Shown here one piece after another: positions 1 to 64,000 of a DNA stretch of 64,000 bases. Where the stretch lies: positions 62,001 to 126,000 of the forward strand of contig JAUYOG010000050.1 of NCBI GenBank assembly GCA_030695945.1, read 5' to 3'. Origin of the DNA: Ramlibacter sp. Its GTDB lineage: Bacteria; Pseudomonadota; Gammaproteobacteria; Burkholderiales; Burkholderiaceae_C. The position numbers and the translations under genes were made by a program. Each line of letters opens with the position of its first letter. The stretch's first letter is position 1. The notes under the pieces were generated by a model. It saw only the letters and a list, made by a program, of their open reading frames with translations, was not told where the DNA came from and made no database searches.

Positions 1-1
1 G

Positions 2-994
2 ATGGCCGCCGACAACCTGCCGGCGGTCATGTCGGAATCCGAAGCGTGCCTGGTGACCGGCGCCTGCCACTGCGGCCAGCCGCGCGAGCATGCGGCCATC
101 CGGGTGATCCCGATCCACCTGCTGCAGCCCGCGCCGCTGGACCATTGCCGGCGCGCCGGCTTCCGCACGCTGGTTTCGGTGCCCGTGAAACTGCACGAGC
201 GCGTGCTGGGCGAGGTGGACCTGTTCTATGCCGGCGATGCGCAGCTGGACGACGAGCAGCGCGACCTGCTCGACACCCTGGCCAGCCACCTCGCGAGCGC
301 GATGGAAAGCCTGCGGGCGGCAGCGCTGGAGCGCGAGGCGGCCGTGTCCGAGGAGCGCGGCCTGCTGGCGCAGGAGCTGCACGATTCGATCGCGCAATCG
401 CTGGCCTTCCTCAAGATCCAGGCCCAGCTGCTGCGCGACGCCATGCGGCGGGAGGACAAGGCGGCCATGGAGCGCATCCTTGGCGAGCTGGACGCCGGCG
501 TGCGCGAGAGTTATGCCGACGTGCGCGAGCTGCTGGTGCACTTCCGCACCCGCACGAGCGAGGAGGACATCGAGCCCGCCTTGCGCACCACGCTGTCCAA
601 GTTCGAACACCAGACGGGCCTGCGGGCCCACCTGGAAATGCAAGGCCACGGCGTCGCCCTGGCCCCCGACGTGCAGGTGCAGGTGCTGCACATCATCCAG
701 GAGGCGCTGTCGAACGTTCGCAAGCACGCCCATGCGAGCGAGGTCGTGCTGCGCGTGTGGCCCTCGCCGGCCTGGCGCTTCGAGGTGCGCGACGACGGCA
801 AGGGCTTCCGGGTGGACGATGGCGCCGGCGACGAAACGCATGTGGGCCTGCGGATCATGCGCGAGCGCGCCCAGCGCATCGGTGCGACGGTGAACGTGGA
901 TTCGTCGCCCGGCCACGGCTGCAGCGTGGTGCTGGAACTGCCCCGCACCGGCGACGAGGTCACGCAGGCACGAGCCGAAGGGGCGACGACATGA
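2..994 (+). CDS. narX: Nitrate/nitrite sensor histidine kinase NarX, C-terminal part (5' end outside window)
   Basis: About 330 residues of a NarX-type sensor kinase are visible; full-length NarX is near 600, so the periplasmic sensor, membrane segments and HAMP domain lie upstream of the window and the first ATG here is probably internal. A GAF-like region with cysteines (GACHCG) covers roughly residues 1-100. It is followed by a HisKA_3 dimerisation helix with the phospho-acceptor His near residue 127 (LAQELHDS) and an HATPase_c domain with N box EALSNVRKHAHA and G box DDGKGF. The family autophosphorylates in response to nitrate or nitrite and passes phosphate to NarL. The stop overlaps the narL ATG (ATGA at 991-994), so the pair is translationally coupled. 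The nar genes just downstream support the assignment over a generic NarL-family kinase. Confidence 0.88.
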   Translation: MAADNLPAVMSESEACLVTGACHCGQPREHAAIRVIPIHLLQPAPLDHCRRAGFRTLVSVPVKLHERVLGEVDLFYAGDAQLDDEQRDLLDTLASHLASAMESLRAAALEREAAVSEERGLLAQELHDSIAQSLAFLKIQAQLLRDAMRREDKAAMERILGELDAGVRESYADVRELLVHFRTRTSEEDIEPALRTTLSKFEHQTGLRAHLEMQGHGVALAPDVQVQVLHIIQEALSNVRKHAHASEVVLRVWPSPAWRFEVRDDGKGFRVDDGAGDETHVGLRIMRERAQRIGATVNVDSSPGHGCSVVLELPRTGDEVTQARAEGATT

Positions 995-1665
995 CAGCAA
1001 TGCACCTGGATGGCGCCGTACGCCTGATGGTCGTGGACGACCACACGCTGTTCCGGCGGGGGCTGGTCGCCCTGCTGGCGTCCGACAGCTCGCTGGCCGT
1101 GATCGGCGAGGCTTCCGATGCGGGGGAGGCCGTCCGCAAGGCGGCCACGCTGCAGCCGGACGTGATCCTGCTGGACAACCACCTGCCGGGCGCCACGGGC
1201 ATCCAGGCGCTGCCCGGGCTGAAGGACGCCGCGCCGAACGCCCGCGTCATCCTGCTCACCGTGAGCGAGGATGCCGAAGACCTGCAGGCCGCGTTGCGCG
1301 CCGGCGCGCACGGCTACCTGCTCAAGACGATCGAAGGCGACCTGCTGGCGCAGGCGATCCACCGCGCCATGAAAGGCGAGGCCGTGGTGAGCCCCGAGAT
1401 GACCGGCAAGCTTGTCACGGCCTTCCGCGCCGCGTCGAACCCGGCGCCCGCCGAGCCGCCGCCCGCGCCCCATCCGCTGGCCCAGCTCTCGGCGCGCGAG
1501 ATGCAGGTGCTCGAGCAGATTGCGCTTGGCGCGAGCAACAAGGAGATCGCCCGCACCCTCGAAATCGCCGAGACCACGGTGAAAATCCACGTCCAGCACA
1601 TCCTGCGCAAGCTGAATCTCTCGTCTCGCGTGCAGGCGGCGGTGTTTGCGAGCGGGCGGGTTTAG
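991..1665 (+). CDS. narL: Nitrate/nitrite response regulator NarL
   Basis: A 224-residue two-domain regulator. The receiver domain has the acidic pair VVDDH (D16, D17), the phospho-acceptor in VILLDNHLPG (D62) and the conserved Lys in GYLLKT. A Pro/Ala-rich linker leads to a LuxR-type HTH near residues 167-211 (LSAREMQVLEQIALGASNKE), the usual NarL plan and length. The ATG at 991 overlaps the kinase stop. It probably activates narK/narG transcription downstream under nitrate and low oxygen; I could not pick out convincing NarL heptamers or an FNR box in the 450-bp leader before narK1, so the binding targets are inferred. Confidence 0.9.
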   Translation: MTAMHLDGAVRLMVVDDHTLFRRGLVALLASDSSLAVIGEASDAGEAVRKAATLQPDVILLDNHLPGATGIQALPGLKDAAPNARVILLTVSEDAEDLQAALRAGAHGYLLKTIEGDLLAQAIHRAMKGEAVVSPEMTGKLVTAFRAASNPAPAEPPPAPHPLAQLSAREMQVLEQIALGASNKEIARTLEIAETTVKIHVQHILRKLNLSSRVQAAVFASGRV

Positions 1666-1670
1666 TCCCG

Positions 1671-1779
1671 GGATCAGGGCGACGGGGCGCTCTGCTCCGC
1701 GAATGTCCCCCCGTCGCGGGCAGCGCCCGCTACCTCCTTCCTTTATTTCGCTGCGCAGAACGCCCCGCCACCCTGATCC
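1671..1779. repeat. BIME/REP-like hairpin unit, copy A (single unit)
   Basis: This segment shares its core (tctgctccgcgaatgtcccc, then ctttatttcgctgcgcag) with two larger copies at 22243-22505 and 38825-39086. It begins and ends with imperfect complementary arms, ggatcagggcgacggggcg at 1671-1689 and cgccccgccaccctgatcc at 1761-1779, so it can fold as one long hairpin. Unlike the other copies it has no second, inverted unit. It sits six bases after the narL stop and could act as a terminator or mRNA stabiliser. Confidence 0.75.
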
Positions 1780-2117
1780 ATCCAGCGTTGTGCGCGTTCG
1801 ATGCGTCGAATGAACATTCGCCCGATGCCGAGACGAGGCTAAGACGACTCCTAGCCGCCTAGGCGGGCTCCGAGCACTGATCCGGACGATTCCCAGCACC
1901 TGAATGGGATGCCGCCGATGGGCTGGCGCAACCGAAACGGGAACCATTGCGGCATGCCGTTTCAAGCCGAAACCCCCACCCGACTAGTTCCAAAGAACGA
2001 TGCCACGCCGCCCGGCATCCTCCTTTTGCAGGGCTCCCCCTGCACCACGGAGGGATATTCGCCGGGAGCGCAAAGCGCGACATTGGAGCCCGTCAAGAAG
2101 GAACGCAGGAGCCCCAA
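1780..2117 (+). other. narK1 leader region, no gene seen
   Basis: No convincing coding sequence is present. It holds the 12-bp perfect palindrome CCGCCTAGGCGG at 1855-1866 and the narK1 Shine-Dalgarno AGGAG at 2107-2111. Promoter elements and any FNR/NarL sites for the nar operon should lie here, but I could not identify them with confidence. Confidence 0.5.
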
Positions 2118-3467
2118 GTGACGCACAGAAAGCAAATCCATCCGACGGATCACGTCGTCAGCCGCCAGTCCTGGTCGGTCCTCGCCGTCAGCACGCTGGC
2201 CTTCACCGTGTGCTTCATGGTCTGGATGATGTTCGGCGTGATCGGCATCCCGATCAAGAAGACGCTCAACCTCAACGCCACCGAGTTCGGCCTGCTCACG
2301 GCCATGCCCGTGCTCACGGGTTCGCTGATCCGCGTGCCGCTGGGCATCTGGACCGACCGCTACGGCGGGCGCATCGTGATGGCGATCCTGATGGCCATCA
2401 CCGTGCCCGCCATCTACCTCATGTCGTATGCCACGGCGTACTGGCACTTCCTGGTCATCGGCCTGTTCGTCGGCCTGGCCGGCGGCTCGTTCTCCGTCGG
2501 CACCCCCTACGTCGCCCGCTGGTTCCCCCGCGCCCGGCAGGGCCTGGCGATGGGTGTGTACGGCGCGGGCAACTCCGGCGCGGCCGTCAACAAGTTCATC
2601 GCCCCGGCGATCGTCGTCGCGTTCGGCTGGACGCTGGTCCCGCAGGTGTACGCGGCCGTGATGCTCGGCACCCTGGTGCTGTTCTGGTTCTTCAGCTACA
2701 GCGACCCCAAGCACCTGGTTTCCAGCAACGTCAAGTTCATGGACCAGCTCAAGGCCCTGAAGGACCCGAAGGTGTTGCGCTACTGCCAGTACTACAGCAT
2801 CGTGTTCGGCGGCTACGTCGCACTCTCGCTGTGGATGGTGCAGTACTACGTCGGCGAGTTCGGCCTGGACATCCGCTGGGCCGCCCTGCTGGCCGCCGCG
2901 TTCTCGCTGCCCGGTGGCGTGCTGCGCGCCATCGGCGGGTGGCTGTCCGACAAGTACGGCGCGCACACGATGACCTGGTGGGTGATGTGGGTGAGCTGGA
3001 TCTGCCTGTTCCTGCTGTCGTACCCGCAGTTCGACGTCACCTTCCTCACCGTCAACGGCCCCAAGAGCTTCAGCCTGGGCCTGAACGTGTACGTGTTCAC
3101 CGCGCTGATGTTCATCCTGGGCATCGCCTGGGCCTTCGGCAAGGCCAGCGTGTTCAAGTACATCAGCGACGACTATCCCAACAACATCGGCACGATCTCC
3201 GGCATCGTCGGCCTGGCCGGCGGCCTGGGCGGCTTCGTCCTGCCGATCATGTTCGGCGCCTTGATGGACATCACCGGCCTGCGCTCCAGCGCCTTCATGC
3301 TGATGTACGGCGTGGTCTGGGTGTCGCTCATCTGGATGTACTTCACCGAAGTGCGCCGCACCGAAGTCATGGGCAGCGAGGCGCCCGAAAGCCCGTCGTT
3401 CCACCTCCCCCACGTCGCATCCGAAGGCAAGCCCGCCTCGCTCGACACCGCTCTTGGAAGGGCATGA
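2118..3467 (+). CDS. narK1: Nitrate/nitrite MFS transporter, NarK1 type
   Basis: A 449-residue, 12-TM major facilitator of the nitrate/nitrite porter family. The nitrate signature is visible near residues 119-157 (AGGSFSVGTPYVARWFP followed by AGNSG) and again as GLAGGLGGF in the second half. The start is taken as GTG at 2118 because AGGAG lies six bases upstream; the frame is open further 5' but that stretch has no family similarity. NarK1-type members are thought to import nitrate with protons, delivering substrate to the inward-facing NarG active site. The stop overlaps the first possible ATG of the next transporter at 3464, indicating one operon with narK2GHJI. Confidence 0.9.
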   Translation: MTHRKQIHPTDHVVSRQSWSVLAVSTLAFTVCFMVWMMFGVIGIPIKKTLNLNATEFGLLTAMPVLTGSLIRVPLGIWTDRYGGRIVMAILMAITVPAIYLMSYATAYWHFLVIGLFVGLAGGSFSVGTPYVARWFPRARQGLAMGVYGAGNSGAAVNKFIAPAIVVAFGWTLVPQVYAAVMLGTLVLFWFFSYSDPKHLVSSNVKFMDQLKALKDPKVLRYCQYYSIVFGGYVALSLWMVQYYVGEFGLDIRWAALLAAAFSLPGGVLRAIGGWLSDKYGAHTMTWWVMWVSWICLFLLSYPQFDVTFLTVNGPKSFSLGLNVYVFTALMFILGIAWAFGKASVFKYISDDYPNNIGTISGIVGLAGGLGGFVLPIMFGALMDITGLRSSAFMLMYGVVWVSLIWMYFTEVRRTEVMGSEAPESPSFHLPHVASEGKPASLDTALGRA

Positions 3468-3469
3468 TC

Positions 3470-4882
3470 ATGAGTACCACCGTTGCACCCATCCCCCGTC
3501 GCGGCCGCGTGCTGTCGATCTGGCAACCCGAAGACAAGGCCTTCTGGGAGCGCGAAGGCGAGGCCATCGCCAAGATCAACCTGTGGATCAGCGTCCCCGC
3601 GCTGTTCCTGGCCTTCGCGGTCTGGCAGGTCTGGAGCGTCGTGGCCGTGGGCCTGCCGGCCCTCGGCTTCAAGTATTCGACCAACCAGCTGTTCTGGCTG
3701 GCCGCGGCGCCCGCGCTTTCCGGCGCCACGCTGCGGATCTTCTATTCGTTCATCGTGCCCGTCGTCGGCGGGCGCCGCTGGACGGCGCTGTCCACCGCCA
3801 GCCTGATGATCCCCGCGATCGGCATCGGCTACGCCGTGCAGGACAACACCACGACCTACCCGACGATGCTGATGCTCGCGCTGCTGTGCGGCCTGGGCGG
3901 CGGCAACTTCTCCTCCAGCATGGCCAACATCAGCTTCTTCTTCCCGAAGGAGCGCAAGGGCTCGGCCCTGGGCGTCAACGCCGGCCTGGGCAACCTGGGC
4001 GTGTCGGTGGTGCAGTTCCTGAGCCCGCTGATCGTCACGGCCGGCATCTTCGGCATCTTCGGCGGCGACGCGCAGACCATCGTCAAGAACGGCCAGACCG
4101 TGCAGGTGTGGACGCAGAACGCCGCCTTCATCTGGGTGCCCTGGATCCTGATCGCGTCGCTGGCCGCCTGGTTCGGCATGAACGACATTGCCAACGCGAA
4201 GGCCTCTTTCGCCACGCAGGCGACGATCTTCCGCCGCAAGCACAACTGGCTGATGTGCGTGCTGTACCTCGGCACCTTCGGCTCGTTCATCGGCTACGCC
4301 GCGGGCTTCCCGCTGCTGATCAAGAGCCAGTTCCCCGGCGTCAACGCGCTGGCCTATGCCTGGCTCGGCCCCCTGATCGGCGCCGTCGTGCGGCCCTTCG
4401 GCGGCTGGCTCTCGGACAAGCTGGGCGGCGCCACCGTGACGTTCTGGAACTTCGTCGTGATGGCGGGCGCAGTGGTCGGCGTCCTTTACTTCCTGCCGAG
4501 CGGTCCGTCGGGCGGCAGCTTCACCGGCTTCTTCCTGATGTTCCTCGTGCTGTTCTTCACGACGGGCATCGGCAACGGCTCCACGTTCCGGATGATTCCC
4601 GTGATCTTCCTCAACGAGGCGCTGGCACGCGTCAACCAGAATGACGCGCAGGCCAAGGCCGCCGCGATCAAGGAAGGCAACACCGAAGGCGCGGCCACGC
4701 TGGGCTTCACCGCCGCGATGGCGGCCTACGGCGGCTTCTTCATCCCCAAGAGCTACGGCACGTCGATCAGCATGACCGGCGGGCCCGAGGCGGCGCTGTA
4801 TGTCTTCATCGTCTTCTACCTGGTGTGCATCGGCATCACCTGGTGGTTCTATTCGCGCAAGAACGCGCCGATGCCGTGTTGA
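3470..4882 (+). CDS. narK2: Nitrate/nitrite antiporter, NarK2 type
   Basis: A second nitrate porter, 470 residues and 12 TM segments, closer to Escherichia coli NarK. The signature GLGGGNFSSSMANISFFFPK is followed by GSALGVNAGLGNLGVS, and a second Gly-rich segment near the C-terminus reads AAYGGFFIPKSYG. Members of this branch exchange nitrate for nitrite, preventing nitrite build-up during respiration. Two ATGs are available, 3464 and 3470; the second is chosen because GGAAGGG at 3456-3462 then has normal spacing. The narK1-narK2 tandem upstream of narGHJI is the arrangement known from Pseudomonas and many Burkholderiales. Confidence 0.9.
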   Translation: MSTTVAPIPRRGRVLSIWQPEDKAFWEREGEAIAKINLWISVPALFLAFAVWQVWSVVAVGLPALGFKYSTNQLFWLAAAPALSGATLRIFYSFIVPVVGGRRWTALSTASLMIPAIGIGYAVQDNTTTYPTMLMLALLCGLGGGNFSSSMANISFFFPKERKGSALGVNAGLGNLGVSVVQFLSPLIVTAGIFGIFGGDAQTIVKNGQTVQVWTQNAAFIWVPWILIASLAAWFGMNDIANAKASFATQATIFRRKHNWLMCVLYLGTFGSFIGYAAGFPLLIKSQFPGVNALAYAWLGPLIGAVVRPFGGWLSDKLGGATVTFWNFVVMAGAVVGVLYFLPSGPSGGSFTGFFLMFLVLFFTTGIGNGSTFRMIPVIFLNEALARVNQNDAQAKAAAIKEGNTEGAATLGFTAAMAAYGGFFIPKSYGTSISMTGGPEAALYVFIVFYLVCIGITWWFYSRKNAPMPC

Positions 4883-4901
4883 GTTTCCGGAGAAACAATA
4901 A

Positions 4902-7900
4902 ATGAGCCACTTCCTCGACCGACTGACCTACTTTTCCCAGCCCCGCGAGCCGTTCTCCGGCGACCACGGGCAAATCACGGGCGAAGACCGCACCTGGGAG
5001 GACGCCTACCGCGCCCGATGGGCGCACGACAAGATCGTGCGCAGCACCCACGGCGTGAACTGCACGGGCTCCTGCTCGTGGAAGATCTACGTCAAGGGCG
5101 GCATCGTCACCTGGGAAACCCAGCAGACGGACTATCCCCGCACGCGCTGGGACATGCCCAACCACGAGCCCCGCGGCTGCGCCCGGGGCGCTTCCTATTC
5201 GTGGTACCTGTACAGCGCCAACCGCGTGAAGTACCCGATGGTGCGCGGCCGCCTGCTCAAGGCCTGGCGCGAGGCGCGCAAGACCATGGCGCCGGTGCTG
5301 GCCTGGGCCGCGATCGTCGGCAACGAGGAAACCCGCAAGGGCTGGCAGGCCGTGCGCGGCCTGGGCGGCTTCACCCGCTCGAGCTGGGACGAGGTCAACG
5401 AGCTCATCGCCGCTGCCAACATCCACACCATCCGCCAGCACGGCCCGGACCGCATCATCGGCTTCTCGCCGATCCCCGCGATGTCGATGGTCAGCTACGC
5501 GGCCGGCTCGCGCTACCTCTCGCTCATCGGCGGCGTGTGCATGTCGTTCTACGACTGGTATTGCGACCTGCCGCCCTCCTCGCCGCAGATCTGGGGCGAA
5601 CAGACCGACGTGCCGGAATCGGCCGACTGGTACAACTCCAGCTTCATCATCGCCTGGGGCTCCAACGTGCCCCAGACGCGCACGCCGGACGCGCACTTCT
5701 TCACCGAAGTCCGCTACAAGGGCACCAAGACCGTCGCGATCACGCCCGACTATTCCGAAGTCGCCAAGCTCTCCGACCTGTGGATGCACCCCAAACAGGG
5801 CACGGACGCCGCCGTCGCGATGGCGATGGGCCACGTGATCCTGAAGGAGTTCTACTTCGACAAGCGCAGCACGTACTTCGACGACTACGCGCGCCGCTAC
5901 ACCGACCTGCCGATGCTGGTGATGCTGAAGGAGCACACACTGCCCTCCGGCGCAAAGGTGATGGTGCCGGACCGCTATGTCCGCGCCTCCGACTTCAACG
6001 GCAAGCTGGGCCAATCGAACAACCCGGAATGGAAGACTGTCGCACTCGACGACGCCGGCAAGGTCGTGCTGCCCAAGGGCGCCATCGGCTTCCGTTGGGG
6101 CCCGGACGGCCGCCCTGACCAGGGCCAGTGGAACCTGCAGGACAAGGAAGCCCGGGGCGACCGCCAGGTCAAGCTCAAGCTGTCCGTCCTCGAAGGCGAA
6201 TCGGCAAGCACCGAAACAGCCCACGTGGGCTTCCCGTACTTCGGCGGCATCGTCAGCGAACACTTCCCGAACAACGAGCAGACGGATGTCCTGGTGCGTA
6301 CCGTGCCCGTGCAGCGTATCAAGCTCGGCAAGGAGGGCGACGAGCGCTACGCCACCGTGGCCACCGTGTTCGACCTCCAGGTGGCCAACTACGGCGTGGC
6401 ACGCGGCCTGGACGGTGAACTGGCGGCGAAGGACTTCGACGACGACACCCCCTACACGCCCGCCTGGCAGGAAAAGATCACCGGCGTGCCGCGCGACCAG
6501 ATCATCGCCGTCGCGCGCCAGTTCGCCGACAACGCCGACAAGACGCATGGCAAGTCCATGGTGATCATCGGCGCGGCGATGAACCACTGGTACCACAGCG
6601 ACATGAACTACCGCGGCGTCATCAACATGCTGATGATGTGCGGCTGCATCGGCCAGTCCGGCGGCGGCTGGGCGCACTACGTGGGACAGGAGAAGCTGCG
6701 GCCGCAGACCGGCTGGACGGCGCTGGCTTTCGCGCTCGACTGGATCCGCCCGCCGAGGCAGATGAACTCCACCTCGTTCTTCTACGCCCACACCGACCAG
6801 TGGCGCTACGAGAAGCTGGGCATGGAGGAAGTGCTCTCCCCGCTGGCCGACAAGAAGGCCTTCGCGGGCAGCATGATCGACTACAACGTGCGCGCCGAGC
6901 GCATGGGCTGGCTGCCCTCCGCGCCGCAACTGCAGACCAACCCGATGCAAGTGGTGAAGGACGCCGCCGCCGCCGGCATGGACGGCAAGGACTACACCGT
7001 CAAGGCGCTGAAGGACGGCACCCTGAAGATGTCCTGCGAGGACCCGGACCATCCGGCCAACTGGCCGCGCAACATGTTCGTCTGGCGCTCCAACATCCTG
7101 GGCTCCTCGGGCAAGGGCCACGAGTACTTCCTCAAGCACCTGCTGGGCACCAGCCACGGCGTGCAGGGCAAGGACCTCGGCTTCGACGAAGCCAAGCCGA
7201 CCGAGGTGGTGTGGCACGACAAGGCGCCGGAAGGCAAGCTGGACCTGGTCGTCACGCTCGACTTCCGCATGAGCACGACCTGCCTGTATTCCGACATCGT
7301 GCTGCCCACCGCCACCTGGTACGAGAAGAACGACCTCAACACCAGCGACATGCACCCCTTCATCCACCCGTTGTCCACCGCTGTGGACCCGGCATGGCAG
7401 AGCAAGAGCGACTGGGAGATCTACAAGGGCTTCGCGAAGAAGTTCAGCGAGCTGTGTCCCGGCCACCTCGGCGTGGAGAAGGAAGTGGTGCTGACGCCCC
7501 TGATGCACGACTCCCCGGCCGAACTCGCGCAGCCCTTCGGCGTGGCCGACTGGAAGCGCGGCGACTGCGAGCTGATCCCCGGCAAGACCGCCCCCAACAT
7601 CGCGGTGGTCGAGCGCGACTACCCGAACGTGTACAAGCGCTTCAGCGCCCTCGGCCCCCTGATGAACAAGGTGGGCAACGGGGGCAAGGGCATCGCGTGG
7701 AACACGCAGACCGAGGTCGAGCAGCTCGGCCAGCTCAACGGCCTGGTCACCGACGCCGGCGTCACGCAGGGCATGCCCTCGATCGACACCGACATCGACG
7801 CCTGCGAAGTCGTTCTGCAGCTCGCGCCCGAGACCAACGGCCATGTCGCCGTGAAGGCCTGGGAAGCGCTGGGCAAGCAGACCGGCATCGACCACACCCA

Positions 7901-8684
7901 CCTGGCGCTGCACCGCGAGGACGAAAAGATCCGCTTCCGCGACATCCAGGCCCAGCCGCGCAAGATCATTTCCTCGCCCACCTGGAGCGGTCTGGAAAGC
8001 GAGAAGGTCTCGTACAACGCGGGCTACACCAACGTGCACGAGCTGATCCCATGGCGCACGCTGACCGGGCGCCAGCAGTTCTTCATGGATCACCCGTGGA
8101 TGTCGGCCTTCGGCGAGAACTTCGCCAGCTACCGCCCGCCCGTGGACCTGAAGACCACCGCCGGCATCGCGGGCATCAAGCCCAACGGCAACACCGAGAT
8201 CCAGCTGAACTTCATCACGCCGCACCAGAAATGGGGCATCCACTCGACGTACAGCGATAACCTGCTGATGCTCACGCTCAACCGCGGCGGGCCGGTCATC
8301 TGGCTGTCCGAGGACGACGCGAAGCGCGCTGGCATCGTGGACAACGACTGGATCGAGCTGTTCAACATCAACGGCGCCATCGCGGCGCGCGCGGTGGTGA
8401 GCCAGCGCGTCAACCCCGGCATGGTGCTCATGTACCACGCCCAGGAAAAGATCATCAACACGCCCGGTTCCGAGATCACCGGCATGCGGGGCGGCATCCA
8501 CAACTCGGTGACACGCATCGTGCTCAAGCCCACCCACATGATCGGCGGCTACGCCCAGTTCAGCTACGGCTTCAACTACTACGGGACCATCGGCACCAAC
8601 CGCGACGAGTTCGTGGTCGTGCGCAAGATGAACAAGGTGGACTGGCTCGACGAAGAGACCGAAAACGCAGGAGCAGCAGCATGA
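4902..8684 (+). CDS. narG: Respiratory nitrate reductase, alpha (catalytic Mo-bisMGD) subunit
   Basis: A 1260-residue protein, full length for NarG. The N-terminal FS0 [4Fe-4S] ligands are visible as His50, Cys54 and Cys58 (STHGVNCTGSC) plus a fourth Cys near residue 93 (EPRGCARG); the His ligand is typical of NarG. The segment carrying the molybdenum-ligand Asp reads DWYCDLPPSSPQIWGEQ. The Mo-bisMGD domain and C-terminal molydopterin-dinucleotide-binding domain follow. It reduces nitrate to nitrite at the cytoplasmic face, taking electrons from NarH. A GGAG lies upstream of the ATG, and the stop overlaps narH (ATGA at 8681). Confidence 0.97.
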   Translation: MSHFLDRLTYFSQPREPFSGDHGQITGEDRTWEDAYRARWAHDKIVRSTHGVNCTGSCSWKIYVKGGIVTWETQQTDYPRTRWDMPNHEPRGCARGASYSWYLYSANRVKYPMVRGRLLKAWREARKTMAPVLAWAAIVGNEETRKGWQAVRGLGGFTRSSWDEVNELIAAANIHTIRQHGPDRIIGFSPIPAMSMVSYAAGSRYLSLIGGVCMSFYDWYCDLPPSSPQIWGEQTDVPESADWYNSSFIIAWGSNVPQTRTPDAHFFTEVRYKGTKTVAITPDYSEVAKLSDLWMHPKQGTDAAVAMAMGHVILKEFYFDKRSTYFDDYARRYTDLPMLVMLKEHTLPSGAKVMVPDRYVRASDFNGKLGQSNNPEWKTVALDDAGKVVLPKGAIGFRWGPDGRPDQGQWNLQDKEARGDRQVKLKLSVLEGESASTETAHVGFPYFGGIVSEHFPNNEQTDVLVRTVPVQRIKLGKEGDERYATVATVFDLQVANYGVARGLDGELAAKDFDDDTPYTPAWQEKITGVPRDQIIAVARQFADNADKTHGKSMVIIGAAMNHWYHSDMNYRGVINMLMMCGCIGQSGGGWAHYVGQEKLRPQTGWTALAFALDWIRPPRQMNSTSFFYAHTDQWRYEKLGMEEVLSPLADKKAFAGSMIDYNVRAERMGWLPSAPQLQTNPMQVVKDAAAAGMDGKDYTVKALKDGTLKMSCEDPDHPANWPRNMFVWRSNILGSSGKGHEYFLKHLLGTSHGVQGKDLGFDEAKPTEVVWHDKAPEGKLDLVVTLDFRMSTTCLYSDIVLPTATWYEKNDLNTSDMHPFIHPLSTAVDPAWQSKSDWEIYKGFAKKFSELCPGHLGVEKEVVLTPLMHDSPAELAQPFGVADWKRGDCELIPGKTAPNIAVVERDYPNVYKRFSALGPLMNKVGNGGKGIAWNTQTEVEQLGQLNGLVTDAGVTQGMPSIDTDIDACEVVLQLAPETNGHVAVKAWEALGKQTGIDHTHLALHREDEKIRFRDIQAQPRKIISSPTWSGLESEKVSYNAGYTNVHELIPWRTLTGRQQFFMDHPWMSAFGENFASYRPPVDLKTTAGIAGIKPNGNTEIQLNFITPHQKWGIHSTYSDNLLMLTLNRGGPVIWLSEDDAKRAGIVDNDWIELFNINGAIAARAVVSQRVNPGMVLMYHAQEKIINTPGSEITGMRGGIHNSVTRIVLKPTHMIGGYAQFSYGFNYYGTIGTNRDEFVVVRKMNKVDWLDEETENAGAAA

Positions 8685-10213
8685 AGATCCGCGCGCAAAT
8701 CGGCATGGTGCTGAACCTGGACAAGTGCATCGGCTGCCACACCTGTTCAGTGACATGCAAGAACGTCTGGACCAGCCGTCCGGGCATGGAATACGCCTGG
8801 TTCAACAACGTCGAGACCAAGCCCGGCATCGGCTACCCCAAGGAGTGGGAAAACCAGGGCAAATGGAACGGCGGGTGGAAGCGCAACGCCGACGGCTCGA
8901 TCGAGCCGCGCCAGGGCGGCAAGTGGCAGTTGCTCATGCGCATCTTCTCCAACCCGAACCTGCCGCAGATCGACGACTACTACGAGCCCTTCACCTTCGA
9001 CTACGACCACCTGCAGTCGGCGCCCGAGATGAAGGCCGCGCCCACGGCGCGCCCGCGCAGCCTGATCACGGGCCAGCGCATGCAGAAGATCGAGTGGGGC
9101 CCGAACTGGGAGGAAATCCTGGGCGGCGAATTCGCCAAGCGCAGCAAGGACGCCAACCTCGACAGCTTCGACCGGGTGCAAAAGGAGATGGTCGGCCAGT
9201 TCGAGAACACCTTCATGATGTACCTGCCGCGCCTGTGCGAGCACTGCCTGAACCCGGCGTGCGTGGCATCGTGTCCCTCGGGCTCGATCTACAAGCGCGA
9301 GGAAGACGGCATCGTGCTGATCGACCAGGACAAGTGCCGCGGCTGGCGCATGTGCGTCTCGGGCTGCCCCTACAAGAAGATCTATTACAACTGGCAGTCC
9401 GGCAAGGCCGAGAAGTGCATCTTCTGCTACCCGCGCATCGAGGCGGGCCAGCCGACGGTGTGTTCGGAAACCTGCGTGGGCCGCATCCGGTATCTCGGCG
9501 TGGTCCTGTACGACGCCGACCGCATCCAGGAAGCCGCGAGCGTGGAAAACGAGAAGGACCTGTACCAGGCCCAGCTCAACATCTTCCTCGACCCGCATGA
9601 CCCGAAGGTGATCGCCCAGGCCCGCCTGGACGGCATCCCCGAGGCCTGGCTGGAAGGCGCGCGCAACAGCCCCGTCTACAAGATGGCCATGGACTGGAAG
9701 GTCGCGCTGCCGCTGCACCCCGAGTACCGCACGCTGCCGATGGTCTGGTACGTGCCGCCGCTCTCGCCCATCACGTCGGCCGCCAACGCCGGACACCTGG
9801 GCGCCAACGGCGAGATCCCGGACGTGCACGAGATGCGCATCCCGGTGCAGTACCTCGCCAACCTTCTCACGGCCGGCGACACCGCGCCCGTGGTCCGCTC
9901 GCTGGAGCGCATGCTCGCCATGCGGGCCTACCAGCGCGCCAAGCACGTGGACAACGTCGTGAACGCCCGGGTGCTGGAACAGGTCGGCCTCACCGGGCCC
10001 CAAGTCGAGGAGATGTACCAGGTGATGGCGATCGCCAACTACGAGGACCGCTTCGTCATCCCGAGCACGCACCGCGAATACGCCGAGAACACCTTCGACA
10101 TGAAGGGCGGCTGCGGCTTCTCGTTCGGCAACGGCTGCTCCGACGGCAGCACAGAAACCAGTCTGTTCGGCGGCACCAAGCGCCGCACCATCCCGATCAA
10201 GTCCACCGTCTGA
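8681..10213 (+). CDS. narH: Respiratory nitrate reductase, beta (Fe-S) subunit
   Basis: 510 residues. Four Cys clusters typical of NarH are present: CIGCHTCSVTCK near residue 16; CEHCLNPACVASCP; CRGWRMCVSGCP, where Trp replaces a Cys and marks the [3Fe-4S] site; and CIFCYPRIEAGQPTVCSETC. The protein shuttles electrons from the NarI hemes to NarG. It overlaps narG by four bases and precedes narJ by 12 bases with an AGG-containing spacer. Nothing is missing compared with characterised NarH proteins. Confidence 0.97.
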   Translation: MKIRAQIGMVLNLDKCIGCHTCSVTCKNVWTSRPGMEYAWFNNVETKPGIGYPKEWENQGKWNGGWKRNADGSIEPRQGGKWQLLMRIFSNPNLPQIDDYYEPFTFDYDHLQSAPEMKAAPTARPRSLITGQRMQKIEWGPNWEEILGGEFAKRSKDANLDSFDRVQKEMVGQFENTFMMYLPRLCEHCLNPACVASCPSGSIYKREEDGIVLIDQDKCRGWRMCVSGCPYKKIYYNWQSGKAEKCIFCYPRIEAGQPTVCSETCVGRIRYLGVVLYDADRIQEAASVENEKDLYQAQLNIFLDPHDPKVIAQARLDGIPEAWLEGARNSPVYKMAMDWKVALPLHPEYRTLPMVWYVPPLSPITSAANAGHLGANGEIPDVHEMRIPVQYLANLLTAGDTAPVVRSLERMLAMRAYQRAKHVDNVVNARVLEQVGLTGPQVEEMYQVMAIANYEDRFVIPSTHREYAENTFDMKGGCGFSFGNGCSDGSTETSLFGGTKRRTIPIKSTV

Positions 10214-10225
10214 GGCAGCGAAGCA

Positions 10226-10978
10226 ATGAAAAACAACCGACACACCCTGCGCGCGCTGGCGCTGCTGCTGGGCTACCCCGACGAGAAGCTGCGCGGCCTG
10301 CTGCCCCAACTTGCCGCGGCGATCGATGCGGAGAAGGCGCTGCCGGCCGAGCGCCGCGCCGAGCTGCGCGCCTTCATCGGCGAGATGGCGAACGCCGACC
10401 CGATCGACGTGGAGGCCCGCTACGTCGAGCTCTTCGACCGCGGCCGCGCCACCTCGCTGCACCTGTTCGAGCACGTGCACGGCGACTCGCGCGATCGCGG
10501 CCCGGCCATGATCGACCTGACGCAGACCTACGAGAAGGCCGGCCTGATCCTCGGCCCGCACGAGCTGCCCGACCACCTGTGCGTGGTGCTGGAGTTCGCG
10601 TCGACGCAGCCGCCGCAGCTCGCGCGGGAGTTCCTCGGCGAGATGGGCCACATCCTCACCGCCATCTTCAGCGCGCTGCGCAAGCGCGAGAGCCGCTACG
10701 CGACCCTGCTGGCCGCCGTCCTGGAGCTGGCCGGCCAGAAGGCGGAAGCCGTGCCCGTCGCCGACGACGAGCCGATGGACGAGAGCTGGGCCGAGCCGGT
10801 CGTCTTCGACGGCTGCTCCGTGAAAGGCCAGGCTGCCCCCGGCGAGCCGCAACCCATCCACATCGTCCGCAAGAATTCTCCCGCCCCAGGAGAAAGAACG
10901 AGCCCCCACGCTCAACTTCGTTCGCTGCCCCCCGAGGGGGCCCCGGCCTCCTTTGAGGCGGCTCGGCAGGAGACCTGA
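10226..10978 (+). CDS. narJ: Nitrate reductase assembly chaperone NarJ with repeat-derived tail
   Basis: 250 residues of the TorD/NarJ chaperone family, with the family segment YVELFDRGRATSLHLFEHVH in the first half. NarJ binds apo-NarG and is needed for cofactor insertion and NarI assembly. The core ends near residue 225. The last ~25 residues (SPHAQLRSLPPEGAPAS and beyond) are encoded by a GC-rich dispersed repeat also seen at 61199-61256, so this tail is probably an acquired extension without chaperone function. The repeat also supplies the stop codon and ends beside the AGGAG used by narI. Confidence 0.92.
   Translation: MKNNRHTLRALALLLGYPDEKLRGLLPQLAAAIDAEKALPAERRAELRAFIGEMANADPIDVEARYVELFDRGRATSLHLFEHVHGDSRDRGPAMIDLTQTYEKAGLILGPHELPDHLCVVLEFASTQPPQLAREFLGEMGHILTAIFSALRKRESRYATLLAAVLELAGQKAEAVPVADDEPMDESWAEPVVFDGCSVKGQAAPGEPQPIHIVRKNSPAPGERTSPHAQLRSLPPEGAPASFEAARQET
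10903..10970. repeat. Dispersed GC-rich repeat (gctgccccccgagggggc type) inside 3' end of narJ
   Basis: The segment shares cccccacgct, ttcgctgccccccgaggg and a trailing cctt-ggcgg block with 61199-61256. Its centre ccccccgaggggg is hairpin-prone. Here it lies in frame inside the narJ reading frame rather than between genes. Confidence 0.75.
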
Positions 10979-10981
10979 CAC

Positions 10982-11755
10982 ATGAATGCCCTCAACCAGT
11001 TCCTCTTCGGCTATTACCCCTACATCTGCCTCACGGTCTTCCTCCTCGGCAGCCTGATCCGGTTCGACCGCGACCAGTACACATGGAAGAGCGATTCGTC
11101 CGAGCTGCTGCGGCGTGGCCAGCTGCGCTGGGGGAGTAACCTGTTCCACGTGGGCATCCTGTTCCTGCTGGTCGGCCATGGCGCCGGCCTGCTGACGCCG
11201 CACTTCATGTACGAGCCGTTCGTCTCCGCCGGCAACAAACAGCTGATGGCAATGATCACCGGCGGCCTGTTCGGCCTGCTCGGCTTCCTGGGCGTCACGA
11301 TCCTGCTGCACCGGCGCCTGTCGGACCCGCGCATCCGCATCAACTCGAAGACCAGCGACATCTTGCTGCTGGTCCTGCTGTGGCTGCAGTTCGCGCTCGG
11401 CCTGGCCACGGTCCCGCTGTCCGCGCAGCACCTGGACGGCAGCATGATGATGAAGTTGGCCGAGTGGGCGCAGCGCGTCGTCACCTTCCGCACCGGCGGC
11501 GTGGAACTGCTGGCCGACGCCGGCTGGATCTTCAAGGCCCACATGTTCCTGGGCATGTCGCTGTTCCTGATCTTCCCGTTCACCCGCCTCGTGCACGTGT
11601 GGAGCGGCTTCGCGACCGTGGGCTACCTGTTCCGGCCCTACCAGGTCGTGCGTACCCGGCGAACCCTGTCGCCCTTGAGTTCCGTCAAACCGGCGGCGCC
11701 CGCCCCCGTTAAGCTGGCCGACGCCTTCCTCGAACCCGGAAAGACCACGACATGA
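10982..11755 (+). CDS. narI: Respiratory nitrate reductase, gamma (cytochrome b) subunit
   Basis: 257 residues with five hydrophobic helices and the His residues expected for two b-type hemes (for example VGHGAGLLTPH and FKAHMF, then TRLVHVWSG). NarI oxidises quinol at the periplasmic side and anchors NarGH to the membrane. The ATG is three bases after the narJ stop with AGGAG upstream. It overlaps the next gene by four bases (ATGA at 11752), so the parvulin gene is part of the same transcript. Length is slightly above the usual ~225-240 because of a C-terminal tail of roughly 30 residues. Confidence 0.95.
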   Translation: MNALNQFLFGYYPYICLTVFLLGSLIRFDRDQYTWKSDSSELLRRGQLRWGSNLFHVGILFLLVGHGAGLLTPHFMYEPFVSAGNKQLMAMITGGLFGLLGFLGVTILLHRRLSDPRIRINSKTSDILLLVLLWLQFALGLATVPLSAQHLDGSMMMKLAEWAQRVVTFRTGGVELLADAGWIFKAHMFLGMSLFLIFPFTRLVHVWSGFATVGYLFRPYQVVRTRRTLSPLSSVKPAAPAPVKLADAFLEPGKTTT

Positions 11756-12594
11756 GCACATCCCAAGGCTGCGGCGGCGGCTGCAACTGCACCTGCGGCG
11801 GCGGAGGCGACACCAAGGCCGCCACCCCCGTCGCCACGATCAACGGCATCGCATTGCACGCGCCCGGGCAGCGGCCCGAGGAGAGCGAGCTGCGCGAGCG
11901 CGCCTGGGGCGAGCTGCTGCGGCAGGAAGCGGTGCGCCAGGGGCTGCTCCCCCGCCACCCTGACCTGGAAGCCCCCGAGCTGTCGGCGGGCGACCAGCAG
12001 GTGCTGGCCGAGATGCTGGAGCGCGAAGTGCCGACGCAGCAGCCGAGCGATGAGGAGTGCCGGCGCTACTACGACGGCCGCAAGACCCATTACGTGCACG
12101 GCCGCCAGGTGCGCGCACGGCACATCCTGTTCGCGGTGACGAACGGTGTCGATGTCCACAAGCTGGCCGTGCGCGCCGAGGAGGCCTTGCTGCAGCTGAC
12201 CCGCAAGGACTGCCCGCCCGGGCGCTTCGCCGAACTGGCACGCGAGCTTTCCAACTGCCCGAGCGCCGCCGAGGGCGGCGAGCTGGGCTGGCTGAGCCCG
12301 GAGGACTGCGTGGACGAACTGTGCAACGAGTTCTTTCACCAGACCGACCCGCTGCACGGCATCGGCCTGCGCCCGCGCCTGGTGCACAGCCGCCACGGCT
12401 TTCACATCGTCGAGGTGATGGGCCGCAAGCAGGGCCGGCAGCTGCCTTTCGAGGAGGCACGCGAGCGCATCGCGGTGCAGCTCGCGCAGCAGTCGCGCGC
12501 CAAGGCCCTGCACCAGTACATCCAGCTGCTGGCAGGCCGGTCGCAGGTCGAAGGCATCACCCTGGTGGCCGCGGATTCGCCGCTGGTGCAATGA
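11752..12594 (+). CDS. PpiC/parvulin-type peptidyl-prolyl isomerase with Cys-rich N-terminus (nar operon)
   Basis: 280 residues. The C-terminal half carries a parvulin rotamase domain, from about residue 118 (VRARHILFAV) through FAELARELSNCPSA and GGELGWLSPEDCVDELCNEF to SRHGFHIVEV near residue 222. The N-terminus has a compact Gly/Cys stretch, CGGGCNCTCGGGG (Cys7, 11, 13, 15), that could bind a metal or Fe-S cluster. There is no signal peptide, so it is expected in the cytoplasm. A PpiC-type gene directly after narI is also known from the Pseudomonas aeruginosa narK1K2GHJI operon. A role in folding the nitrate reductase subunits is an inference from this position. Confidence 0.88.
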   Translation: MSTSQGCGGGCNCTCGGGGDTKAATPVATINGIALHAPGQRPEESELRERAWGELLRQEAVRQGLLPRHPDLEAPELSAGDQQVLAEMLEREVPTQQPSDEECRRYYDGRKTHYVHGRQVRARHILFAVTNGVDVHKLAVRAEEALLQLTRKDCPPGRFAELARELSNCPSAAEGGELGWLSPEDCVDELCNEFFHQTDPLHGIGLRPRLVHSRHGFHIVEVMGRKQGRQLPFEEARERIAVQLAQQSRAKALHQYIQLLAGRSQVEGITLVAADSPLVQ

Positions 12595-13280
12595 ATGAAC
12601 CGCCGCCCGCGGACGAGCTGCTGCAGCGGCTGCGGCGTTTCAAATCCGATTACTTCCCGCACCACCAGCAGCGGTTCCAGGACCTGGTGGCGCAGGGGCA
12701 GCACCCCAAGACGCTGTTCATCGGCTGCTCCGATTCAAGGCTCGTTCCCTACCTCCTCACCGACGCCGCTCCCGGCGAACTTTTCATCGTTCGCAACGTG
12801 GGCGCCTTCGTGCCGCCCTATGACGGCTCGCACGGGCTGCACGGGACCACGGCCGCCATCGAATTCGCGGTGCTGAGCCTGAACGTGGAACGCATCGTGG
12901 TCTGCGGCCACAGCCACTGCGGGGCCATCCGTGCCTGTTATGAGGGCGTGCCCGACGAAGCCGTGGTGCTCAAGGAATGGCTCAAGCTCGCCGACGAGGC
13001 AATGCTGCCGGTGCAGGCCGGCCCCGAGGCCATGCGCCGCACGGAGCAGCGCGCCATCGTGCTGCAACTCGAGCGGCTGATGGGCTATCCCATGGTGCGG
13101 CGCAACGTCGAGGCCGGCAAGCTCACCCTGCACGGCTGGCACTACGTGATCGAGGAAGGCGAGATCCACGTGTTCGACGCGCAGCAAGGCGGCTTCGTGC
13201 CCGCGTCCATTGCTTCGAACAGCGGAACCGGCCCTTACCAGCCCTACGTGGAGCACGACGGCCAGATCGCCGATTGCTGA
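12591..13280 (+). CDS. Beta-class carbonic anhydrase
   Basis: 229 residues, the normal size. Zinc ligands and the Asp-Arg dyad are visible: CSDSR at 46-50 (Cys46, Asp48, Arg50) and GHSHCGA with His107 and Cys110. It interconverts CO2 and bicarbonate. The ATG at 12591 overlaps the stop of the parvulin gene (ATGA), so it appears to be the last gene of the nar operon. A second ATG at 12595 is in another frame. Supplying bicarbonate during anaerobic growth is a plausible but unproven reason for the linkage. Confidence 0.93.
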   Translation: MNEPPPADELLQRLRRFKSDYFPHHQQRFQDLVAQGQHPKTLFIGCSDSRLVPYLLTDAAPGELFIVRNVGAFVPPYDGSHGLHGTTAAIEFAVLSLNVERIVVCGHSHCGAIRACYEGVPDEAVVLKEWLKLADEAMLPVQAGPEAMRRTEQRAIVLQLERLMGYPMVRRNVEAGKLTLHGWHYVIEEGEIHVFDAQQGGFVPASIASNSGTGPYQPYVEHDGQIADC

Positions 13281-13358
13281 TCCCCCGCCGGTCCCTGCGC
13301 CAGCGCAAAGACATTTCGCGGACGCTGCCTAGATTTCATTGCGCACAAGGAGCGCATC

Positions 13359-13877
13359 ATGAAATGCAACGCGATTGTTACCGCTCTCGTGGCGATGTCA
13401 CTCGGCCTGGGCGGGCCCGTCCTGGCCCAACCCGACTCGCGCAACCAGCCACGTCCGGGCCAGCGCCATTACCAGCAGCCGGGCCCCCGCGGCCCGCACC
13501 AGCCCGGACGCCCCGACTTGCGGCAACCTGCCCCGCGCGGCTGGCAGCAGCCCGGCCCCCGGGCCTATGGGCCGCCGCCCGGCTACCACTACCCGCCTCC
13601 CGGCGCCAGGCCGTACCGGCCGCCGGGTGCACGCGTCTATCCGGCGCCCGCCTTGCGCCCGTATCCCGGTGCGCGGGGCGTCGGCCCCGACTACAGGTAT
13701 TACCGCGGCGATCGCCTGCCGCTCGAATACCGCAGCTGGAACTACGTGGTCGACGACTGGCGTGCCTACCAGCTCTACCCGCCGCCGCGCGGCTACCACT
13801 GGGTGCAGGTCGGCGCCGACTACGTGCTGGTGGCCATCGCCACCGGCATCATCCTCGAACTCCTCCTGCACAACTGA
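13359..13877 (+). CDS. RcnB-family periplasmic protein, Pro/Tyr-rich
   Basis: 172 residues with a Sec signal peptide (residues 1-23, ending VLAQP), a long Pro/Gly/Tyr/Arg-rich linker, and a C-terminal RcnB-like domain (RYYRGDRLPLEYRSWNYVV, then YHWVQVGADYVLVAIATG). The founding member influences nickel/cobalt homeostasis in E. coli, but most environmental homologues are uncharacterised and the linker is low-complexity, so no function is claimed. AAGGAG precedes the ATG. It is separated from the carbonic anhydrase by 78 bases and is probably its own unit; a GC-rich inverted repeat after the stop (about 13895-13928) may be its terminator. Confidence 0.8.
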   Translation: MKCNAIVTALVAMSLGLGGPVLAQPDSRNQPRPGQRHYQQPGPRGPHQPGRPDLRQPAPRGWQQPGPRAYGPPPGYHYPPPGARPYRPPGARVYPAPALRPYPGARGVGPDYRYYRGDRLPLEYRSWNYVVDDWRAYQLYPPPRGYHWVQVGADYVLVAIATGIILELLLHN

Positions 13878-14036
13878 GGGGGGACTCGACCCGGGGACCC
13901 GCCCCGCTGCCGTGGCGGGCGGGGTTTCCTTGCGGCACGCAAAAGCCCATGTCTTTGACCCACAGCAAGAAGACCCCCTGGCGACTCCGATAGCCTCGCA
14001 GAGCGGAACTGAACCCCAGCGAGAAACGTGGACACG

Positions 14037-15320
14037 ATGGACAAACGCTTATTTCATGATGCGGGCGCGAATGCCCACGTCGACCCGGCCGAAGTGGCGA
14101 CGGCCTTGCGGACCGTTGCGCTCGCGTCGGGGCTGAATCTCCTGGAGCTGGGCGGCAGATCGCTGCTTCCCGTCGTCCAGGGCGGCATGGGGGTCGGCGT
14201 CTCCGCCGGCGGCCTGGCCGGCACCGTCGCCGGGCTCGGCGGCGTGGGCACGATCTCCTCGGTGGACCTGCGCCGGCACCACCCGGACCTGATGGAACAG
14301 ACGGCCCACCTCGCCGGGCCGGACGCCAAGGCCCTGATCAACGCCGCCAACCTGGAAGCCATGTCCCGCGAAATCGCCAAGGCGCGCCAGCTGTCCGGCG
14401 GGCGCGGCCTGGTGGCCATGAACATCATGCGCGCCGTGAGCGAATACGAAGCCTATGCGCGCCACGCGCTCGCCTGCGGCATCGACGCGCTGGTCGTGGG
14501 GGCGGGGCTGCCCCTGGACCTGCCCGACCTGGCCCGGGAGTTTCCGAAGAGCGCGATCATCCCCATCCTTTCCGACGCGCGCGGCGTGCAGCTGATCCTG
14601 CGCAAGTGGGAAAAGAAGGGCCGGATGCCCGATGCCATCGTGATCGAGCATCCCGGGTTGGCCGGCGGACACCTGGGTGCGGCCAAGGTGGCGGACCTGA
14701 AGGACCAGCGCTTCGAATTCGACGTGGTGCTGCCGGAAGTGCTGGAGTTGTTCCAGAAGTCGGGCCTGAAGATTCCCCTCATCCCCGCCGGGGGCATTTC
14801 CAGCCTGGAAGACATCCGCCGCCTGCAGGGCCTCGGGGCCGCCGCGGTCCAGTTGGGCACCGCCTTCGCCGTCACGGTGGAGTGCGACGCCAGCGCCGAA
14901 TTCAAGCGCATACTCGCGGAAGCGAAACCCGAAGACATCGTGGAATTCACCAGCGTCGCCGGCCTGCCCGCGCGCGCCGTGCGCACCCCCTGGCTCGACA
15001 AATACCTGCGGCTGGAGCCGCGGCTGCAAAAGCACGCGCACGTGAAGCCCCACTGCACCATGTGGTTCGATTGCCTGTCACACTGTGGCTTGCGCGACGG
15101 CAATGCGGCCTGGGGCCAGTTCTGCATCGACAAGGTGCTGGGCCACGCGATGGAAGGCGACACCGACAAGGGGCTGTTCTTCCGCGGCGCGGGCCGCTTG
15201 CCGTTCGGGCCGAACATCCGGCCGGCGCAGGAATTGATGGCATGGCTGGTGGGCGGCATCGTGCCGGCCGGCCTGGGGTCTGACCCAATCATGGAGCAAG
15301 TGACGAATGAAGCGCGATGA
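14037..15320 (+). CDS. NAD(P)H-dependent flavin oxidoreductase, nitronate monooxygenase family
   Basis: 427 residues in a TIM-barrel FMN enzyme family. Typical segments are LLPVVQGGMGVGVSAGGLAG near the N-terminus, HPGLAGGHLG in the middle and IPAGGISS with GAAAVQLGTAF for the FMN phosphate. The C-terminal ~90 residues are richer in Cys and His than usual (HCTMWFDCLSHCGLRDG). The substrate is unknown; nitronate monooxygenase is the family name rather than a proven activity. A GTG at 14028 in the same frame is an alternative start. It overlaps the following RNR gene by 14 bases, so the two are co-transcribed. Confidence 0.82.
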   Translation: MDKRLFHDAGANAHVDPAEVATALRTVALASGLNLLELGGRSLLPVVQGGMGVGVSAGGLAGTVAGLGGVGTISSVDLRRHHPDLMEQTAHLAGPDAKALINAANLEAMSREIAKARQLSGGRGLVAMNIMRAVSEYEAYARHALACGIDALVVGAGLPLDLPDLAREFPKSAIIPILSDARGVQLILRKWEKKGRMPDAIVIEHPGLAGGHLGAAKVADLKDQRFEFDVVLPEVLELFQKSGLKIPLIPAGGISSLEDIRRLQGLGAAAVQLGTAFAVTVECDASAEFKRILAEAKPEDIVEFTSVAGLPARAVRTPWLDKYLRLEPRLQKHAHVKPHCTMWFDCLSHCGLRDGNAAWGQFCIDKVLGHAMEGDTDKGLFFRGAGRLPFGPNIRPAQELMAWLVGGIVPAGLGSDPIMEQVTNEAR

Positions 15321-17694
15321 CGCACCGGCCGTGCTGGCCATCCAACCGATCACACGCGACGTCCTGCAGGAGAAGTACCTCAAACCGGGGGAGACCGACT
15401 CGGACGACCTGTTCGCGCGCGTGGCGCGTGCGCTGGCATCGGTGGAAGCCGAAGGCAGGCGCGACGAGTGGGAGCAGAAGTTCCTGGCCAACCTGAAGGC
15501 CGGCGCGATCGGGGCCGGCCGCATCATGAGCGCGGCGGGGACCTCGCTGCAGGCCACGCTCATCAACTGCTTCGTGCAGCCGGTGGGCGACAGCATCCAG
15601 GGCACCGACGCCGAAGGCTATCCCGGCATCTACGAGGCGCTGCGCGAAGCCGCCGAGACGATGCGGCGCGGCGGCGGCGTGGGCTACGACTTCTCGCGCA
15701 TCCGCCCGCGCGGCGCCGAAGTCAGCGCCACGGCCTCCATCGCTTCGGGCCCCTGCAGCTACATCGACGTGTTCGACCATTCCTGCGCCACCGTGGAAAG
15801 CGCCGGCGCGCGCCGCGGCGCGCAGATGGGCGTGCTGCGCATCGACCACCCCGACGTGATGGAGTTCATCACCGCCAAGCGCAAGCCCGGGCGCTGGTCC
15901 AATTTCAATGTGTCCGTGGCCGTGCCCAACGCCTTCATGCAGGCGCTCGAAGCCGGCGGCAAGTGGGACCTGGTGCACCGGGCCCGGCCCGGCGCGGCGC
16001 TGATCGCCGCCGGCGCGCACCAGCGCGAGGACGGCCTGTGGGTCTACCGCTCGCTGCCCGCAGCCGAGATGTGGGACACGGTGATGAAGTCGGCGTACGA
16101 CTTCGCCGAGCCCGGCATCCTGTTTCCCGACACCATCAACCGCGACAACAACCTGCGCTATTGCGAGAGCATCGCGGCGACGAATCCCTGCGGCGAGCAG
16201 CCGCTGCCCTCCTACGGCTGCTGCGACCTCGGCCCCATCATCCTGACGCGCTTCGTGCGCCAGCCCTTCGGCTTCGGCGGCGCGCCGGAATTCGACTTCG
16301 ACGCGTTCGCGGCCTCGGTCGCGGTGCAGGTACGCGCACTCGACAACGTCCTCGACCTCACGTTCTGGCCCCTGCCGCAGCAACAGGCCGAAGCGCAGGC
16401 GAAGCGGCGCATCGGCGTCGGCTTCACCGGCATGGGCGATGCGCTGGCGATGCTGTGCCTGCGCTACGACGAGGAAGCGGGCCGCGACATGGCCGTGCGC
16501 ATCACGCGCTGCATGCGCGACGCCGCCTACGCGGCTTCGATCGAGCTCGGCAAGGAAAAGGGCGTGTTCCCCTCCTTCGACGCCGCGAAGTATTTGGAAG
16601 AAGGCACTTTCGCCAGCCGCCTGGACGCGCCGCTGAAGGCCGCCATTCGCAAGCACGGCATCCGCAACAGCCACCTGCTGTCGATCGCACCGACCGGTAC
16701 CGTGAGCCTGGCGTTCGCGGACAACGCGTCCAACGGCATCGAGCCCGCGTTCTCGTGGACCTATCGCCGCAGGAAGCGCGAAGGCGACGGCACCACCACC
16801 GAATACGACGTGGAAGACCACGCCTGGCGCTTGTACCGCGCGCTGGGCGGCGACTCCGCCCAGCTGCCGCGCTTTTTCGTCTCCGCGATGGAGATGGACG
16901 CGGCCAGCCACATCGCCATGATGAAGGCGGTGCAACCCTTCATTGACACCGCGATCTCCAAGACCGTGAACGTGCCGGTCGACTACGCCTACGACGACTT
17001 CAAGGACCTGTACCGCCAGGGCTGGAAGGCCGGGCTCAAGGGCCTGGCCACCTACCGGCCCAACAGCATCGTCGGTGCGGTACTGCAGGTGGACACACCG
17101 GCGCCGGCTGCGGTCGTTCCGCCGGTCACCGAAGACCCGATGCGCATGGTCATCGCCAAGCGCCCGAAGGGGGAGCTGCCGGCCGTCGCCGAGAAGATCG
17201 AATACTGGACCCAGCAGGGCAAGCAGCACCTGTACCTCGTGGTTTCCTTCCTGAAACTGCCCGACGGGCGGCATCGCGCGATCGAGTTCTTCATGCCGGT
17301 GGGGCAGACGGGCGAATCGCAGCAATGGGTGACTGCCAGCATGCGGCTGCTGTCGCTCTCCGCGCGCGGCGGCTTCCTGGACCGCGCGCTGGCCGACATG
17401 CGCAAGGTCGCCTGGGACCGCGGCCCGGTGCGCCTGGGCGTGTACAAGAAGGCCGACGGCACCCAGGTGCCGCTGTGGCACGACTCGGAAGTGGCCGCCA
17501 TCGCGTACGCCATCCAGAACATCATCGCCGCGAAGAACGGCGCGGTCGGGTCCGACACCTCCAATGAAGTTCCTGCACCCCCGCCTGCCATCATGGCGGG
17601 CGCCAAGTGCCCCGAGTGCGGCGCGCACGCCATGATCCGCAAGGACGGCTGCGACTACTGCACCCAGTGCGGGCACGTCGGCGCCTGCGGATGA
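15307..17694 (+). CDS. nrdJ: Adenosylcobalamin-dependent (class II) ribonucleoside-diphosphate reductase
   Basis: 795 residues. Conserved RNR features are LINCFVQPVGDS (Cys88, a redox Cys), GGGVGYDFSRIRPRG, and the catalytic loop NPCGEQPLPSYG with Cys295 and Glu297. The C-terminus ends in a zinc-ribbon-like KCPECG...CTQCGHVGACG that carries the shuttle cysteines in this branch. No NrdB-like small subunit is nearby, consistent with the B12-dependent class that works with or without oxygen. No ATP-cone is evident at the short N-terminus. It overlaps nnrS by four bases. It probably supplies dNTPs during microaerobic or denitrifying growth; no cobalamin riboswitch was seen upstream. Confidence 0.92.
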   Translation: MKRDDAPAVLAIQPITRDVLQEKYLKPGETDSDDLFARVARALASVEAEGRRDEWEQKFLANLKAGAIGAGRIMSAAGTSLQATLINCFVQPVGDSIQGTDAEGYPGIYEALREAAETMRRGGGVGYDFSRIRPRGAEVSATASIASGPCSYIDVFDHSCATVESAGARRGAQMGVLRIDHPDVMEFITAKRKPGRWSNFNVSVAVPNAFMQALEAGGKWDLVHRARPGAALIAAGAHQREDGLWVYRSLPAAEMWDTVMKSAYDFAEPGILFPDTINRDNNLRYCESIAATNPCGEQPLPSYGCCDLGPIILTRFVRQPFGFGGAPEFDFDAFAASVAVQVRALDNVLDLTFWPLPQQQAEAQAKRRIGVGFTGMGDALAMLCLRYDEEAGRDMAVRITRCMRDAAYAASIELGKEKGVFPSFDAAKYLEEGTFASRLDAPLKAAIRKHGIRNSHLLSIAPTGTVSLAFADNASNGIEPAFSWTYRRRKREGDGTTTEYDVEDHAWRLYRALGGDSAQLPRFFVSAMEMDAASHIAMMKAVQPFIDTAISKTVNVPVDYAYDDFKDLYRQGWKAGLKGLATYRPNSIVGAVLQVDTPAPAAVVPPVTEDPMRMVIAKRPKGELPAVAEKIEYWTQQGKQHLYLVVSFLKLPDGRHRAIEFFMPVGQTGESQQWVTASMRLLSLSARGGFLDRALADMRKVAWDRGPVRLGVYKKADGTQVPLWHDSEVAAIAYAIQNIIAAKNGAVGSDTSNEVPAPPPAIMAGAKCPECGAHAMIRKDGCDYCTQCGHVGACG

Positions 17695-18959
17695 GCGTCG
17701 GCTCAGCCGCCGCCCCACCCTCTCGCGCCTGGCACTGGCGCCACCTGCTGCAGGCACCCCACAGGCTGGGCTTCTTCCTGGCCATGGTGGTGCTGCTCGC
17801 CGCCGGCCTCTGGTGGGCGGCGGTGCAGCTGCAGCGCAGCGGCGCCGGGCTGGACCTTCCGTATGCCGTCTCGCCCTCCCTGGTGCACGCGGCGGTGATG
17901 ACGTTCGGCTTCATGCCGCTCTTTTTCTCCGGTTTCCTCTTCACGGCCGGCCCCAAGTGGCTGCGCGTGAGCGGCCCCTCGGCGCGGCGCCTCGCGCCCG
18001 CGCTGCTGGCTCAGGTGGCGGGCTGGTTCGCGTGGCTGGCCGGCAGCCACGTGCATGCCGCTTTCGCCGCCACCGGCCTGTCGCTCGTGGTCCTCGGCCT
18101 CGGTGGCATGACCGCGATGTTCTGGCGCCTCATTGCCGCCAGCCGCGAGGAGGATCGCATGCACGCCAGGGTGGTGGGCGCCGCCCTTGTCGTCGGCTGC
18201 GTGTGCCTCGCCGGCGTCGGCGCTTCAGTACTCACCGGCGCCGGAGCCGCAGCGCGCCTGTTCACGCTCACCGGGCTTTGGGGGTTCATCGTCGTGGTGT
18301 TCGTCACCGTCGCGCACCGCATGATCCCCTTCTTCTCCGTTCCCCCGATGCCGACGGTTCAAGGCTGGCGGCCGTCCTCGGTCCTGGCGCTCATGCTGGG
18401 CGTCGCGGCGTTCGAGGCTTGCGCCGGCTGGCTCGACGCCGCCTTCCCCGGCGACGCGGCGTGGCAGGTCGTGCGCGGCGTGCTCGAGCTTGGGGCGGGT
18501 GCCGTGCTGCTGTGGCTGGCCGTCTTGTGGGGCCTCTTCAAGAGCCTGCGGGTCCGGTTGCTCGCGATGCTGCACCTGGGCTTCCTGTGGCTGGGGCTGG
18601 GCCTGGCGTTGGGCGGCGCTTCGCAATTGCTGGGCCGGCCTTCGGGCAGTGCCGTGTTGCCGCTGGCCCCGCTGCATGCGATCACGATGGGCGCCCTGGG
18701 CTCGCTGATGCTGGCGATGGTGACACGCGTCAGCTGCGGCCACGCCGGCCGGTCCGTTGTCGCCGACGACCTGATGTGGAGCCTGTTCTGGCTGCTGCAG
18801 GCCGCCACGTTGCTGCGCATCGCGGCGGCCGTGCCCTCATGGCCGGTGCAGCCCTTGCTCACGGCGGCGGCCTTGTTGTGGGCGGTCCTCATGCTAATCT
18901 GGGGCCTCAGATATGGATCATGGTATGGACGCCCCCGCGCCGACGGCCGCCCCGGCTGA
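17691..18959 (+). CDS. nnrS: NnrS family heme-copper membrane protein
   Basis: 422 residues, almost entirely hydrophobic, about 12 predicted TM segments. NnrS hallmarks include HAAVMTFGFMPLFFSGFLFT near the start, VAHRMIPFF in the middle and PLHAITMGALGSLML later. NnrS proteins are linked to protection from nitric oxide and nitrosative stress. The ATG at 17691 overlaps the RNR stop, giving a coupled operon. Its 3' end overlaps the next gene's proposed start by 47 bases in another frame. Neighbouring nitrate reductase and hemerythrin genes fit an NO-related role. Confidence 0.92.
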   Translation: MSVGSAAAPPSRAWHWRHLLQAPHRLGFFLAMVVLLAAGLWWAAVQLQRSGAGLDLPYAVSPSLVHAAVMTFGFMPLFFSGFLFTAGPKWLRVSGPSARRLAPALLAQVAGWFAWLAGSHVHAAFAATGLSLVVLGLGGMTAMFWRLIAASREEDRMHARVVGAALVVGCVCLAGVGASVLTGAGAAARLFTLTGLWGFIVVVFVTVAHRMIPFFSVPPMPTVQGWRPSSVLALMLGVAAFEACAGWLDAAFPGDAAWQVVRGVLELGAGAVLLWLAVLWGLFKSLRVRLLAMLHLGFLWLGLGLALGGASQLLGRPSGSAVLPLAPLHAITMGALGSLMLAMVTRVSCGHAGRSVVADDLMWSLFWLLQAATLLRIAAAVPSWPVQPLLTAAALLWAVLMLIWGLRYGSWYGRPRADGRPG

Positions 18960-19548
18960 GCCGCCCACCGCCGCGCTGAATGCCGCGGCGCTGATGGCGC
19001 ATCGCCAGACCATCCTGCCCAAGCGGCTGGCGGAACCCGGCCCGGACGAATCGCAGCTGGACCAGATGTTCCGCGCCGCCGCAGCCGCGCCCGACCACAA
19101 CGAGCGCCTGCCCTGGCGCTTCGTGCTCATTCCCGCATCGCAGCGCGAGCGCCTGGCCGAAGTGTTCGCCGCCTCGCTGCGCGAGCGCGACCCGCTGGCC
19201 GGCGCCGACCAGCTCGAGCAGGCCCGCGAGAAGGCCTTCCGCTCCCCCACCCTCATGCTCGCGGTGGTGGACACCGGACCGCCCGGCGACGAGATCCCGC
19301 CGCCCGAACGCTACATCTCCGCCGGCAGCGCCATCCAGAACATGTTGCTGATGGCCACGGCGCAGGGATTCGGCTCGGCGTTGACGAGTGGCAAGGCCAT
19401 GGGATCGAAGGGGTTGCGCCACCTGTTTGCGCTGCGCGACACTGAGCATGCCGTGTGCTTCGTGAGCATCGGCACCGCCGTCCGGCGCAAGCCCGCGCGT
19501 GCGCGGCCCGAGCCCGACCGGTTCGTCAGCACGCTCGGCCCCGAATAG
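18913..19548 (+). CDS. Nitroreductase family protein
   Basis: 211 residues of the FMN nitroreductase fold. Recognisable segments are FRAAAAAPDHNERLPWRFVL (FMN-binding N-terminal part), GSAIQNMLLMATAQGFGS and the C-terminal FVSIGTA. The proposed ATG at 18913 lies inside the nnrS frame; an ATG at 18925 is an equally good start because no clear Shine-Dalgarno separates them. The family reduces nitroaromatics, quinones or flavins with NAD(P)H; the substrate here is unknown. It sits between nnrS and a hemerythrin gene in the same direction. Confidence 0.85.
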   Translation: MDHGMDAPAPTAAPAEPPTAALNAAALMAHRQTILPKRLAEPGPDESQLDQMFRAAAAAPDHNERLPWRFVLIPASQRERLAEVFAASLRERDPLAGADQLEQAREKAFRSPTLMLAVVDTGPPGDEIPPPERYISAGSAIQNMLLMATAQGFGSALTSGKAMGSKGLRHLFALRDTEHAVCFVSIGTAVRRKPARARPEPDRFVSTLGPE

Positions 19549-19560
19549 AGACACAACACC

Positions 19561-20109
19561 ATGAGCCAACCCATCCGCATGTCATCGCTCACGGCGGCGC
19601 CCGCCGCGACGTTCGAGCAGCCTTTCGAGATGCTGGCCGCCTGCCACGAGCGGGTGGACCGCATGCTCAAGCTGCTGGGCCGGCTGCGCGACCACCTGGC
19701 GAAGAACGGCGCAGACACCGACGCCCGCAAGGCCGCGCAGGACGTGATGCGCTACTTCGACCAGGCCGCGCCCCAGCACCACCACGACGAGGAACTGCAC
19801 GTGTTCCCGCCGCTGATCGCGCAGGGCGACCCCGAAACGATGGCGCTGGTGTGCAAGCTCCAGCAGGACCACCTGCAGATGGAGGCGCGTTGGGGCAAGG
19901 CCCGCGAGGTGCTGGCCGCCATCGCGGCGGGGGAGCTGGCGGCGCTGTCGCCTCAGCACGAGGCCGCGCTCGACATGTTCGCGGCGATCTACGCCGACCA
20001 CATCGAGGCCGAAGAGCAGCTGGCGTATCCGGCGGCGGCCAAACTGCTGGACGATAGCGCGATCGCCGCGATGGGCGAAGAAATGATGAGGCGGCGCGGT
20101 GTGAAATGA
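19561..20109 (+). CDS. Hemerythrin HHE-domain protein
   Basis: 182 residues forming a four-helix hemerythrin-like domain. Candidate diiron ligands are His29 (AACHERVD), the cluster HHHDEE at 73-78, the His of QQDHLQME and YADHIEAEEQ near residue 145. Such proteins bind O2 or NO, or protect iron centres. The gene begins 12 bases after the nitroreductase stop and is last in the operon that starts at 14037. Its company with NnrS suggests NO or oxygen handling, which is inferred. Confidence 0.88.
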   Translation: MSQPIRMSSLTAAPAATFEQPFEMLAACHERVDRMLKLLGRLRDHLAKNGADTDARKAAQDVMRYFDQAAPQHHHDEELHVFPPLIAQGDPETMALVCKLQQDHLQMEARWGKAREVLAAIAAGELAALSPQHEAALDMFAAIYADHIEAEEQLAYPAAAKLLDDSAIAAMGEEMMRRRGVK

Positions 20110-20187
20110 GGCTGCAAGCCGCGGATGCAACCGGGATAGATTCGACGCGGATTTCGAGCGGCTGCTAGCTGGTCCAGGGCCAGCCCA

Positions 20188-20790
20188 TCATCGCTGACCG
20201 TTGGGCGATAGGTCCAGGCGGACCACCGGCCGCGCCGGCTTGCGCCGGGCGACCTCGCCAAAGCCGGCCTCGTCGAACATCGCCTTCGAGCCGAACCAGG
20301 AGGACTCGCTGTCGGGCGCCGCGGCCTTGTCCACCGGATAAGCCTCGAGCAGCCGGACCCCGCGCTTCCTGGCGTATTCCGCGGCGCCCGCGAGCAGTGC
20401 CCGCGCGACGCCCTGCCGGCGATGCTCCGAAGGCACGACGAAGCAGACCACGGACCAGACCGGCTCGTCGTCCACCGGCTTCATCACGGGCGACATCGCC
20501 AGCTTGGCATAGTCCTGCCGCGGCCCCAGGGAGATCCAGCCCACCGGTGTTTTGCCCCGGTAGCCGATCAGGCCGGGCGGCGGGTCCTTCGCGGCCAGGC
20601 GCTTGAGTGCGTCCTTGCTGCGGCCACGCTGCGTTTCACCCGGCCGGGTGAGCCCGCCCTTGCCGCTGACGCGGTAGTACATGCACCAGCAGCCGCGCGC
20701 GACCGAGCATCCCCGGGCGTTGAAGACCGCTTCGAGGTCCGCCCAGCGGGCGGGCGTGAGGGGACGAACGTTGATGTTCGGCGTTGTCAT
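20188..20790 (-). CDS. GNAT family N-acetyltransferase
   Basis: 200 residues. The acetyl-CoA binding region is VVPSEHRRQGVARALLAGA, the GNAT motif A with an R/Q-x-x-G-x-A loop. The N-terminal part has a Cys-rich segment CSVARGCWCMYYR seen in a subgroup of uncharacterised acetyltransferases. The start is the ATG at 20790 (MTTPNINVRPL); the frame stays open upstream into the next gene but that part is a shadow of the acyl-CoA dehydrogenase. Substrate unknown. It follows the acyl-CoA dehydrogenase on the same strand by 58 bases. Confidence 0.85.
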   Translation of the reverse strand: MTTPNINVRPLTPARWADLEAVFNARGCSVARGCWCMYYRVSGKGGLTRPGETQRGRSKDALKRLAAKDPPPGLIGYRGKTPVGWISLGPRQDYAKLAMSPVMKPVDDEPVWSVVCFVVPSEHRRQGVARALLAGAAEYARKRGVRLLEAYPVDKAAAPDSESSWFGSKAMFDEAGFGEVARRKPARPVVRLDLSPNGQR

Positions 20791-20848
20791 GGCGGCATGC
20801 CTCCAGGCGCCGGCGCCAGGGGGTCTCGAGGCAGGAACGAAAACGAAT

Positions 20849-22153
20849 CTACCGGATTCGCGGCGGCGCGTCCATCTGCTCGGGCGTCGTGAAGTACACC
20901 GACGACGAACCTCCGCGCTCCTTCGCCCGTGCCAGCTCCTGCCGCGCCACGGTGCGCAGGTGCACCTCGTCCGGCCCGTCCATGAAGCGCAAGGCCCGGC
21001 CCCACGTCCACAGCCACGCCAACGGCGTATCGGGCGACATCCCCATCGCGCCGAAGATCTGCATCGCCCGGTCGACCACGCGCGTCTGCAGTTGCCCGGC
21101 GACGACCTTGATCGCCGCAATGTCGGAGCGAAAGCGCGTCGAACGCTCGGCCTGGTCCAGGCTCCACGCGGCGCGCAGCACCAGCAGCCTCGCCTGGTCG
21201 ATCTCCAGGCGCGATTGCGCGATCCAGTCCTGCACGTTGGACTGGTCGGCCAGGTACTTGCCGAAGGCGCGGCGCTCCAGCGCGCGGTCGCAGGCCAGCT
21301 CCAGCGCCAGCTCGCACTGGCCGATCGTGCGCATGCAATGGTGGATGCGGCCCGGCCCCAGGCGGGCCTGCGCCATCCTGAACGCCTCGCCCCAGCCGCC
21401 GAGCAGGTTGGCCACCGGCACGCGCACGTCGCGCAGCAGGATTTCGCAATGCCCTTCGGGCGAGTGGTGCTGCATGATCGCGATGTTGCGCACCACCTTC
21501 ACGCCCGGCGCGTCCAGGGGCACCAGCACCATGCTGTGGCCGGCATGCCTTCCCTCCGCCGCGTCTTCGTCGGCGTTGCGGCACATCACCACCAGCAGCT
21601 TGCAGTTCGGGTGCGCGGCGCCGCTGATGAACCACTTGCGGCCGTTGACCACCAGTTCGCCGCCTTCGCGCCGCACCTCGGTCTGCAGGTTGGTGGGGTC
21701 CGACGAGGCGACGTCCGGCTCCGACATCGCGAAGGCGGAACGGATGTTTCCTTCGAGCAGCGGCACCAGCCAGTCGCGGCGCTGCGCGGGCGTGGCATGG
21801 CGCTGCAGCAGGTCCATGTTGCCGCTGTCGGGCGCGCTGCAGTTGAACACCTCGGCCGACCAGGGCAGGCGCCCCATCGCCTCGGCCAGCGGCGCGTAGT
21901 CCAGGTTGGACAGGCGCGTGCCCGGCTCGTCTTCGCGCAGGCCGGGCAGGCACAGGTTCCACAGGCCCTCCTCCCGCGCCAGCATCTTCAGGTCGTCCAT
22001 GAAAGGGGGCGCGACGCCGTCGAGCGCGCAGCGGTGCCACGCGCCGTTGTACGGCAGCAGGTAGCGGTCGATGAAGGCCTGCAGTTTCTGCAGCCACTCG
22101 GTGGCGGTGGGCGAGGGTTCGAAATTCACGAAAACCAGCTTAGGGGCGTGCAT
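20849..22153 (-). CDS. Acyl-CoA dehydrogenase family protein
   Basis: 434 residues with the three-domain acyl-CoA dehydrogenase plan. The FAD/substrate segment FAMSEPDVASSDPTNLQ lies in the middle, followed by GRKWFISGAAHPNCK. The C-terminal helical domain holds KYLADQSNVQDWIAQSRLEI and MQIFGAMGMSPDTPLA. It introduces a double bond next to the CoA thioester and passes electrons to ETF. The protein resembles the ACAD10/11-like subgroup common in Burkholderiales; the substrate chain is unknown. Reading starts at ATG 22153, where the family N-terminus begins. Upstream is a 360-base region mostly filled by repeat copy B. Confidence 0.9.
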   Translation of the reverse strand: MHAPKLVFVNFEPSPTATEWLQKLQAFIDRYLLPYNGAWHRCALDGVAPPFMDDLKMLAREEGLWNLCLPGLREDEPGTRLSNLDYAPLAEAMGRLPWSAEVFNCSAPDSGNMDLLQRHATPAQRRDWLVPLLEGNIRSAFAMSEPDVASSDPTNLQTEVRREGGELVVNGRKWFISGAAHPNCKLLVVMCRNADEDAAEGRHAGHSMVLVPLDAPGVKVVRNIAIMQHHSPEGHCEILLRDVRVPVANLLGGWGEAFRMAQARLGPGRIHHCMRTIGQCELALELACDRALERRAFGKYLADQSNVQDWIAQSRLEIDQARLLVLRAAWSLDQAERSTRFRSDIAAIKVVAGQLQTRVVDRAMQIFGAMGMSPDTPLAWLWTWGRALRFMDGPDEVHLRTVARQELARAKERGGSSSVYFTTPEQMDAPPRIR

Positions 22154-22242
22154 CGCCTGCCGGCATGATCTGCGTCAAGGACTTCCGTGCGCCCCTGTCG
22201 CCTAGGAGTCCGCGACAGAAGAGGTTTCGTCATGCCGATTGC

Positions 22243-22505
22243 GCAAGCAGCCTTGGCGGGACCAGGCCGGCGGGGCACTCTGCTCCGCGAATGTCCCCCG
22301 TCGCCCTTGCGGGCTACCTCCTCCTTTATTTCGCTGCGCAGAGCGCCCCACCGTCCTGGTCTGCGGTCTCCATGGGCGTTCGAGCGTCGCACCCCGGGTC
22401 AAGGGCGTCGGGTGGCCGACGCAGCGAAATAAAGGAGGAGGAAGCGGGCGTGCCCGCGCCGGGGGACATTCGCGGAGTTGGCCGCCCGGCGTCATTGACC
22501 AGCGC
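22243..22505. repeat. BIME-like double hairpin element, copy B
   Basis: About 260 bases, nearly identical to 38825-39086. It consists of two ~100-base hairpin units in inverted orientation. The left arm 22277-22338 is largely complementary to 22420-22478. Within the arms cctcctcctttatttcgctg faces cagcgaaataaaggaggagg. The two units are joined by a ~80-base loop. It lies between the divergent-looking gap of the acyl-CoA dehydrogenase start and the debranching enzyme end, and both genes read leftward. A separate 7-bp inverted repeat CTGTCGC/GCGACAG lies just upstream at 22195-22218. Confidence 0.85.
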
Positions 22506-22516
22506 AGGCGCCCAGT

Positions 22517-24688
22517 CTAGGCAACAACCGTGACGCGCACGTCCGCGTCCTTGCGCACGACCTCGATGCCCACGTTGCGCTCGTAGCGCTGCAGCAGCAG
22601 GTCGGCGCTAGGTCCGGGCGCGCCCAGCCGCGAGATGCGGATCCAGTCGATGAAGGCCGGAAGGCGCGGCCTTTGAAGGACGATCTCGCCTTGCTCCGCA
22701 TGCAGTTCCAGGCCCAGGCAGGCCTGCAGCATGCCGAACACCGCTGCGGCGGCCCACGCCTGCGGCGAGCACGCCACCGGGTACAGCGTCGGGCCGGCGC
22801 CCGAGCGGCGCGGGAAGCCGCAGAACAGCTCCGGCAGCCGGTTCGCGTCGAAATGGAGGCTGGCATCGAAGGTGGCGGACAGCAATTCCATCGCGGCTTC
22901 CGTGCGGCCGTAGCGCGCCATGCCCGCGGCGATCATCGCGTTGTCGTGCGGCCAGATCGAGCCGTTGTGGTACGACATGGGGTTGTAGCCCGGCACGCCA
23001 CTGGCGATGGTGCGGATGCCCCAGCCGCTGAAGAAGGTATGGCCCATCAGGCCGTCGATGATGCGCTGCGCATGCTCGGGCGATGCGATGCCGCTCCACA
23101 GCGTATGGCCGGCGTTCGACGAGGGCACCTTGCACTGGCGCTTGTGGCCATCCAGCGCGATGGCATAGCTGCCGATCTCCTCGCACCAGAAGGCGGCCTG
23201 GAAGCGCTCTCGCAGCTCCCGGGCCTGTTGCTCCAGCTGCTGCGCCAGCCTCGCGTCGCCCATGCGGCGCGCGATCTCTGCGACGCCCTGCTTGCCTTCG
23301 TACACGTAGCCCTGCACCTCGCACAGCGCGATCGGCGCCTCGGCCAATGCCCCGTCGCTGTGGAAGATCGAATCGTGCGAGTCCTTCCACCCCTGCTGCA
23401 CCAGCCCCTCGTCGCTACGGCGCGCATATTCCACGAAGCCGTCGCCGTCGGCGTCGCCCCATTCGTCCACCCAGCGCAACGCCGCCTGGATGTTGGGCCA
23501 GATCTTGCGGATCAGCGCCATGTCGCCCGTGCGCCTCAGGTAGGCGGCTGCCAGCACGAGGAACAACGGCGTGGAATCCACCGAGCCGTAGTAGCGGCCG
23601 AACGGGATCTCCCGCGTCAGCGCCATTTCGCTGTGGCGGGCCTCGTGCAGGATCTTGCCCGGCTCGGCGTCGTTCTGGCGGTCTACCTGGGTCGCCTGCG
23701 TCTCCGCCAGGAAAGTGAGCACGCCGCGCGCGAGCGAGTGATCGACCCAGAGGAACTCCAGGGCGGTGATGATGCCGTCGCGCCCGAAGGTCGTCGAATA
23801 CCAGGGCACGCCCGCGAACGGGTACGGCCCGGTGGGCAGCATCGTGGTCAGCATCGACAGGTCGGACACCGAGCGGTCCAGCCACAGGTTGACCAGCGGG
23901 TTGGAAGTGACCACGGTGCAGTGCCCGCCCAGCCAGGTCCGCCGCGCGGCATTGTTCTCGCGCAGCGCGGCCTCGTACGAGACCCGGTCGGGCACCGGCT
24001 CGCCGTCGGCCTCGCAGATCACCGTGCAGTAGAGGTGGTGTTCGGTACCCGGGTCCAGCTGCAGCTCGAACGAGGCGCGGCCCGCATCGATGGCCGAGGG
24101 CGTGGGCTCGAAATGCACGCGCGTGCGCCGCGCCCGGCGGTCCAGGCCCATGTAGGGCATCACCACCTCGGCGGCGCTGACCTCCGGCGGCAGCCGTTCG
24201 CCGCGCTTCTCGCGCTTCATGCCCCGCACCTCGAACAGGTCCACGAAGTCCCCGTCGAAGGTGAACTCCAGGCGCACCGCCGTGCGCTCGCTGCCGTGGT
24301 GCGTCACGCGGATGTGCTCGTGGCAAACGCCCTGCCACAGCAGCTTGGCGCGGAAGATGTGGAGCGTCCCCTTCAACAGGGCGCCCCGGCCGGCGCGTTC
24401 CGGCAGGTCCGGGTTCATCAAGTCGATGACCAGCAGGCTGTTGGACTCCTCCACCGACGAGCCCAGGTGCAGCGGGCGCACGCCATCGATGGTGAGCTCC
24501 TGGTGCGAGAGGAAGCGGGTGTCGTTGTGGTACAGCCCCTCCTTGCCGGGGGCCAGCACCTGGATGTCGCCGAAACGGTCGAACATGGCGAACGTCTGGT
24601 CGTTCTTGAGGACTTGCGGCTGCTCCTCCGTGTTGGCCGCCGTCGCGGCCACGTACCATTTGTCGCCGATCTGGATCTTCTGCGGCAT
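22517..24688 (-). CDS. Amylo-alpha-1,6-glucosidase (glycogen debranching enzyme-like)
   Basis: 723 residues. The N-terminal domain (about 20-300) is the GDE_N-type beta domain, with GLYHNDTRFLSHQELTIDG. The C-terminal half is an (alpha/alpha)6 glucosidase domain with WYSTTFGRDGIITALEFLW, YGSVDSTPLFLVLAAAYLRR and GSIWPHDNAMIAAGMARYG. It hydrolyses alpha-1,6 branches of glycogen-like glucans. A GT4 glycosyltransferase lies 43 bases upstream on the same strand, so the two form a polysaccharide-related pair. The frame continues to a normal stop just before repeat copy B. Confidence 0.9.
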   Translation of the reverse strand: MPQKIQIGDKWYVAATAANTEEQPQVLKNDQTFAMFDRFGDIQVLAPGKEGLYHNDTRFLSHQELTIDGVRPLHLGSSVEESNSLLVIDLMNPDLPERAGRGALLKGTLHIFRAKLLWQGVCHEHIRVTHHGSERTAVRLEFTFDGDFVDLFEVRGMKREKRGERLPPEVSAAEVVMPYMGLDRRARRTRVHFEPTPSAIDAGRASFELQLDPGTEHHLYCTVICEADGEPVPDRVSYEAALRENNAARRTWLGGHCTVVTSNPLVNLWLDRSVSDLSMLTTMLPTGPYPFAGVPWYSTTFGRDGIITALEFLWVDHSLARGVLTFLAETQATQVDRQNDAEPGKILHEARHSEMALTREIPFGRYYGSVDSTPLFLVLAAAYLRRTGDMALIRKIWPNIQAALRWVDEWGDADGDGFVEYARRSDEGLVQQGWKDSHDSIFHSDGALAEAPIALCEVQGYVYEGKQGVAEIARRMGDARLAQQLEQQARELRERFQAAFWCEEIGSYAIALDGHKRQCKVPSSNAGHTLWSGIASPEHAQRIIDGLMGHTFFSGWGIRTIASGVPGYNPMSYHNGSIWPHDNAMIAAGMARYGRTEAAMELLSATFDASLHFDANRLPELFCGFPRRSGAGPTLYPVACSPQAWAAAAVFGMLQACLGLELHAEQGEIVLQRPRLPAFIDWIRISRLGAPGPSADLLLQRYERNVGIEVVRKDADVRVTVVA

Positions 24689-24730
24689 TGCCGACCTTCC
24701 TGCCCGGCGTCACGCCCGGCTGTGAGCCGC

Positions 24731-25768
24731 CTAGGCGGGGATTCGCTCGTCCACCAGCTCGCGGTAGACCTCCAGGTAGCGCCGGGCCATCACGGGCGCG
24801 GCGAAACGCTGCTCGAACACCTGCCGGCAGCGGCGCCGGTCGATGCGCGAGATGTTCTTCGCGGCGGCGATCGCCTGCTCCTGGTTCTCCACGATGAAGC
24901 CCGTCACGCCGTTGTCCAGCACCTCGGGTACCGAGCCGTGGGCGTAGGCGATCACCGGCGTGCCACAGGCCAGGGCTTCGATCATCACCAGGCCGAACGG
25001 CTCCGGCCAGTCGATCGGCATCAACAGGGCCCGGGCGTTTCCGATGAACTCGTTCTTCTCGTGGTCGCCGATCTCGCCGATATACGTCACCAGCGAGTCG
25101 TCCAGCAGCGGCTCGATCGTGGACTCGAAGTACTCACGGTCGGCCGCGTCCACCTTGGCGGCGATGCGCAGCTGGATGCCGCAGGCCTTGGCGATCTCGA
25201 TGGCGCGGTCGCAGCGCTTCTCGGGCGAGATGCGGCCGACGAAAGCGAAGTAGTCCTGCGGCTCGGTGTGCAGCGAATACAGACCCAGCGGCAAGCCGTG
25301 GTGGACGGTCGCGCGCCAGTTGGCCCACGGCGCGGGTGCGCGCTGGCTGTTGGAGATCGACGTCATCGGATGGTTGCCGAAGCGCTGGAACAGCGGCTTC
25401 AGGTCCGGCAGGTCCAGCCGGCCATGCGGCGTGGAAACGCAGGGAGTGCGGCACTGGCCCACCAGCGAGAGCTGCAGCACATCGGTGTGGAAGTGGATGA
25501 TGTCGAAATCCGATGCCTCCTTGAGCACCATGTCCATCATGATGGTGTGCCACACCAGCGGGTCGGGCCGGCGGGCATCCAGCCGCAGCCCCATGGGCAC
25601 GACGGCCACGAGGTTGGCCATCGTCACGGAGTCGCCGCTCGCGAAGAGCGTCACGTCGTGGCCCATTTCCACCAGGGCTTCGGTCAGGTAGGAAACGACA
25701 CGCTCGGTCCCCCCATAGGCGCGCGGGGGAACACTTTCATACAGGGGCGCAACCTGGGCAATCTTCAC
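24731..25768 (-). CDS. Glycosyltransferase family 4
   Basis: 345 residues with the GT-B fold. The N-terminal acceptor domain begins KIAQVAPLYESVPPRAYGGT, including the Gly-rich loop after the first strand. The donor domain has FVGRISPEKR and the E-x7-E region EPFGLVMIEALACGTPVIAY. The start is GTG at 25768, because AGGAGAGG lies six bases upstream; an open frame to 25858 has no family similarity. It would transfer a sugar from an NDP-sugar to an unknown acceptor. Pairing with the debranching enzyme is recurrent in this order of bacteria and suggests storage or stress polysaccharide metabolism (inference). Confidence 0.87.
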   Translation of the reverse strand: MKIAQVAPLYESVPPRAYGGTERVVSYLTEALVEMGHDVTLFASGDSVTMANLVAVVPMGLRLDARRPDPLVWHTIMMDMVLKEASDFDIIHFHTDVLQLSLVGQCRTPCVSTPHGRLDLPDLKPLFQRFGNHPMTSISNSQRAPAPWANWRATVHHGLPLGLYSLHTEPQDYFAFVGRISPEKRCDRAIEIAKACGIQLRIAAKVDAADREYFESTIEPLLDDSLVTYIGEIGDHEKNEFIGNARALLMPIDWPEPFGLVMIEALACGTPVIAYAHGSVPEVLDNGVTGFIVENQEQAIAAAKNISRIDRRRCRQVFEQRFAAPVMARRYLEVYRELVDERIPA

Positions 25769-25947
25769 GGTATTCCTCTCCTTGTAGGCGCTTGCTTTGC
25801 GGGCTGCGCCTGGGGGGCCGTGGGCCGGAAAATTGTTGCGCAGCACCAATAGCTGCAAACGATATCGTCAGCAGGAAACCCCGGATGTAGGACAAGTTCT
25901 TGAGTCTGGGCGCCCTCGCCCGACCCAGCAGTGTCGGGCCGCCGAGC

Positions 25948-27474
25948 TCAGGAAAACAATTGCTTGTGTTTCTCGCGCAAGAGGTTCTTCTGCACCTTGC
26001 CCATGGTATTGCGCGGCAGTTCGTCGACGACGAAGCAGCGCTTGGGAATCTTGAAATTGGCCAGCTGCGACTTGAGGCCCGCCACGATCCTGTCGCCGTC
26101 CAGCTGGGCGCCCGGTTTGGCAGTCACCACCGCGACGCCCACTTCGCCGAAGTCCGGATGCGGCACGCCCACCAGCGCGCTTTCGGCCACGCCGGGCATG
26201 TCGTTGATGTAGCCTTCGATCTCGGCCGGGTAGACGTTGTAGCCGCCGCTGATGATCAGGTCCTTGCTGCGCCCGACAATGGTCACGTAGCCGAGCGCGT
26301 CGATCTTGCCCACGTCGCCGGTCTTGAACCAACCGTCGGCCGTGAATTCCTCCTTCGTCTTCTCGGGCATGCGCCAGTAGCCCTTGAACACATTGGGCCC
26401 CTTGACTTCGATGTTGCCGATCTCGCCGGCCGGCACCTGCCTGCCATCGTCGCCGCGCACGCGCACGCCGACGCCCGGCAGCGGGAAACCGACGGTGCCG
26501 CCGCGCCGCTCGCCATCCTTCGCGACGTACGGGTTGGAGGTGAGCATGATGGTCTCGCTCATGCCGTAGCGCTCCAGGATGGTGTGGCCGGTGCGCTCCT
26601 TCCATTCATTGAAGGTCTCGATCAGCAGCGGCGCCGAGCCGGAGATGAAAAGGCGCATGTTGCGCGCAGCGCCCTTGTCCAGGCCCGGTTCCGCCAGCAT
26701 GCGCGTATAGAGCGTGGGCACCCCCATGAACACGGTGGCATCGGGCATCCGCTCGATCACCCTCCTCGGGTCGAACCGGCCGAACCAGATCATCCTGCTG
26801 CCGTTCAGCAGCGCGCCGTGCAAGGCCACGAACAGGCCGTGCACATGGAAGATCGGCAAGGCGTGGATCAGGACGTCGCCGGGCTTCCAGCCCCAGTAGT
26901 CCCTGAGCACCCGCGCATTCGACAGCAGGTTGCCGTGGGTGAGCTCCGCGCCCTTGCTGCGCCCCGTCGTGCCGCTGGTGTAGAGAATGGCCGCCAGGTC
27001 GTCCTCGCCCTTCACGGCGATGGTATGACGGTCGCTGCAATGCGTGGCTCGCTCGAGGAGCGAGCCCGTACGGTCATCGTTGAGCGTGAACACGTGCTGG
27101 GTGCCGGCCTTGAAGGCGATCTTGCTGACCCAGCCGAAGTTCTTGCCCGTGCACACCACCACGGCCGGCTCGGCGTTGCCGACGAAGTACTCGATCTCGG
27201 CGCTCTGGTACGCCGTGTTCAGCGGCAGGAAGACATAGCCCGCGCGCAGCGTGGCCAGGTAGAGCATCATGGCCTCGACCGACTTTTCCACCTGCACCGC
27301 GATGCGCGAGCCCTCCGGCAGCTTCAAGCCGGCCAGCAGGTTGGCGATCATGGCGGTCGCCCGGTCCAGGTCGCGCCAGGAATACACCAGCCCGTCGTCG
27401 GTTTCCACCGCGGCGGCGTCGAGGTCCTTCGGGAAAGCTGCCCGCAGCGCGGCAAAGAGGTTCTGGTTGTGCAT
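25948..27474 (-). CDS. matB: Malonyl-CoA synthetase (MatB-like AMP-dependent ligase)
   Basis: 508 residues of the ANL adenylation family. AMP-binding motifs are ILYTSGTTGRSKGAELTH, ERYGMSETIMLTSNPY and GWFKTGDVGKID, with the C-terminal catalytic Lys in PRNTMGKVQKN. Activity on malonate is inferred from the cluster, which also encodes malonyl-CoA decarboxylase and an FCD-GntR regulator as in classic mat loci, and from overall MatB-like sequence. The ATG at 27474 (GAGAAG five bases upstream) is preferred to a TTG at 27498. It is the last gene of the leftward cluster. Confidence 0.87.
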   Translation of the reverse strand: MHNQNLFAALRAAFPKDLDAAAVETDDGLVYSWRDLDRATAMIANLLAGLKLPEGSRIAVQVEKSVEAMMLYLATLRAGYVFLPLNTAYQSAEIEYFVGNAEPAVVVCTGKNFGWVSKIAFKAGTQHVFTLNDDRTGSLLERATHCSDRHTIAVKGEDDLAAILYTSGTTGRSKGAELTHGNLLSNARVLRDYWGWKPGDVLIHALPIFHVHGLFVALHGALLNGSRMIWFGRFDPRRVIERMPDATVFMGVPTLYTRMLAEPGLDKGAARNMRLFISGSAPLLIETFNEWKERTGHTILERYGMSETIMLTSNPYVAKDGERRGGTVGFPLPGVGVRVRGDDGRQVPAGEIGNIEVKGPNVFKGYWRMPEKTKEEFTADGWFKTGDVGKIDALGYVTIVGRSKDLIISGGYNVYPAEIEGYINDMPGVAESALVGVPHPDFGEVGVAVVTAKPGAQLDGDRIVAGLKSQLANFKIPKRCFVVDELPRNTMGKVQKNLLREKHKQLFS

Positions 27475-27510
27475 GGATTCTTCTCGTAGCTTTGGCAAGG
27501 CCCGCCGCGC

Positions 27511-28266
27511 TCAGAAAGCGGCTTTGCGCTTCTCCAGGAATGCCGCAATGCCCTCGCGGTGCTCGTCGCTGTCGGCGTAGTGGTACGCATCCGCCACCCC
27601 CGCTCCAACGCGCAGCGCGCGCAGGCCGCGCTTGTTCAGCCGCGCGGCCTGCGGCGACAGCGCCGCAATGCGTTGCGCGCTGGCCAGCGCCTGCGCGGCC
27701 GTCTCGCCGTCGGGCGTCACGCGGTTCAGGAAGCCGCGGACCTTCATTTCCGCGGCGCTCAGCACGGCGGCTTCCAGCAGCATTTCGCGCGCCGTCAGCT
27801 CGCCGGTGGCGCGGGCGACGACGTCGGCCTCGCGCGGCGCCATCGGAAATCCCAGCCTGGCAATGGGTGCGCCGAACTTCGAGGACTCCCCGGCGATGCG
27901 CAGGTCGCAACAGCTGGCGATCTCCATGCCGGCGCCCATGCAGGGCCCGTCGATCTGGGCCACCACGGGCACGTCGCAGTCCAGGATCGACGCCAGGCCG
28001 CCCCACACGTCCTCCTCGTGAAAGTCGCGCAGCGCGGCTTCATCGAAGCGGAACGACGGGTACTCGGAAATGTCGCCCCCCGCGCAGAAGGCGCCGCCTT
28101 CGCCGCGAACAAGGGCGCAGCGCCATTGCGTTCCCTCGTGGATGCGCTGGAACACCGCGCGCAGCTCGCGCCACATCGCGCGCGACATGGCGTTGAGCTT
28201 GCCGGGATGGGACAGGGTAACGAGCGCAATCGGCCCGTCGTCGGCGAAGAGAACCTGTCCCGGCAT
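27511..28266 (-). CDS. Enoyl-CoA hydratase/isomerase family protein
   Basis: 251 residues of the crotonase fold. The oxyanion-hole segments are GGAFCAGGDISEYPSF and IDGPCMGAGMEIASCCDLRI. The catalytic Glu positions of true hydratases are not clearly kept: the usual GxxE after the second motif appears as ARLGFPMAP. The reaction could therefore differ from hydration of crotonyl-CoA. It lies between the Bug receptor (7 bases upstream) and matB (36 bases downstream) and is probably co-transcribed with them. Its role in malonate use is unknown. Confidence 0.85.
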   Translation of the reverse strand: MPGQVLFADDGPIALVTLSHPGKLNAMSRAMWRELRAVFQRIHEGTQWRCALVRGEGGAFCAGGDISEYPSFRFDEAALRDFHEEDVWGGLASILDCDVPVVAQIDGPCMGAGMEIASCCDLRIAGESSKFGAPIARLGFPMAPREADVVARATGELTAREMLLEAAVLSAAEMKVRGFLNRVTPDGETAAQALASAQRIAALSPQAARLNKRGLRALRVGAGVADAYHYADSDEHREGIAAFLEKRKAAF

Positions 28267-28273
28267 GATGCGT

Positions 28274-29260
28274 TTATTCCAGCTTGGCGCCGGAGGCCTT
28301 GACGACGCCGGCCCAGCGCTTGACCTCGGCGCTGACGAACGAGGCGAACTGCTGCTGGCTGAGGTTCGGGAACTCCGCGCCCTGGTTGGCCCAGATCGCC
28401 TTGAGCTCGTCGGACGTGACGGCCTTGCGCACCTCTTCCACGATCCGTGCCTGGGCGTCGGCCGGGGTGCCCTTGGGCGCCCACAGGCCGTACCAGGTGG
28501 TGACGGTGTAGTCCGGCAAGCCCACTTCGGCGGCGCTCGGCACGTCCGGGAAGGCCGGGTTGCGCTTCGCGCCGGACACCATGAGCGCCTTGATGCGGCC
28601 GCCCTTGATGTGCGCAGCGGACGAGCCCAGGCCGTCGAACATCATGTCCACGTTGCCGGAAATCAGGTCCTGCAGCGCGGGCCCGGCGCCCCGGTAGGGG
28701 ATGTGGGTGATGAATGTCTTCGTCTGCTGCTTGAACAACTCGCCGGCGAGGTGGTGCGACGTGCCGCTGCCCGCGGACGCATAGTTGTACTTGCCGGGGT
28801 TCCTGCGAACCAGTTCGAGGAACTCCTTGAAGTTCGGCGATTCGATGCGGCGCGGGTTGACCACGACCACCTGCGGCACGCTGGCCACGAGCGTGAGGGG
28901 GATGAAATCCTTCTCCAGGTCGTAGTCGAGCTTGGGGTACATCGAGGGCGCGATGGTGTGGTGCACAGCGCCCATGAACAGGTTGTAGCCGTCGGCCGCG
29001 GCGCGCGAGGCCACGCTGGCGCCCACGGTGCCGCCGGCGCCGCCCTTGTTGTCGATCACGAGCTGCTTGCCGGTCTGCTTGGCGAACTGGGCCGCCAGCG
29101 GCCGCCCGAACGCGTCCGTGCCGCCGCCGGCCGGGAACGGCACCACCATCATCACGGGCTTGGCCGGCCAGGCTTGCGCTCGTGCGAACGGGGTGAGCGA
29201 AACGGCTCCGGCTGCGGCGGCCGCTCGCAACACGTCACGCCGGGAAAGGCTGTGATTCAT
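28274..29260 (-). CDS. Bug-type (TctC) tripartite tricarboxylate transporter substrate-binding protein
   Basis: 328 residues. A twin-Arg signal is visible (SLSRRDVLRAAAAAGAVS, cleavage near ARAQA). The mature part begins WPAKPVMMVVPFPAGGGTDA, the Bug signature, followed by GGAGGTVG. Bug proteins bind carboxylates in the periplasm. No TctA/TctB membrane subunits are nearby, as is common for orphan Bug receptors. Its place between the decarboxylase and the hydratase of the malonate cluster suggests that malonate or a related dicarboxylate is the ligand (inference); a MatC-type carrier is absent here. Confidence 0.9.
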   Translation of the reverse strand: MNHSLSRRDVLRAAAAAGAVSLTPFARAQAWPAKPVMMVVPFPAGGGTDAFGRPLAAQFAKQTGKQLVIDNKGGAGGTVGASVASRAAADGYNLFMGAVHHTIAPSMYPKLDYDLEKDFIPLTLVASVPQVVVVNPRRIESPNFKEFLELVRRNPGKYNYASAGSGTSHHLAGELFKQQTKTFITHIPYRGAGPALQDLISGNVDMMFDGLGSSAAHIKGGRIKALMVSGAKRNPAFPDVPSAAEVGLPDYTVTTWYGLWAPKGTPADAQARIVEEVRKAVTSDELKAIWANQGAEFPNLSQQQFASFVSAEVKRWAGVVKASGAKLE

Positions 29261-29302
29261 GGGTCTTGTCTCCTTCGTTATGGATGTGTCGGCAAAAAAC
29301 GC

Positions 29303-30745
29303 TCAAAGATACAGGTCTTCGATGGCGCCCGAAATCGGGATTTGTCCCTGCGAGAACATCGCTCGGTGCTTGCCCAGGCGCTTGAGGTCGTACAAATAGT
29401 TGACCATGAGGCCATAAGATTGCTTGACGCCCTTGGGCGACGGGTCGCCGGCCCAGTTGATGCGCTCGATGCGCGCGCCGTTCCCGAGGTGGAAACGCGC
29501 CACGGGGTCGAGCGGCCTGCCTTCATTCGCCTCGCGGCCGAGGTACTGTGCGGCGCAGCGCATCAGCATGAGCCGCACGGGCGACTTCGCATCCAGCTCG
29601 AGCGGCTTGTCGAAGGCGGCCAGCAGGTGCTCCCCCGTGGGCTGGCCGCCCAGGGCCCGGCCCAGTTCGGCGCGCTGCTTGGCGGCCAGCTTCTCCAGCA
29701 TCGCGGCTGCGTTCTTGGCCAGCCACGGCCTGAACCCGGGGGCCGGCGACAGCGTCGCGAATGTCTTGAGCTTGGGGAACTCGCCCTTGAGCGTCTCCAC
29801 CACCCGCTTGATGAGCGAATCTCCGAAGCTCACGCCGCGCAGCCCGGGCTGGGTGTTGCTGATCGAATAGAAGATGGCCGTGGTGGCCTTGCCGAGGTCG
29901 CTCGGCGCGGCCGCTTCGTCCAGCAGCGGCGTGATGCATTCCGCCATCTCGTCCATCAGCGCCACCTCGACGAAGATCAGCGGCTCGCTGTCCAGGCGTG
30001 GATGGAAGAAGCCATAGCAGCGCCGGTCGCTGTCCAGGCGATTCTTGACGTCGCCCCAGCTGCGGATGTCGTGCACCGCCTCGTACTTGATCAGCTTTTC
30101 GATGAGCGACGCGGGGGAGTCCCAGCTGATGCGCCGCAGCTCGAGGAACGCCACGTCGAACCACGTCGAGAACAGGTTCTCCAGTTCGGCATCGAGCGCC
30201 AGCAGGCGCTTGTCGCCCTTCAGGTGGGGCAGCAGTTCGGCGCGCATGTCCACCAGGAACCGCATGCCCTCGGGGAACACCGCGAAGCGCTGCAGGAGCC
30301 GCGTGCGCGGCGAGACGAAGGCCTTGCGCAGGCGGATCTCGGCCTGCCCTTCCTCCGGCGTGCCCTGCGCGGCTTCGTATTGCGCGCGCATCGCCTGGAT
30401 CTTCTTCGGGTCGGGCGCGAACTGCTCGCTCATGAGCAGCCAGCAATCGCGGCGCTGCTCGGGCGTGGCCTGGGTGTACCAGCCGGCCACGCCCCTGGCA
30501 CGGCGCCCGCCTTCGACTTCGCTCACCTGCGGGTCGATGATCGCTTGCAGCTCGGTGAGCGTGCGGCGCAGCACGCGCGGCGACAGCGCCTCCTGGTGGC
30601 GGCGCAGCGTGGCCTTCAGGCGCTCGCGGGTGGAGCGGCCGCCGCCGGCGGCGACCTCTCCGGCCGCGGACAGGGACGCCACCTTGGGCTCCAGGGCGGG
30701 CCGCAGCAGCGCGACGCTGCGAGTAAGCCAGTTGTTCGAGTTCAC
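29303..30745 (-). CDS. matA: Malonyl-CoA decarboxylase
   Basis: 480 residues covering both the helical N-terminal and GNAT-like C-terminal MCD domains. Family segments include FYSISNTQPGLRGVSFGDSL and ARFHLGNGARIERINWAGD, which contain the expected catalytic Ser and His. The enzyme converts malonyl-CoA to acetyl-CoA and CO2. The start is GTG at 30745 with GGAGGT eight bases upstream. That ribosome-binding site belongs to a 65-bp dispersed repeat filling the gap to the regulator gene upstream. It forms the malonate pathway with the MatB-like synthetase downstream. Confidence 0.92.
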   Translation of the reverse strand: MNSNNWLTRSVALLRPALEPKVASLSAAGEVAAGGGRSTRERLKATLRRHQEALSPRVLRRTLTELQAIIDPQVSEVEGGRRARGVAGWYTQATPEQRRDCWLLMSEQFAPDPKKIQAMRAQYEAAQGTPEEGQAEIRLRKAFVSPRTRLLQRFAVFPEGMRFLVDMRAELLPHLKGDKRLLALDAELENLFSTWFDVAFLELRRISWDSPASLIEKLIKYEAVHDIRSWGDVKNRLDSDRRCYGFFHPRLDSEPLIFVEVALMDEMAECITPLLDEAAAPSDLGKATTAIFYSISNTQPGLRGVSFGDSLIKRVVETLKGEFPKLKTFATLSPAPGFRPWLAKNAAAMLEKLAAKQRAELGRALGGQPTGEHLLAAFDKPLELDAKSPVRLMLMRCAAQYLGREANEGRPLDPVARFHLGNGARIERINWAGDPSPKGVKQSYGLMVNYLYDLKRLGKHRAMFSQGQIPISGAIEDLYL

Positions 30746-30807
30746 CGGGTGACCTCCGCACAGCGTGCTGAGGTGTCACGAGCCTTGCGAGCGGCCCTGC
30801 GGCTCAT
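30743..30807. repeat. 65-bp dispersed repeat carrying an RBS, copy 1
   Basis: The segment from the GTG of the decarboxylase gene to the stop of matR is one copy of a repeat whose second copy is at 33371-33435. Shared blocks are acctccgcac, cgtgctg, gagccttg, gagcggccc and gcggctcat. On the minus strand it supplies GTGCGGAGGT ahead of the start codon, and near its far end the TGA of matR. Confidence 0.75.
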
Positions 30808-31472
30808 GGCACCAGCCTCGATTTCTGCGCGCGGGCGATGCCGCGCAAGGCCTCACGCTGGCGTGTGAGGTGGGTGCGCATCGCCGCCTCCGCGCCCTCG
30901 GGGTCGCGCGCCTTCAACGCGGCGAACACGGCCATGTGCTCGCTCAGGCTCTGCTCCAGGCGTCCGGGTGCGTGCAGCTGTTGCAGCCGCGAGAGCTTGA
31001 CGATCTTGCGCAGGTCGCCGATCACCTGCGCCAGCCAGCGGTTGCGGGCCAGCGTGATGATGGCCTCGTGGATCGCGAAGTTGACGGTGTAGTAATCGTT
31101 GATGCGCTTCGCCCTGGCGTGGCGGTTGAGCTTGTCGTGCAGGGCCTCGAGGTCGAGCAGGTCCGCGTCGGTGGCATTGGTCGCAGCTTCGCGCGCGCAG
31201 CGGCCTTCCAGCAACGCGATCACGGGGAAGATCTCGTCGAGGTCCTGCTCGGTCACTTCGTTGACGAAGCAGCCGCGGCGCGGCTCGTGGCGCACCAGGC
31301 CTTCGGCCGTCAGCACCTTCAGCGCCTCGCGCAGGGGCGTGCGCGAGATCTGCAACTCCTCGGCCAGCCGGGCCTCGTCCAGGAACGTGCCGGGCAGCAG
31401 CTCGCCCGCGAAGATCCGGTCGCGCAGTTGCGCGGCGACTTCATCGTGCAGGGAGTTGTGGACCAGGCGCAT
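30804..31472 (-). CDS. matR: GntR-family (FCD) transcriptional regulator, MatR-like
   Basis: 222 residues. The N-terminal winged HTH reads LRDRIFAGELLPGTFLDEAR and LAEELQISRTPLREALKVL; the all-helical FCD ligand domain follows with the metal-binding pattern D...H...H (for example NFAIHEAIITLARN and SEHMAVFAALKARD). FCD regulators respond to small carboxylates or acyl-CoAs. Sitting first in the malonate cluster, it probably represses matA-matB and is relieved by malonate or malonyl-CoA, as known for MatR in rhizobia. A perfect inverted repeat lies just upstream of its start (31501-31516). Confidence 0.87.
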   Translation of the reverse strand: MRLVHNSLHDEVAAQLRDRIFAGELLPGTFLDEARLAEELQISRTPLREALKVLTAEGLVRHEPRRGCFVNEVTEQDLDEIFPVIALLEGRCAREAATNATDADLLDLEALHDKLNRHARAKRINDYYTVNFAIHEAIITLARNRWLAQVIGDLRKIVKLSRLQQLHAPGRLEQSLSEHMAVFAALKARDPEGAEAAMRTHLTRQREALRGIARAQKSRLVP

Positions 31473-31489
31473 GGGCGGCTCTGCGATTT

Positions 31490-31516
31490 GTAATTTTCAA
31501 TAATTACGGGTAATTA
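31490..31516. promoter_or_regulatory. Candidate operator for the malonate regulator
   Basis: TAATTAC-GG-GTAATTA at 31501-31516 is a perfect 7-bp inverted repeat. An overlapping second one, GTAATT-N6-AATTAC, covers 31490-31507. Both are strikingly AT-rich in a GC-rich region and lie about 30 bases upstream of the matR start. FCD-GntR operators are usually short palindromes of this kind. Binding is inferred only. Confidence 0.55.
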
Positions 31517-31576
31517 TGGAGCGGATCCGCCCCGCTGTGGGCGCGACCGCGTGGAAACTACCGAACCCCGGGGAAA

Positions 31577-32413
31577 CTACCTGGCCTTCGCGGGCACGGC
31601 GAGCGGCCGGCGGCCGAACCACAGCCACAGTGCGATGCCAACCACGATCATGGGGATGCACAGCCACTGGCCCATCGACAAGCCGGTAGACTGCTGCAGC
31701 CAGACCAGGTGCGCGTCGGGCTCGCGGAAGTACTCGGCCACGAAGCGCAGCACGCCGTAGCCGATAAGGAACACCGCGGCGACCTGACCTTGCTTGCGCT
31801 CCTTGCGGGCGTAGATCCAGAGCACGATGAAGAGCAGCAGCCCCTCCATGAGGAACTGGTACACCTGGGACGGGTGGCGCGGGACCAGCGAGCCGCTCTG
31901 CGGGAAGATCATCGCCCACGGCAGCGACGGATCGGCGGCACGGCCCCAGAGTTCGCCGTTGATGAAGTTGCCGACCCGGCCCGCCGCCAGGCCGGTGGGC
32001 ACGCAAGGGGCGATGAAGTCCATGACCTGCCAGAACGGCTTGCTGCGCGAGCGCGCGAACCACCACTGCGAGGCGATCACGCCCAGCATGCCGCCGTGGA
32101 AGCTCATGCCGCCCTGCCAGACGAAGAAGATCTCCAGCGGGTGCATGAGGTAATAGCCGGGCTTGTAGAACAGGCAGTAGCCCAGGCGCCCGCCCACCAC
32201 CACCCCGAGCACGCCGAGGAAGAGCATGTCCTCCACATCCTTGCGGCTCCAGGCGCCGGGGCCCTTGACCGACGCGAACGGCTCATGGCGCAGCCGCCAT
32301 ATCGCCAGCAGCATGAACAGGCCGAACGCCGCGAGGTAAGTCAGGCCATACCAGTGGATGGCGATGGGGCCGATCTGCAGGGCGACCGGGTCGATTCGGG
32401 GAAACGTCAGCAT
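31577..32413 (-). CDS. lgt: Prolipoprotein diacylglyceryl transferase
   Basis: 278 residues with seven TM segments. The Lgt signature is complete: [16 protein letters not shown], with the essential Arg and Asn, preceded by [11 protein letters not shown]. It transfers diacylglycerol from phosphatidylglycerol to the lipobox Cys of prolipoproteins in the inner membrane. The ATG at 32413 (MLTFPRIDP) matches the usual start; a TTG at 32431 in frame is less likely. It lies between the malonate regulator and a LysR gene, all on the minus strand, and is probably transcribed alone. Confidence 0.95.
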
Positions 32414-32452
32414 GCGGCTATTGTGCTGCAACGACCGCGCAGGCGCAGCCCA

Positions 32453-33373
32453 TCAATGGCCCAGCGCGAGGCGGCCGCGCGCGAATTCGATGAACCGGTC
32501 GCGCGTCGGATTGGCCGGGTGCGGCCACACCAGCGTCGTCTCGCAGCCCGGCACCGCCTGCGCCTTCCTGCCAGGCACCTGCCGGTACACCACGCCGGGG
32601 CGCTGGAACTGCCGGACGCTCTCCGGCACCCACGCGAGGCCCAGGCCGGCGGACACCAGGTTCACGATGGTCTGCATCTGGATCGCCTCCTGGGCAATGC
32701 GCGGCGTACGGCCCGCCGCGTGGTACATGCCGAAGATCGCGTCGTGCAGCGAAGGCAGGATGCGCCGAGGGAAGATCACGAGCGCCTCGTGGAGCAGCGG
32801 GCCGAACGAGAGGCTGCGCGCGGTGGCCAGCGCGTGGTGCTCGGGCAGCGCGACGACGAGCGGCTCGCGCGCGATGCGCAGGTGCTGCAGCCCCTCGGGG
32901 GCGAAGCCTGGGGAATGCAGCATGAAGCCCGCATCGATGTCACCGCGCTCCAGCGCCTGCAGCTGCACGTCGCCCGTCGCTTCGACCAGCTCGAACTCGA
33001 CCTGCGGGTAGAGCGTGCGGAAGGCGCGCACCCATTGCGGCAGCAGCCCGAAACCCACGGTGGAGACGAAGGCCAGCCGCAGCCGCCCCACCTCGCCATG
33101 CGCGGCGGAGCGCGCTTGGGCGGGCAGCGCGAGGGCTCGGGCCAGCAGTTCGCGTGCCTCCGGCAGCAGGGCCTCGCCCGCCGTGGTGAGCTGGACGCTG
33201 CGTTTGGTGCGCTCGAACAGGCGCACGCCCAGCAGCTGCTCCAGGTGGGCGATGGCCTGGGTCAGCGGCGGCTGCGTCATGTGCAGGCGCAGGGCCGCGC
33301 GGCCGAAGTGCAGCTCTTCGGCGACGGCAATGAACTGGCGCCAAAGGCGCAGCTCGACCAGGGGCTGGGTCAT
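32453..33373 (-). CDS. LysR-family transcriptional regulator
   Basis: 306 residues. The winged HTH is [20 protein letters not shown] with [20 protein letters not shown], followed by the periplasmic-binding-protein-like effector domain. It is divergent from ilvD (155 bases between starts), so ilvD is one possible target, but no ligand can be named. Its start codon and Shine-Dalgarno (GGAGGTAACCCAATG on the minus strand) are part of the 65-bp repeat that also precedes the malonyl-CoA decarboxylase gene, so expression may have been remodelled by the insertion. Confidence 0.9.
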
Positions 33374-33435
33374 TGGGTTACCTCCGCACTACGTGCTGGG
33401 GTGCGATGAGCCTTGGGAGCGGCCCGGCGGCTCAT
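33371..33435. repeat. 65-bp dispersed repeat carrying an RBS, copy 2
   Basis: About 80 percent identical by eye to 30743-30807, ungapped. It contains two short dyads, gcac/gtgc and gagcc/ggctc. Read on the minus strand it gives GCGGAGGT six bases ahead of the lysR ATG. It occupies the lysR side of the lysR-ilvD intergenic region. Confidence 0.75.
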
Positions 33436-33527
33436 ACGCCCCGCATATTAATCGAAGCTGGAAAACGGATTGGAAAGAATCACGGGCACGGCGCATACTT
33501 CCGGCCTCCCCCATTTTTCTTCGAGCC

Positions 33528-35222
33528 ATGGCCACCAAAATCATCCCGATCAACAGCCGCAGCAGGAACATCACCGAGGGCAAGTCGCGCGCTCCCAACC
33601 GCTCGATGTACTACGCCATGGGCTACGAGGAAGGCGACTTCAAGAAGCCCATGGTCGGCGTAGCCAACGGCCACAGCACGATCACGCCGTGCAACAGCGG
33701 CCTGCAGAAGCTGGCCGACGCGGCCATCGCGGGCATCGAGGAGGCCGGCGGCAACGCGCAGGTGTTCGGCACGCCGACGATCTCGGACGGCATGGCCATG
33801 GGCACCGAGGGCATGAAGTACTCGCTGGTCAGCCGCGAAGTGATTTCGGATTGCATCGAGACCTGCGTGCAGGGCCAGTGGATGGACGGCGTCGTCGTGA
33901 TCGGCGGCTGCGACAAGAACATGCCCGGCGGCCTGATGGGCATGCTGCGCGCCACCGTGCCGGCCATCTACGTCTACGGCGGCACCATCCTGCCGGGTCA
34001 CTGGAAGGGCCAGGACCTGAACATCGTCAGCGTGTTCGAGGCCGTGGGCCAGAACTCGGCCGGCAACCTGAGCGACGCCGACTTGCGCGAGATCGAGATG
34101 CGCGCAATCCCCGGCACCGGCTCCTGCGGCGGCATGTACACGGCCAACACGATGTCGTCGGCCTTCGAGGCGCTGGGCATTTCCCTGCCCTACTCGTCCA
34201 CGATGGCCAACCCCCACGACGAGAAGATGAATTCGGCCAAGGAGTCGGCCAAGGTGCTGATCGAGGCCATCAAGAAAGACATCAAGCCGCGCGACATCGT
34301 GACGAAGAAGGCCATCGAGAACGCGGTGGCCGTGATCATGGCGACCGGCGGTTCGACCAACGCCGTGCTGCACTTCCTGGCGATCGCCCACGCGGCTGGC
34401 GTGGAGTGGACCATCGACGACTTCGAGCGCATCCGCCAGAAAACGCCGGTGCTTTGCGACCTCAAGCCCAGCGGCAAGTACCTGGCGGTGGACCTGCACA
34501 AGGCAGGCGGCATCCCGCAGGTGATGAAGATGCTGCTCAAGGCCGGCCTGCTGCACGGCGACTGCGTCACGATCACGGGCCAGACGATCGCCGAGGTGCT
34601 GAAGGACATTCCCGACGAGCCACGCAAGGACCAGGACGTGATCCGCCCGATCACCCAGCCGATGTACGAGCACGGCCACCTGGCCATTCTCAAGGGCAAC
34701 CTGTCGCCCGAGGGCGCAGTCGCCAAGATCACGGGGCTGAAGAACCCGGTGATCACCGGGCCGGCGCGCGTGTTCGACGACGAGCAATCGGCGCTGCAGG
34801 CGATCCTGGACGGCAAGATCAAGGCCGGCGACGTGATGGTGCTGCGCTACCTCGGCCCCAAGGGCGGCCCGGGCATGCCGGAGATGCTCGCCCCGACGGG
34901 CGCGTTGATCGGCGCGGGCCTGGGCGAAAGCGTGGGCCTGATCACGGACGGGCGCTTTTCCGGCGGCACGTGGGGCATGGTGGTGGGTCACGTGGCACCG
35001 GAAGCGGCCGCGGGCGGCACGATCGCGTTCGTGAACGAAGGCGACTCGATCACCATCGACGCGCACCAACTCAAGCTGGAGCTGAACGTGCCCGATGCCG
35101 AGATCGCGAAGCGCCGGGCCGCGTGGACCGCGCCCAAGCCGCGCTACACCCGCGGCGTGCAGGCGAAGTTCGCGTTCAACGCCTCGAGCGCCAGCAAGGG
35201 CGCGGTGCTGGACAACTACTGA
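33528..35222 (+). CDS. ilvD: Dihydroxy-acid dehydratase
   Basis: 564 residues. Fe-S ligand cysteines are visible in ITPCNSGL (near residue 55), [12 protein letters not shown] (near 128) and [14 protein letters not shown] (near 201), the pattern of the [2Fe-2S]/[4Fe-4S] IlvD/Edd family; C-terminal [14 protein letters not shown] is also typical. It converts 2,3-dihydroxy-acids to 2-keto acids in branched-chain amino acid synthesis. The ATG at 33528 begins the family-like sequence; the open frame upstream is not homologous. A divergent LysR gene precedes it and no other ilv gene is nearby. Confidence 0.95.
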
Positions 35223-35228
35223 CCGGGC

Positions 35229-35471
35229 TCAGCGCTTCTTTCTGGGCTTGATGCCCAGGGCTTCGCGGCTCTTGTCGATACGCGCCTGCTTGCGATCGTT
35301 TTCCTTTTCCACCGCTTTTTTCTTGGTATAGCCCGACCAGTCGGCCCAGGCCCACCAGGCGACGGCCAGGGCGAAGGGCGAGAGCACCCACCACCACTCC
35401 CACATCGCCACCGGGCCGATCTCGAAATACTTCAATGCCAGCAGGACGATGCCGAGGCCCAGGAACAACAT
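35229..35471 (-). CDS. Small Trp-rich membrane protein, TIGR04438 family
   Basis: 80 residues. One or two hydrophobic helices are followed by a Trp cluster ([20 protein letters not shown]) and a basic tail ending GIKPRKKR. This matches the small Trp-rich family TIGR04438, which is frequent in Burkholderiales and has no known function. It converges with ilvD, six bases from its stop. Confidence 0.8.
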
Positions 35472-35588
35472 GGTGTCAATCTCCGACGTTTCGTGCGGTC
35501 TCTCGGGCTTTACCGGACAATGACAAAGGAGTCAACCGCGCTCACTACAATAGCGTTGAAGCAATGTAACCCAACTCGAGAGGAAACG

Positions 35589-35891
35589 ATGAAACGTGCC
35601 CTGTTTGCGCTGGTCGCCGCCGCGGCCTGCCTTCCCGTGCTGGCCGACCAGGCGTTGGCCACCGCCAAGAACTGCATGGCCTGCCATGCCGTGGACAAGA
35701 AACTCGTAGGCCCCGCCTACAAGGAAGTGGCCGCCAAGTACGCCGGCCAGAAAGACGCCGCCGACAAGCTCGCCGTCAAGATCATGAAGGGTGGCTCCGG
35801 CGTCTGGGGCCCCGTGCCCATGCCGGCAAATGCCCAAGTCAACGAAGCCGAAGCCAAGAAGCTGGCGGCCTGGGTGTTGACGCAAAAATAA
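35589..35891 (+). CDS. Small periplasmic c-type cytochrome (c551/c552-like)
   Basis: 100 residues. A signal peptide ends at VLADQA; the heme motif CMACH is followed by the usual [13 protein letters not shown], and the axial Met lies in [10 protein letters not shown]. This is the class I monoheme electron carrier fold. It could donate electrons to a terminal oxidase, nitrite reductase or peroxidase. GAGAGGAAAC precedes the ATG. It is transcribed alone, between the Trp-rich gene and the acs terminator. Confidence 0.93.
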
Positions 35892-35974
35892 GCTCCCCCC
35901 GAAGCGGCCTGCGGCCGCCTCCCCCCAGGGGGCGCCACCAGTGGCCCGGCGAAGCCCGGTTCCACGGTGGCCCC

Positions 35975-36001
35975 GAACAGAAAAGGCCCGCGATGCGGGC
36001 C
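35975..36001 (-). terminator. Rho-independent terminator of acs
   Basis: GGCCCGC-ATC-GCGGGCC stem (35985-36001) is followed on the minus strand by TTTTCTG, 23 bases after the acs stop. It may also stop the convergent cytochrome c transcript. Confidence 0.8.
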
Positions 36002-36023
36002 TCTTCAATGGTGGTCGTGAAGC

Positions 36024-38009
<1,986 letters not shown>

Positions 38010-38178
38010 TTTTTGTCTCCGCAAGGTGATGAATTTCGCTGGGTAATGTCAGGGTTTGCACTTACAGTCCACTGACGGGTCCCCTGCTGCCCCGCCCCGA
38101 GCCTGCCAATTTACCCCCAACCGGGTTCCGCGCACCAAGAAATCTACAATCGCGCACACCCGTAAAAACCCCTCCTCG

Positions 38179-38781
38179 ATGCAAGACCCCACCACGCTTC
38201 CCCGCTCCCCCATGCGCCCGCTGCCCGGGCTGATCTTCGCCAGCCGCTGGCTGCAGCTGCCGCTCTACCTGGGCCTGATCGCCGCGCAGGCCGTGTATGT
38301 CTTCCACTTCTGGGTCGAACTGGTCCACCTGCTGGAAGCAGCTTTCGGCAGCCAGACGGCGCTGCAGGCACTGATCTCCAGCATCGGCTACAAGCAGACC
38401 GTCCCGATCACGTCGCTCAACGAGACCGTGATCATGCTGGTGGTGCTGGCGTTGATCGACGTGGTGATGATCTCCAACCTGTTGATCATGGTGATCGTGG
38501 GCGGCTACGAGACCTTCGTGAGCCGCATGGGCCTGCAAGGGCATCCCGACCAGCCGGAGTGGCTGAGCCATGTGAATGCCTCGGTGCTCAAGGTCAAGCT
38601 GGCGACGGCCATTATCGGCATCTCGTCGATCCACCTGCTCAAGACGTTCATCAACGCCGACAACTACACCGACCGCGTGCTGATCGCGCAGACGGCGATC
38701 CACATCACCTTCTTGCTGTCGGCCATCGCGATCGCCTACACCGACAAGATCATGTCGGGCATCGCGGAACGCAAGCACTAA
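38179..38781 (+). CDS. YqhA/UPF0114 family membrane protein
   Basis: 200 residues with about four TM helices. Family segments are [40 protein letters not shown] and GYETFVSRM. No biochemical function is established for the family. ATG 38179 gives the family-like N-terminus; a frame open from 38056 adds a Pro-rich stretch that looks non-coding. It is divergent from acs across a 170-base gap. Confidence 0.85.
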
Positions 38782-38824
38782 GGCTACTGTTCTGAGTCCG
38801 CTGCCTTCAAAGGCACGCGGGCGG

Positions 38825-39086
38825 GCAAGCAGCCTTGGCGGACCAGGCCGGCGGGGCACTCTGCTCCGCGAATGTCCCCCGTCGCCCTCGCGGGCTACCT
38901 CCGCCTTTATTTCGCTGCGCAGAGCGCCCCACCGTCCTGGCCTGCGGTCTTCATGGGCGTTCGAGCGTCGCAACCCGGGGTCAAGGGCGTCGGGTGGCCA
39001 ACGCAGCGAAATAAAGGCGGAGGAAGCGGGCGTGCCCGCGCCGGGGGACATTCGCGGAGTTGGCCGCCCGGCGTCCTTGACCAGCG
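38825..39086. repeat. BIME-like double hairpin element, copy C
   Basis: Near-identical to copy B. The left arm 38858-38919 pairs with 39002-39060. Relative to copy B one base pair in the arm has changed on both sides: cctccgcctttatttcg pairs with cgaaataaaggcggagg, where copy B has T-A in place of G-C. It fills most of the gap between the convergent yqhA-like and fumC genes and could end both transcripts. Confidence 0.85.
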
Positions 39087-39146
39087 CGCACATTCCTTCT
39101 GCCGCCCAGCCCCCGCACCCGGCTTCACCGCCGACACAGCACGCGA

Positions 39147-40526
39147 TCAGACCATCCTGTCCGGCCGCACCCACTCGTCGAACTGCTGCGCGGTGACGTA
39201 GCCCGACGCGATCGCCGCCTCGCGCAGGCTGGTGCCTTCCTTGTGCGCCTTCTTCGCGATCTGCGCGGCGTTGTCGTAGCCGATGTGCGGGTTGAGCGCC
39301 GTCACCAGCATCAGCGACCGGTCGACAAGTTCCGCGATGCGCTCGCGATTGGCGACGATGCCCACGGCGCAGTGATCGTTGAAGCTGGCCATCCCGTCGG
39401 CCAGCAGCCGCACGCTTTGCAGGAAGTTGTGGGCGATCATCGGGCGGAACACGTTCAGCTCGAAGTTGCCGGAGGCGCCACCGAAGTTGATCGCGACGTC
39501 GTTGCCGAACACCTGGCAGCACAGCATCGTCACCGCCTCGCTTTGCGTCGGGTTGACCTTGCCGGGCATGATCGACGAGCCCGGCTCGTTCTCGGGGATG
39601 CTCAGCTCGCCGATGCCGCTGCGCGGCCCGCTCGCGAGCCAGCGGACGTCGTTGGCAATCTTCATCAGGCCGGCCGCCAGGGTCTTGAGCGCGCCGTGGG
39701 CGTGCACCAGCGCGTCGGCCGCGGCCATCACCTCGAACTTGTTGGGCGCCGTCACGAACGGCAGCCCCGTGAGGCGCGCCAGTTCCGCCGCCGCCTTTTC
39801 GGCATAGCCGGCCGGCGCGTTCAGGCCGGTACCGACGGCAGTGCCCCCCAGCGCCAGCTCGCACAGGTGCGGCAACGCACCATGCAAGTGGCGGTCGGCC
39901 TGTTCGAGCTGCGCCACGTACCCCGAGAACTCCTGGCCCAGGGTAAGCGGCGTTGCATCCTGCAGGTGGGTGCGCCCGATCTTCACGATGTCCCTGAACT
40001 CGTCCGATTTCGCGGCCAGCGTCGCCTTGAGCTTCATGAGCGAAGGCATCAGGCGGTTGCGTATCGCATCCACCGCGGCAACGTGCATAGCCGTCGGAAA
40101 GACATCGTTGGACGACTGGCTCATGTTCACGTCGTCGTTGGGGTGGACAAGGCGCCCTTCCCCGCGCGGCCCGCCGAGCAGCTCGCTCGCGCGGTTGGCC
40201 AGCACCTCGTTGACGTTCATGTTGGTCTGGGTCCCGGAGCCGGTCTGCCACACGACCAGGGGGAACTCCTCATCGTGGTGGCCGGCCAGCACTTCGTCCG
40301 CCGCCGCGATGATGGCGGAAGCCTTGCGATCGTCCAACAGGCCCATCAGGTGGTTGACCACCGCCGAGGAACGCTTGATCTGGGTCAAGGCACGGATGAT
40401 CTCCCGCGGCTGGCGTTCACCCGAAATATTGAAGTTTTGCAGGGAACGCTGCGTCTGCGCGCCCCAGAGGCGGTTGGCGGGCACCTCGACGGGTCCGAAG
40501 CTGTCTTTTTCAATCCGGTTCTTCAT
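39147..40526 (-). CDS. fumC: Fumarate hydratase class II
   Basis: 459 residues. The fumarase/aspartase signature [16 protein letters not shown] is present, with the conserved active-site segments [14 protein letters not shown] and [11 protein letters not shown]. It is oxygen-stable and iron-independent and interconverts fumarate and malate in the TCA cycle. The ATG at 40526 is followed by the family N-terminus [15 protein letters not shown]. It is divergent from a class I fumarase 101 bases away, so both isozymes sit back to back. Confidence 0.95.
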
Positions 40527-40627
40527 GGCAAAGGTAAGGTTCAGCTGTCAAAATATGGGGTTGCAGGCACCGTAACAGAGTTGCGGGCGCTTGTGCAAAC
40601 CCAGCGTCCTCACCCACCCCCCGCATC

Positions 40628-42172
40628 ATGACCACCACCATCAAGCAGAGCGACCTGACCGAATCGATCGCGGCCGCGCTCCAGTACATCAGCTACTACC
40701 ACCCCGCCGATTACATCGCGCACCTCGCGCGCGCGTACGAGCGGGAGCAAAGCGTGGCGGCGAAAGACGCCATCGCGCAAATCCTCACCAACAGCAAGAT
40801 GAGCGCCACGGGCCACCGCCCGATCTGCCAGGACACCGGCATCGTGAACGTGTTCCTGAAAGTCGGCATGGACGTTCGCTTCGAGGGTTTTGGCACCGGC
40901 AGCCTCCATGAGGCCATCAACGAAGGCGTGCGACGCGGCTACAACCACGCGGACAACACGCTGCGCGCCTCGGTCGTGGCCGATCCGCAGTTCGAGCGCA
41001 AGAACACCAAGGACAACACGCCGGCAGTGATCTTCACGGAGCTGGTGCCCGGCGACAAGCTGGAAGTGACCGTGGCGGCCAAGGGCGGCGGCAGCGAGAA
41101 CAAGAGCAAGTTCGCGATGCTCAACCCGAGCGACTCGGTGGTCGACTGGGTGCTCAAGACCGTGCCCACCATGGGCGCCGGCTGGTGCCCGCCGGGCATG
41201 CTGGGCATCGGCATCGGCGGCACGGCCGAAAAGGCGATGCTGATGGCCAAGGAATCTTTGATGGACGACATCGACATGTACGAGCTGCTGGCGCGCGGCC
41301 CGAAGGACAAGACCGAGGAGATGCGGCTGGAGCTGTACGAGAAGGTGAATGCGCTGGGCATCGGCGCGCAGGGCCTGGGCGGCCTCACCACCGTGCTGGA
41401 CATCAAGATCAAGATGTACCCGACGCACGCGGCCAGCAAGCCGGTGGCGATGATCCCCAACTGCGCCGCCACGCGCCATGCGCATTTCGTGATGGACGGC
41501 TCCGGCCCCGTGTACCTCGATCCGCCGAGCCTCGACCTGTGGCCCAACGTCCAATGGACGCCGGACTACAAGAAGAGCAAGAAGGTCAACCTGGACGCGC
41601 TGACGAAGGAAGAAGTCGCCAGCTGGAAGCCGGGCGACACGCTGCTGCTCAACGGCAAGATGCTCACCGGCCGCGACGCCGCGCACAAGCGCATCCAGGA
41701 CATGCTGGCCAAGGGCGAGAAGCTGCCGGTGGACTTCACCAACCGCGTGATCTATTACGTCGGCCCGGTCGACCCGGTGAGGGACGAAGCCGTGGGCCCC
41801 GCCGGCCCGACGACCGCGACCCGCATGGACAAGTTCACCGAGATGATGCTCTCGCAGACCGGCCTGATCGCGATGATCGGCAAGGCCGAGCGCGGCCCGG
41901 TGGCGATCGAGGCGATCAAGAAGCACAAGAGCGCGTACCTGATGGCGGTGGGTGGCGCCGCCTACCTGGTCTCCAAGGCGATCAAGACGGCCAAGGTGGT
42001 CGGCTTCGCCGACCTGGGCATGGAAGCCATCTACGAGTTCGACGTGGTCGACATGCCCGTCACGGTGGCCGTCGATGCAGGCGGCACGAGTGCCCACATC
42101 ACCGGCCCGGCCGAGTGGCAGAAGAAGATCGCTACCGGCGAGTTCAAGAACATCCCCGTCGCGGCGGCTTGA
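40628..42172 (+). CDS. Fumarate hydratase class I (Fe-S)
   Basis: 514 residues, with N-terminal alpha and C-terminal beta Fe-S hydro-lyase domains fused as in FumA/FumB. Cluster Cys candidates are in RPICQDTGIVNVFLK (Cys67) and MIPNCAATRH; substrate-binding segments include GPAGPTTATRMDKFTE. This is the [4Fe-4S] oxygen-sensitive isozyme, usually favoured when oxygen is low. Its TGA overlaps the TTG start proposed for murI. Confidence 0.94.
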   Translation: MTTTIKQSDLTESIAAALQYISYYHPADYIAHLARAYEREQSVAAKDAIAQILTNSKMSATGHRPICQDTGIVNVFLKVGMDVRFEGFGTGSLHEAINEGVRRGYNHADNTLRASVVADPQFERKNTKDNTPAVIFTELVPGDKLEVTVAAKGGGSENKSKFAMLNPSDSVVDWVLKTVPTMGAGWCPPGMLGIGIGGTAEKAMLMAKESLMDDIDMYELLARGPKDKTEEMRLELYEKVNALGIGAQGLGGLTTVLDIKIKMYPTHAASKPVAMIPNCAATRHAHFVMDGSGPVYLDPPSLDLWPNVQWTPDYKKSKKVNLDALTKEEVASWKPGDTLLLNGKMLTGRDAAHKRIQDMLAKGEKLPVDFTNRVIYYVGPVDPVRDEAVGPAGPTTATRMDKFTEMMLSQTGLIAMIGKAERGPVAIEAIKKHKSAYLMAVGGAAYLVSKAIKTAKVVGFADLGMEAIYEFDVVDMPVTVAVDAGGTSAHITGPAEWQKKIATGEFKNIPVAAA

Positions 42173-42948
42173 GCCCCATCGGGGTCTTCGACAGCGGCGT
42201 CGGCGGCCTGAGCATCCTCAGGGCGCTGCGCGCCGAGATGCCGGCCGAGGACTTCGTGTACCTCGCCGACACCGGGTTCGCGCCGTACGGCGAGCGCGGC
42301 GATGCCTACGTGATCGACCGCACGCGCGCGATCGTCCAGCGGCTGCTCGATGAGTACGCTGTCAAGGCGTTGGTCATCGCGTGCAACACGGCCACGGCCG
42401 CGGCTGTCCATCTCGTTCGCGCCGAACACCCGGACCTGCCGCTGGTCGGCGTGGAGCCGGCGCTCAAGCCCGCGGTGGCGCTCAGCCGCACGCGGCGGAT
42501 CGGCGTGATGGCCACGCGCGGCACCCTCGCCAGCGCGAAATTCGCCGGCTTGCACGACGCCCTGAAGGACCGGGCGGAGTTCGTGCTGCAGCCTTGCGAT
42601 GGCCTCGCCGACGCGATCCAGGCCGGCGACGCGGCGCAGGTGGCCGCGCTGTGCAAACGGTACACGGACGCGATGGCCCCGTTCGGCAGCCGGGCCGGTG
42701 AGGTCGACACGCTGGTGCTCGGCTGCACGCACTACCCGTTCGCGTCGGCCGAACTGCAGGCCCTCACCGGAGCGGACGTGCGCCTGATCGAGACGGGCGA
42801 GCCCGTCGCGCGGCAGGCGCGGCGGCTTCTGGAGGCCGCCGGGCAGTTGCGGGACCCGGCTGCTACCGGCCGGATCGAGCTTCTCGCGACCGGCTCGCTG
42901 GATGCACTGCAGAGTGCGGCCGCGCGCTGGCTGTCATTGCGCGCCTGA
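42169..42948 (+). CDS. murI: Glutamate racemase, TTG start
   Basis: 259 residues. The first residues after the start, SPIGVFDSGVGGLSILRAL, match the MurI N-terminus exactly. The two catalytic Cys are in VIACNTATA and LGCTHYPF. It makes D-glutamate for peptidoglycan. No ATG or GTG is available at the correct place; TTG at 42169 overlaps the fumarase stop (TTGA), so translation is probably coupled to and limited by the upstream gene. It overlaps the convergent MFS gene by 15 bases. Confidence 0.92.
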   Translation: MSPIGVFDSGVGGLSILRALRAEMPAEDFVYLADTGFAPYGERGDAYVIDRTRAIVQRLLDEYAVKALVIACNTATAAAVHLVRAEHPDLPLVGVEPALKPAVALSRTRRIGVMATRGTLASAKFAGLHDALKDRAEFVLQPCDGLADAIQAGDAAQVAALCKRYTDAMAPFGSRAGEVDTLVLGCTHYPFASAELQALTGADVRLIETGEPVARQARRLLEAAGQLRDPAATGRIELLATGSLDALQSAAARWLSLRA

Positions 42949-44253
42949 AAGCCGGTCCGCCGCCACCGCTGCGGCGCGGCCCCGCGCCATGTTGACCGGC
43001 AGCAGCAGCACCAGCCCCGCGATGAACAGGCCCGTCGTGGAAAGGATGGCCAGGCGCTGGTTGCCGCCGGAAGCCCAGGCGATTGCGCCGTAGCTCAAGG
43101 GCCCGATGATGCTGGCGAGGCGGATCGCGAACGTCCACAGCCCGTAGAACTCGGCCAGTTGCCGGCGCGGCGCGAACATGCCGGCCATCGCACGCCCGGC
43201 CGACTGGCTGGAGCCCATGCACAGGCCGGCGATCGCGGCCGCCCACCAGAACTGGCCCTTGGTGGTCGACGACGCGGCGATGATGCACACCGCGATCCAG
43301 CCCACAAGCGTCGCGGCCAGTGCGATCTTGTGGCCGATGCGATCCTGAAGGTAGCCCCACCCGAATGCGCCACCGGCCGCCGCGAGGTTCAGCACGAAGA
43401 TCAGTACCATCGTCTCCTGCTGCTTGAAGCCGATCACGGTTTCCGCGTAGATCGCCGCCAGCGTGATCGCGACGGCGACGCCACCCTGGTAGAAGACCGC
43501 GCACAGCAGCAGCCACATGAAGTCCTTGAACTGCCGCGCCTGCCGGAAGGTGCCGTGCAGTTGCTGCAGGGACGCCTTCAAGCCGCTCTCGCGCAGCGCG
43601 GCGGGATTGGGCTGGGCCCGCTCGCGCAGCAGCCGGAACGTCAGCATTGCGGCCGCGCCGTACAGCACGGCGGTGATCAGCATCGTGACAGGCACGAAGC
43701 TCTCGGCCTTGATGCCCTGCCCCTGCGCCCAGATCACATAACCCAGGCACAGGCCCAGGGCCAGCATGCCGCCGAAATAGCCGAAGCTCCAGCCCCAGCC
43801 GCTTACCTTGCCCAGGGCGTCGGGCCGGGCCAGCTCGGGCAGGAAAGCCGCCGTGAGCGACTCGCCGTAGGCGAAGAACGTGTTGGAGACGACGATGAGG
43901 AAGATCGCCAGCGCCACGCTGCCCGGCCCCGCGAACGCGAGTGCGGCGGTGGACAGGACGCAGCCGATCGTGAAGAGGGCCAGCAGCCGCTTCTTGGCTG
44001 CGCGCAGGTCCGCATAGGCGCCGATGCTGGGCATCGTGAGCATCACGATGGCGTACGAGGTGCTGAGCGCCGCCGTCCACGCGAACGTCGCCCACTCCGC
44101 CTTGCCCGCGATGCCCCCGACGAAATACGCCGCGAACACGGCGGTGATCACCACCGTCGTGTAGCCGGAGTTGGCGAAGTCGTACATGGCCCAGCCGAAC
44201 ACCTCGCGCTTGCGCACGCCGGGGTTCAGCGCATCCTGCGAGAACAACGCCAT
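42934..44253 (-). CDS. MFS transporter, UMF1/Atg22-like
   Basis: 439 residues, about 12 TM segments. The N-terminus VFGWAMYDFANSGYTTVVIT is the hallmark of the UMF1 group, and ASSTTKGQFWWAAAIAGLCMGSSQ-type loop sequence and MFAPRRQLAEFYGLW occur in the second half. Homologues are annotated as effluxers of unknown substrate. Stops converge with murI. A Rho-independent terminator of the next gene lies just upstream. Confidence 0.88.
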   Translation of the reverse strand: MALFSQDALNPGVRKREVFGWAMYDFANSGYTTVVITAVFAAYFVGGIAGKAEWATFAWTAALSTSYAIVMLTMPSIGAYADLRAAKKRLLALFTIGCVLSTAALAFAGPGSVALAIFLIVVSNTFFAYGESLTAAFLPELARPDALGKVSGWGWSFGYFGGMLALGLCLGYVIWAQGQGIKAESFVPVTMLITAVLYGAAAMLTFRLLRERAQPNPAALRESGLKASLQQLHGTFRQARQFKDFMWLLLCAVFYQGGVAVAITLAAIYAETVIGFKQQETMVLIFVLNLAAAGGAFGWGYLQDRIGHKIALAATLVGWIAVCIIAASSTTKGQFWWAAAIAGLCMGSSQSAGRAMAGMFAPRRQLAEFYGLWTFAIRLASIIGPLSYGAIAWASGGNQRLAILSTTGLFIAGLVLLLPVNMARGRAAAVAADRLSGAQ

Positions 44254-44267
44254 CGAAACCCTCCTCC

Positions 44268-44297
44268 AAACAAAAGGACGCGGCCTTCAGGCCGCGT
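44268..44297 (-). terminator. Rho-independent terminator after the conserved hypothetical gene
   Basis: Nine-base-pair stem ACGCGGCCT / AGGCCGCGT (44278-44297) with a 2-base loop, followed on the minus strand by CCTTTTGTTT. It lies 12 bases after the stop at 44310 and 25 bases before the MFS start. Confidence 0.82.
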
Positions 44298-44309
44298 TCT
44301 CTCCTCGTT

Positions 44310-44933
44310 TCAGTGCAAGTGCCGAGGCCTGCGGCCGCCGCCGTGGCCCGGCCCGCCACCGGAGCCGCGCGGCGGCTTGCCGATCTCCAGCGAATTCACC
44401 AGGGCGTCGAAGCGCTGTGAGAACAGCTTGTCGATCTCCGCGACGACGCCGCCCAACTCGGCCCCGTCGAAGTGGCGTTCCATCAGGTTCACGACGTCTT
44501 CCACCAGCAGGTCGCGCTGCACCTGCATGATGGCCGCGGGGTTCGGCCCCACGAACATCATGATGAAGTCGTCGCGGGATTCGGCCTCCGGCGCTTCCTC
44601 TTCCTCGTCGAACTCGGCATCGTAGAAGGTGATCTCGAGCGCCGCGCCCTGCTCCGCCAGGTCGTTGAGGCTCATGCACATCTCGTCGAGCGCCTGACGG
44701 AAGTCCTCGTCGCCGCGCACCGTCCAGCACATGCGCAGCACGTGCTCGGTGGCGTCGAACTTGATACCGGGCTCCTCCTCGTAGGCGCTTTCGGCGCCGT
44801 CGGCCAGCGACTTGGCGCCGGCATATGTCCACAGGGGCTTGAGCGCCTCCTGCAGTTGCGCGTAGCTCACGTCGGGGCGCAGCGGCACGTCGCCATGGAC
44901 GTGGATTTCGAAGGGAGCGTTGTAGCTTGACAT
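44310..44933 (-). CDS. Conserved hypothetical protein, acidic (DUF6806-like)
   Basis: 207 residues, soluble, with a very acidic middle (EFDEEEEAPEAE) and a Gly/Arg/His-rich C-terminus (GSGGGPGHGGGRRPRHLH). The N-terminal part YNAPFEIHVHGDVPLRPD looks conserved in Comamonadaceae proteins that I believe are DUF6806; the name is tentative. No function is known. The start is ATG 44933. A longer frame to 44999 would translate a decayed tRNA 3' end (AGSSPARSTRK-type sequence), so it is rejected. Confidence 0.7.
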   Translation of the reverse strand: MSSYNAPFEIHVHGDVPLRPDVSYAQLQEALKPLWTYAGAKSLADGAESAYEEEPGIKFDATEHVLRMCWTVRGDEDFRQALDEMCMSLNDLAEQGAALEITFYDAEFDEEEEAPEAESRDDFIMMFVGPNPAAIMQVQRDLLVEDVVNLMERHFDGAELGGVVAEIDKLFSQRFDALVNSLEIGKPPRGSGGGPGHGGGRRPRHLH

Positions 44934-44953
44934 TGGGTATACCCGACTCTTTC

Positions 44954-45025
44954 TGGTGCTTCGAGCCGGACTCGAACCCGCGCGCTTGCGCGCTTTCAAT
45001 TTTGCGCCTTTGGCGTGCCGGTTCG
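44954..45025 (-). repeat. tRNA-derived debris downstream of leuZ
   Basis: On the minus strand 44954-44983 resembles a second tRNA-Leu 3' end: a T-arm-like GGGTTCGAGTCCGG and a terminal GCACCA. On the plus strand GGCGTGCCGGTTCG at 45012-45025 is a perfect inverted copy of the T-arm region of the adjacent tRNA fragment (45059-45072). The stretch looks like leftovers of earlier insertions at this tRNA. Confidence 0.6.
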
Positions 45026-45039
45026 CGCCCGCGTCTCCA

Positions 45040-45102
45040 TGGTGCCTCGGGCCGGACTCGAACCGGCACGCCCCCGTGAGGGAAAGCGGCGGATTTTAAG
45101 TC
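45040..45102 (-). pseudogene. leuZ: 3' half of host tRNA-Leu(UAA), split by integration
   Basis: Read on the minus strand it runs from the anticodon loop GACTTAAAATCC through the variable arm and T-arm CCGGTTCGAGTCCGG to CCGAGGC-A-CCA. The acceptor strand CCGAGGC pairs perfectly with GCCTCGG of the 5' half at 61165-61171. Joined at the shared 12-bp core, the halves make a normal 93-nt tRNA-Leu(UAA). Upstream element sequence does not rebuild a 5' half, so this copy cannot be functional. Confidence 0.92.
45091..45102. repeat. attL core
   Basis: GGATTTTAAGTC, identical to 61130-61141; identity stops on both sides. It corresponds to tRNA-Leu anticodon-loop sequence. Confidence 0.9.
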
Positions 45103-45218
45103 AATACCCAGCACGTAGCAGCACAAATGAATATACGCCAAGCACTTGATTTTGAAAGGGATTCCAGCGTTTCGAAGCGGTCGGTTTGTTGTGGTTTGTG
45201 GTGTGTGGCGGTGGTTGG

Positions 45219-45237
45219 TTACGCACGGATTACGCAC
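45219..45237 (+). promoter_or_regulatory. Candidate integrase arm-type sites (left), next to the element tRNA promoter
   Basis: TTACGCAC occurs at 45219-45226 and 45230-45237, an 11-base period. A matching pair with a 10-base period is at 61074-61091 near the right end. TATCAT at 45242-45247 is a plausible -10 box for the tRNA that begins at 45256, so these sites may overlap its promoter. Inferred only. Confidence 0.45.
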
Positions 45238-45255
45238 CAATTATCATGGCTCGGT

Positions 45256-45348
45256 GCGCGGGTGGCGAAATTGGTAGACGCAGCGGGCTTAAAACCCGCC
45301 GCCCACCCGGAAGGGAGCGTACGGGTTCGAGTCCCGTCCCGCGCACCA
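45256..45348 (+). tRNA. Element-borne tRNA-Leu(UAA)
   Basis: Complete cloverleaf: acceptor GCGCGGG/CCCGCGC with encoded A-CCA, D-arm with TTGGTAGA, anticodon stem GCGGG/CCCGC closing loop CTTAAAA (anticodon UAA), a long variable arm typical of class II tRNAs, and T-arm ACGGG-TTCGAGT-CCCGT. Its sequence differs clearly from the split host gene, so it is not a duplicate. The A-U pair flanking the host loop is G-C here, so it lacks the att core. It can supply the UUA/UUG-reading function lost by integration. Confidence 0.95.
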
Positions 45349-45371
45349 AGAGCAACTGAGGAAAGGCTCGA

Positions 45372-45863
45372 ATGGATGACCGAATGATCGCAGTGGCCGG
45401 CATCGTCCTGACCACGCTCGTTGGTATTCTTGGATGGTTGGGCATGCGACTGCGGCACTCGCAAGAAAGCCAGCGTAGCCTACGGAGCCAGAGGTCTGAG
45501 GCCCTGTCTATGGCCGGGGAAATCGACACCATTGCAAGGGGCATAGCGGCAAGCATCTCGGCTGCCATGCGAGTCGTTCGCGACAACGCTCAGCTGACGG
45601 GCGGACTAGGGGGCTCCCGTCAGAAGGTCAAGGAAGCCCAACTTAACGCGTTCGTGACGCGAGCCGATGAGGCCGCTGCCGATGCCCGCCTCATACTCAA
45701 GAGCCCCGATGCTTTGGGGTCGGACAGGGACTTGGATTCCCGTCTAGAAAGGCTGAATATTTCACGTGTTGTGGTCCTTGGCATCAAGGCGGAAGCAGCC
45801 GAATGCATTGCGGGGGTGCATCGCGACAATGAAACCTACCGGAAACTGCCAAAGCTGCACTGA
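45372..45863 (+). CDS. Hypothetical protein with one N-terminal membrane helix
   Basis: 163 residues. A single hydrophobic segment (IAVAGIVLTTLVGILGWLGM, about residues 6-25) precedes a charged, mainly helical domain with possible coiled-coil character. No family is recognised. It begins 24 bases after the tRNA-Leu. The N-terminal anchor would place the helical part in the cytoplasm. No link to neighbouring cargo genes is visible beyond orientation. Confidence 0.6.
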   Translation: MDDRMIAVAGIVLTTLVGILGWLGMRLRHSQESQRSLRSQRSEALSMAGEIDTIARGIAASISAAMRVVRDNAQLTGGLGGSRQKVKEAQLNAFVTRADEAAADARLILKSPDALGSDRDLDSRLERLNISRVVVLGIKAEAAECIAGVHRDNETYRKLPKLH

Positions 45864-46012
45864 AGGACACCGATCGCGCCGGCTGCGTTGGTCGGGCCTC
45901 AAGGGCGCGGTTTCCTGGCTGCTGTGTGCATGCTGTGTGCAGACGGAGCCGACCATTTTTCGAGCGCTCATCAGTACCCCTAGAATGAACTTCGATCAAC
46001 AAGGAAGAAGCC

Positions 46013-46450
46013 ATGGACCTCAAAGACTTCGTTGCCGCGTCCCTTACTCAAATTGCGGAGGGAGTCGCCCAAAGCGCTCCAGCCATTAGCGCACTTGGAG
46101 GCGCGGTGAGTCCGGCTTTTTCACCTTCAACCGCTCCTGGCGAATTCCTCGGTGAAGCAAGGGACGGTAGCAATGCGCCCGTTTATGGCGTGGCCTTTGA
46201 CGTCGCGGTGATAGTCGGAAGCGCAGGATCAGCCGAAGGCGGCGGCAAGCTCCAGGTGGCGAGCTTCCTTTCATTCGGCGGCAAGGTCGGGACAGCGGAG
46301 AGGGAGGAAACCACGAGCAGGATCAAGTTTGTGGTGCCGCTTCGGTTGCCGACCGACCCTGATTCCGTGAAAGGGGCGCTAGATGCAGAGGCCAAAGCTC
46401 AGGCGGCATTTAATCGACCGCTGCCGCCGCCAAGGAGGGGCACGTATTGA
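46013..46450 (+). CDS. Conserved small beta-rich hypothetical protein
   Basis: 145 residues. It starts with an amphipathic helix (LKDFVAASLTQIAEGVAQS) and continues as a Gly/Ser-rich beta region (FDVAVIVGSAGSAEGGGKLQ, ending SRIKFVVPLRLPTD). This layout recurs in many unnamed bacterial proteins and resembles trypsin-co-occurring (trypco2-type) domains; that comparison is tentative. AAGGAAGAAGCC precedes the ATG. It lies upstream of the nuclease-like/kinase trio and might be an accessory, but a 177-base gap separates them. Confidence 0.65.
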   Translation: MDLKDFVAASLTQIAEGVAQSAPAISALGGAVSPAFSPSTAPGEFLGEARDGSNAPVYGVAFDVAVIVGSAGSAEGGGKLQVASFLSFGGKVGTAEREETTSRIKFVVPLRLPTDPDSVKGALDAEAKAQAAFNRPLPPPRRGTY

Positions 46451-46627
46451 GGCCCCAGCAAGGGCCGGGCTTCGTGCGTGGTGACAGAGGTGGTGCTCCT
46501 GCGCACTGGACTACTACAAGTGGAGGATGCGGTGGCCCGGTCAGCCGTCAGAATACGGCTAGGGAGAATACGCTCGCTGGCGCTCGTTGGACCGGCTAGA
46601 CTTCGCACCCAGCCCACCCAATTGCCC

Positions 46628-47113
46628 ATGACTCAAGCAACATCCGCCAGAAGTTTCACCACCGAAGCCAGCTTGGTCGAGTGCTTCGTCGGGGCTCTTC
46701 AGGCTGGTCGGACGACGTTCGGCTCGCTGGAAGTCACCACTGAGTGGGATCACCGCTCAGGCTTTGTTGACGTTTTGGCTCGCGATGCCACGAACACGTT
46801 GATTGCATTCGAAGCCAAACTGCGTGACTGGAAACGCGCATTCATGCAGGCATACCGCAACACCGCATACGCCAACAAGGCATACGTGCTCCTGCCAGAC
46901 AGTGCCGCAAAGAACGCACTGCTACACAAGGAAGAATTTGAGTTGAGGGGGATTGGACTGTGTGCAATAAGCGAAAGCAGTGTGAACGTCCTGATCGAGG
47001 CAGCGGAACAGCAGCCGCTACTGGCGTGGCTGCACTCCCGTGCTCACGAACATTTCGATGGCGCGGCAGGTGAGCGCCAGGCTGCAGGCGGTAGCACAGA
47101 CGCTGTGTGCTGA
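46628..47113 (+). CDS. PD-(D/E)XK nuclease-like protein (candidate defence module, gene 1)
   Basis: 161 residues. The arrangement Glu13 (TTEASLVECF), Asp48 (SGFVDVLAR) and Glu62-x-Lys64 (LIAFEAKLRDWKRAFMQAYR) followed by AYVLLP matches the restriction-endonuclease-like core, including the helix with Gln after the E-x-K strand. The domain is small with no DNA-recognition extension, so specificity may come from partners. The frame is open from 46478, but ATG 46628 begins the plausible protein. It overlaps the kinase gene by 56 bases, implying coupled translation. Function is inferred from motifs only. Confidence 0.65.
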   Translation: MTQATSARSFTTEASLVECFVGALQAGRTTFGSLEVTTEWDHRSGFVDVLARDATNTLIAFEAKLRDWKRAFMQAYRNTAYANKAYVLLPDSAAKNALLHKEEFELRGIGLCAISESSVNVLIEAAEQQPLLAWLHSRAHEHFDGAAGERQAAGGSTDAVC

Positions 47114-47912
47114 CCGCGGATTCCAGTTCGCCGGCGACCTCGGTTCCGGCGCATTCAAGGTCGCCTTTCTCATCAAGCACGAAGGCCGCGACGCCGCGCT
47201 GAAACTTGCGGAGGTTCCGGGTTCGCCGGAGCGATTCATTCGCGAAGTCGCTGCACTTCGCAGCTGTGGTCATCCCAGTATCGCGACTGTCTTCGATGCC
47301 TTCACCATCACGGACGACGACGGTCGGCTGGTGTGGGTGGTGATCGAGGAGTACCTTGCAGGAGGTACGCTTGAGCAACGCCAGGCAGCACACCGACTGG
47401 CCATCGCTGACATTCGCGCAATCGGCACTAGCCTCGCCGAAGTGCTCGGACATCTGCGGGACCGTAGGCTGGTCCATCGCGACATAAAGCCGGCAAACAT
47501 CCTCTTCAGGGACACGAGCTCGATCCCGGTGTTGACGGATTTTGGCATCGTGCGAATGCTAGACGCTCCGTCCTTGACCCACGACTTTGCGGCAGCTGGC
47601 CCCGGCACTCCCGCCTACGCGGCGCCTGAGCAGTTGAACAATGAGAAGAATCTCATCGACTGGCGCACAGACCAATTCGGCCTTGCTGTGGTCTTGGCCG
47701 AAGGCATCCTGGGCAGACATCCATATCAGTCGATCGGTGAATCTGTTCGCGATGCAATCTTGAAGGTTTCTGCTCGCAGCCCTCTGCCAGATCAAACGAG
47801 ATTGGATCTTCGCGCCGCAGGATTTGGTTCCCTGGAGCAAGCGCTGGAGCCGTGGCCGGTGAAGCGCTATCGGCGCCCAGGAGACCTAGTGGAAGCAATT
47901 ACAAACGGATAG
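47058..47912 (+). CDS. Hanks-type Ser/Thr protein kinase (candidate defence module, gene 2)
   Basis: 284 residues and nothing but a kinase domain. All key motifs are intact: glycine loop LGSGAFKVAF (29-38), Lys49 in AALKL, the alpha-C Glu in REVAAL, HRDIKPAN (Asp142, Lys144, Asn147), DFG (161-163) and PAYAAPEQ. No transmembrane or PASTA segment follows, so it is cytosolic, unlike typical PknB. A GTG at 47040 is an alternative start. It overlaps gene 1 and ends 10 bases before gene 3. Soluble kinases beside nucleases are known in several phage-defence systems, so a phosphorylation-triggered response is a reasonable hypothesis. Confidence 0.9.
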   Translation: MARQVSARLQAVAQTLCADRGFQFAGDLGSGAFKVAFLIKHEGRDAALKLAEVPGSPERFIREVAALRSCGHPSIATVFDAFTITDDDGRLVWVVIEEYLAGGTLEQRQAAHRLAIADIRAIGTSLAEVLGHLRDRRLVHRDIKPANILFRDTSSIPVLTDFGIVRMLDAPSLTHDFAAAGPGTPAYAAPEQLNNEKNLIDWRTDQFGLAVVLAEGILGRHPYQSIGESVRDAILKVSARSPLPDQTRLDLRAAGFGSLEQALEPWPVKRYRRPGDLVEAITNG

Positions 47913-47922
47913 GGGTTGAACC

Positions 47923-49065
47923 ATGGGCGCATATTTGCAGCTGGGACACGAGTCGTGGAGCCTCCTTGGTGAGGATGACATCGGAGAGTATGTCGGCTTG
48001 GTGCTCAGCCCGGTCAACGACGATCCCTCGTATGTACATGACCGGCTTGGCCGGCTAGGTGACCAACTGCAGGACCTGGAGATCATCCTGGATCCTCAGC
48101 TTTACAACCCTTCCGCCGAAAAGGGCGAGTTGCCCACGTGGTCGCATTTCCCGAGCGATTTTGAAACTGCGGATCGATCAGACATCAATTGGTGGATCGC
48201 TGTGTCGCAACGAGTTGTAGAGGCGGCTGTCGGAATCGAAGCGGACGCGATCTGTACGCCGGCGCCGATTCCGCGCGTTGCTACTGACGAGTATTACCGC
48301 TTCGTCGTTGAAGTGGGCGATGCCGCATATGCTATCGCCGAACGGGCAAAACTTGACACGCTACTGACGGTCATCGTCCGTCTTCGTGATCTCGCTGACC
48401 CGAGGCGGGCGCTCGCTTGGGCCTCGATCTTGTCGGCAACCGATTGCGAGCGCATCTATCTTGTTTTTCTCGACGAAGACACACAGCAGAGAGAACCGTT
48501 CGGCGACGGTGCCGAACTGGCGACCGCAGTGCACTTCGTTCGCCTCTTGAGCGACAACTTACACGTTCACGTCGCGTTCTGCGCGCACGATCTGATGCTG
48601 TGGAAATTCGCTGGCGCCACCGATATCTCAAGCGGCAAATGGATGAATACCAGACGATTCACACCGGGCCGGTGGCGTGACGAGGATTCGGCTGGAAGGC
48701 AGGTCGCCTATTGGAACGAAGACCCCTTGTTGACGTTGCTGCGCGACCAGGACGTAACCCGCTTGGATCGAGACGGCTGGTTCAATGGCCGCTCGTTTAC
48801 CGACAATCCCGCCGCCGGCCGCATCCTTGACATACTTCGTCGTGGCACTGGCGAGGCCTGGCTGAAGCACTCGTGGATTCAATACCTTCGCTGGGTAAGC
48901 AATGCGACCGCGAGTCTCTCGTCTGGGGATGACACATTCCTGGCTGCGGCTGACGGTCGCTGGGCCGAGGTGGAGAATCGGCGGATTCTGTTCGTAGACC
49001 GGTTTAACAACGGTAATCACGCGCGCGTGTGGCTGAATGCTGCTCGGGAAGGCGGAGCTCGATAG
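47923..49065 (+). CDS. Unknown 380-residue protein (candidate defence module, gene 3)
   Basis: No signal peptide or membrane helix. The sequence alternates beta strands and helices in a way that suggests a TIM-barrel-like fold: GLVLSPVND, LEIILDPQLYNP, ADAICTPAPIPR, TVIVRLRDLADP, ERIYLVFLDED and HVHVAFCAHDLMLWKFAGA followed by SSGKWMNTRRFTPGRW. This pattern resembles unnamed proteins I associate with small kinases, but I cannot name a family. It starts 10 bases after the kinase stop and is clearly co-transcribed. A catalytic or sensing role in the trio is unproven. Confidence 0.8.
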   Translation: MGAYLQLGHESWSLLGEDDIGEYVGLVLSPVNDDPSYVHDRLGRLGDQLQDLEIILDPQLYNPSAEKGELPTWSHFPSDFETADRSDINWWIAVSQRVVEAAVGIEADAICTPAPIPRVATDEYYRFVVEVGDAAYAIAERAKLDTLLTVIVRLRDLADPRRALAWASILSATDCERIYLVFLDEDTQQREPFGDGAELATAVHFVRLLSDNLHVHVAFCAHDLMLWKFAGATDISSGKWMNTRRFTPGRWRDEDSAGRQVAYWNEDPLLTLLRDQDVTRLDRDGWFNGRSFTDNPAAGRILDILRRGTGEAWLKHSWIQYLRWVSNATASLSSGDDTFLAAADGRWAEVENRRILFVDRFNNGNHARVWLNAAREGGAR

Positions 49066-49354
49066 CGAGGTACTGGCCCGCCAGGATCTTCCACCATCGG
49101 GTCAACTATAGGCCACCTCTATCCGTCGAAATTTGCCCGAAAAGTGGGCAGCTCTAAGCTGTTGATTTTGAAGGAAATCGACGATCGCCTCGGGGGTGGT
49201 GGGTAGTAGGGGCGTCGCCGATCGCCTCGTGCGCGTCGATTGCGGTGGGTTGACGGGGCTTTTCTTGATGCGGGAAATTGGGCCGATGAGAGAAGCTAAC
49301 GCACCCCAGACCGGTCGCCCGGCCTGGACCTGGGCCGTGCCACAATCCGCCAAC
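49066..49354. other. Intergenic region, no gene seen
   Basis: Contains GATCGCCTCG twice about 35 bases apart and an AT-rich patch near 49155. No promoter or terminator is confidently recognised. The reading frame of the next gene is open back to 49196, but that part looks non-coding. Confidence 0.4.
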
Positions 49355-49948
49355 ATGCTTACCGCCGAGCTTCACTCGTCTCTCGTCTACCTTGATCGAG
49401 ACTTCATCGCAGGCAAGTACGAGCTCGTTTCCGGGCAGTCGCCGAGTTCTCAAATTACAAAGACACAGGGCAAGAAGGCGGGCGCCGCAATTCCCATCTT
49501 CTCCGCAGAAGTCAGCGCCGTTGAAACTCGTACGTTTCCAATCTCAACCCTGGAAATGCTGGCGGCCGTGATGCCGCTGATCAGCGCGGAAGGCGACCTC
49601 GATCCGTCAACGTTTAAGAGGGATATGCGTTCCCATGTCGGATGGGTGACCGGCAAACTCGGGACCATGTCGGCCAAGCCATCAAAGGGGGTGTCGGGAA
49701 CACCAACGTACGAAGCCGGTGAGGAGCAAGGCTGCTTCACACTCCAGCATGGTTCATTGAAGTTGGCCCTCATTGCCACCCCGGACTACTTTGTCTCGGG
49801 CCTGGACGCTCTGATCAAAATGCACAAAGTTCTTTTGCGGGACTTGACGATGCCGGTCCGTGCTTTCGTTCGCGTCATTCCAGCACAGAACTACACGGAC
49901 CACTGGATCGCAATTCCCTATGTCATGCACGAGCCAATAGATGGCTAA
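49355..49948 (+). CDS. Hypothetical cargo protein
   Basis: 197 residues, soluble. It begins LTAELHSSLVYLDRDFIAGK and contains ITKTQGKKAGAAIPIFSAE. The opening YLD segment faintly recalls DUF6414-type proteins, which I cannot confirm. It ends with a hydrophobic strand region VRAFVRVIPAQNYTDHWIAI. The ATG at 49355 is chosen by where protein-like sequence begins. It lies after the kinase trio with a 289-base gap, so it is probably a separate unit. Confidence 0.6.
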   Translation: MLTAELHSSLVYLDRDFIAGKYELVSGQSPSSQITKTQGKKAGAAIPIFSAEVSAVETRTFPISTLEMLAAVMPLISAEGDLDPSTFKRDMRSHVGWVTGKLGTMSAKPSKGVSGTPTYEAGEEQGCFTLQHGSLKLALIATPDYFVSGLDALIKMHKVLLRDLTMPVRAFVRVIPAQNYTDHWIAIPYVMHEPIDG

Positions 49949-49969
49949 CCTGTAGCTGCGCGCTCGGTA

Positions 49970-50323
49970 TCAGATGCCCACTTCGGGCACGTCGACCCCG
50001 AGCTCACGCCCAAACCACTCGCTCACCATGCGCCGGTGACACCAGTTCGTCGCGGTGAAGGGTGGGCGTTCGTAACACAGGAGCACCGGCTCGACCCCGG
50101 CGCCGGCGAGCGCCTCAAGTTCCTCAACCACGGCGCGAGCGTCGAGCTGCGCCAGCTGCCGGAGGTACAGCTCGCGGTAACGGCGCTCGTCGACGCTGTT
50201 AAACCAGGGACCAGGTGCCAGCGGCCGGTAGATCCGGAAGCCCGCTGGCACGTTGCGCGGTGCATAGCGCGCGATCGAGATCCGCCCAGGGCCGCTGAAG
50301 GTGAAGAACGAAGCCGTCTTCAT
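49970..50323 (-). CDS. DUF488 family protein
   Basis: 117 residues. The C-terminal part has the DUF488 hallmark: a Cys in VLLCYERPPFTATNWCHRR followed by a short helix and an acidic end (VPEVG). The family is small, cytosolic and of unknown function. It is the only minus-strand gene among the early cargo and converges with the preceding gene. Codon use looks closer to the host average than its neighbours. Confidence 0.75.
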   Translation of the reverse strand: MKTASFFTFSGPGRISIARYAPRNVPAGFRIYRPLAPGPWFNSVDERRYRELYLRQLAQLDARAVVEELEALAGAGVEPVLLCYERPPFTATNWCHRRMVSEWFGRELGVDVPEVGI

Positions 50324-50672
50324 GAATGTTGGAACCGACGTGCTCGTCGAGGTTCCTCTCGATGCAGGCGTCCGTTATGCTTGAGTGTTGGGCACTCCAC
50401 GGAGTCACAAAGCCGCTACGCACTGAGCCCCATCCCAACGCGGCTGAGGTATTTTGCTGTCATCTGCGATCAGTGTGGCTTTCGTCCTGTGCTGGGATTG
50501 GAAGGTCCGCCCTCGACCTTCCCGAGCAGCACGGCGGATGCCCTCATGCTGTTCATTTTCACCACGGCATCCTCGCCATCTCTTGCGAAGTAGTTAAGAG
50601 CCCGTGTGCTGCCGTCGTGCTGATACTCGGCTGGCGGCGTATTCGCTTGTCTCCGTTTCAATAAGGTTCCCC

Positions 50673-50894
50673 ATGTATTACGAGTACTACCAAGTTCAAC
50701 CGCTCATTGGCGGAGTAGCTGACCGAGGGCTTCTCTCGGTCGCACCACAGGATTGGCGTTGGCGGCTCAAAGCCGACAATCACAAGGTTATTGCAAGTGG
50801 GCAGGGATACAGTGACAAGCAGGATTGCCTTCACGCAATTGAGCTGATGAAAGCAACAACGCTGGCTACCCTGGTGAAGCTCGTTTCCGCCTAG
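50673..50894 (+). CDS. Small YegP/DUF1508-like protein
   Basis: 73 residues. The core WRWRLKADNHKVIASGQGYS followed by CLHAIELMK matches the beta-beta-alpha YegP repeat (one repeat). Function is unknown. AAGG lies upstream of ATG 50673; the open frame back to 50604 is not family-like. About 350 bases upstream hold no recognised gene except the divergent DUF488 start. Confidence 0.7.
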   Translation: MYYEYYQVQPLIGGVADRGLLSVAPQDWRWRLKADNHKVIASGQGYSDKQDCLHAIELMKATTLATLVKLVSA

Positions 50895-50906
50895 CAGAAA
50901 ACCTGC

Positions 50907-51692
50907 TTACTTAGCCGGTTTTACGGGGGAGGATGATGCGGTCGCACTAGGCTGGCGAGCAGCTGCAGCCGCCGTCGCTGACTTTGCGGGCGTGGCGGTC
51001 AAGGCATCAAGGATGGGGCCAGCGTAATAGGTAGCGGCGCTGGCGACCAGCCCATACGCCAGCAGCACAAACCAAAACTCCATGCTCGCATGCCGCGCGC
51101 CATCAGCCCAACGCCTGTTCAACCACTTCAAGTGTTCGTAAGTCTTGTTCGGCTTGCCAGAAGTCTCGCCGCTTTCGACGCGGATCAACTCATGCCCGGC
51201 GTCCGAGAGCCGGGAGACAATCCCGCGCAAACTGCCCTTCATTAGGTCTTCGTCGAGGTCGCCATGTCTCACTCCCACCGCCACGAATTCGAAGTAGTTT
51301 AGAAAGTACCTCACTCCGTCCACGACTGCGACGGACTCTGTTGCGGATATCTGTTCGGCGGCCAGCCTGCGATATGGCTGGCCCGGCGGGGCAAGCGCGG
51401 CGTTCACCTCCCCTACCTTTTGCATGTAAAGCTGCGACAACCGAGACTGCAGCAGCGTATTGACCGTGTGTTGCTTTACTGAATTCCGAATAGTGACAAT
51501 CGCGTTCACGATCCATCCAGTTAGGGCCGCGAACGCGGCAAATGCAACCACCCACTGCGCTCCGGCAAACTGTCGCACATCAGCCGCTGGCAAATTTGTT
51601 TGCCAATACACAAGGCCAGCAGAGAGGCCAAGAACTGCGGACAGCAAAAGGCCCAGTACGCGACTGGGCCTAAACGTTCCGGGCGGAACCAT
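50907..51692 (-). CDS. Membrane protein with DUF4760-like region
   Basis: 261 residues. Two N-terminal TM segments (LGLLLSAVLGLSAGLVYW and VVAFAAFAALTGWIVNAIVT), a cytosolic middle with FLNYFEFVAVGVRHGDLDED (DUF4760-like), a C-terminal TM helix and an Ala/Pro/Ser-rich tail. Function is unknown. It converges with the YegP-like gene. It lies next to a cluster of tiny genes near an SOS box but on the opposite strand. Confidence 0.7.
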   Translation of the reverse strand: MVPPGTFRPSRVLGLLLSAVLGLSAGLVYWQTNLPAADVRQFAGAQWVVAFAAFAALTGWIVNAIVTIRNSVKQHTVNTLLQSRLSQLYMQKVGEVNAALAPPGQPYRRLAAEQISATESVAVVDGVRYFLNYFEFVAVGVRHGDLDEDLMKGSLRGIVSRLSDAGHELIRVESGETSGKPNKTYEHLKWLNRRWADGARHASMEFWFVLLAYGLVASAATYYAGPILDALTATPAKSATAAAAARQPSATASSSPVKPAK

Positions 51693-51780
51693 TAACCGAG
51701 TCCGCTACCTTCGCCTAATCGCTTCATGCCCATCTCCTTTGCAGTTGATTTGTTTACAGTATTGCACAAGTTGCCCGCGC

Positions 51781-51915
51781 TCATTCGCCAGTTCCTTTTG
51801 CGCGGGCTTTCGCTGGTTTCTTAATTGCATGCGCATCTGGTGCGACGTGATCCAGTGATGTGGCGATGCCACGCCAGTTGTTACGGCGATGGCCAATGCA
51901 CTCCGACAGAGCCAT
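51781..51915 (-). CDS. Possible 44-residue protein adjacent to the SOS box
   Basis: The sequence begins ALSECIGHRRNNWRGIATSL and ends in a Lys/Ala-rich tail. Its ATG lies two bases from the LexA-like box. The tail composition looks protein-like, but length and lack of a Shine-Dalgarno make this uncertain. It could equally be a remnant of a longer gene. Confidence 0.3.
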   Translation of the reverse strand: MALSECIGHRRNNWRGIATSLDHVAPDAHAIKKPAKARAKGTGE

Positions 51916-51917
51916 AC

Positions 51918-51937
51918 TACTGTAAATTTCAACAGTA
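51918..51937. promoter_or_regulatory. LexA (SOS) box
   Basis: TACTGTAAATTTCAACAGTA contains a perfect CTGT-N8-ACAG core with TA flanks, matching the LexA consensus of gamma- and betaproteobacteria at every conserved position. Thirteen bases to the right starts a run of small plus-strand genes ending in a DNA ligase gene. It is a strong candidate for DNA-damage control of that run, of the small minus-strand frame, or of both. Confidence 0.75.
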
Positions 51938-51949
51938 CACGAAGCAGCA

Positions 51950-52069
51950 ATGAGTCCTTGGCGCCTTGGAACATGCATGGACAGCGCCCCCATCGGCGCC
52001 CCGCGTGGGCGACTTGTCGCGCCGGACGACGAGGCGCTGACCAGCTTCGCTGAACGGGCAAGAGTGTGA
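51950..52069 (+). CDS. Possible 39-residue protein, first gene of the SOS-box run
   Basis: The frame from ATG 51950 reads SPWRLGTCMDSAPIGAP and ends ERARV. Its TGA overlaps the GTG of the next frame (GTGA at 52066), the same kind of coupling seen elsewhere in the element. No Shine-Dalgarno is clear. Coding status rests on position and coupling only. Confidence 0.35.
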   Translation: MSPWRLGTCMDSAPIGAPRGRLVAPDDEALTSFAERARV

Positions 52070-52329
52070 AGACGGTCGAGCAATTTCGCTGGTACCTGCC
52101 GCCCAAGCGGTGGGCCGGACCGCGGGCGCTGCCGTATTTGTCGAGTTGGTCGATGGACGCGGAGACTGCTGCGCGGCACGGCGCACTCCGACCTGAACCG
52201 AGCACGCGTACCGTCCTGCAGGTTCCAGAAACACCGGAGGAAGAAGCGCAGCTGCGGCGCGCCAGCGACACCAGTGCCCTCGGCGGGCCCGCGCCAGGTG
52301 GTCAGGGCAACGTGAAGGCTGGGCCCTGA
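52066..52329 (+). CDS. Small hypothetical protein (PETPEE-type)
   Basis: 87 residues starting at GTG 52066. It contains EQFRWYLPPKRWAG and VLQVPETPEEEAQLRRASDT. Short proteins with a similar PETPEE-DTSAL region occur in Burkholderiales plasmids and islands as I recall them, with no known function. It overlaps the preceding mini-gene by four bases and is followed by a 106-base gap. Confidence 0.5.
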   Translation: MKTVEQFRWYLPPKRWAGPRALPYLSSWSMDAETAARHGALRPEPSTRTVLQVPETPEEEAQLRRASDTSALGGPAPGGQGNVKAGP

Positions 52330-52435
52330 AGTTCTCCGCCTACCGCCATTCGCCTTCAAGACGTTCGGAGCCAGCCTACTGGGGCGCACCAAGCTCGCCT
52401 ACAGCGATAGCTGTTCGTAGGGCCAGTATTTGGTG

Positions 52436-52693
52436 ATGGGCGACCTATCGGATCAATTCGCGGGTTGGCGCGACGTCTGCGATCGAGCAGCGAAGGCTCA
52501 GCTCGCCCTGACTGACGCTGAGGTTCAGTCCTGTCTTCATGGAAGACCCGAACCGTCGCCGGAAGAACGCGCCAACGTTGCGCGCCTTCAGGCGGAATGC
52601 ACAGCCGTGTTCAGAGCGTTGTTGGCTCGAATGAAAGACCGAGCCGAGGCACTGAGGCACGCGCGTTCGGACCCACGCGGTGACGACCAGTGA
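52436..52693 (+). CDS. Small helical hypothetical protein upstream of the ligase
   Basis: 85 residues, mostly helical: WRDVCDRAAKAQLALTDAE and VARLQAECTAVFRALLARMK. Possible coiled coil. The end overlaps the GTG start of the ligase gene by 14 bases, so the two are probably co-translated. No family is recognised. Confidence 0.5.
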   Translation: MGDLSDQFAGWRDVCDRAAKAQLALTDAEVQSCLHGRPEPSPEERANVARLQAECTAVFRALLARMKDRAEALRHARSDPRGDDQ

Positions 52694-53345
52694 TGCCACG
52701 GCGACCGGCGGATCTATGTTGGCACCAGACCGCGCGCCCCTGCCAGCGCCCATGAAGGCACCCGAGGGGTTGCGGCCGCCCTTCTCATCGCCGGATTGGC
52801 TCTTCGAGGTCAAGTTCGACGGCTACCGCTGCATGGCTCGGATCGAGAACGGGCAGGTCGACCTGCACACGAAGTCCGGCGCCGACTGCACGAGCTGGTT
52901 TCCCGAGGTGGCCCAGGCCTTGACCAAGATCAAAGGAGCGCACGTGATCGACGGCGAGGCCTGCGTGCTGGACGACCAGGGCCTCAGCGACTTCAACCGG
53001 CTGCAAACGCGTGCGCGGCACAGGCGTTGGTACCCGGGGTGTGACCCGGTGACACTGTGCTCCTTCGACATCCTGGTGCATCGCGGCCAGCCCGTAATGG
53101 GCTTGCCGCTACTGGAGCGCAAGGCGCTGCTGCAGGAGCTGCTGGCCGACGTGCCGGGGGTTCTGTTCGTCAAGGACTTGCCGGCGGACTCGGGCCTGTT
53201 CAAGGCCATGGAACTTGCGGGCCTGAAGATCGAGGGTGTTGTGGCCAAGAGGAAGGCCAGCACCTACCAGCCTGGCGTGCGTTCGCCGGACTGGCTGAAG
53301 ATCAAACGCCCGGGCTGGCAGGAGGGTCGCGCGTGGCGGCCCTGA
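52680..53345 (+). CDS. Minimal ATP-dependent DNA ligase (adenylation domain only)
   Basis: 221 residues. The nucleotidyl-transferase Lys45 is in FEVKFDGYR (motif I); VIDGEACVLDDQG (motif III), SFDILV and EGVVAKRK (motif IV) follow, and motif V is WLKIKRPGW. The protein ends there, lacking the C-terminal OB-fold of LigD-type ligases, yet the stop looks natural. Members of this short group occur in Burkholderiales; sealing activity without the OB domain would be limited or need a partner. The start is GTG 52680, with ATG 52716 as an alternative. It lies downstream of a LexA box, which fits a repair role. Confidence 0.82.
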   Translation: MTTSDATATGGSMLAPDRAPLPAPMKAPEGLRPPFSSPDWLFEVKFDGYRCMARIENGQVDLHTKSGADCTSWFPEVAQALTKIKGAHVIDGEACVLDDQGLSDFNRLQTRARHRRWYPGCDPVTLCSFDILVHRGQPVMGLPLLERKALLQELLADVPGVLFVKDLPADSGLFKAMELAGLKIEGVVAKRKASTYQPGVRSPDWLKIKRPGWQEGRAWRP

Positions 53346-53377
53346 CGCCGCAGCGCCTCGACGCCGTCTGTACGATC

Positions 53378-53677
53378 ATGATCACCAGCCACAGACAGAG
53401 CAACGGTGTCTATCGACTCGAGTTGGACGGCAAGAAGGTCGGAGAGGCCTGGAATCGGCGCCGACAGATTGGTGGCTCGCGCACATTCGGCCTGCGCCTA
53501 GATGGCTACTACTGGATCGATGGCAAGGCAAACCAGTGCAACGGAGCCGCGAGCACTTCGGGCAGGCTGCTGCGCGACGTGATAGCGCTTGCCGAAGAGG
53601 TTCTGCGGACACATCACACGGCTAGATCGCCGGATCAAACCGCATCGCACGGCACGTCGCCGTGGACGAGAAACTAG
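53378..53677 (+). CDS. Possible small hypothetical protein
   Basis: 99 residues from ATG 53378, with a compact beta-rich segment VYRLELDGKKVGEAWNRRRQ and a helix LLRDVIALAEEVLRTHH. No family is recognised. It follows the ligase by 32 bases on the same strand. The C-terminal tail looks unstructured. Confidence 0.4.
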   Translation: MITSHRQSNGVYRLELDGKKVGEAWNRRRQIGGSRTFGLRLDGYYWIDGKANQCNGAASTSGRLLRDVIALAEEVLRTHHTARSPDQTASHGTSPWTRN

Positions 53678-54069
53678 CGCTGCTGTGCCTGGAACAGGCC
53701 AGGGCCGATGAAGTCACGCACCACCCGGACGATCGGCCGTGCGGCCGTGAGCAGCACCAGGTACTGAACGGTATAGACCGCTTAGTCTGGGTCTGGTTCT
53801 GCGACATGCCGATGGGGTGACAGTCAGACTGTCGTCCACGTCACGCCGTCATCGCCGATCTGAACGACCGACGACGAGAAGAGAGGTCAATGTGTTGGGC
53901 ACTGTCTGACACGATTGTTCTCCTAGCACCCGGTCGATCTTGCGGTATTGGTGCCAGCCGCGCAGCCCGGGCCGCCGCTGGCCGTCGGTATTCCGACCGT
54001 TGCCCGTAGCGCCGGGACTTTTTTCCAGAGGAAACTCATTGCTCGTCGTCGGCCGCTCGCTTCATCCGG
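53678..54069. other. Junction between cargo and phage-like modules, no gene seen
   Basis: The two modules converge here. It contains the perfect inverted repeat GACAGTC-A-GACTGTC at 53819-53833. Fragmentary frames are present but none looks like a protein; the segment may be decayed phage DNA, such as a lost capsid gene end. Confidence 0.4.
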
Positions 54070-55437
54070 TCATGTTCTTCGTGAACTCGCCCGCACAAAT
54101 TCGTTCACGTCTTTTTCGGCGGCGGGCGGTGTAGTCTTCGGCGCCGGGGCGAAGGGGTCCGGTCGCGCGTCACGCTTGGCGAGTGCTGCCAGGCTGAAGT
54201 TCTGCTGCTGCAGGTAGACTGTGCCCCCGCCGTCCAGGGCCGGCAGGTTCAACTCGGCGCGGGCTTCGTTGGGAGCCATGATGCCGCCACCAACAGCCTT
54301 CGCCAATTTCTCGATCTGGGCCATCTGGTCCATGCGCAGCAGGCCGCGCAGGTCGAATTCGACGCCGGACCCATCCGGGACCTGCAGCCCCTCGTCCAGG
54401 CACAGCTCCAGCGCCTCGATGTGTGGCTGCAGGCAGTCGTCGTAATACTGCTGGTTCAGGATGTCCGCGCTGTCGGCCGCGGGCGCGTCACCGGCGCCGA
54501 TTTTGTAGAGCGGCATGCTGAACGCACGGGCCACGTCCTTGACGGTCCACTCCAGCTGTTCGATCAGCTGCGCCTCGTCGGCCGCGATCGTCATCGCCTC
54601 GTACTTCAGGCCATCGCCCGCGACAAACAGCCGTCCGATGTTCTCGTGGCCGAAGTTCTGCTCGAAGGTCGCCTTCAGCCGCTCCGCGGTCGGTTCGTCA
54701 ATCGTGGCCGGGGCTGTGAGCATGCCGCTCGGGCGGCTCATGTTGGCGAAGAAGGCGTTGCTGTTTCGCTGGATCCGCAGGCCCTGGGTCGCGCTGATCC
54801 CGCAGGCGTAGATCGGCGAGATCCCGACCAGGGGGTGCCAAAGGCAATTCATCCGGTCGTGGATGATCTCGCTGGCCGGCACCGTGAGCCCACCGGAAGG
54901 AACACCGGCGAGGTCGTCGCCGCCGATGTTGTAGTAAACGTCGCCGGTGGGCGTGACCAGCGGGACCACGCGCCGCGGGTCGAGCAGGTACATGCGCCGC
55001 ACCCTCTTGTGATCGTCGCGCTCCTTGAACGCGTAGGTGTTTCCGTGGATCAGCTTGCAGATCAGCCAGTACGTGAAGAACTGGATCCGGTTCTGGAAGT
55101 GGTTGGGCCGGCGCAGCGGGATGTTGTGCGGCGCCTCGTCGGGAGCCTCGACCCAAAGGCGATCCGCGCGCACCATGAGGCGCGGCTGCAGCTTGCCGAT
55201 GTCGTTGGCGATGCGCGAAACGCAGGCGTACACCGCGCCATAGGCGGTGAGCGCGCCCATCGGCTCGATCTCCGCGCCGCGCTGCCAGGCGCCGGCGTAG
55301 GGCTCGCGCAGCCAGCCCAGCATGCCGCCGCCGTTGCGCAGCGGCCGCGTCATGCCGGTGACGTCGGATCCAAAGAGAGACGTGACGGCCGAAACAGTAG
55401 CTTTGACGCGTTGCCTGAGGTTTGCGAGCGGCTTCAC
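54070..55437 (-). CDS. Phage portal protein (HK97 type)
   Basis: 455 residues. Family segments include AVYACVSRIANDIGKLQPRL, FFTYWLICKLIHGNTYAF, GISPIYACGISATQGLRIQR and the tail region DVARAFSMPLYKIGAGDA. The portal forms the dodecameric DNA gateway of the capsid. No terminase, protease, capsid or tail gene accompanies it in the element. The C-terminus looks complete. It overlaps the preceding small gene by four bases, so it is expressed with the replication module if at all. Confidence 0.9.
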   Translation of the reverse strand: MKPLANLRQRVKATVSAVTSLFGSDVTGMTRPLRNGGGMLGWLREPYAGAWQRGAEIEPMGALTAYGAVYACVSRIANDIGKLQPRLMVRADRLWVEAPDEAPHNIPLRRPNHFQNRIQFFTYWLICKLIHGNTYAFKERDDHKRVRRMYLLDPRRVVPLVTPTGDVYYNIGGDDLAGVPSGGLTVPASEIIHDRMNCLWHPLVGISPIYACGISATQGLRIQRNSNAFFANMSRPSGMLTAPATIDEPTAERLKATFEQNFGHENIGRLFVAGDGLKYEAMTIAADEAQLIEQLEWTVKDVARAFSMPLYKIGAGDAPAADSADILNQQYYDDCLQPHIEALELCLDEGLQVPDGSGVEFDLRGLLRMDQMAQIEKLAKAVGGGIMAPNEARAELNLPALDGGGTVYLQQQNFSLAALAKRDARPDPFAPAPKTTPPAAEKDVNEFVRASSRRT

Positions 55438-55715
55438 ACTGGATCCCTCAGACGAACGATGCAGGAGGGTTTAAATGCCTCGTCATAGGTCGCGACAAAG
55501 GTGGCCTTCTTCGACGTGTCAGCATCGAGACGCACCCACTGCTCACCAGGGAGAGCGAACCGCAGCAGCGTGCGTGCCAGTTTTTCCGCGTTGAGCCTGG
55601 AGAGCTTCAAGCCGACGTCGATGCTTCGGCCGCCCTTCGTCATGGTCGTGACGCGCAACTGCAAGACGTTGTTCACTTCGATCAGGGCTGCGGTCTTCGT
55701 AGTGTTGGACGGCAT
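55434..55715 (-). CDS. Small hypothetical phage-like protein
   Basis: 93 residues starting at ATG 55715 with AAGGAG upstream. The sequence alternates strands and turns (ALIEVNNVLQLRVTTMTKGG, then VGLKLSRLNAEKLARTLL). No family is recognised. It ends in an ATGA overlap with the portal gene. The position before a portal gene might suggest a packaging or head-related role, which is speculative. Confidence 0.65.
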   Translation of the reverse strand: MPSNTTKTAALIEVNNVLQLRVTTMTKGGRSIDVGLKLSRLNAEKLARTLLRFALPGEQWVRLDADTSKKATFVATYDEAFKPSCIVRLRDPV

Positions 55716-55803
55716 GTGGTCGTCTCCTTGTGGTGCGAGAAGTGTCGGACCGATGACGGCGGACAACAATAGCGTCCGTGGGTGTGGCGGGTTTGCGCGG
55801 GTT

Positions 55804-56211
55804 TCATTCCCGCGGCGATTGCACGAATTGCCAGCGCACTCCCTCGCGCTCCGGGCCACCACGTCGCCACAGTACGAGGCCACCACCGAGATCGGCGCCT
55901 TCGATCCTCGAGAGCAGCTTTCCGATGCGCTTCACCGTGTGGCCTTCGCGTCCGAGCGCCTCCAGGGCTACGCGCAAGCACTGGAACCGATCGTCCTGGG
56001 CTTGTTCGGCGGCCTCGCGCAGGGTGAACGTGGCACCGCCGACTACCTGCCGCAGCGGAGGCAGCAGGACGTCCAGGATCTGCCGATCCTCCGGACGGAT
56101 GCCGCGGTCCCGCGCCGCCAGCGCCACAGCGATTGCGGTCGGCAATTCGCGGATCTGGGCGTTCAACAGCTGGAGCTCGCGCACGAGCGCAGTGGCGGTC
56201 TTATCGTCCAT
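55804..56211 (-). CDS. Hypothetical protein
   Basis: 135 residues from ATG 56211; GTG 56220 is an alternative. Helical N-terminus (KTATALVRELQLLNAQIREL) and a C-terminal part ending RRGGPEREGVRWQFVQ. The spacing of hydrophobic residues and RPEDRQILDVLLPPL hint at a DNA-module helix bundle, but no family is recognised. It lies between the DnaC-like gene (324 bases upstream) and the small pre-portal gene. Confidence 0.55.
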   Translation of the reverse strand: MDDKTATALVRELQLLNAQIRELPTAIAVALAARDRGIRPEDRQILDVLLPPLRQVVGGATFTLREAAEQAQDDRFQCLRVALEALGREGHTVKRIGKLLSRIEGADLGGGLVLWRRGGPEREGVRWQFVQSPRE

Positions 56212-56220
56212 CACACTCAC

Positions 56221-56534
56221 GTGGGCGTCATGCTAGTCATTCCCGCTGCGTATCGAGCCTAGGAGCTGCGATCGGCAGCAGCCCGAGGTGTACGTACCAG
56301 GTGCGCCTTGCGGGGCTCACACGCGCGTTCCTTCGTGTACGAGCCGCACTTGTGGGGGGGCCGAAACCGCTCCTCCGGGCTTCGGCAGCAGGACCGGCGC
56401 GGTAAGTAGATTTTTGCGAGCCCGAAATCACCCCCTCCCCCCCACCTCAGGCCCCGCTGGCACACTCCGCGCCCCCCACACTGTCGGCCAGAATCCCCGC
56501 GCGCTTGACAATAGGGTGCGTCCGGTCATGTAGG
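56221..56534. other. Intergenic region downstream of the DnaC-like gene, possible regulatory or origin segment
   Basis: 314 bases without a convincing gene. It contains a C-rich run near 56432-56452 and small dyads around GTACGTAC at 56290-56297. Being next to replication genes it is a candidate replication origin, but no iterons or DnaA boxes were recognised. Confidence 0.35.
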
Positions 56535-57281
56535 TCACTCCGTCGAGAGCCGTGCCCCGCGGTGGCTGGGCCAATTGCACACGATGGTCCGAGCGCCCTC
56601 GCGCAACCGGTCGAACGCTCGATCGCCGAGCGCTGTCCGCAATAAGGGAGCATTCAAGTTCGACAACAACACCGTCGGCCGCTTCAGCGTGTAGCGCAGA
56701 TCTATTACGTCCAGCAGTTGAATCTGCTCGCCCTCGGTTCCGAAACCTAGGCCAACCTCGTCGAGAACCAGCAGGGCCGGCAGTCCGAAAGCCTCTAGCA
56801 CCTCTTCCTCGTTCTCGGACGCATCGCGGCGCCATGTGGCGCGCAAGCGCCGAACGATTTGCCGGGCGCTGGCAATGTACGCGCGCTTCGTGTGCCGGTT
56901 GATAACGTCGCCAACCATCGCTGCGCCCAAATGGCTCTTTCCGGTGCCCGGTGGGCCGATCAGCCAGAGCCCATTGCCCTGGTCCGCATGGAAAGCCGGC
57001 CCGGTGAAGGCGCGGCAGACTTCCAGTGCAGCCTGCTGCTCCTTCGTCGCGACCGCAAAGCTGTCGAAAGTGGCCTCGACGTAGCGCCCCGTGATGCCGC
57101 TATCGCGCAAGTACTCCTGCCGGCGTTTCTCGGCGAGCTGGCGCTCGGCTTCCGCGCGCTGGCGAAGCTGAGCCTCCTGACAACACTGCGGGCAATTGGT
57201 CCAGCGTCCAGCCAAGTACTCTTGCGCACGATAAGGACCATGCTGCGCACACGTGCGGCCCTCTGTACTGAGGTTCCTCAA
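56535..57281 (-). CDS. DnaC-like helicase-loader AAA ATPase
   Basis: 248 residues. An N-terminal Cys4-type zinc site (CAQHGPY at 11-17, CPQC at 30-33) and a Lys/Glu-rich helix lead to an IstB/DnaC AAA domain with Walker A GPPGTGKS (109-116) and Walker B LLVLDEVG. It would load the host replicative helicase at the element's origin. The start is TTG 57281, overlapping the stop of the upstream replication gene (TTGA), with AAGGTG upstream. The pair forms a replication module. Confidence 0.88.
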   Translation of the reverse strand: MRNLSTEGRTCAQHGPYRAQEYLAGRWTNCPQCCQEAQLRQRAEAERQLAEKRRQEYLRDSGITGRYVEATFDSFAVATKEQQAALEVCRAFTGPAFHADQGNGLWLIGPPGTGKSHLGAAMVGDVINRHTKRAYIASARQIVRRLRATWRRDASENEEEVLEAFGLPALLVLDEVGLGFGTEGEQIQLLDVIDLRYTLKRPTVLLSNLNAPLLRTALGDRAFDRLREGARTIVCNWPSHRGARLSTE

Positions 57282-58195
57282 GGGAGCACCTTTCCAGCGG
57301 CATCAATGCCGGCTGAGTAGTCCGTGCGCAGGCCCACGTCGCTGACTGCGCCGTTGGTCCTCCACAAAGTACGCAGCTTTTGCGCGTCGCGCAGCATCAC
57401 GTGCACTGGGTGGAGCTGATTAACATAGAAGGGTTCGTTGCTCTTGAGGTAAAACGCTGCCACTTTCGGTGCTTCTTCGAGGCCGACTGCGGAAACGAAA
57501 TGGGCAAGCTGACCATTCACCGCCGCGCTGCGAATGGGCTCTTCGCCGTGCCGTGCTTTGAACGCTTGGCGATACGCTTCCCACGTGGGAACTGTCTTCC
57601 CCAGCTTGTCAGGTTGATGACGACTGCTCACCCTCTTTGGCTTTGCCGCGCCAGCCGATTCGTCCGAAGGATGGGAGGCTGAAGCAAGGGATTCAGGGAA
57701 TCCGGAATCAGAGAAGAGGGATTCAGCACGGCTTGCCGCTCCTGCCAAGTCACCTCTAGTTGCTAAAACACGACTTGGCAGCCCGGCATCGCCCTGGGCC
57801 TGGGGTGGTTGGGAGCCACCATGTGCCTCAGGCCCTACAGGGTTGCTAAGGGGGGCTGGCCCTGGACTTTGCGGAGGTGGCGGGATCGTGCTTGGCGGTT
57901 CTCGATGGTGTGGGTTCTGGTGCTTTCTGAATCTCAGTATTTGGATGAACGGTACGCCCCCAACGACGTAGCGCACGATGAAGCCATGCTGCTCAAGTTC
58001 AACAAGAAGCGGCTCCACGTCGACTGAGTCGTATCTGAAGGCATATCCCTTGATGCGCAGTGGCCGGTCTTCAAGCCGGCCTTCGCGGCAGGCCATCTGC
58101 CATAGCGCGGGATAGAGCAAACGCGCAGCCATAGTGCAGGCACCGAGCTCCTCGTTTTCATAGAAGCCCGGTTTGATGTTGCGTGCGCGGGCCAT
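57278..58195 (-). CDS. Phage-type replication initiation protein
   Basis: 305 residues. The N-terminus MARARNIKPGFYENEELG with LYPALWQMACREGRLEDRP is the winged-helix start typical of phage replication (DnaT/O-like) proteins. A Pro/Ser-rich linker (110-190) follows, then a C-terminal DnaB/DnaC-interaction-type helical domain (WEAYRQAFKARHGEEPIRSA). It pairs with the DnaC-like gene through a TTGA overlap. It likely binds the element origin, which was not identified. Confidence 0.82.
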   Translation of the reverse strand: MARARNIKPGFYENEELGACTMAARLLYPALWQMACREGRLEDRPLRIKGYAFRYDSVDVEPLLVELEQHGFIVRYVVGGVPFIQILRFRKHQNPHHREPPSTIPPPPQSPGPAPLSNPVGPEAHGGSQPPQAQGDAGLPSRVLATRGDLAGAASRAESLFSDSGFPESLASASHPSDESAGAAKPKRVSSRHQPDKLGKTVPTWEAYRQAFKARHGEEPIRSAAVNGQLAHFVSAVGLEEAPKVAAFYLKSNEPFYVNQLHPVHVMLRDAQKLRTLWRTNGAVSDVGLRTDYSAGIDAAGKVLP

Positions 58196-58431
58196 CAGTT
58201 CTTCCCTTCGACGCGCCGCGCAGTCAACAGCATAGCGACGCCTTCAATTGAGTTTCTGTGCAACAACCGCCCGTCGTCCCTACGCATGAAGCCGGTGCGT
58301 ACCTCACGCAGAACGTACCCCTGATCCGCTGCGCGAGCCCGGATGTCGGCAAAACGCTGCCGCTCAGCGACGTCTCGGCCTGATCCGGAAGCTTCAAAAT
58401 TGGGCACGGCCGTCATGCGCGGCGAGGCCAT
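58195..58431 (-). CDS. Small hypothetical protein
   Basis: 78 residues with a basic central part (ADQGYVLREVRTGFMRRDDG) and a hydrophobic C-terminal helix. It shares one base with the replication gene start and follows the HTH gene by three bases, so it belongs to the same operon. No family is recognised. Confidence 0.6.
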   Translation of the reverse strand: MASPRMTAVPNFEASGSGRDVAERQRFADIRARAADQGYVLREVRTGFMRRDDGRLLHRNSIEGVAMLLTARRVEGKN

Positions 58432-58434
58432 TAC

Positions 58435-58665
58435 TCAGGCCGTCCGAGTCGCGAGCCAGGCTTCGTATCGCGGTCTGTGGATCAGCAACTTCTTGCCGAC
58501 TCGAACACACGCGTATGCCAGGCCGTTTGCTTCACGGTGGCGCAATTGCCAGCGCAACGCGGCCACGCTCAAGATGCTGGGAAAGGCTTCTGCCAGTTGG
58601 TCGACTGTGTTCAGGTCATCGAGCGACATTGCGTCGCCGTTGGCGTGGATAGCTTGTGTTTGCAT
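58435..58665 (-). CDS. AlpA/excisionase-like small HTH protein
   Basis: 76 residues. The segment LNTVDQLAEAFPSILSVAAL then RWQLRHREANGLAYACVRVG, KKLLIHRPRYEAWL gives a MerR/AlpA-type winged helix of the small regulators found beside integrases in Burkholderiales islands. It may control integrase or replication genes or act as an excisionase. It is first in the short operon 58665-56535. The 145 bases upstream probably contain its promoter. Confidence 0.75.
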   Translation of the reverse strand: MQTQAIHANGDAMSLDDLNTVDQLAEAFPSILSVAALRWQLRHREANGLAYACVRVGKKLLIHRPRYEAWLATRTA

Positions 58666-58810
58666 GTCGCACCTTTCAAAAAGTGCGCGGCATGCTGTCT
58701 ATCTTTGGTGCATCGCCGCGCGTTGTTTGCATGTGCGGCGAAGATATTGCGGATGTTCCGTCTAGGTAAGTAGCTCTGCGCCGAATCGGCTAGCCGCTAC
58801 GATGCACTGG

Positions 58811-59500
58811 CTAGTCATGATTAGGCGTGCCCCTGAGTGCCTTGCGAGCTGCGGAGAACGACATCCCCAATGCGCCGCACTCCTCTTCCGCACATAGGTC
58901 TCGATTCGAATATTTTCCGGTCGCCCAAATGGCTTGGATTCGTCGGGCCTTGTCTCTCGAACCGCCCGGCTTGCTGTGGCGCGCTTCAGCGGCGGTTTTC
59001 CCACTGCGGGAGGCTCGCCCCATCCTGTCGCGAACCATTGTCCGCACGCCTTCTCTCTGCTCCGTCAACATCACCAGTTGCCTTTGAAGTTCAAGCTTCC
59101 TCCATTCAGCGTGGCGATGCTCGACAAGGGCGTGCCACGCCAGTGAGACTAGTCTCCCAGCAGGCAAAGCGAACAGCATCTCTACAAGTCGCTGCTGGTT
59201 GTGCTCGCACTCGCGTCGGGCCTCTTCAACAGTTTTTCCCGCCTCGCTGCTGCGTTCCAAGATCTCCTGCCATGGGGCTGCCAGCTCCCGGAACTGCTCT
59301 TGTTCCCGCGTCAATCGCGCCAGCTCAGCGTCCACTTCGGGTCCGCCGATTAAGAGCCGCAACATACTCTGACGAGCCTGCGATATCTCATCAGTCTCGG
59401 CCATGCGATTTGGGTCCAGGAGCAAGCCATCTGGCTTGCTGCGGTTGCGCTTCGAGGAGGGTGCTGCGGTTTTCGCCTCGGAGGGTTTGCGCGCGGTCAT
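58811..59500 (-). CDS. Hypothetical protein with coiled-coil and C-terminal HTH-like region
   Basis: 229 residues. The N-terminus is Lys/Ser-rich, the middle strongly helical with long charged runs (RLTREQEQFRELAAPWQEIL, then VEEARRECEHNQQRLVEM). The end IQAIWATGKYSNRDLCAEEE, CGALGMSFSAARKAL looks like a resolvase-type HTH. It could be a DNA-binding structural protein. The ATG at 59500 overlaps the stop of the upstream gene (ATGA); frames extending further 5' are shadows. Confidence 0.65.
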   Translation of the reverse strand: MTARKPSEAKTAAPSSKRNRSKPDGLLLDPNRMAETDEISQARQSMLRLLIGGPEVDAELARLTREQEQFRELAAPWQEILERSSEAGKTVEEARRECEHNQQRLVEMLFALPAGRLVSLAWHALVEHRHAEWRKLELQRQLVMLTEQREGVRTMVRDRMGRASRSGKTAAEARHSKPGGSRDKARRIQAIWATGKYSNRDLCAEEECGALGMSFSAARKALRGTPNHD

Positions 59501-59889
59501 TGGGCCAGCCCGGCTTCGTCGAGAATGCGTCCTGCCTCCTCGAGCGCGGCGACTGCGGGCTGCAGCGCGCTGTACAGCGATGGGCTCACGTTTTCCATGG
59601 ACTGTGCCCCAACAAGCATAGCCACGGCCGGCAACACCACGCAGCCGTAGCACTGACTAGGGTCGCTGCGCTGAAGCGTATCGGCCTTGTCGCCCAGGAG
59701 GCTTAGAGCATCGCCGATCAGCTGCTTCGCATACGTCCCGTGGCGGGCCATCGTGTCGTTCAGCAGAACATCTTTGACTTCGAGCATGACGTCTTCGGCT
59801 TGCACGACCAAGTCGCCGACGCGCGCGCGCCAGCGCATGCGCGTGGGCAATGCGATGACGCGGGCGCCGCTGCTTTCGGCTTTATCCAT
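59497..59889 (-). CDS. Hypothetical protein
   Basis: 130 residues, largely helical, starting ATG 59889. Segments include DLVVQAEDVMLEVKDVLLND and ALQPAVAALEEAGRILDEAG. A Cys pair occurs in SQCYGCVVLP. No family is recognised. It lies 42 bases after the integrase and overlaps the following gene, so the order int - hyp - hyp is a transcription unit. Confidence 0.6.
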   Translation of the reverse strand: MDKAESSGARVIALPTRMRWRARVGDLVVQAEDVMLEVKDVLLNDTMARHGTYAKQLIGDALSLLGDKADTLQRSDPSQCYGCVVLPAVAMLVGAQSMENVSPSLYSALQPAVAALEEAGRILDEAGLAQ

Positions 59890-59931
59890 GTTGCACCGGT
59901 CCTTTCGTGGTAAGTGCGCGGTGGCCGTCCG

Positions 59932-61041
59932 CTATTCCTTCTTCCCGGCCAGCAAGCGCTCAGCCAGTTCCACCGAATCCGCCGCAGAAAGATGCCCGTA
60001 TCGCTTCAACATGGCCAGCGTCTTGTGTCCGCTCACGACCGCGGCCTGGGCCAGGTTCGCCCCGCCCTTGAGCATCTTCGTGACGCCGGTATGGCGGGTG
60101 GTATGCAGCACGACGCGGTCGAGCGGGTCCTCGCGATCGTTGAGGAGCCCGGCGTCCTCACGGCACTTGCGCCAGACGGTATCGGGGTTCATGGGCTTGC
60201 TGGGATCGCGTGGGTTGAAGAACACGAAATCCGAATGCAAGGGCTTCACCTTCGCTGCCGCGGCCAACGCCGCCTTCACGTCGGACACCAGCGGCAGCGC
60301 CCGGGGCTGGCCGTTCTTCGTCTTGCCGAGAACGGCGATCGAATCTTCCAGGCGCAGGTCCCGCCAGCGCAGCTTCAGCACCTCGCCGCGACGCGCGGCC
60401 GTGGTCAGGCAAGTGCGCACGAACAAGTGCAGCATCGGCCACGTGCTGGCCTTTGCCGCTGCCATCAACCGGGCTTCCTCTTCGGCGCTCAGTATCCGCG
60501 TGCGGCCACCGCTCTCCTCCAGCTTCGACACCTTGCCGCCCTTCATCGGATGCACGTCAATGATCTCGCGCTCCATGGCGAAGTTGAAGACCGACGAGAG
60601 CGAAGCGAGGTAGCGATTGACGGTGGCCGCTGTGAGTCGCTGGCCCGTAACCTTCGATCCTCCTGGAGTGCTGCGCAGCGCGGGCTTGATCTGCAGCTTC
60701 GCCTTCGCGGCATTGATGTCGCCGCGGGAGATTTCGCGGACCCTCATGTTGCCCAGCTGGGAGCGCCAGAAGTCGAGGTGGCCGGCGGTCCAGTAGCGCG
60801 TGCCCTTGCCAGGCGGCGCCATCGTGAAGTCTTCGATCAGGTCCTTCAGCAGCTGCCCGCTGCCGGCCTTCTCGAGTGTCGAATCCGCGTCGTTATTCCG
60901 AAGCCATTCAGCGGCTTCACGCTTCGTCTCGCAGACCTTGGATTTGCTCGCGAACCCTTTGCGCCGCACGAACGCTCGATGCAAGGTGATCGTCTTGCCC
61001 GTGGCCTTGTCCGTGCGCTTGATCGTGACGATGGAGCCCAT
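59932..61041 (-). CDS. int: Tyrosine recombinase / integrase
   Basis: 369 residues. The catalytic set is complete: Arg218 (AARRGE), Lys242 (GKTKNG), His313-x-x-Arg316 (LHTTRHTG), His339 (SGHKTL) and nucleophile Tyr348 (KRYGH). N-terminal arm-binding (1-60) and SAM-like core-binding domains (60-165) precede it. It lies 88 bases from attR and is transcribed away from it, as in many tRNA-targeted islands. The target is the anticodon loop of tRNA-Leu(UAA), judged from the att core. Two TTAC-type repeats between int and attR are possible arm sites. Confidence 0.95.
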   Translation of the reverse strand: MGSIVTIKRTDKATGKTITLHRAFVRRKGFASKSKVCETKREAAEWLRNNDADSTLEKAGSGQLLKDLIEDFTMAPPGKGTRYWTAGHLDFWRSQLGNMRVREISRGDINAAKAKLQIKPALRSTPGGSKVTGQRLTAATVNRYLASLSSVFNFAMEREIIDVHPMKGGKVSKLEESGGRTRILSAEEEARLMAAAKASTWPMLHLFVRTCLTTAARRGEVLKLRWRDLRLEDSIAVLGKTKNGQPRALPLVSDVKAALAAAAKVKPLHSDFVFFNPRDPSKPMNPDTVWRKCREDAGLLNDREDPLDRVVLHTTRHTGVTKMLKGGANLAQAAVVSGHKTLAMLKRYGHLSAADSVELAERLLAGKKE

Positions 61042-61073
61042 GATGCAGCCTCACATTCAGGGCGCGGGGGTCC

Positions 61074-61091
61074 TTACACACCATTACGCAC
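61074..61091 (+). promoter_or_regulatory. Candidate integrase arm-type sites (right)
   Basis: TTACACAC at 61074-61081 and TTACGCAC at 61084-61091, spaced 10 bases, matching the left pair at 45219-45237. Nearby, ATGAAATATACACC at 61110-61123 resembles ATGAATATACGCC at 45127-45139, another shared motif near both ends. Confidence 0.45.
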
Positions 61092-61129
61092 AACTACCCG
61101 CAAACCCGCATGAAATATACACCTAGGAA

Positions 61130-61141
61130 GGATTTTAAGTC
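61130..61141. repeat. attR core
   Basis: GGATTTTAAGTC, identical to 45091-45102, inside the 5' half of the split tRNA-Leu gene. Confidence 0.9.
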
Positions 61142-61171
61142 CGCTGTGTCTACCCATTTCACCACCGAGGC
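61130..61171 (-). pseudogene. leuZ: 5' half of host tRNA-Leu(UAA), split by integration
   Basis: On the minus strand it starts GCCTCGG (acceptor), continues through the D-arm (GGTGAAATGGGTAGACAC) and the 5' side of the anticodon stem GCGGA to loop CTTAAAA-TCC, then runs into element DNA (TTCCTAGGTGTATATTTC) that cannot complete the tRNA. It follows tRNA-Gly and tRNA-Cys in the order glyW-cysT-leuZ, which identifies it as the leuZ equivalent. Promoter context upstream is intact, so a truncated transcript may still be made. Confidence 0.92.
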
Positions 61172-61198
61172 CCAGTGGCATTGTGGAACAAAATATCG

Positions 61199-61256
61199 CC
61201 CCCACGCTTCGCTGCCCCCCGAGGGGGCGCGTTTTGCCTTGGGGCGGCCCTGCGGC
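61199..61256. repeat. Dispersed GC-rich repeat (gctgccccccgagggggc type)
   Basis: Shares cccccacgct, ttcgctgccccccgaggg and a cctt-ggggcgg end with the narJ copy at 10903-10970. It lies between tRNA-Cys and the tRNA-Leu 5' half. Confidence 0.75.
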
Positions 61257-61303
61257 AAAAACACAGCAGCCCCGGCAACACTGGGTTGGCGGGGCTGCGA
61301 ATC

Positions 61304-61377
61304 TGGAGGCGCGACCCGGAGTCGAACCGAGCTAAACGGATTTGCAATCCGCTGCATAACCGCTTTGCTATCGCGCC
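61304..61377 (-). tRNA. tRNA-Cys(GCA)
   Basis: Minus strand starts GGCGCGATAGC and ends TCGCGCC-T-CCA; anticodon loop TTGCAAA gives GCA. T-arm CTCGGTTCGACTCCGGG. It lies in the tRNA cluster with Gly and the split Leu gene. CCA is encoded. Confidence 0.96.
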
Positions 61378-61385
61378 GTAAGCGT

Positions 61386-61409
61386 AAAAAAGGGAAGCCT
61401 GGGCTTCCC
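61386..61409 (-). terminator. Rho-independent terminator between tRNA-Gly and tRNA-Cys
   Basis: Stem GGGAAGCC/GGCTTCCC (61392-61409) followed on the minus strand by TTTTTT. It lies between the two tRNA genes, so part of tRNA-Gly transcripts may stop before Cys. Confidence 0.75.
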
Positions 61410-61457
61410 TTTTCCCGGCTGTACCGGAAAAAGCAGCAGTGCTGCTTTTCTAAAAAC

Positions 61458-61533
61458 TGGAGCGGGAAAAGAGTCTCGAACTCTCGACCTCAACCTTGGC
61501 AAGGTTGCGCTCTACCAACTGAGCTATTCCCGC
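61458..61533 (-). tRNA. tRNA-Gly(GCC)
   Basis: Minus strand begins GCGGGAATAGCTC, anticodon loop TTGCCAA (GCC), T-arm GAGAGTTCGAGACTC, ends TTCCCGC-T-CCA. First gene of the Gly-Cys-Leu cluster, with a clear -10 box upstream. Confidence 0.97.
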
Positions 61534-61547
61534 ATTTCGAGCCTCAA

Positions 61548-61553
61548 ATTATA
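61548..61553 (-). promoter_or_regulatory. -10 box of the tRNA-Gly promoter
   Basis: Perfect TATAAT on the minus strand, 15 bases before the tRNA 5' end. It sits inside the loop of an inverted repeat GAGCCTC/GAGGCTC (61539-61545 and 61567-61573). Confidence 0.65.
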
Positions 61554-61583
61554 ACCCAACTTTTTGGAGGCTCGCTCGACTCT

Positions 61584-64000
<2,417 letters not shown>

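Follow-up and report, generated by a model that had tools for sequence, protein, structure and literature searches.

A 16-kb phage-like element splits leuZ and carries a complete tRNA-Leu(UAA), consistent with tRNA-dependent lysogeny

Introduction

Ordinary prophages and islands that target tRNA genes have, like the element described here, an attB in the anticodon loop, but their attP carries the 3' half of the gene and the tRNA is rebuilt, which is not what we find at this locus. The principle of breaking a host tRNA gene and supplying the tRNA from the element is already known as tRNA-dependent lysogeny, which was established with mutants in the actinobacteriophages Fionnbharth, LeBron and Gaia (Guerrero-Bustamante and Hatfull 2024, PMC10865867). 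In the parts of that paper drawn on here, these phages share with our locus a tyrosine integrase, an attB in a host tRNA gene that is not rebuilt, an element-borne tRNA of the broken isotype and putative arm pairs flanking the core. Their core is given there as 8-17 bp (12 bp in our case), while the common core of mycobacteriophages that rebuild the tRNA is typically 30-45 bp, and the authors consider that prevalence beyond actinobacteriophages needs further investigation.

The window, by which we mean the whole 64,000-nucleotide stretch of Ramlibacter sp. DNA that was analysed, holds a 16-kb element that interrupts leuZ in the anticodon loop. We propose, with a probability of about 0.9, that it is an integrated phage-like element using tRNA-dependent lysogeny.

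Results

The host locus comprises the following features.

61458-61533, minus strand: host tRNA-Gly(GCC), upstream of leuZ (ARAGORN)
61304-61377, minus strand: host tRNA-Cys(GCA), upstream of leuZ (ARAGORN)
61130-61171, minus strand: 5' half of leuZ (tRNA-Leu UAA), its last 12 bases (61130-61141) being the core copy at the integrase end
45040-45102, minus strand: 3' half of leuZ, its first 12 bases (45091-45102) being the core copy at the far end
44954-44985, minus strand: older leuZ-like tRNA fragment (3' end), between the leuZ 3' half and the host flank

A sequence-only reading had claimed that the element splits leuZ, that the halves share only a 12-bp core and that no tRNA is rebuilt at the junctions, and all three claims were borne out. 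Joined by script, the halves form a 93-nt tRNA that ARAGORN calls Leu(taa), and they have exactly GACTTAAAATCC (12 bp) in common. Neither ARAGORN nor Rfam found a tRNA at either element junction of the window; the tRNAs that they did find here were the complete tRNA-Leu(UAA) at 45256-45348 (plus strand), tRNA-Cys and tRNA-Gly. The gly-cys-leu order noted for the host also occurs in L037-L042 and others. The proposed search for element-free relatives with an intact leuZ found, for example, G078 of the same genus, whose adjacent DUF6806 gene is the closest to that of the window among 40 genomes compared (94.7% at the amino acid level). Here leuZ is uninterrupted, with the DUF6806 gene downstream, and the upstream flank is nearly identical to that of the window over the ~25 bases available before the contig end. 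Since G078 has one uninterrupted leuZ with matching flanks, the two halves represent one gene and do not come from unrelated tRNA genes. The fragment at 44954-44985, whose flank was compared with G078 by eye, is probably the trace of an earlier insertion. In G022 and G024 of the same genus the leuZ locus contains a complete tRNA together with a 3' half that has been displaced, and both this arrangement and the fragment look like ordinary tRNA-restoring insertions.

At its far end, in the orientation opposite to leuZ, the element carries its own tRNA gene.

45256-45348, plus strand: complete replacement tRNA-Leu(UAA) with encoded CCA (ARAGORN; Rfam RF00005, 59.8 bits)
45242-45247, plus strand: TATCAT, a -10-like hexamer shortly before the replacement tRNA (read by eye)

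Aligned with the host leuZ, the replacement matches it at 73 of 94 positions. Minimum-energy prediction does not fold the replacement into a cloverleaf (z -1.71), yet it scores 59.8 bits with the tRNA covariance model. A consensus or sigma-70-type promoter was sought there on the plus strand and not found; the tRNA is presumably expressed and charged. Among the 37 tRNAs of the window's own genome, all nine class-II tRNAs were inspected; they include Leu CAA, CAG and UAG, and UAA was found only in the element. The suggested scan for another intact tRNA-Leu(UAA) was thus negative, and a second copy was rejected, within an assembly that is 79% complete and also lacks any Leu GAG and with a scan blind to intron-bearing copies. 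In G817, a single contig that is 99% complete, the element copy is likewise the only UAA among the 54 tRNAs listed by a scan that could miss an intron-bearing copy. The sole-copy status in G084-G087 is less sure, being judged among the tRNAs listed only. TTA codons are rare, with 5 among 12,228 codons, in 5 of 25 mechanically chosen host ORFs of the window, and from these counts it is likely that leuZ is essential to the host. With a complete copy that is the only UAA found, the idea that the element destroys leuZ and compensates with its own tRNA-Leu(UAA) is supported at the level of sequence.

The integration module lies at both ends of the element.

59932-61041, minus strand: tyrosine integrase, 369 aa (Pfam PF00589, E 7.4e-22; phrog_1, E 9.8e-53; alignments)
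45219-45236, minus strand: paired arm-type repeats TGCGTAA/TGCGTAA, between replacement tRNA and core
61074-61090, minus strand: paired arm-type repeats TGCGTAA/TGTGTAA, between core and int
45099-45104, minus strand: TTGACT, an element-side -35-like hexamer that would face the int -10 in the circle
61114-61119, minus strand: TATATT, an int -10-like hexamer

Only 88 bases separate int from the leuZ 5' half. R217, H313, R316, H339 and Y348, which we take to be the catalytic residues, are invariant in the integrase alignments (G817 and G586 not included). The tRNA-side arm pair, 10-11 bases apart, and the int-side pairs at +49 to +61 are each present in all six leuZ-sited elements described below, and we regard the repeats as putative integrase sites. 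TTGACT is also present in all six. In the integrated state the hexamer 18 bp from TATATT is CGGACT, whereas only joining of the ends in the circle would put TTGACT at this distance, so that the int promoter may be restored in the circle alone.

Six elements whose integrases are 56-96% identical occupy leuZ and split it at an identical place, and the far end is available for all of them (window, G084, G085, G086, G087 and G817). Since the same break place is found beside five other integrase relatives, the split is more than a chance event. Beyond the arms, each of the six has a complete, oppositely oriented tRNA-Leu(UAA) at its far end, and the core measures 9-12 bp. The joined flanks give tRNA-Leu(taa) in five, the sixth, G084, being cut by a contig end. 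The six amount to about four independent lineages, the integrases of G085, G086 and G087 being 85-96% identical. Between G085 and G086 (integrases 96% identical) the replacements agree at 83 of 85 exon positions and the split host genes at only 65 of 87; since the replacements are nearly alike and the host genes much less so, the replacement appears to travel with the element. The architecture is identical in Magnetospirillum aberrantis SpK and in the single-contig G817. Only one family member was found at a site other than leuZ. This element, G586, retains no more than the 3' remnant of a tRNA close to the place of the replacement, and leuZ is intact in its host.

A class-wide integrase search of 369 genomes returned only the own genome at E<=1e-80, and an order-wide search returned 4 of 399 genomes at E<=1e-60, the own genome among them; one of these, G476, was taken as the G086 record (identical contig number and coordinates). 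The virus collection contained one relevant record, which stops at the start of int so that the tRNA region lies beyond it; a second candidate, L140, was dropped as a 33% partial match. Integrase matches in phage records (207 of 50,697) and plasmid records (2,369 of 72,556) were all below 60% identity.

The remaining genes of note in the element are as follows.

58435-58665, minus strand: 76-aa protein
57278-58195, minus strand: replication initiation protein-like (phrog_16167, E 4.9e-37)
56535-57281, minus strand: DnaC-like helicase loader (phrog_50, E 3.9e-59)
54070-55437, minus strand: phage portal protein (PF04860, E 5.2e-72; phrog_2271, E 6.4e-113)
52680-53345, plus strand: ATP-dependent DNA ligase domain, cargo (PF01068, E 3.6e-26)
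47040-47912, plus strand: Ser/Thr protein kinase, cargo (PF00069, E 2.1e-28; PADLOC)

A relative of the 76-aa protein follows int in all six elements compared for it (window, G084-G087 and the trimmed virus record); it had no match in Pfam or PHROG, and an excisionase-like role is only a guess. The cargo kinase resembles the PD-T4-6 and mad6 defence kinases (PADLOC). The phage-type genes are limited to the portal, DnaC-like and replication genes; in the relatives, different incomplete sets of phage genes are present. Of the window ORFs that were run against Pfam and PHROGs, none matched a capsid or terminase protein, and a full prophage was therefore rejected. With a portal gene but neither of these two found, the element may have a lifestyle for which "lysogeny" is not the right term. 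Phage satellites (PICI, cfPICI and kin) are about 15 kb in size, carry an integrase and replication genes and depend on a helper phage. Our elements measure ~14-16 kb and carry an integrase and replication genes, and they could be satellites if they also depend on a helper.

Discussion

If the element uses tRNA-dependent lysogeny, its tyrosine integrase would recombine attP with leuZ, the attP core matching leuZ over 9-12 bp only, in the anticodon loop plus a few bases of the stem. Since attP lacks the leuZ 3' half, integration would cut leuZ in two and rebuild nothing. In the circle the core would have two arm sites on each side, with the complete tRNA-Leu(UAA) beyond one pair and int beyond the other, and a cut at the core would leave the tRNA, reversed, at the end of the integrated element that is remote from int. 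Excision, of which the element is probably still capable, would rebuild leuZ, so that in either state the cell would be left with one working tRNA-Leu(UAA). The sequence-only reading held that the element would be hard to lose by internal deletion. This stands for deletions in which the tRNA is lost and leuZ remains split, and falls for clean excision; since the latter would restore leuZ, only partial deletions should be barred.

Phage tRNAs have also been proposed, in the parts of PMC10865867 drawn on here, to help in translating phage genes or in evading defences that cut tRNAs, and the compensation of leuZ could then be a side effect. We consider this very unlikely, as in all six elements the replacement matches the broken gene in isotype and forms part of the integration module, and as G586, the member found at another site than leuZ, retains no more than a tRNA remnant; the two roles could nevertheless coexist. 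We give little credence to a tRNA-restoring insertion that later lost its restored half by deletion, with the complete tRNA as an unrelated passenger. The leuZ locus has apparently met restoring elements (the fragment at 44954-44985; G022 and G024), but all six leuZ-sited relatives, from several hosts, share the split place, the arm pairs and the inverted tRNA, which argues against a chance deletion since this would not repeat, and an attP with the leuZ 3' half was seen in none of six family members. An assembly chimera or mis-binned contig, for which the 73 contigs and 79% completeness might speak, has a negligible probability and was rejected, since the G078 locus is uninterrupted with matching flanks and the architecture also occurs in single-contig G817 and in M. 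aberrantis SpK.

Returning to tRNA-dependent lysogeny, a tentative and rather doubtful extension is that the family makes its host depend on the element tRNA and refines this dependence by an intron, a circle-only int promoter and decay to a lone tRNA. In two relatives a group I intron interrupts the replacement tRNA in the anticodon loop, and this would remove the integrase's own target from the replacement. Such protection is not general, since the intron-free replacements of G084 and G087 keep GACTTAAAATC and GACTTAAAAT, respectively; the window and G817 replacements differ in the core. The circle would build an int promoter of the TTGACT-18-TATATT type across the core, and integration would break it. 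In the window's genus, elements would decay to the inverted tRNA alone, which would then be the host's tRNA-Leu(UAA), as in G020, G024 and G002, and element capture would thus drive turnover of a core tRNA gene. The tRNAs of these three genomes are inverted and replacement-like (92-98% identical), and they may be either remains of elements or donors of the replacement. Two observations count against the first possibility: inspection by eye showed no arm repeats next to these tRNAs, and an integrase above 38% identity is present in none of 60 same-genus genomes except the own; any integrase match at all occurs in 31 of the 60, own included. In a 40-genome tree built from a single neighbouring gene the three do not group, but the AU test does not reject a common clade for them (p-AU 0.176 when the window's genome is included and 0.282 without it). 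The tRNA of G018, 82% identical and also inverted, may be separate from the others.

A literature search, with most subscription journals outside its scope, did not find, in the titles and abstracts that it listed, the leuZ(UAA) family, intron-bearing replacement tRNAs or a circle-only int promoter. G586, outside leuZ and without its tRNA, offers a natural test of function, and the family suggests a possible mechanism by which a foreign gene could replace a core tRNA gene.

The window has an integrase beside its site, a short core, no rebuilt tRNA, an element tRNA of the broken isotype and a broken host tRNA of which no second intron-free copy was found (in a 79% complete genome), as expected for tRNA-dependent lysogeny. 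As given in the parts of PMC10865867 drawn on here, the actinobacteriophages differ in their hosts (Actinobacteria) and tRNAs (Lys-TTT, Ile2-CAT and Leu-CAA), whereas ours are Leu-UAA elements of Proteobacteria; they are also full temperate phages with mutant proof, whereas ours, of ~14-16 kb with partial phage gene sets, are known from sequence. The Lactobacillus johnsonii prophage Lj965, as treated in the discussion of that paper, likewise has a tRNA that is not rebuilt and a cognate tRNA on the prophage, but its host and element are, as far as known, unrelated to ours. Sinorhizobium meliloti prophages like Mesorhizobium phage vB_MloP_Lo5R7ANS are proteobacterial, break tRNA-Leu(UAG) centrally and carry a tRNA of the broken gene's kind, and differ in the isoacceptor (UAG), with two strains reported in the portion of PMC11476347 used here. 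Compared with these systems, the present family would extend tRNA-dependent lysogeny to a group of related beta- and alphaproteobacterial integrases, and to elements that are not large enough to be obvious full phages.

Results

The host tRNA-Leu(UAA) gene, leuZ, is split in two by a 16-kb element, and the two halves when joined were called by ARAGORN as a 93-nt tRNA-Leu(taa).

Features of the split leuZ locus in the window
minus strand, host gene order: lon, tRNA-Gly(GCC), tRNA-Cys(GCA), tRNA-Leu(UAA) 5' half
61171-61130, minus strand: leuZ 5' half, first 42 bases of tRNA-Leu(UAA)
45102-45040, minus strand: leuZ 3' half, remaining 63 bases including the core (the short sequence common to both halves), 16 kb from the 5' half
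59932-61041: tyrosine integrase; adjoining DNA runs on from the leuZ 5' half
45372-53345: cargo half; protein kinase, DUF488-like, DUF1508, DUF4760, ligase domain and several unnamed proteins

The sequence-only reading had placed leuZ third after tRNA-Gly and tRNA-Cys and had proposed that the element breaks the gene without rebuilding it and supplies a complete tRNA-Leu(UAA) of different sequence, all of which was borne out. Neither ARAGORN nor Rfam called a tRNA at either element junction in the window, and the replacement (45256-45348) scored 59.8 bits against the Rfam tRNA model and was identical to host leuZ at 73 of 94 aligned positions. The G+C content per kilobase was 0.57-0.60 across 45000-51999, the left part of the element, compared with 0.66-0.72 in the 3 kb to its left. 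An additional leuZ-like 3' fragment at 44954-44985, between the leuZ 3' half and the host flank, is probably a trace of an earlier insertion at the same hot spot.

When species genomes were searched for integrases close to that of the window, four were found at 60-63% identity, one virus record carried an integrase 69% identical, and 399 genomes of the same order yielded two more, G817 (61%) and G586 (60%). In the first four relatives (G084-G087) and G817, a tRNA-Leu 5' half that breaks off in or just past GACTTAAAATC precedes the integrase, and the far end of each presents, in order, a complete oppositely oriented tRNA-Leu(UAA), arm-type repeats, TTGACTTAAAA and the leuZ 3' half. A replacement was thus present in all six leuZ-sited elements with a known far end, the window's included. 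The joined flanks were called as tRNA-Leu(taa) in five elements, the contig of G084 stopping inside the leuZ 3' half. Since three of the integrases are 85-96% identical, the six elements represent about four lineages.

The intron-bearing pair G085 and G086 (Azonexus and SKS4 metagenome genomes) has integrases 96% identical and replacement exons matching at 83 of 85 positions; their split host leuZ genes agree less well, at 65 of 87 positions. By this comparison the replacement belongs to the element and not to the host. ARAGORN called these two replacements, which are interrupted in the anticodon loop, only when introns were allowed (Azonexus, L129:4627-4925, 214-base intron; SKS4, L131:15928-16225, 213-base intron), and the introns are identical at 198 of 215 aligned positions. 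A lenient Rfam search of the Azonexus replacement matched its intron as group I with E 1.2e-8 and 39.9 bits, below the family gathering score of 50. In G004, a genome of the window's genus, leuZ in its normal place has a 225-base anticodon-loop intron by ARAGORN (L135:9680-9991), which would interrupt the integrase target as well.

Compensation by the replacement had been proposed subject to a check for other tRNA-Leu(UAA) copies. The host's own genome, a 3.75-Mb draft in 73 contigs and 79% complete, has 37 tRNAs by Rfam; ARAGORN typed all nine of class II, which were leucine CAA, CAG, UAG and UAA with the others Ser and Tyr, so that none besides the element copy was found among them, although an intron-bearing copy could be missed. 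The same qualification applies to G817 (one contig, 99% complete), where none besides the element copy occurs among 54 tRNAs listed in full; its ten further tRNAs of at least 82 bases are Leu CAA, UAG, CAG (two) and GAG, four Ser and one Tyr. No further tRNA-Leu(UAA) was found among the class-II tRNAs listed for G084-G087, and a tRNA-Leu(UAA) pattern search of these genomes had no hits other than element copies and the 3' halves of leuZ. The sole-copy result is weaker for these four because the pattern overlooks many true genes, matching 36 of 60 same-genus genomes.

The one relative sited outside leuZ, G586, has an integrase 56-60% identical to other family members and an element of about 15.3 kb with TACTCCGAAT at each end. 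ARAGORN found no tRNA in the first 38.9 kb of its 46-kb contig, nor in the joined empty site. Near the position of the others' replacement lies a 32-base remnant comprising a T arm, acceptor end and CCA only. It agrees with the window's replacement at 87.5% identity and aligns over a greater length, though less closely, with the tRNA-Leu(UAG) of the G586 host (74% over 62); the remnant's isotype is not certain. The G586 host keeps an intact tRNA-Leu(UAA). This exception, a single case, fits with the replacement belonging to a leuZ-splitting element, and its location may reflect an altered attP rather than a secondary site.

Within the genus (60 genomes), no close integrase relative was found beyond the host's own genome. 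A tRNA-Leu(UAA) that shares 92-98% identity with the replacement occurs in three genomes (G020, G024, G002), and a less similar one (82%) in G018. This tRNA is oriented against gly-cys from 0.06 to about 3 kb away in G020, G024 and G018, and adjoins the DUF6806 gene, which neighbours the leuZ locus, in opposite orientation in G020, G002 and G018. In these four genomes a leuZ query matched nothing better than other tRNA-Leu genes, and ARAGORN called no leuZ where it is normally located in the stretches from G020, G024 and G018. These tRNAs may be all that is left of such elements, or they may be where the replacement came from, two readings that a tree of one neighbouring gene does not separate.

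Other fragments were seen at tRNA-Leu loci. In G024 a toxin-antitoxin-like pair, judged by eye, is flanked by a full tRNA-Leu(UAA) in inverted orientation and by a displaced 3' half (L119:9458-10479), the signature of an ordinary tRNA-restoring element that entered a replacement-type gene. Magnetospirillum aberrantis has a second leuZ 3' half 2.7 kb past the element (G087:C45:135788-135825, L149; 38 matched bases identical), and in the SKS4 genome a decayed second tRNA-Leu 5' half, also seen by eye, is directly upstream of the split one (L057:9773-9813). Two more fragments in G005 (L124:9904-9953 and L126:7243-7280), both on contigs other than that of leuZ, match the replacement's 3' part at 96-97% identity.

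The window element encodes a 76-aa protein that it shares with the other five elements compared, G084-G087 and the virus record, and that has no family match in Pfam or PHROG, together with a replication initiation-like protein, a DnaC-like loader and a portal protein. Its cargo includes a protein kinase resembling those of defence sets, a ligase domain and DUF4760, and the cargo half possibly serves defence. Relatives G084 and G086 have primases, and other partial phage sets are present among the relatives: terminase in G084, internal virion proteins in G087, and head and tape-measure proteins in the virus record. The family consists of phage-derived elements of about 14-16 kb, which may be satellites or reduced prophages.

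Discussion

We propose that the circular element has the order tRNA, arm pair, core, arm pair, int. The arm repeats (TGCGTAA and close variants) form pairs with a spacing of 10-11 bases on each side of the core in all six elements, and the core consists of the seven-base anticodon loop and at least two stem bases. The attP match to leuZ ends at the core, and therefore leuZ is cut and not rebuilt. It had been suggested that the element is hard to lose by internal deletion. If leuZ is essential, this would hold for deletions removing the tRNA while leuZ stays split, and any loss would be barred once the integrase dies; clean excision, however, would restore leuZ.

All six attP sites have TTGACT at the core, and a -10-like hexamer (3 to 5 of 6 positions matching) lies 18 bases away; the integrated junctions instead present CGGACT, GAGACT or GCGACT. 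We hypothesize that this arrangement could activate int in the circle and silence it after integration. The switch is put forward only as a hypothesis, since G586 has no TTGACT at the corresponding place and the conservation could instead mean integrase binding.

The principle of tRNA-dependent lysogeny is described and proven with mutants in actinobacteriophages (PMC10865867), and compared with that account the window element has every structural feature testable here. It therefore appears to be a case of an already described principle, following the pattern in structure, and may be a temperate phage. Two further papers report a prophage of Sinorhizobium that disrupts tRNA-Leu(UAG) and supplies its own (PMC11476347) and Sinorhizobium prophages that rebuild their tRNA (PMC12429752). 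Set beside these systems, the new features possibly lie in the relatives of the window element.
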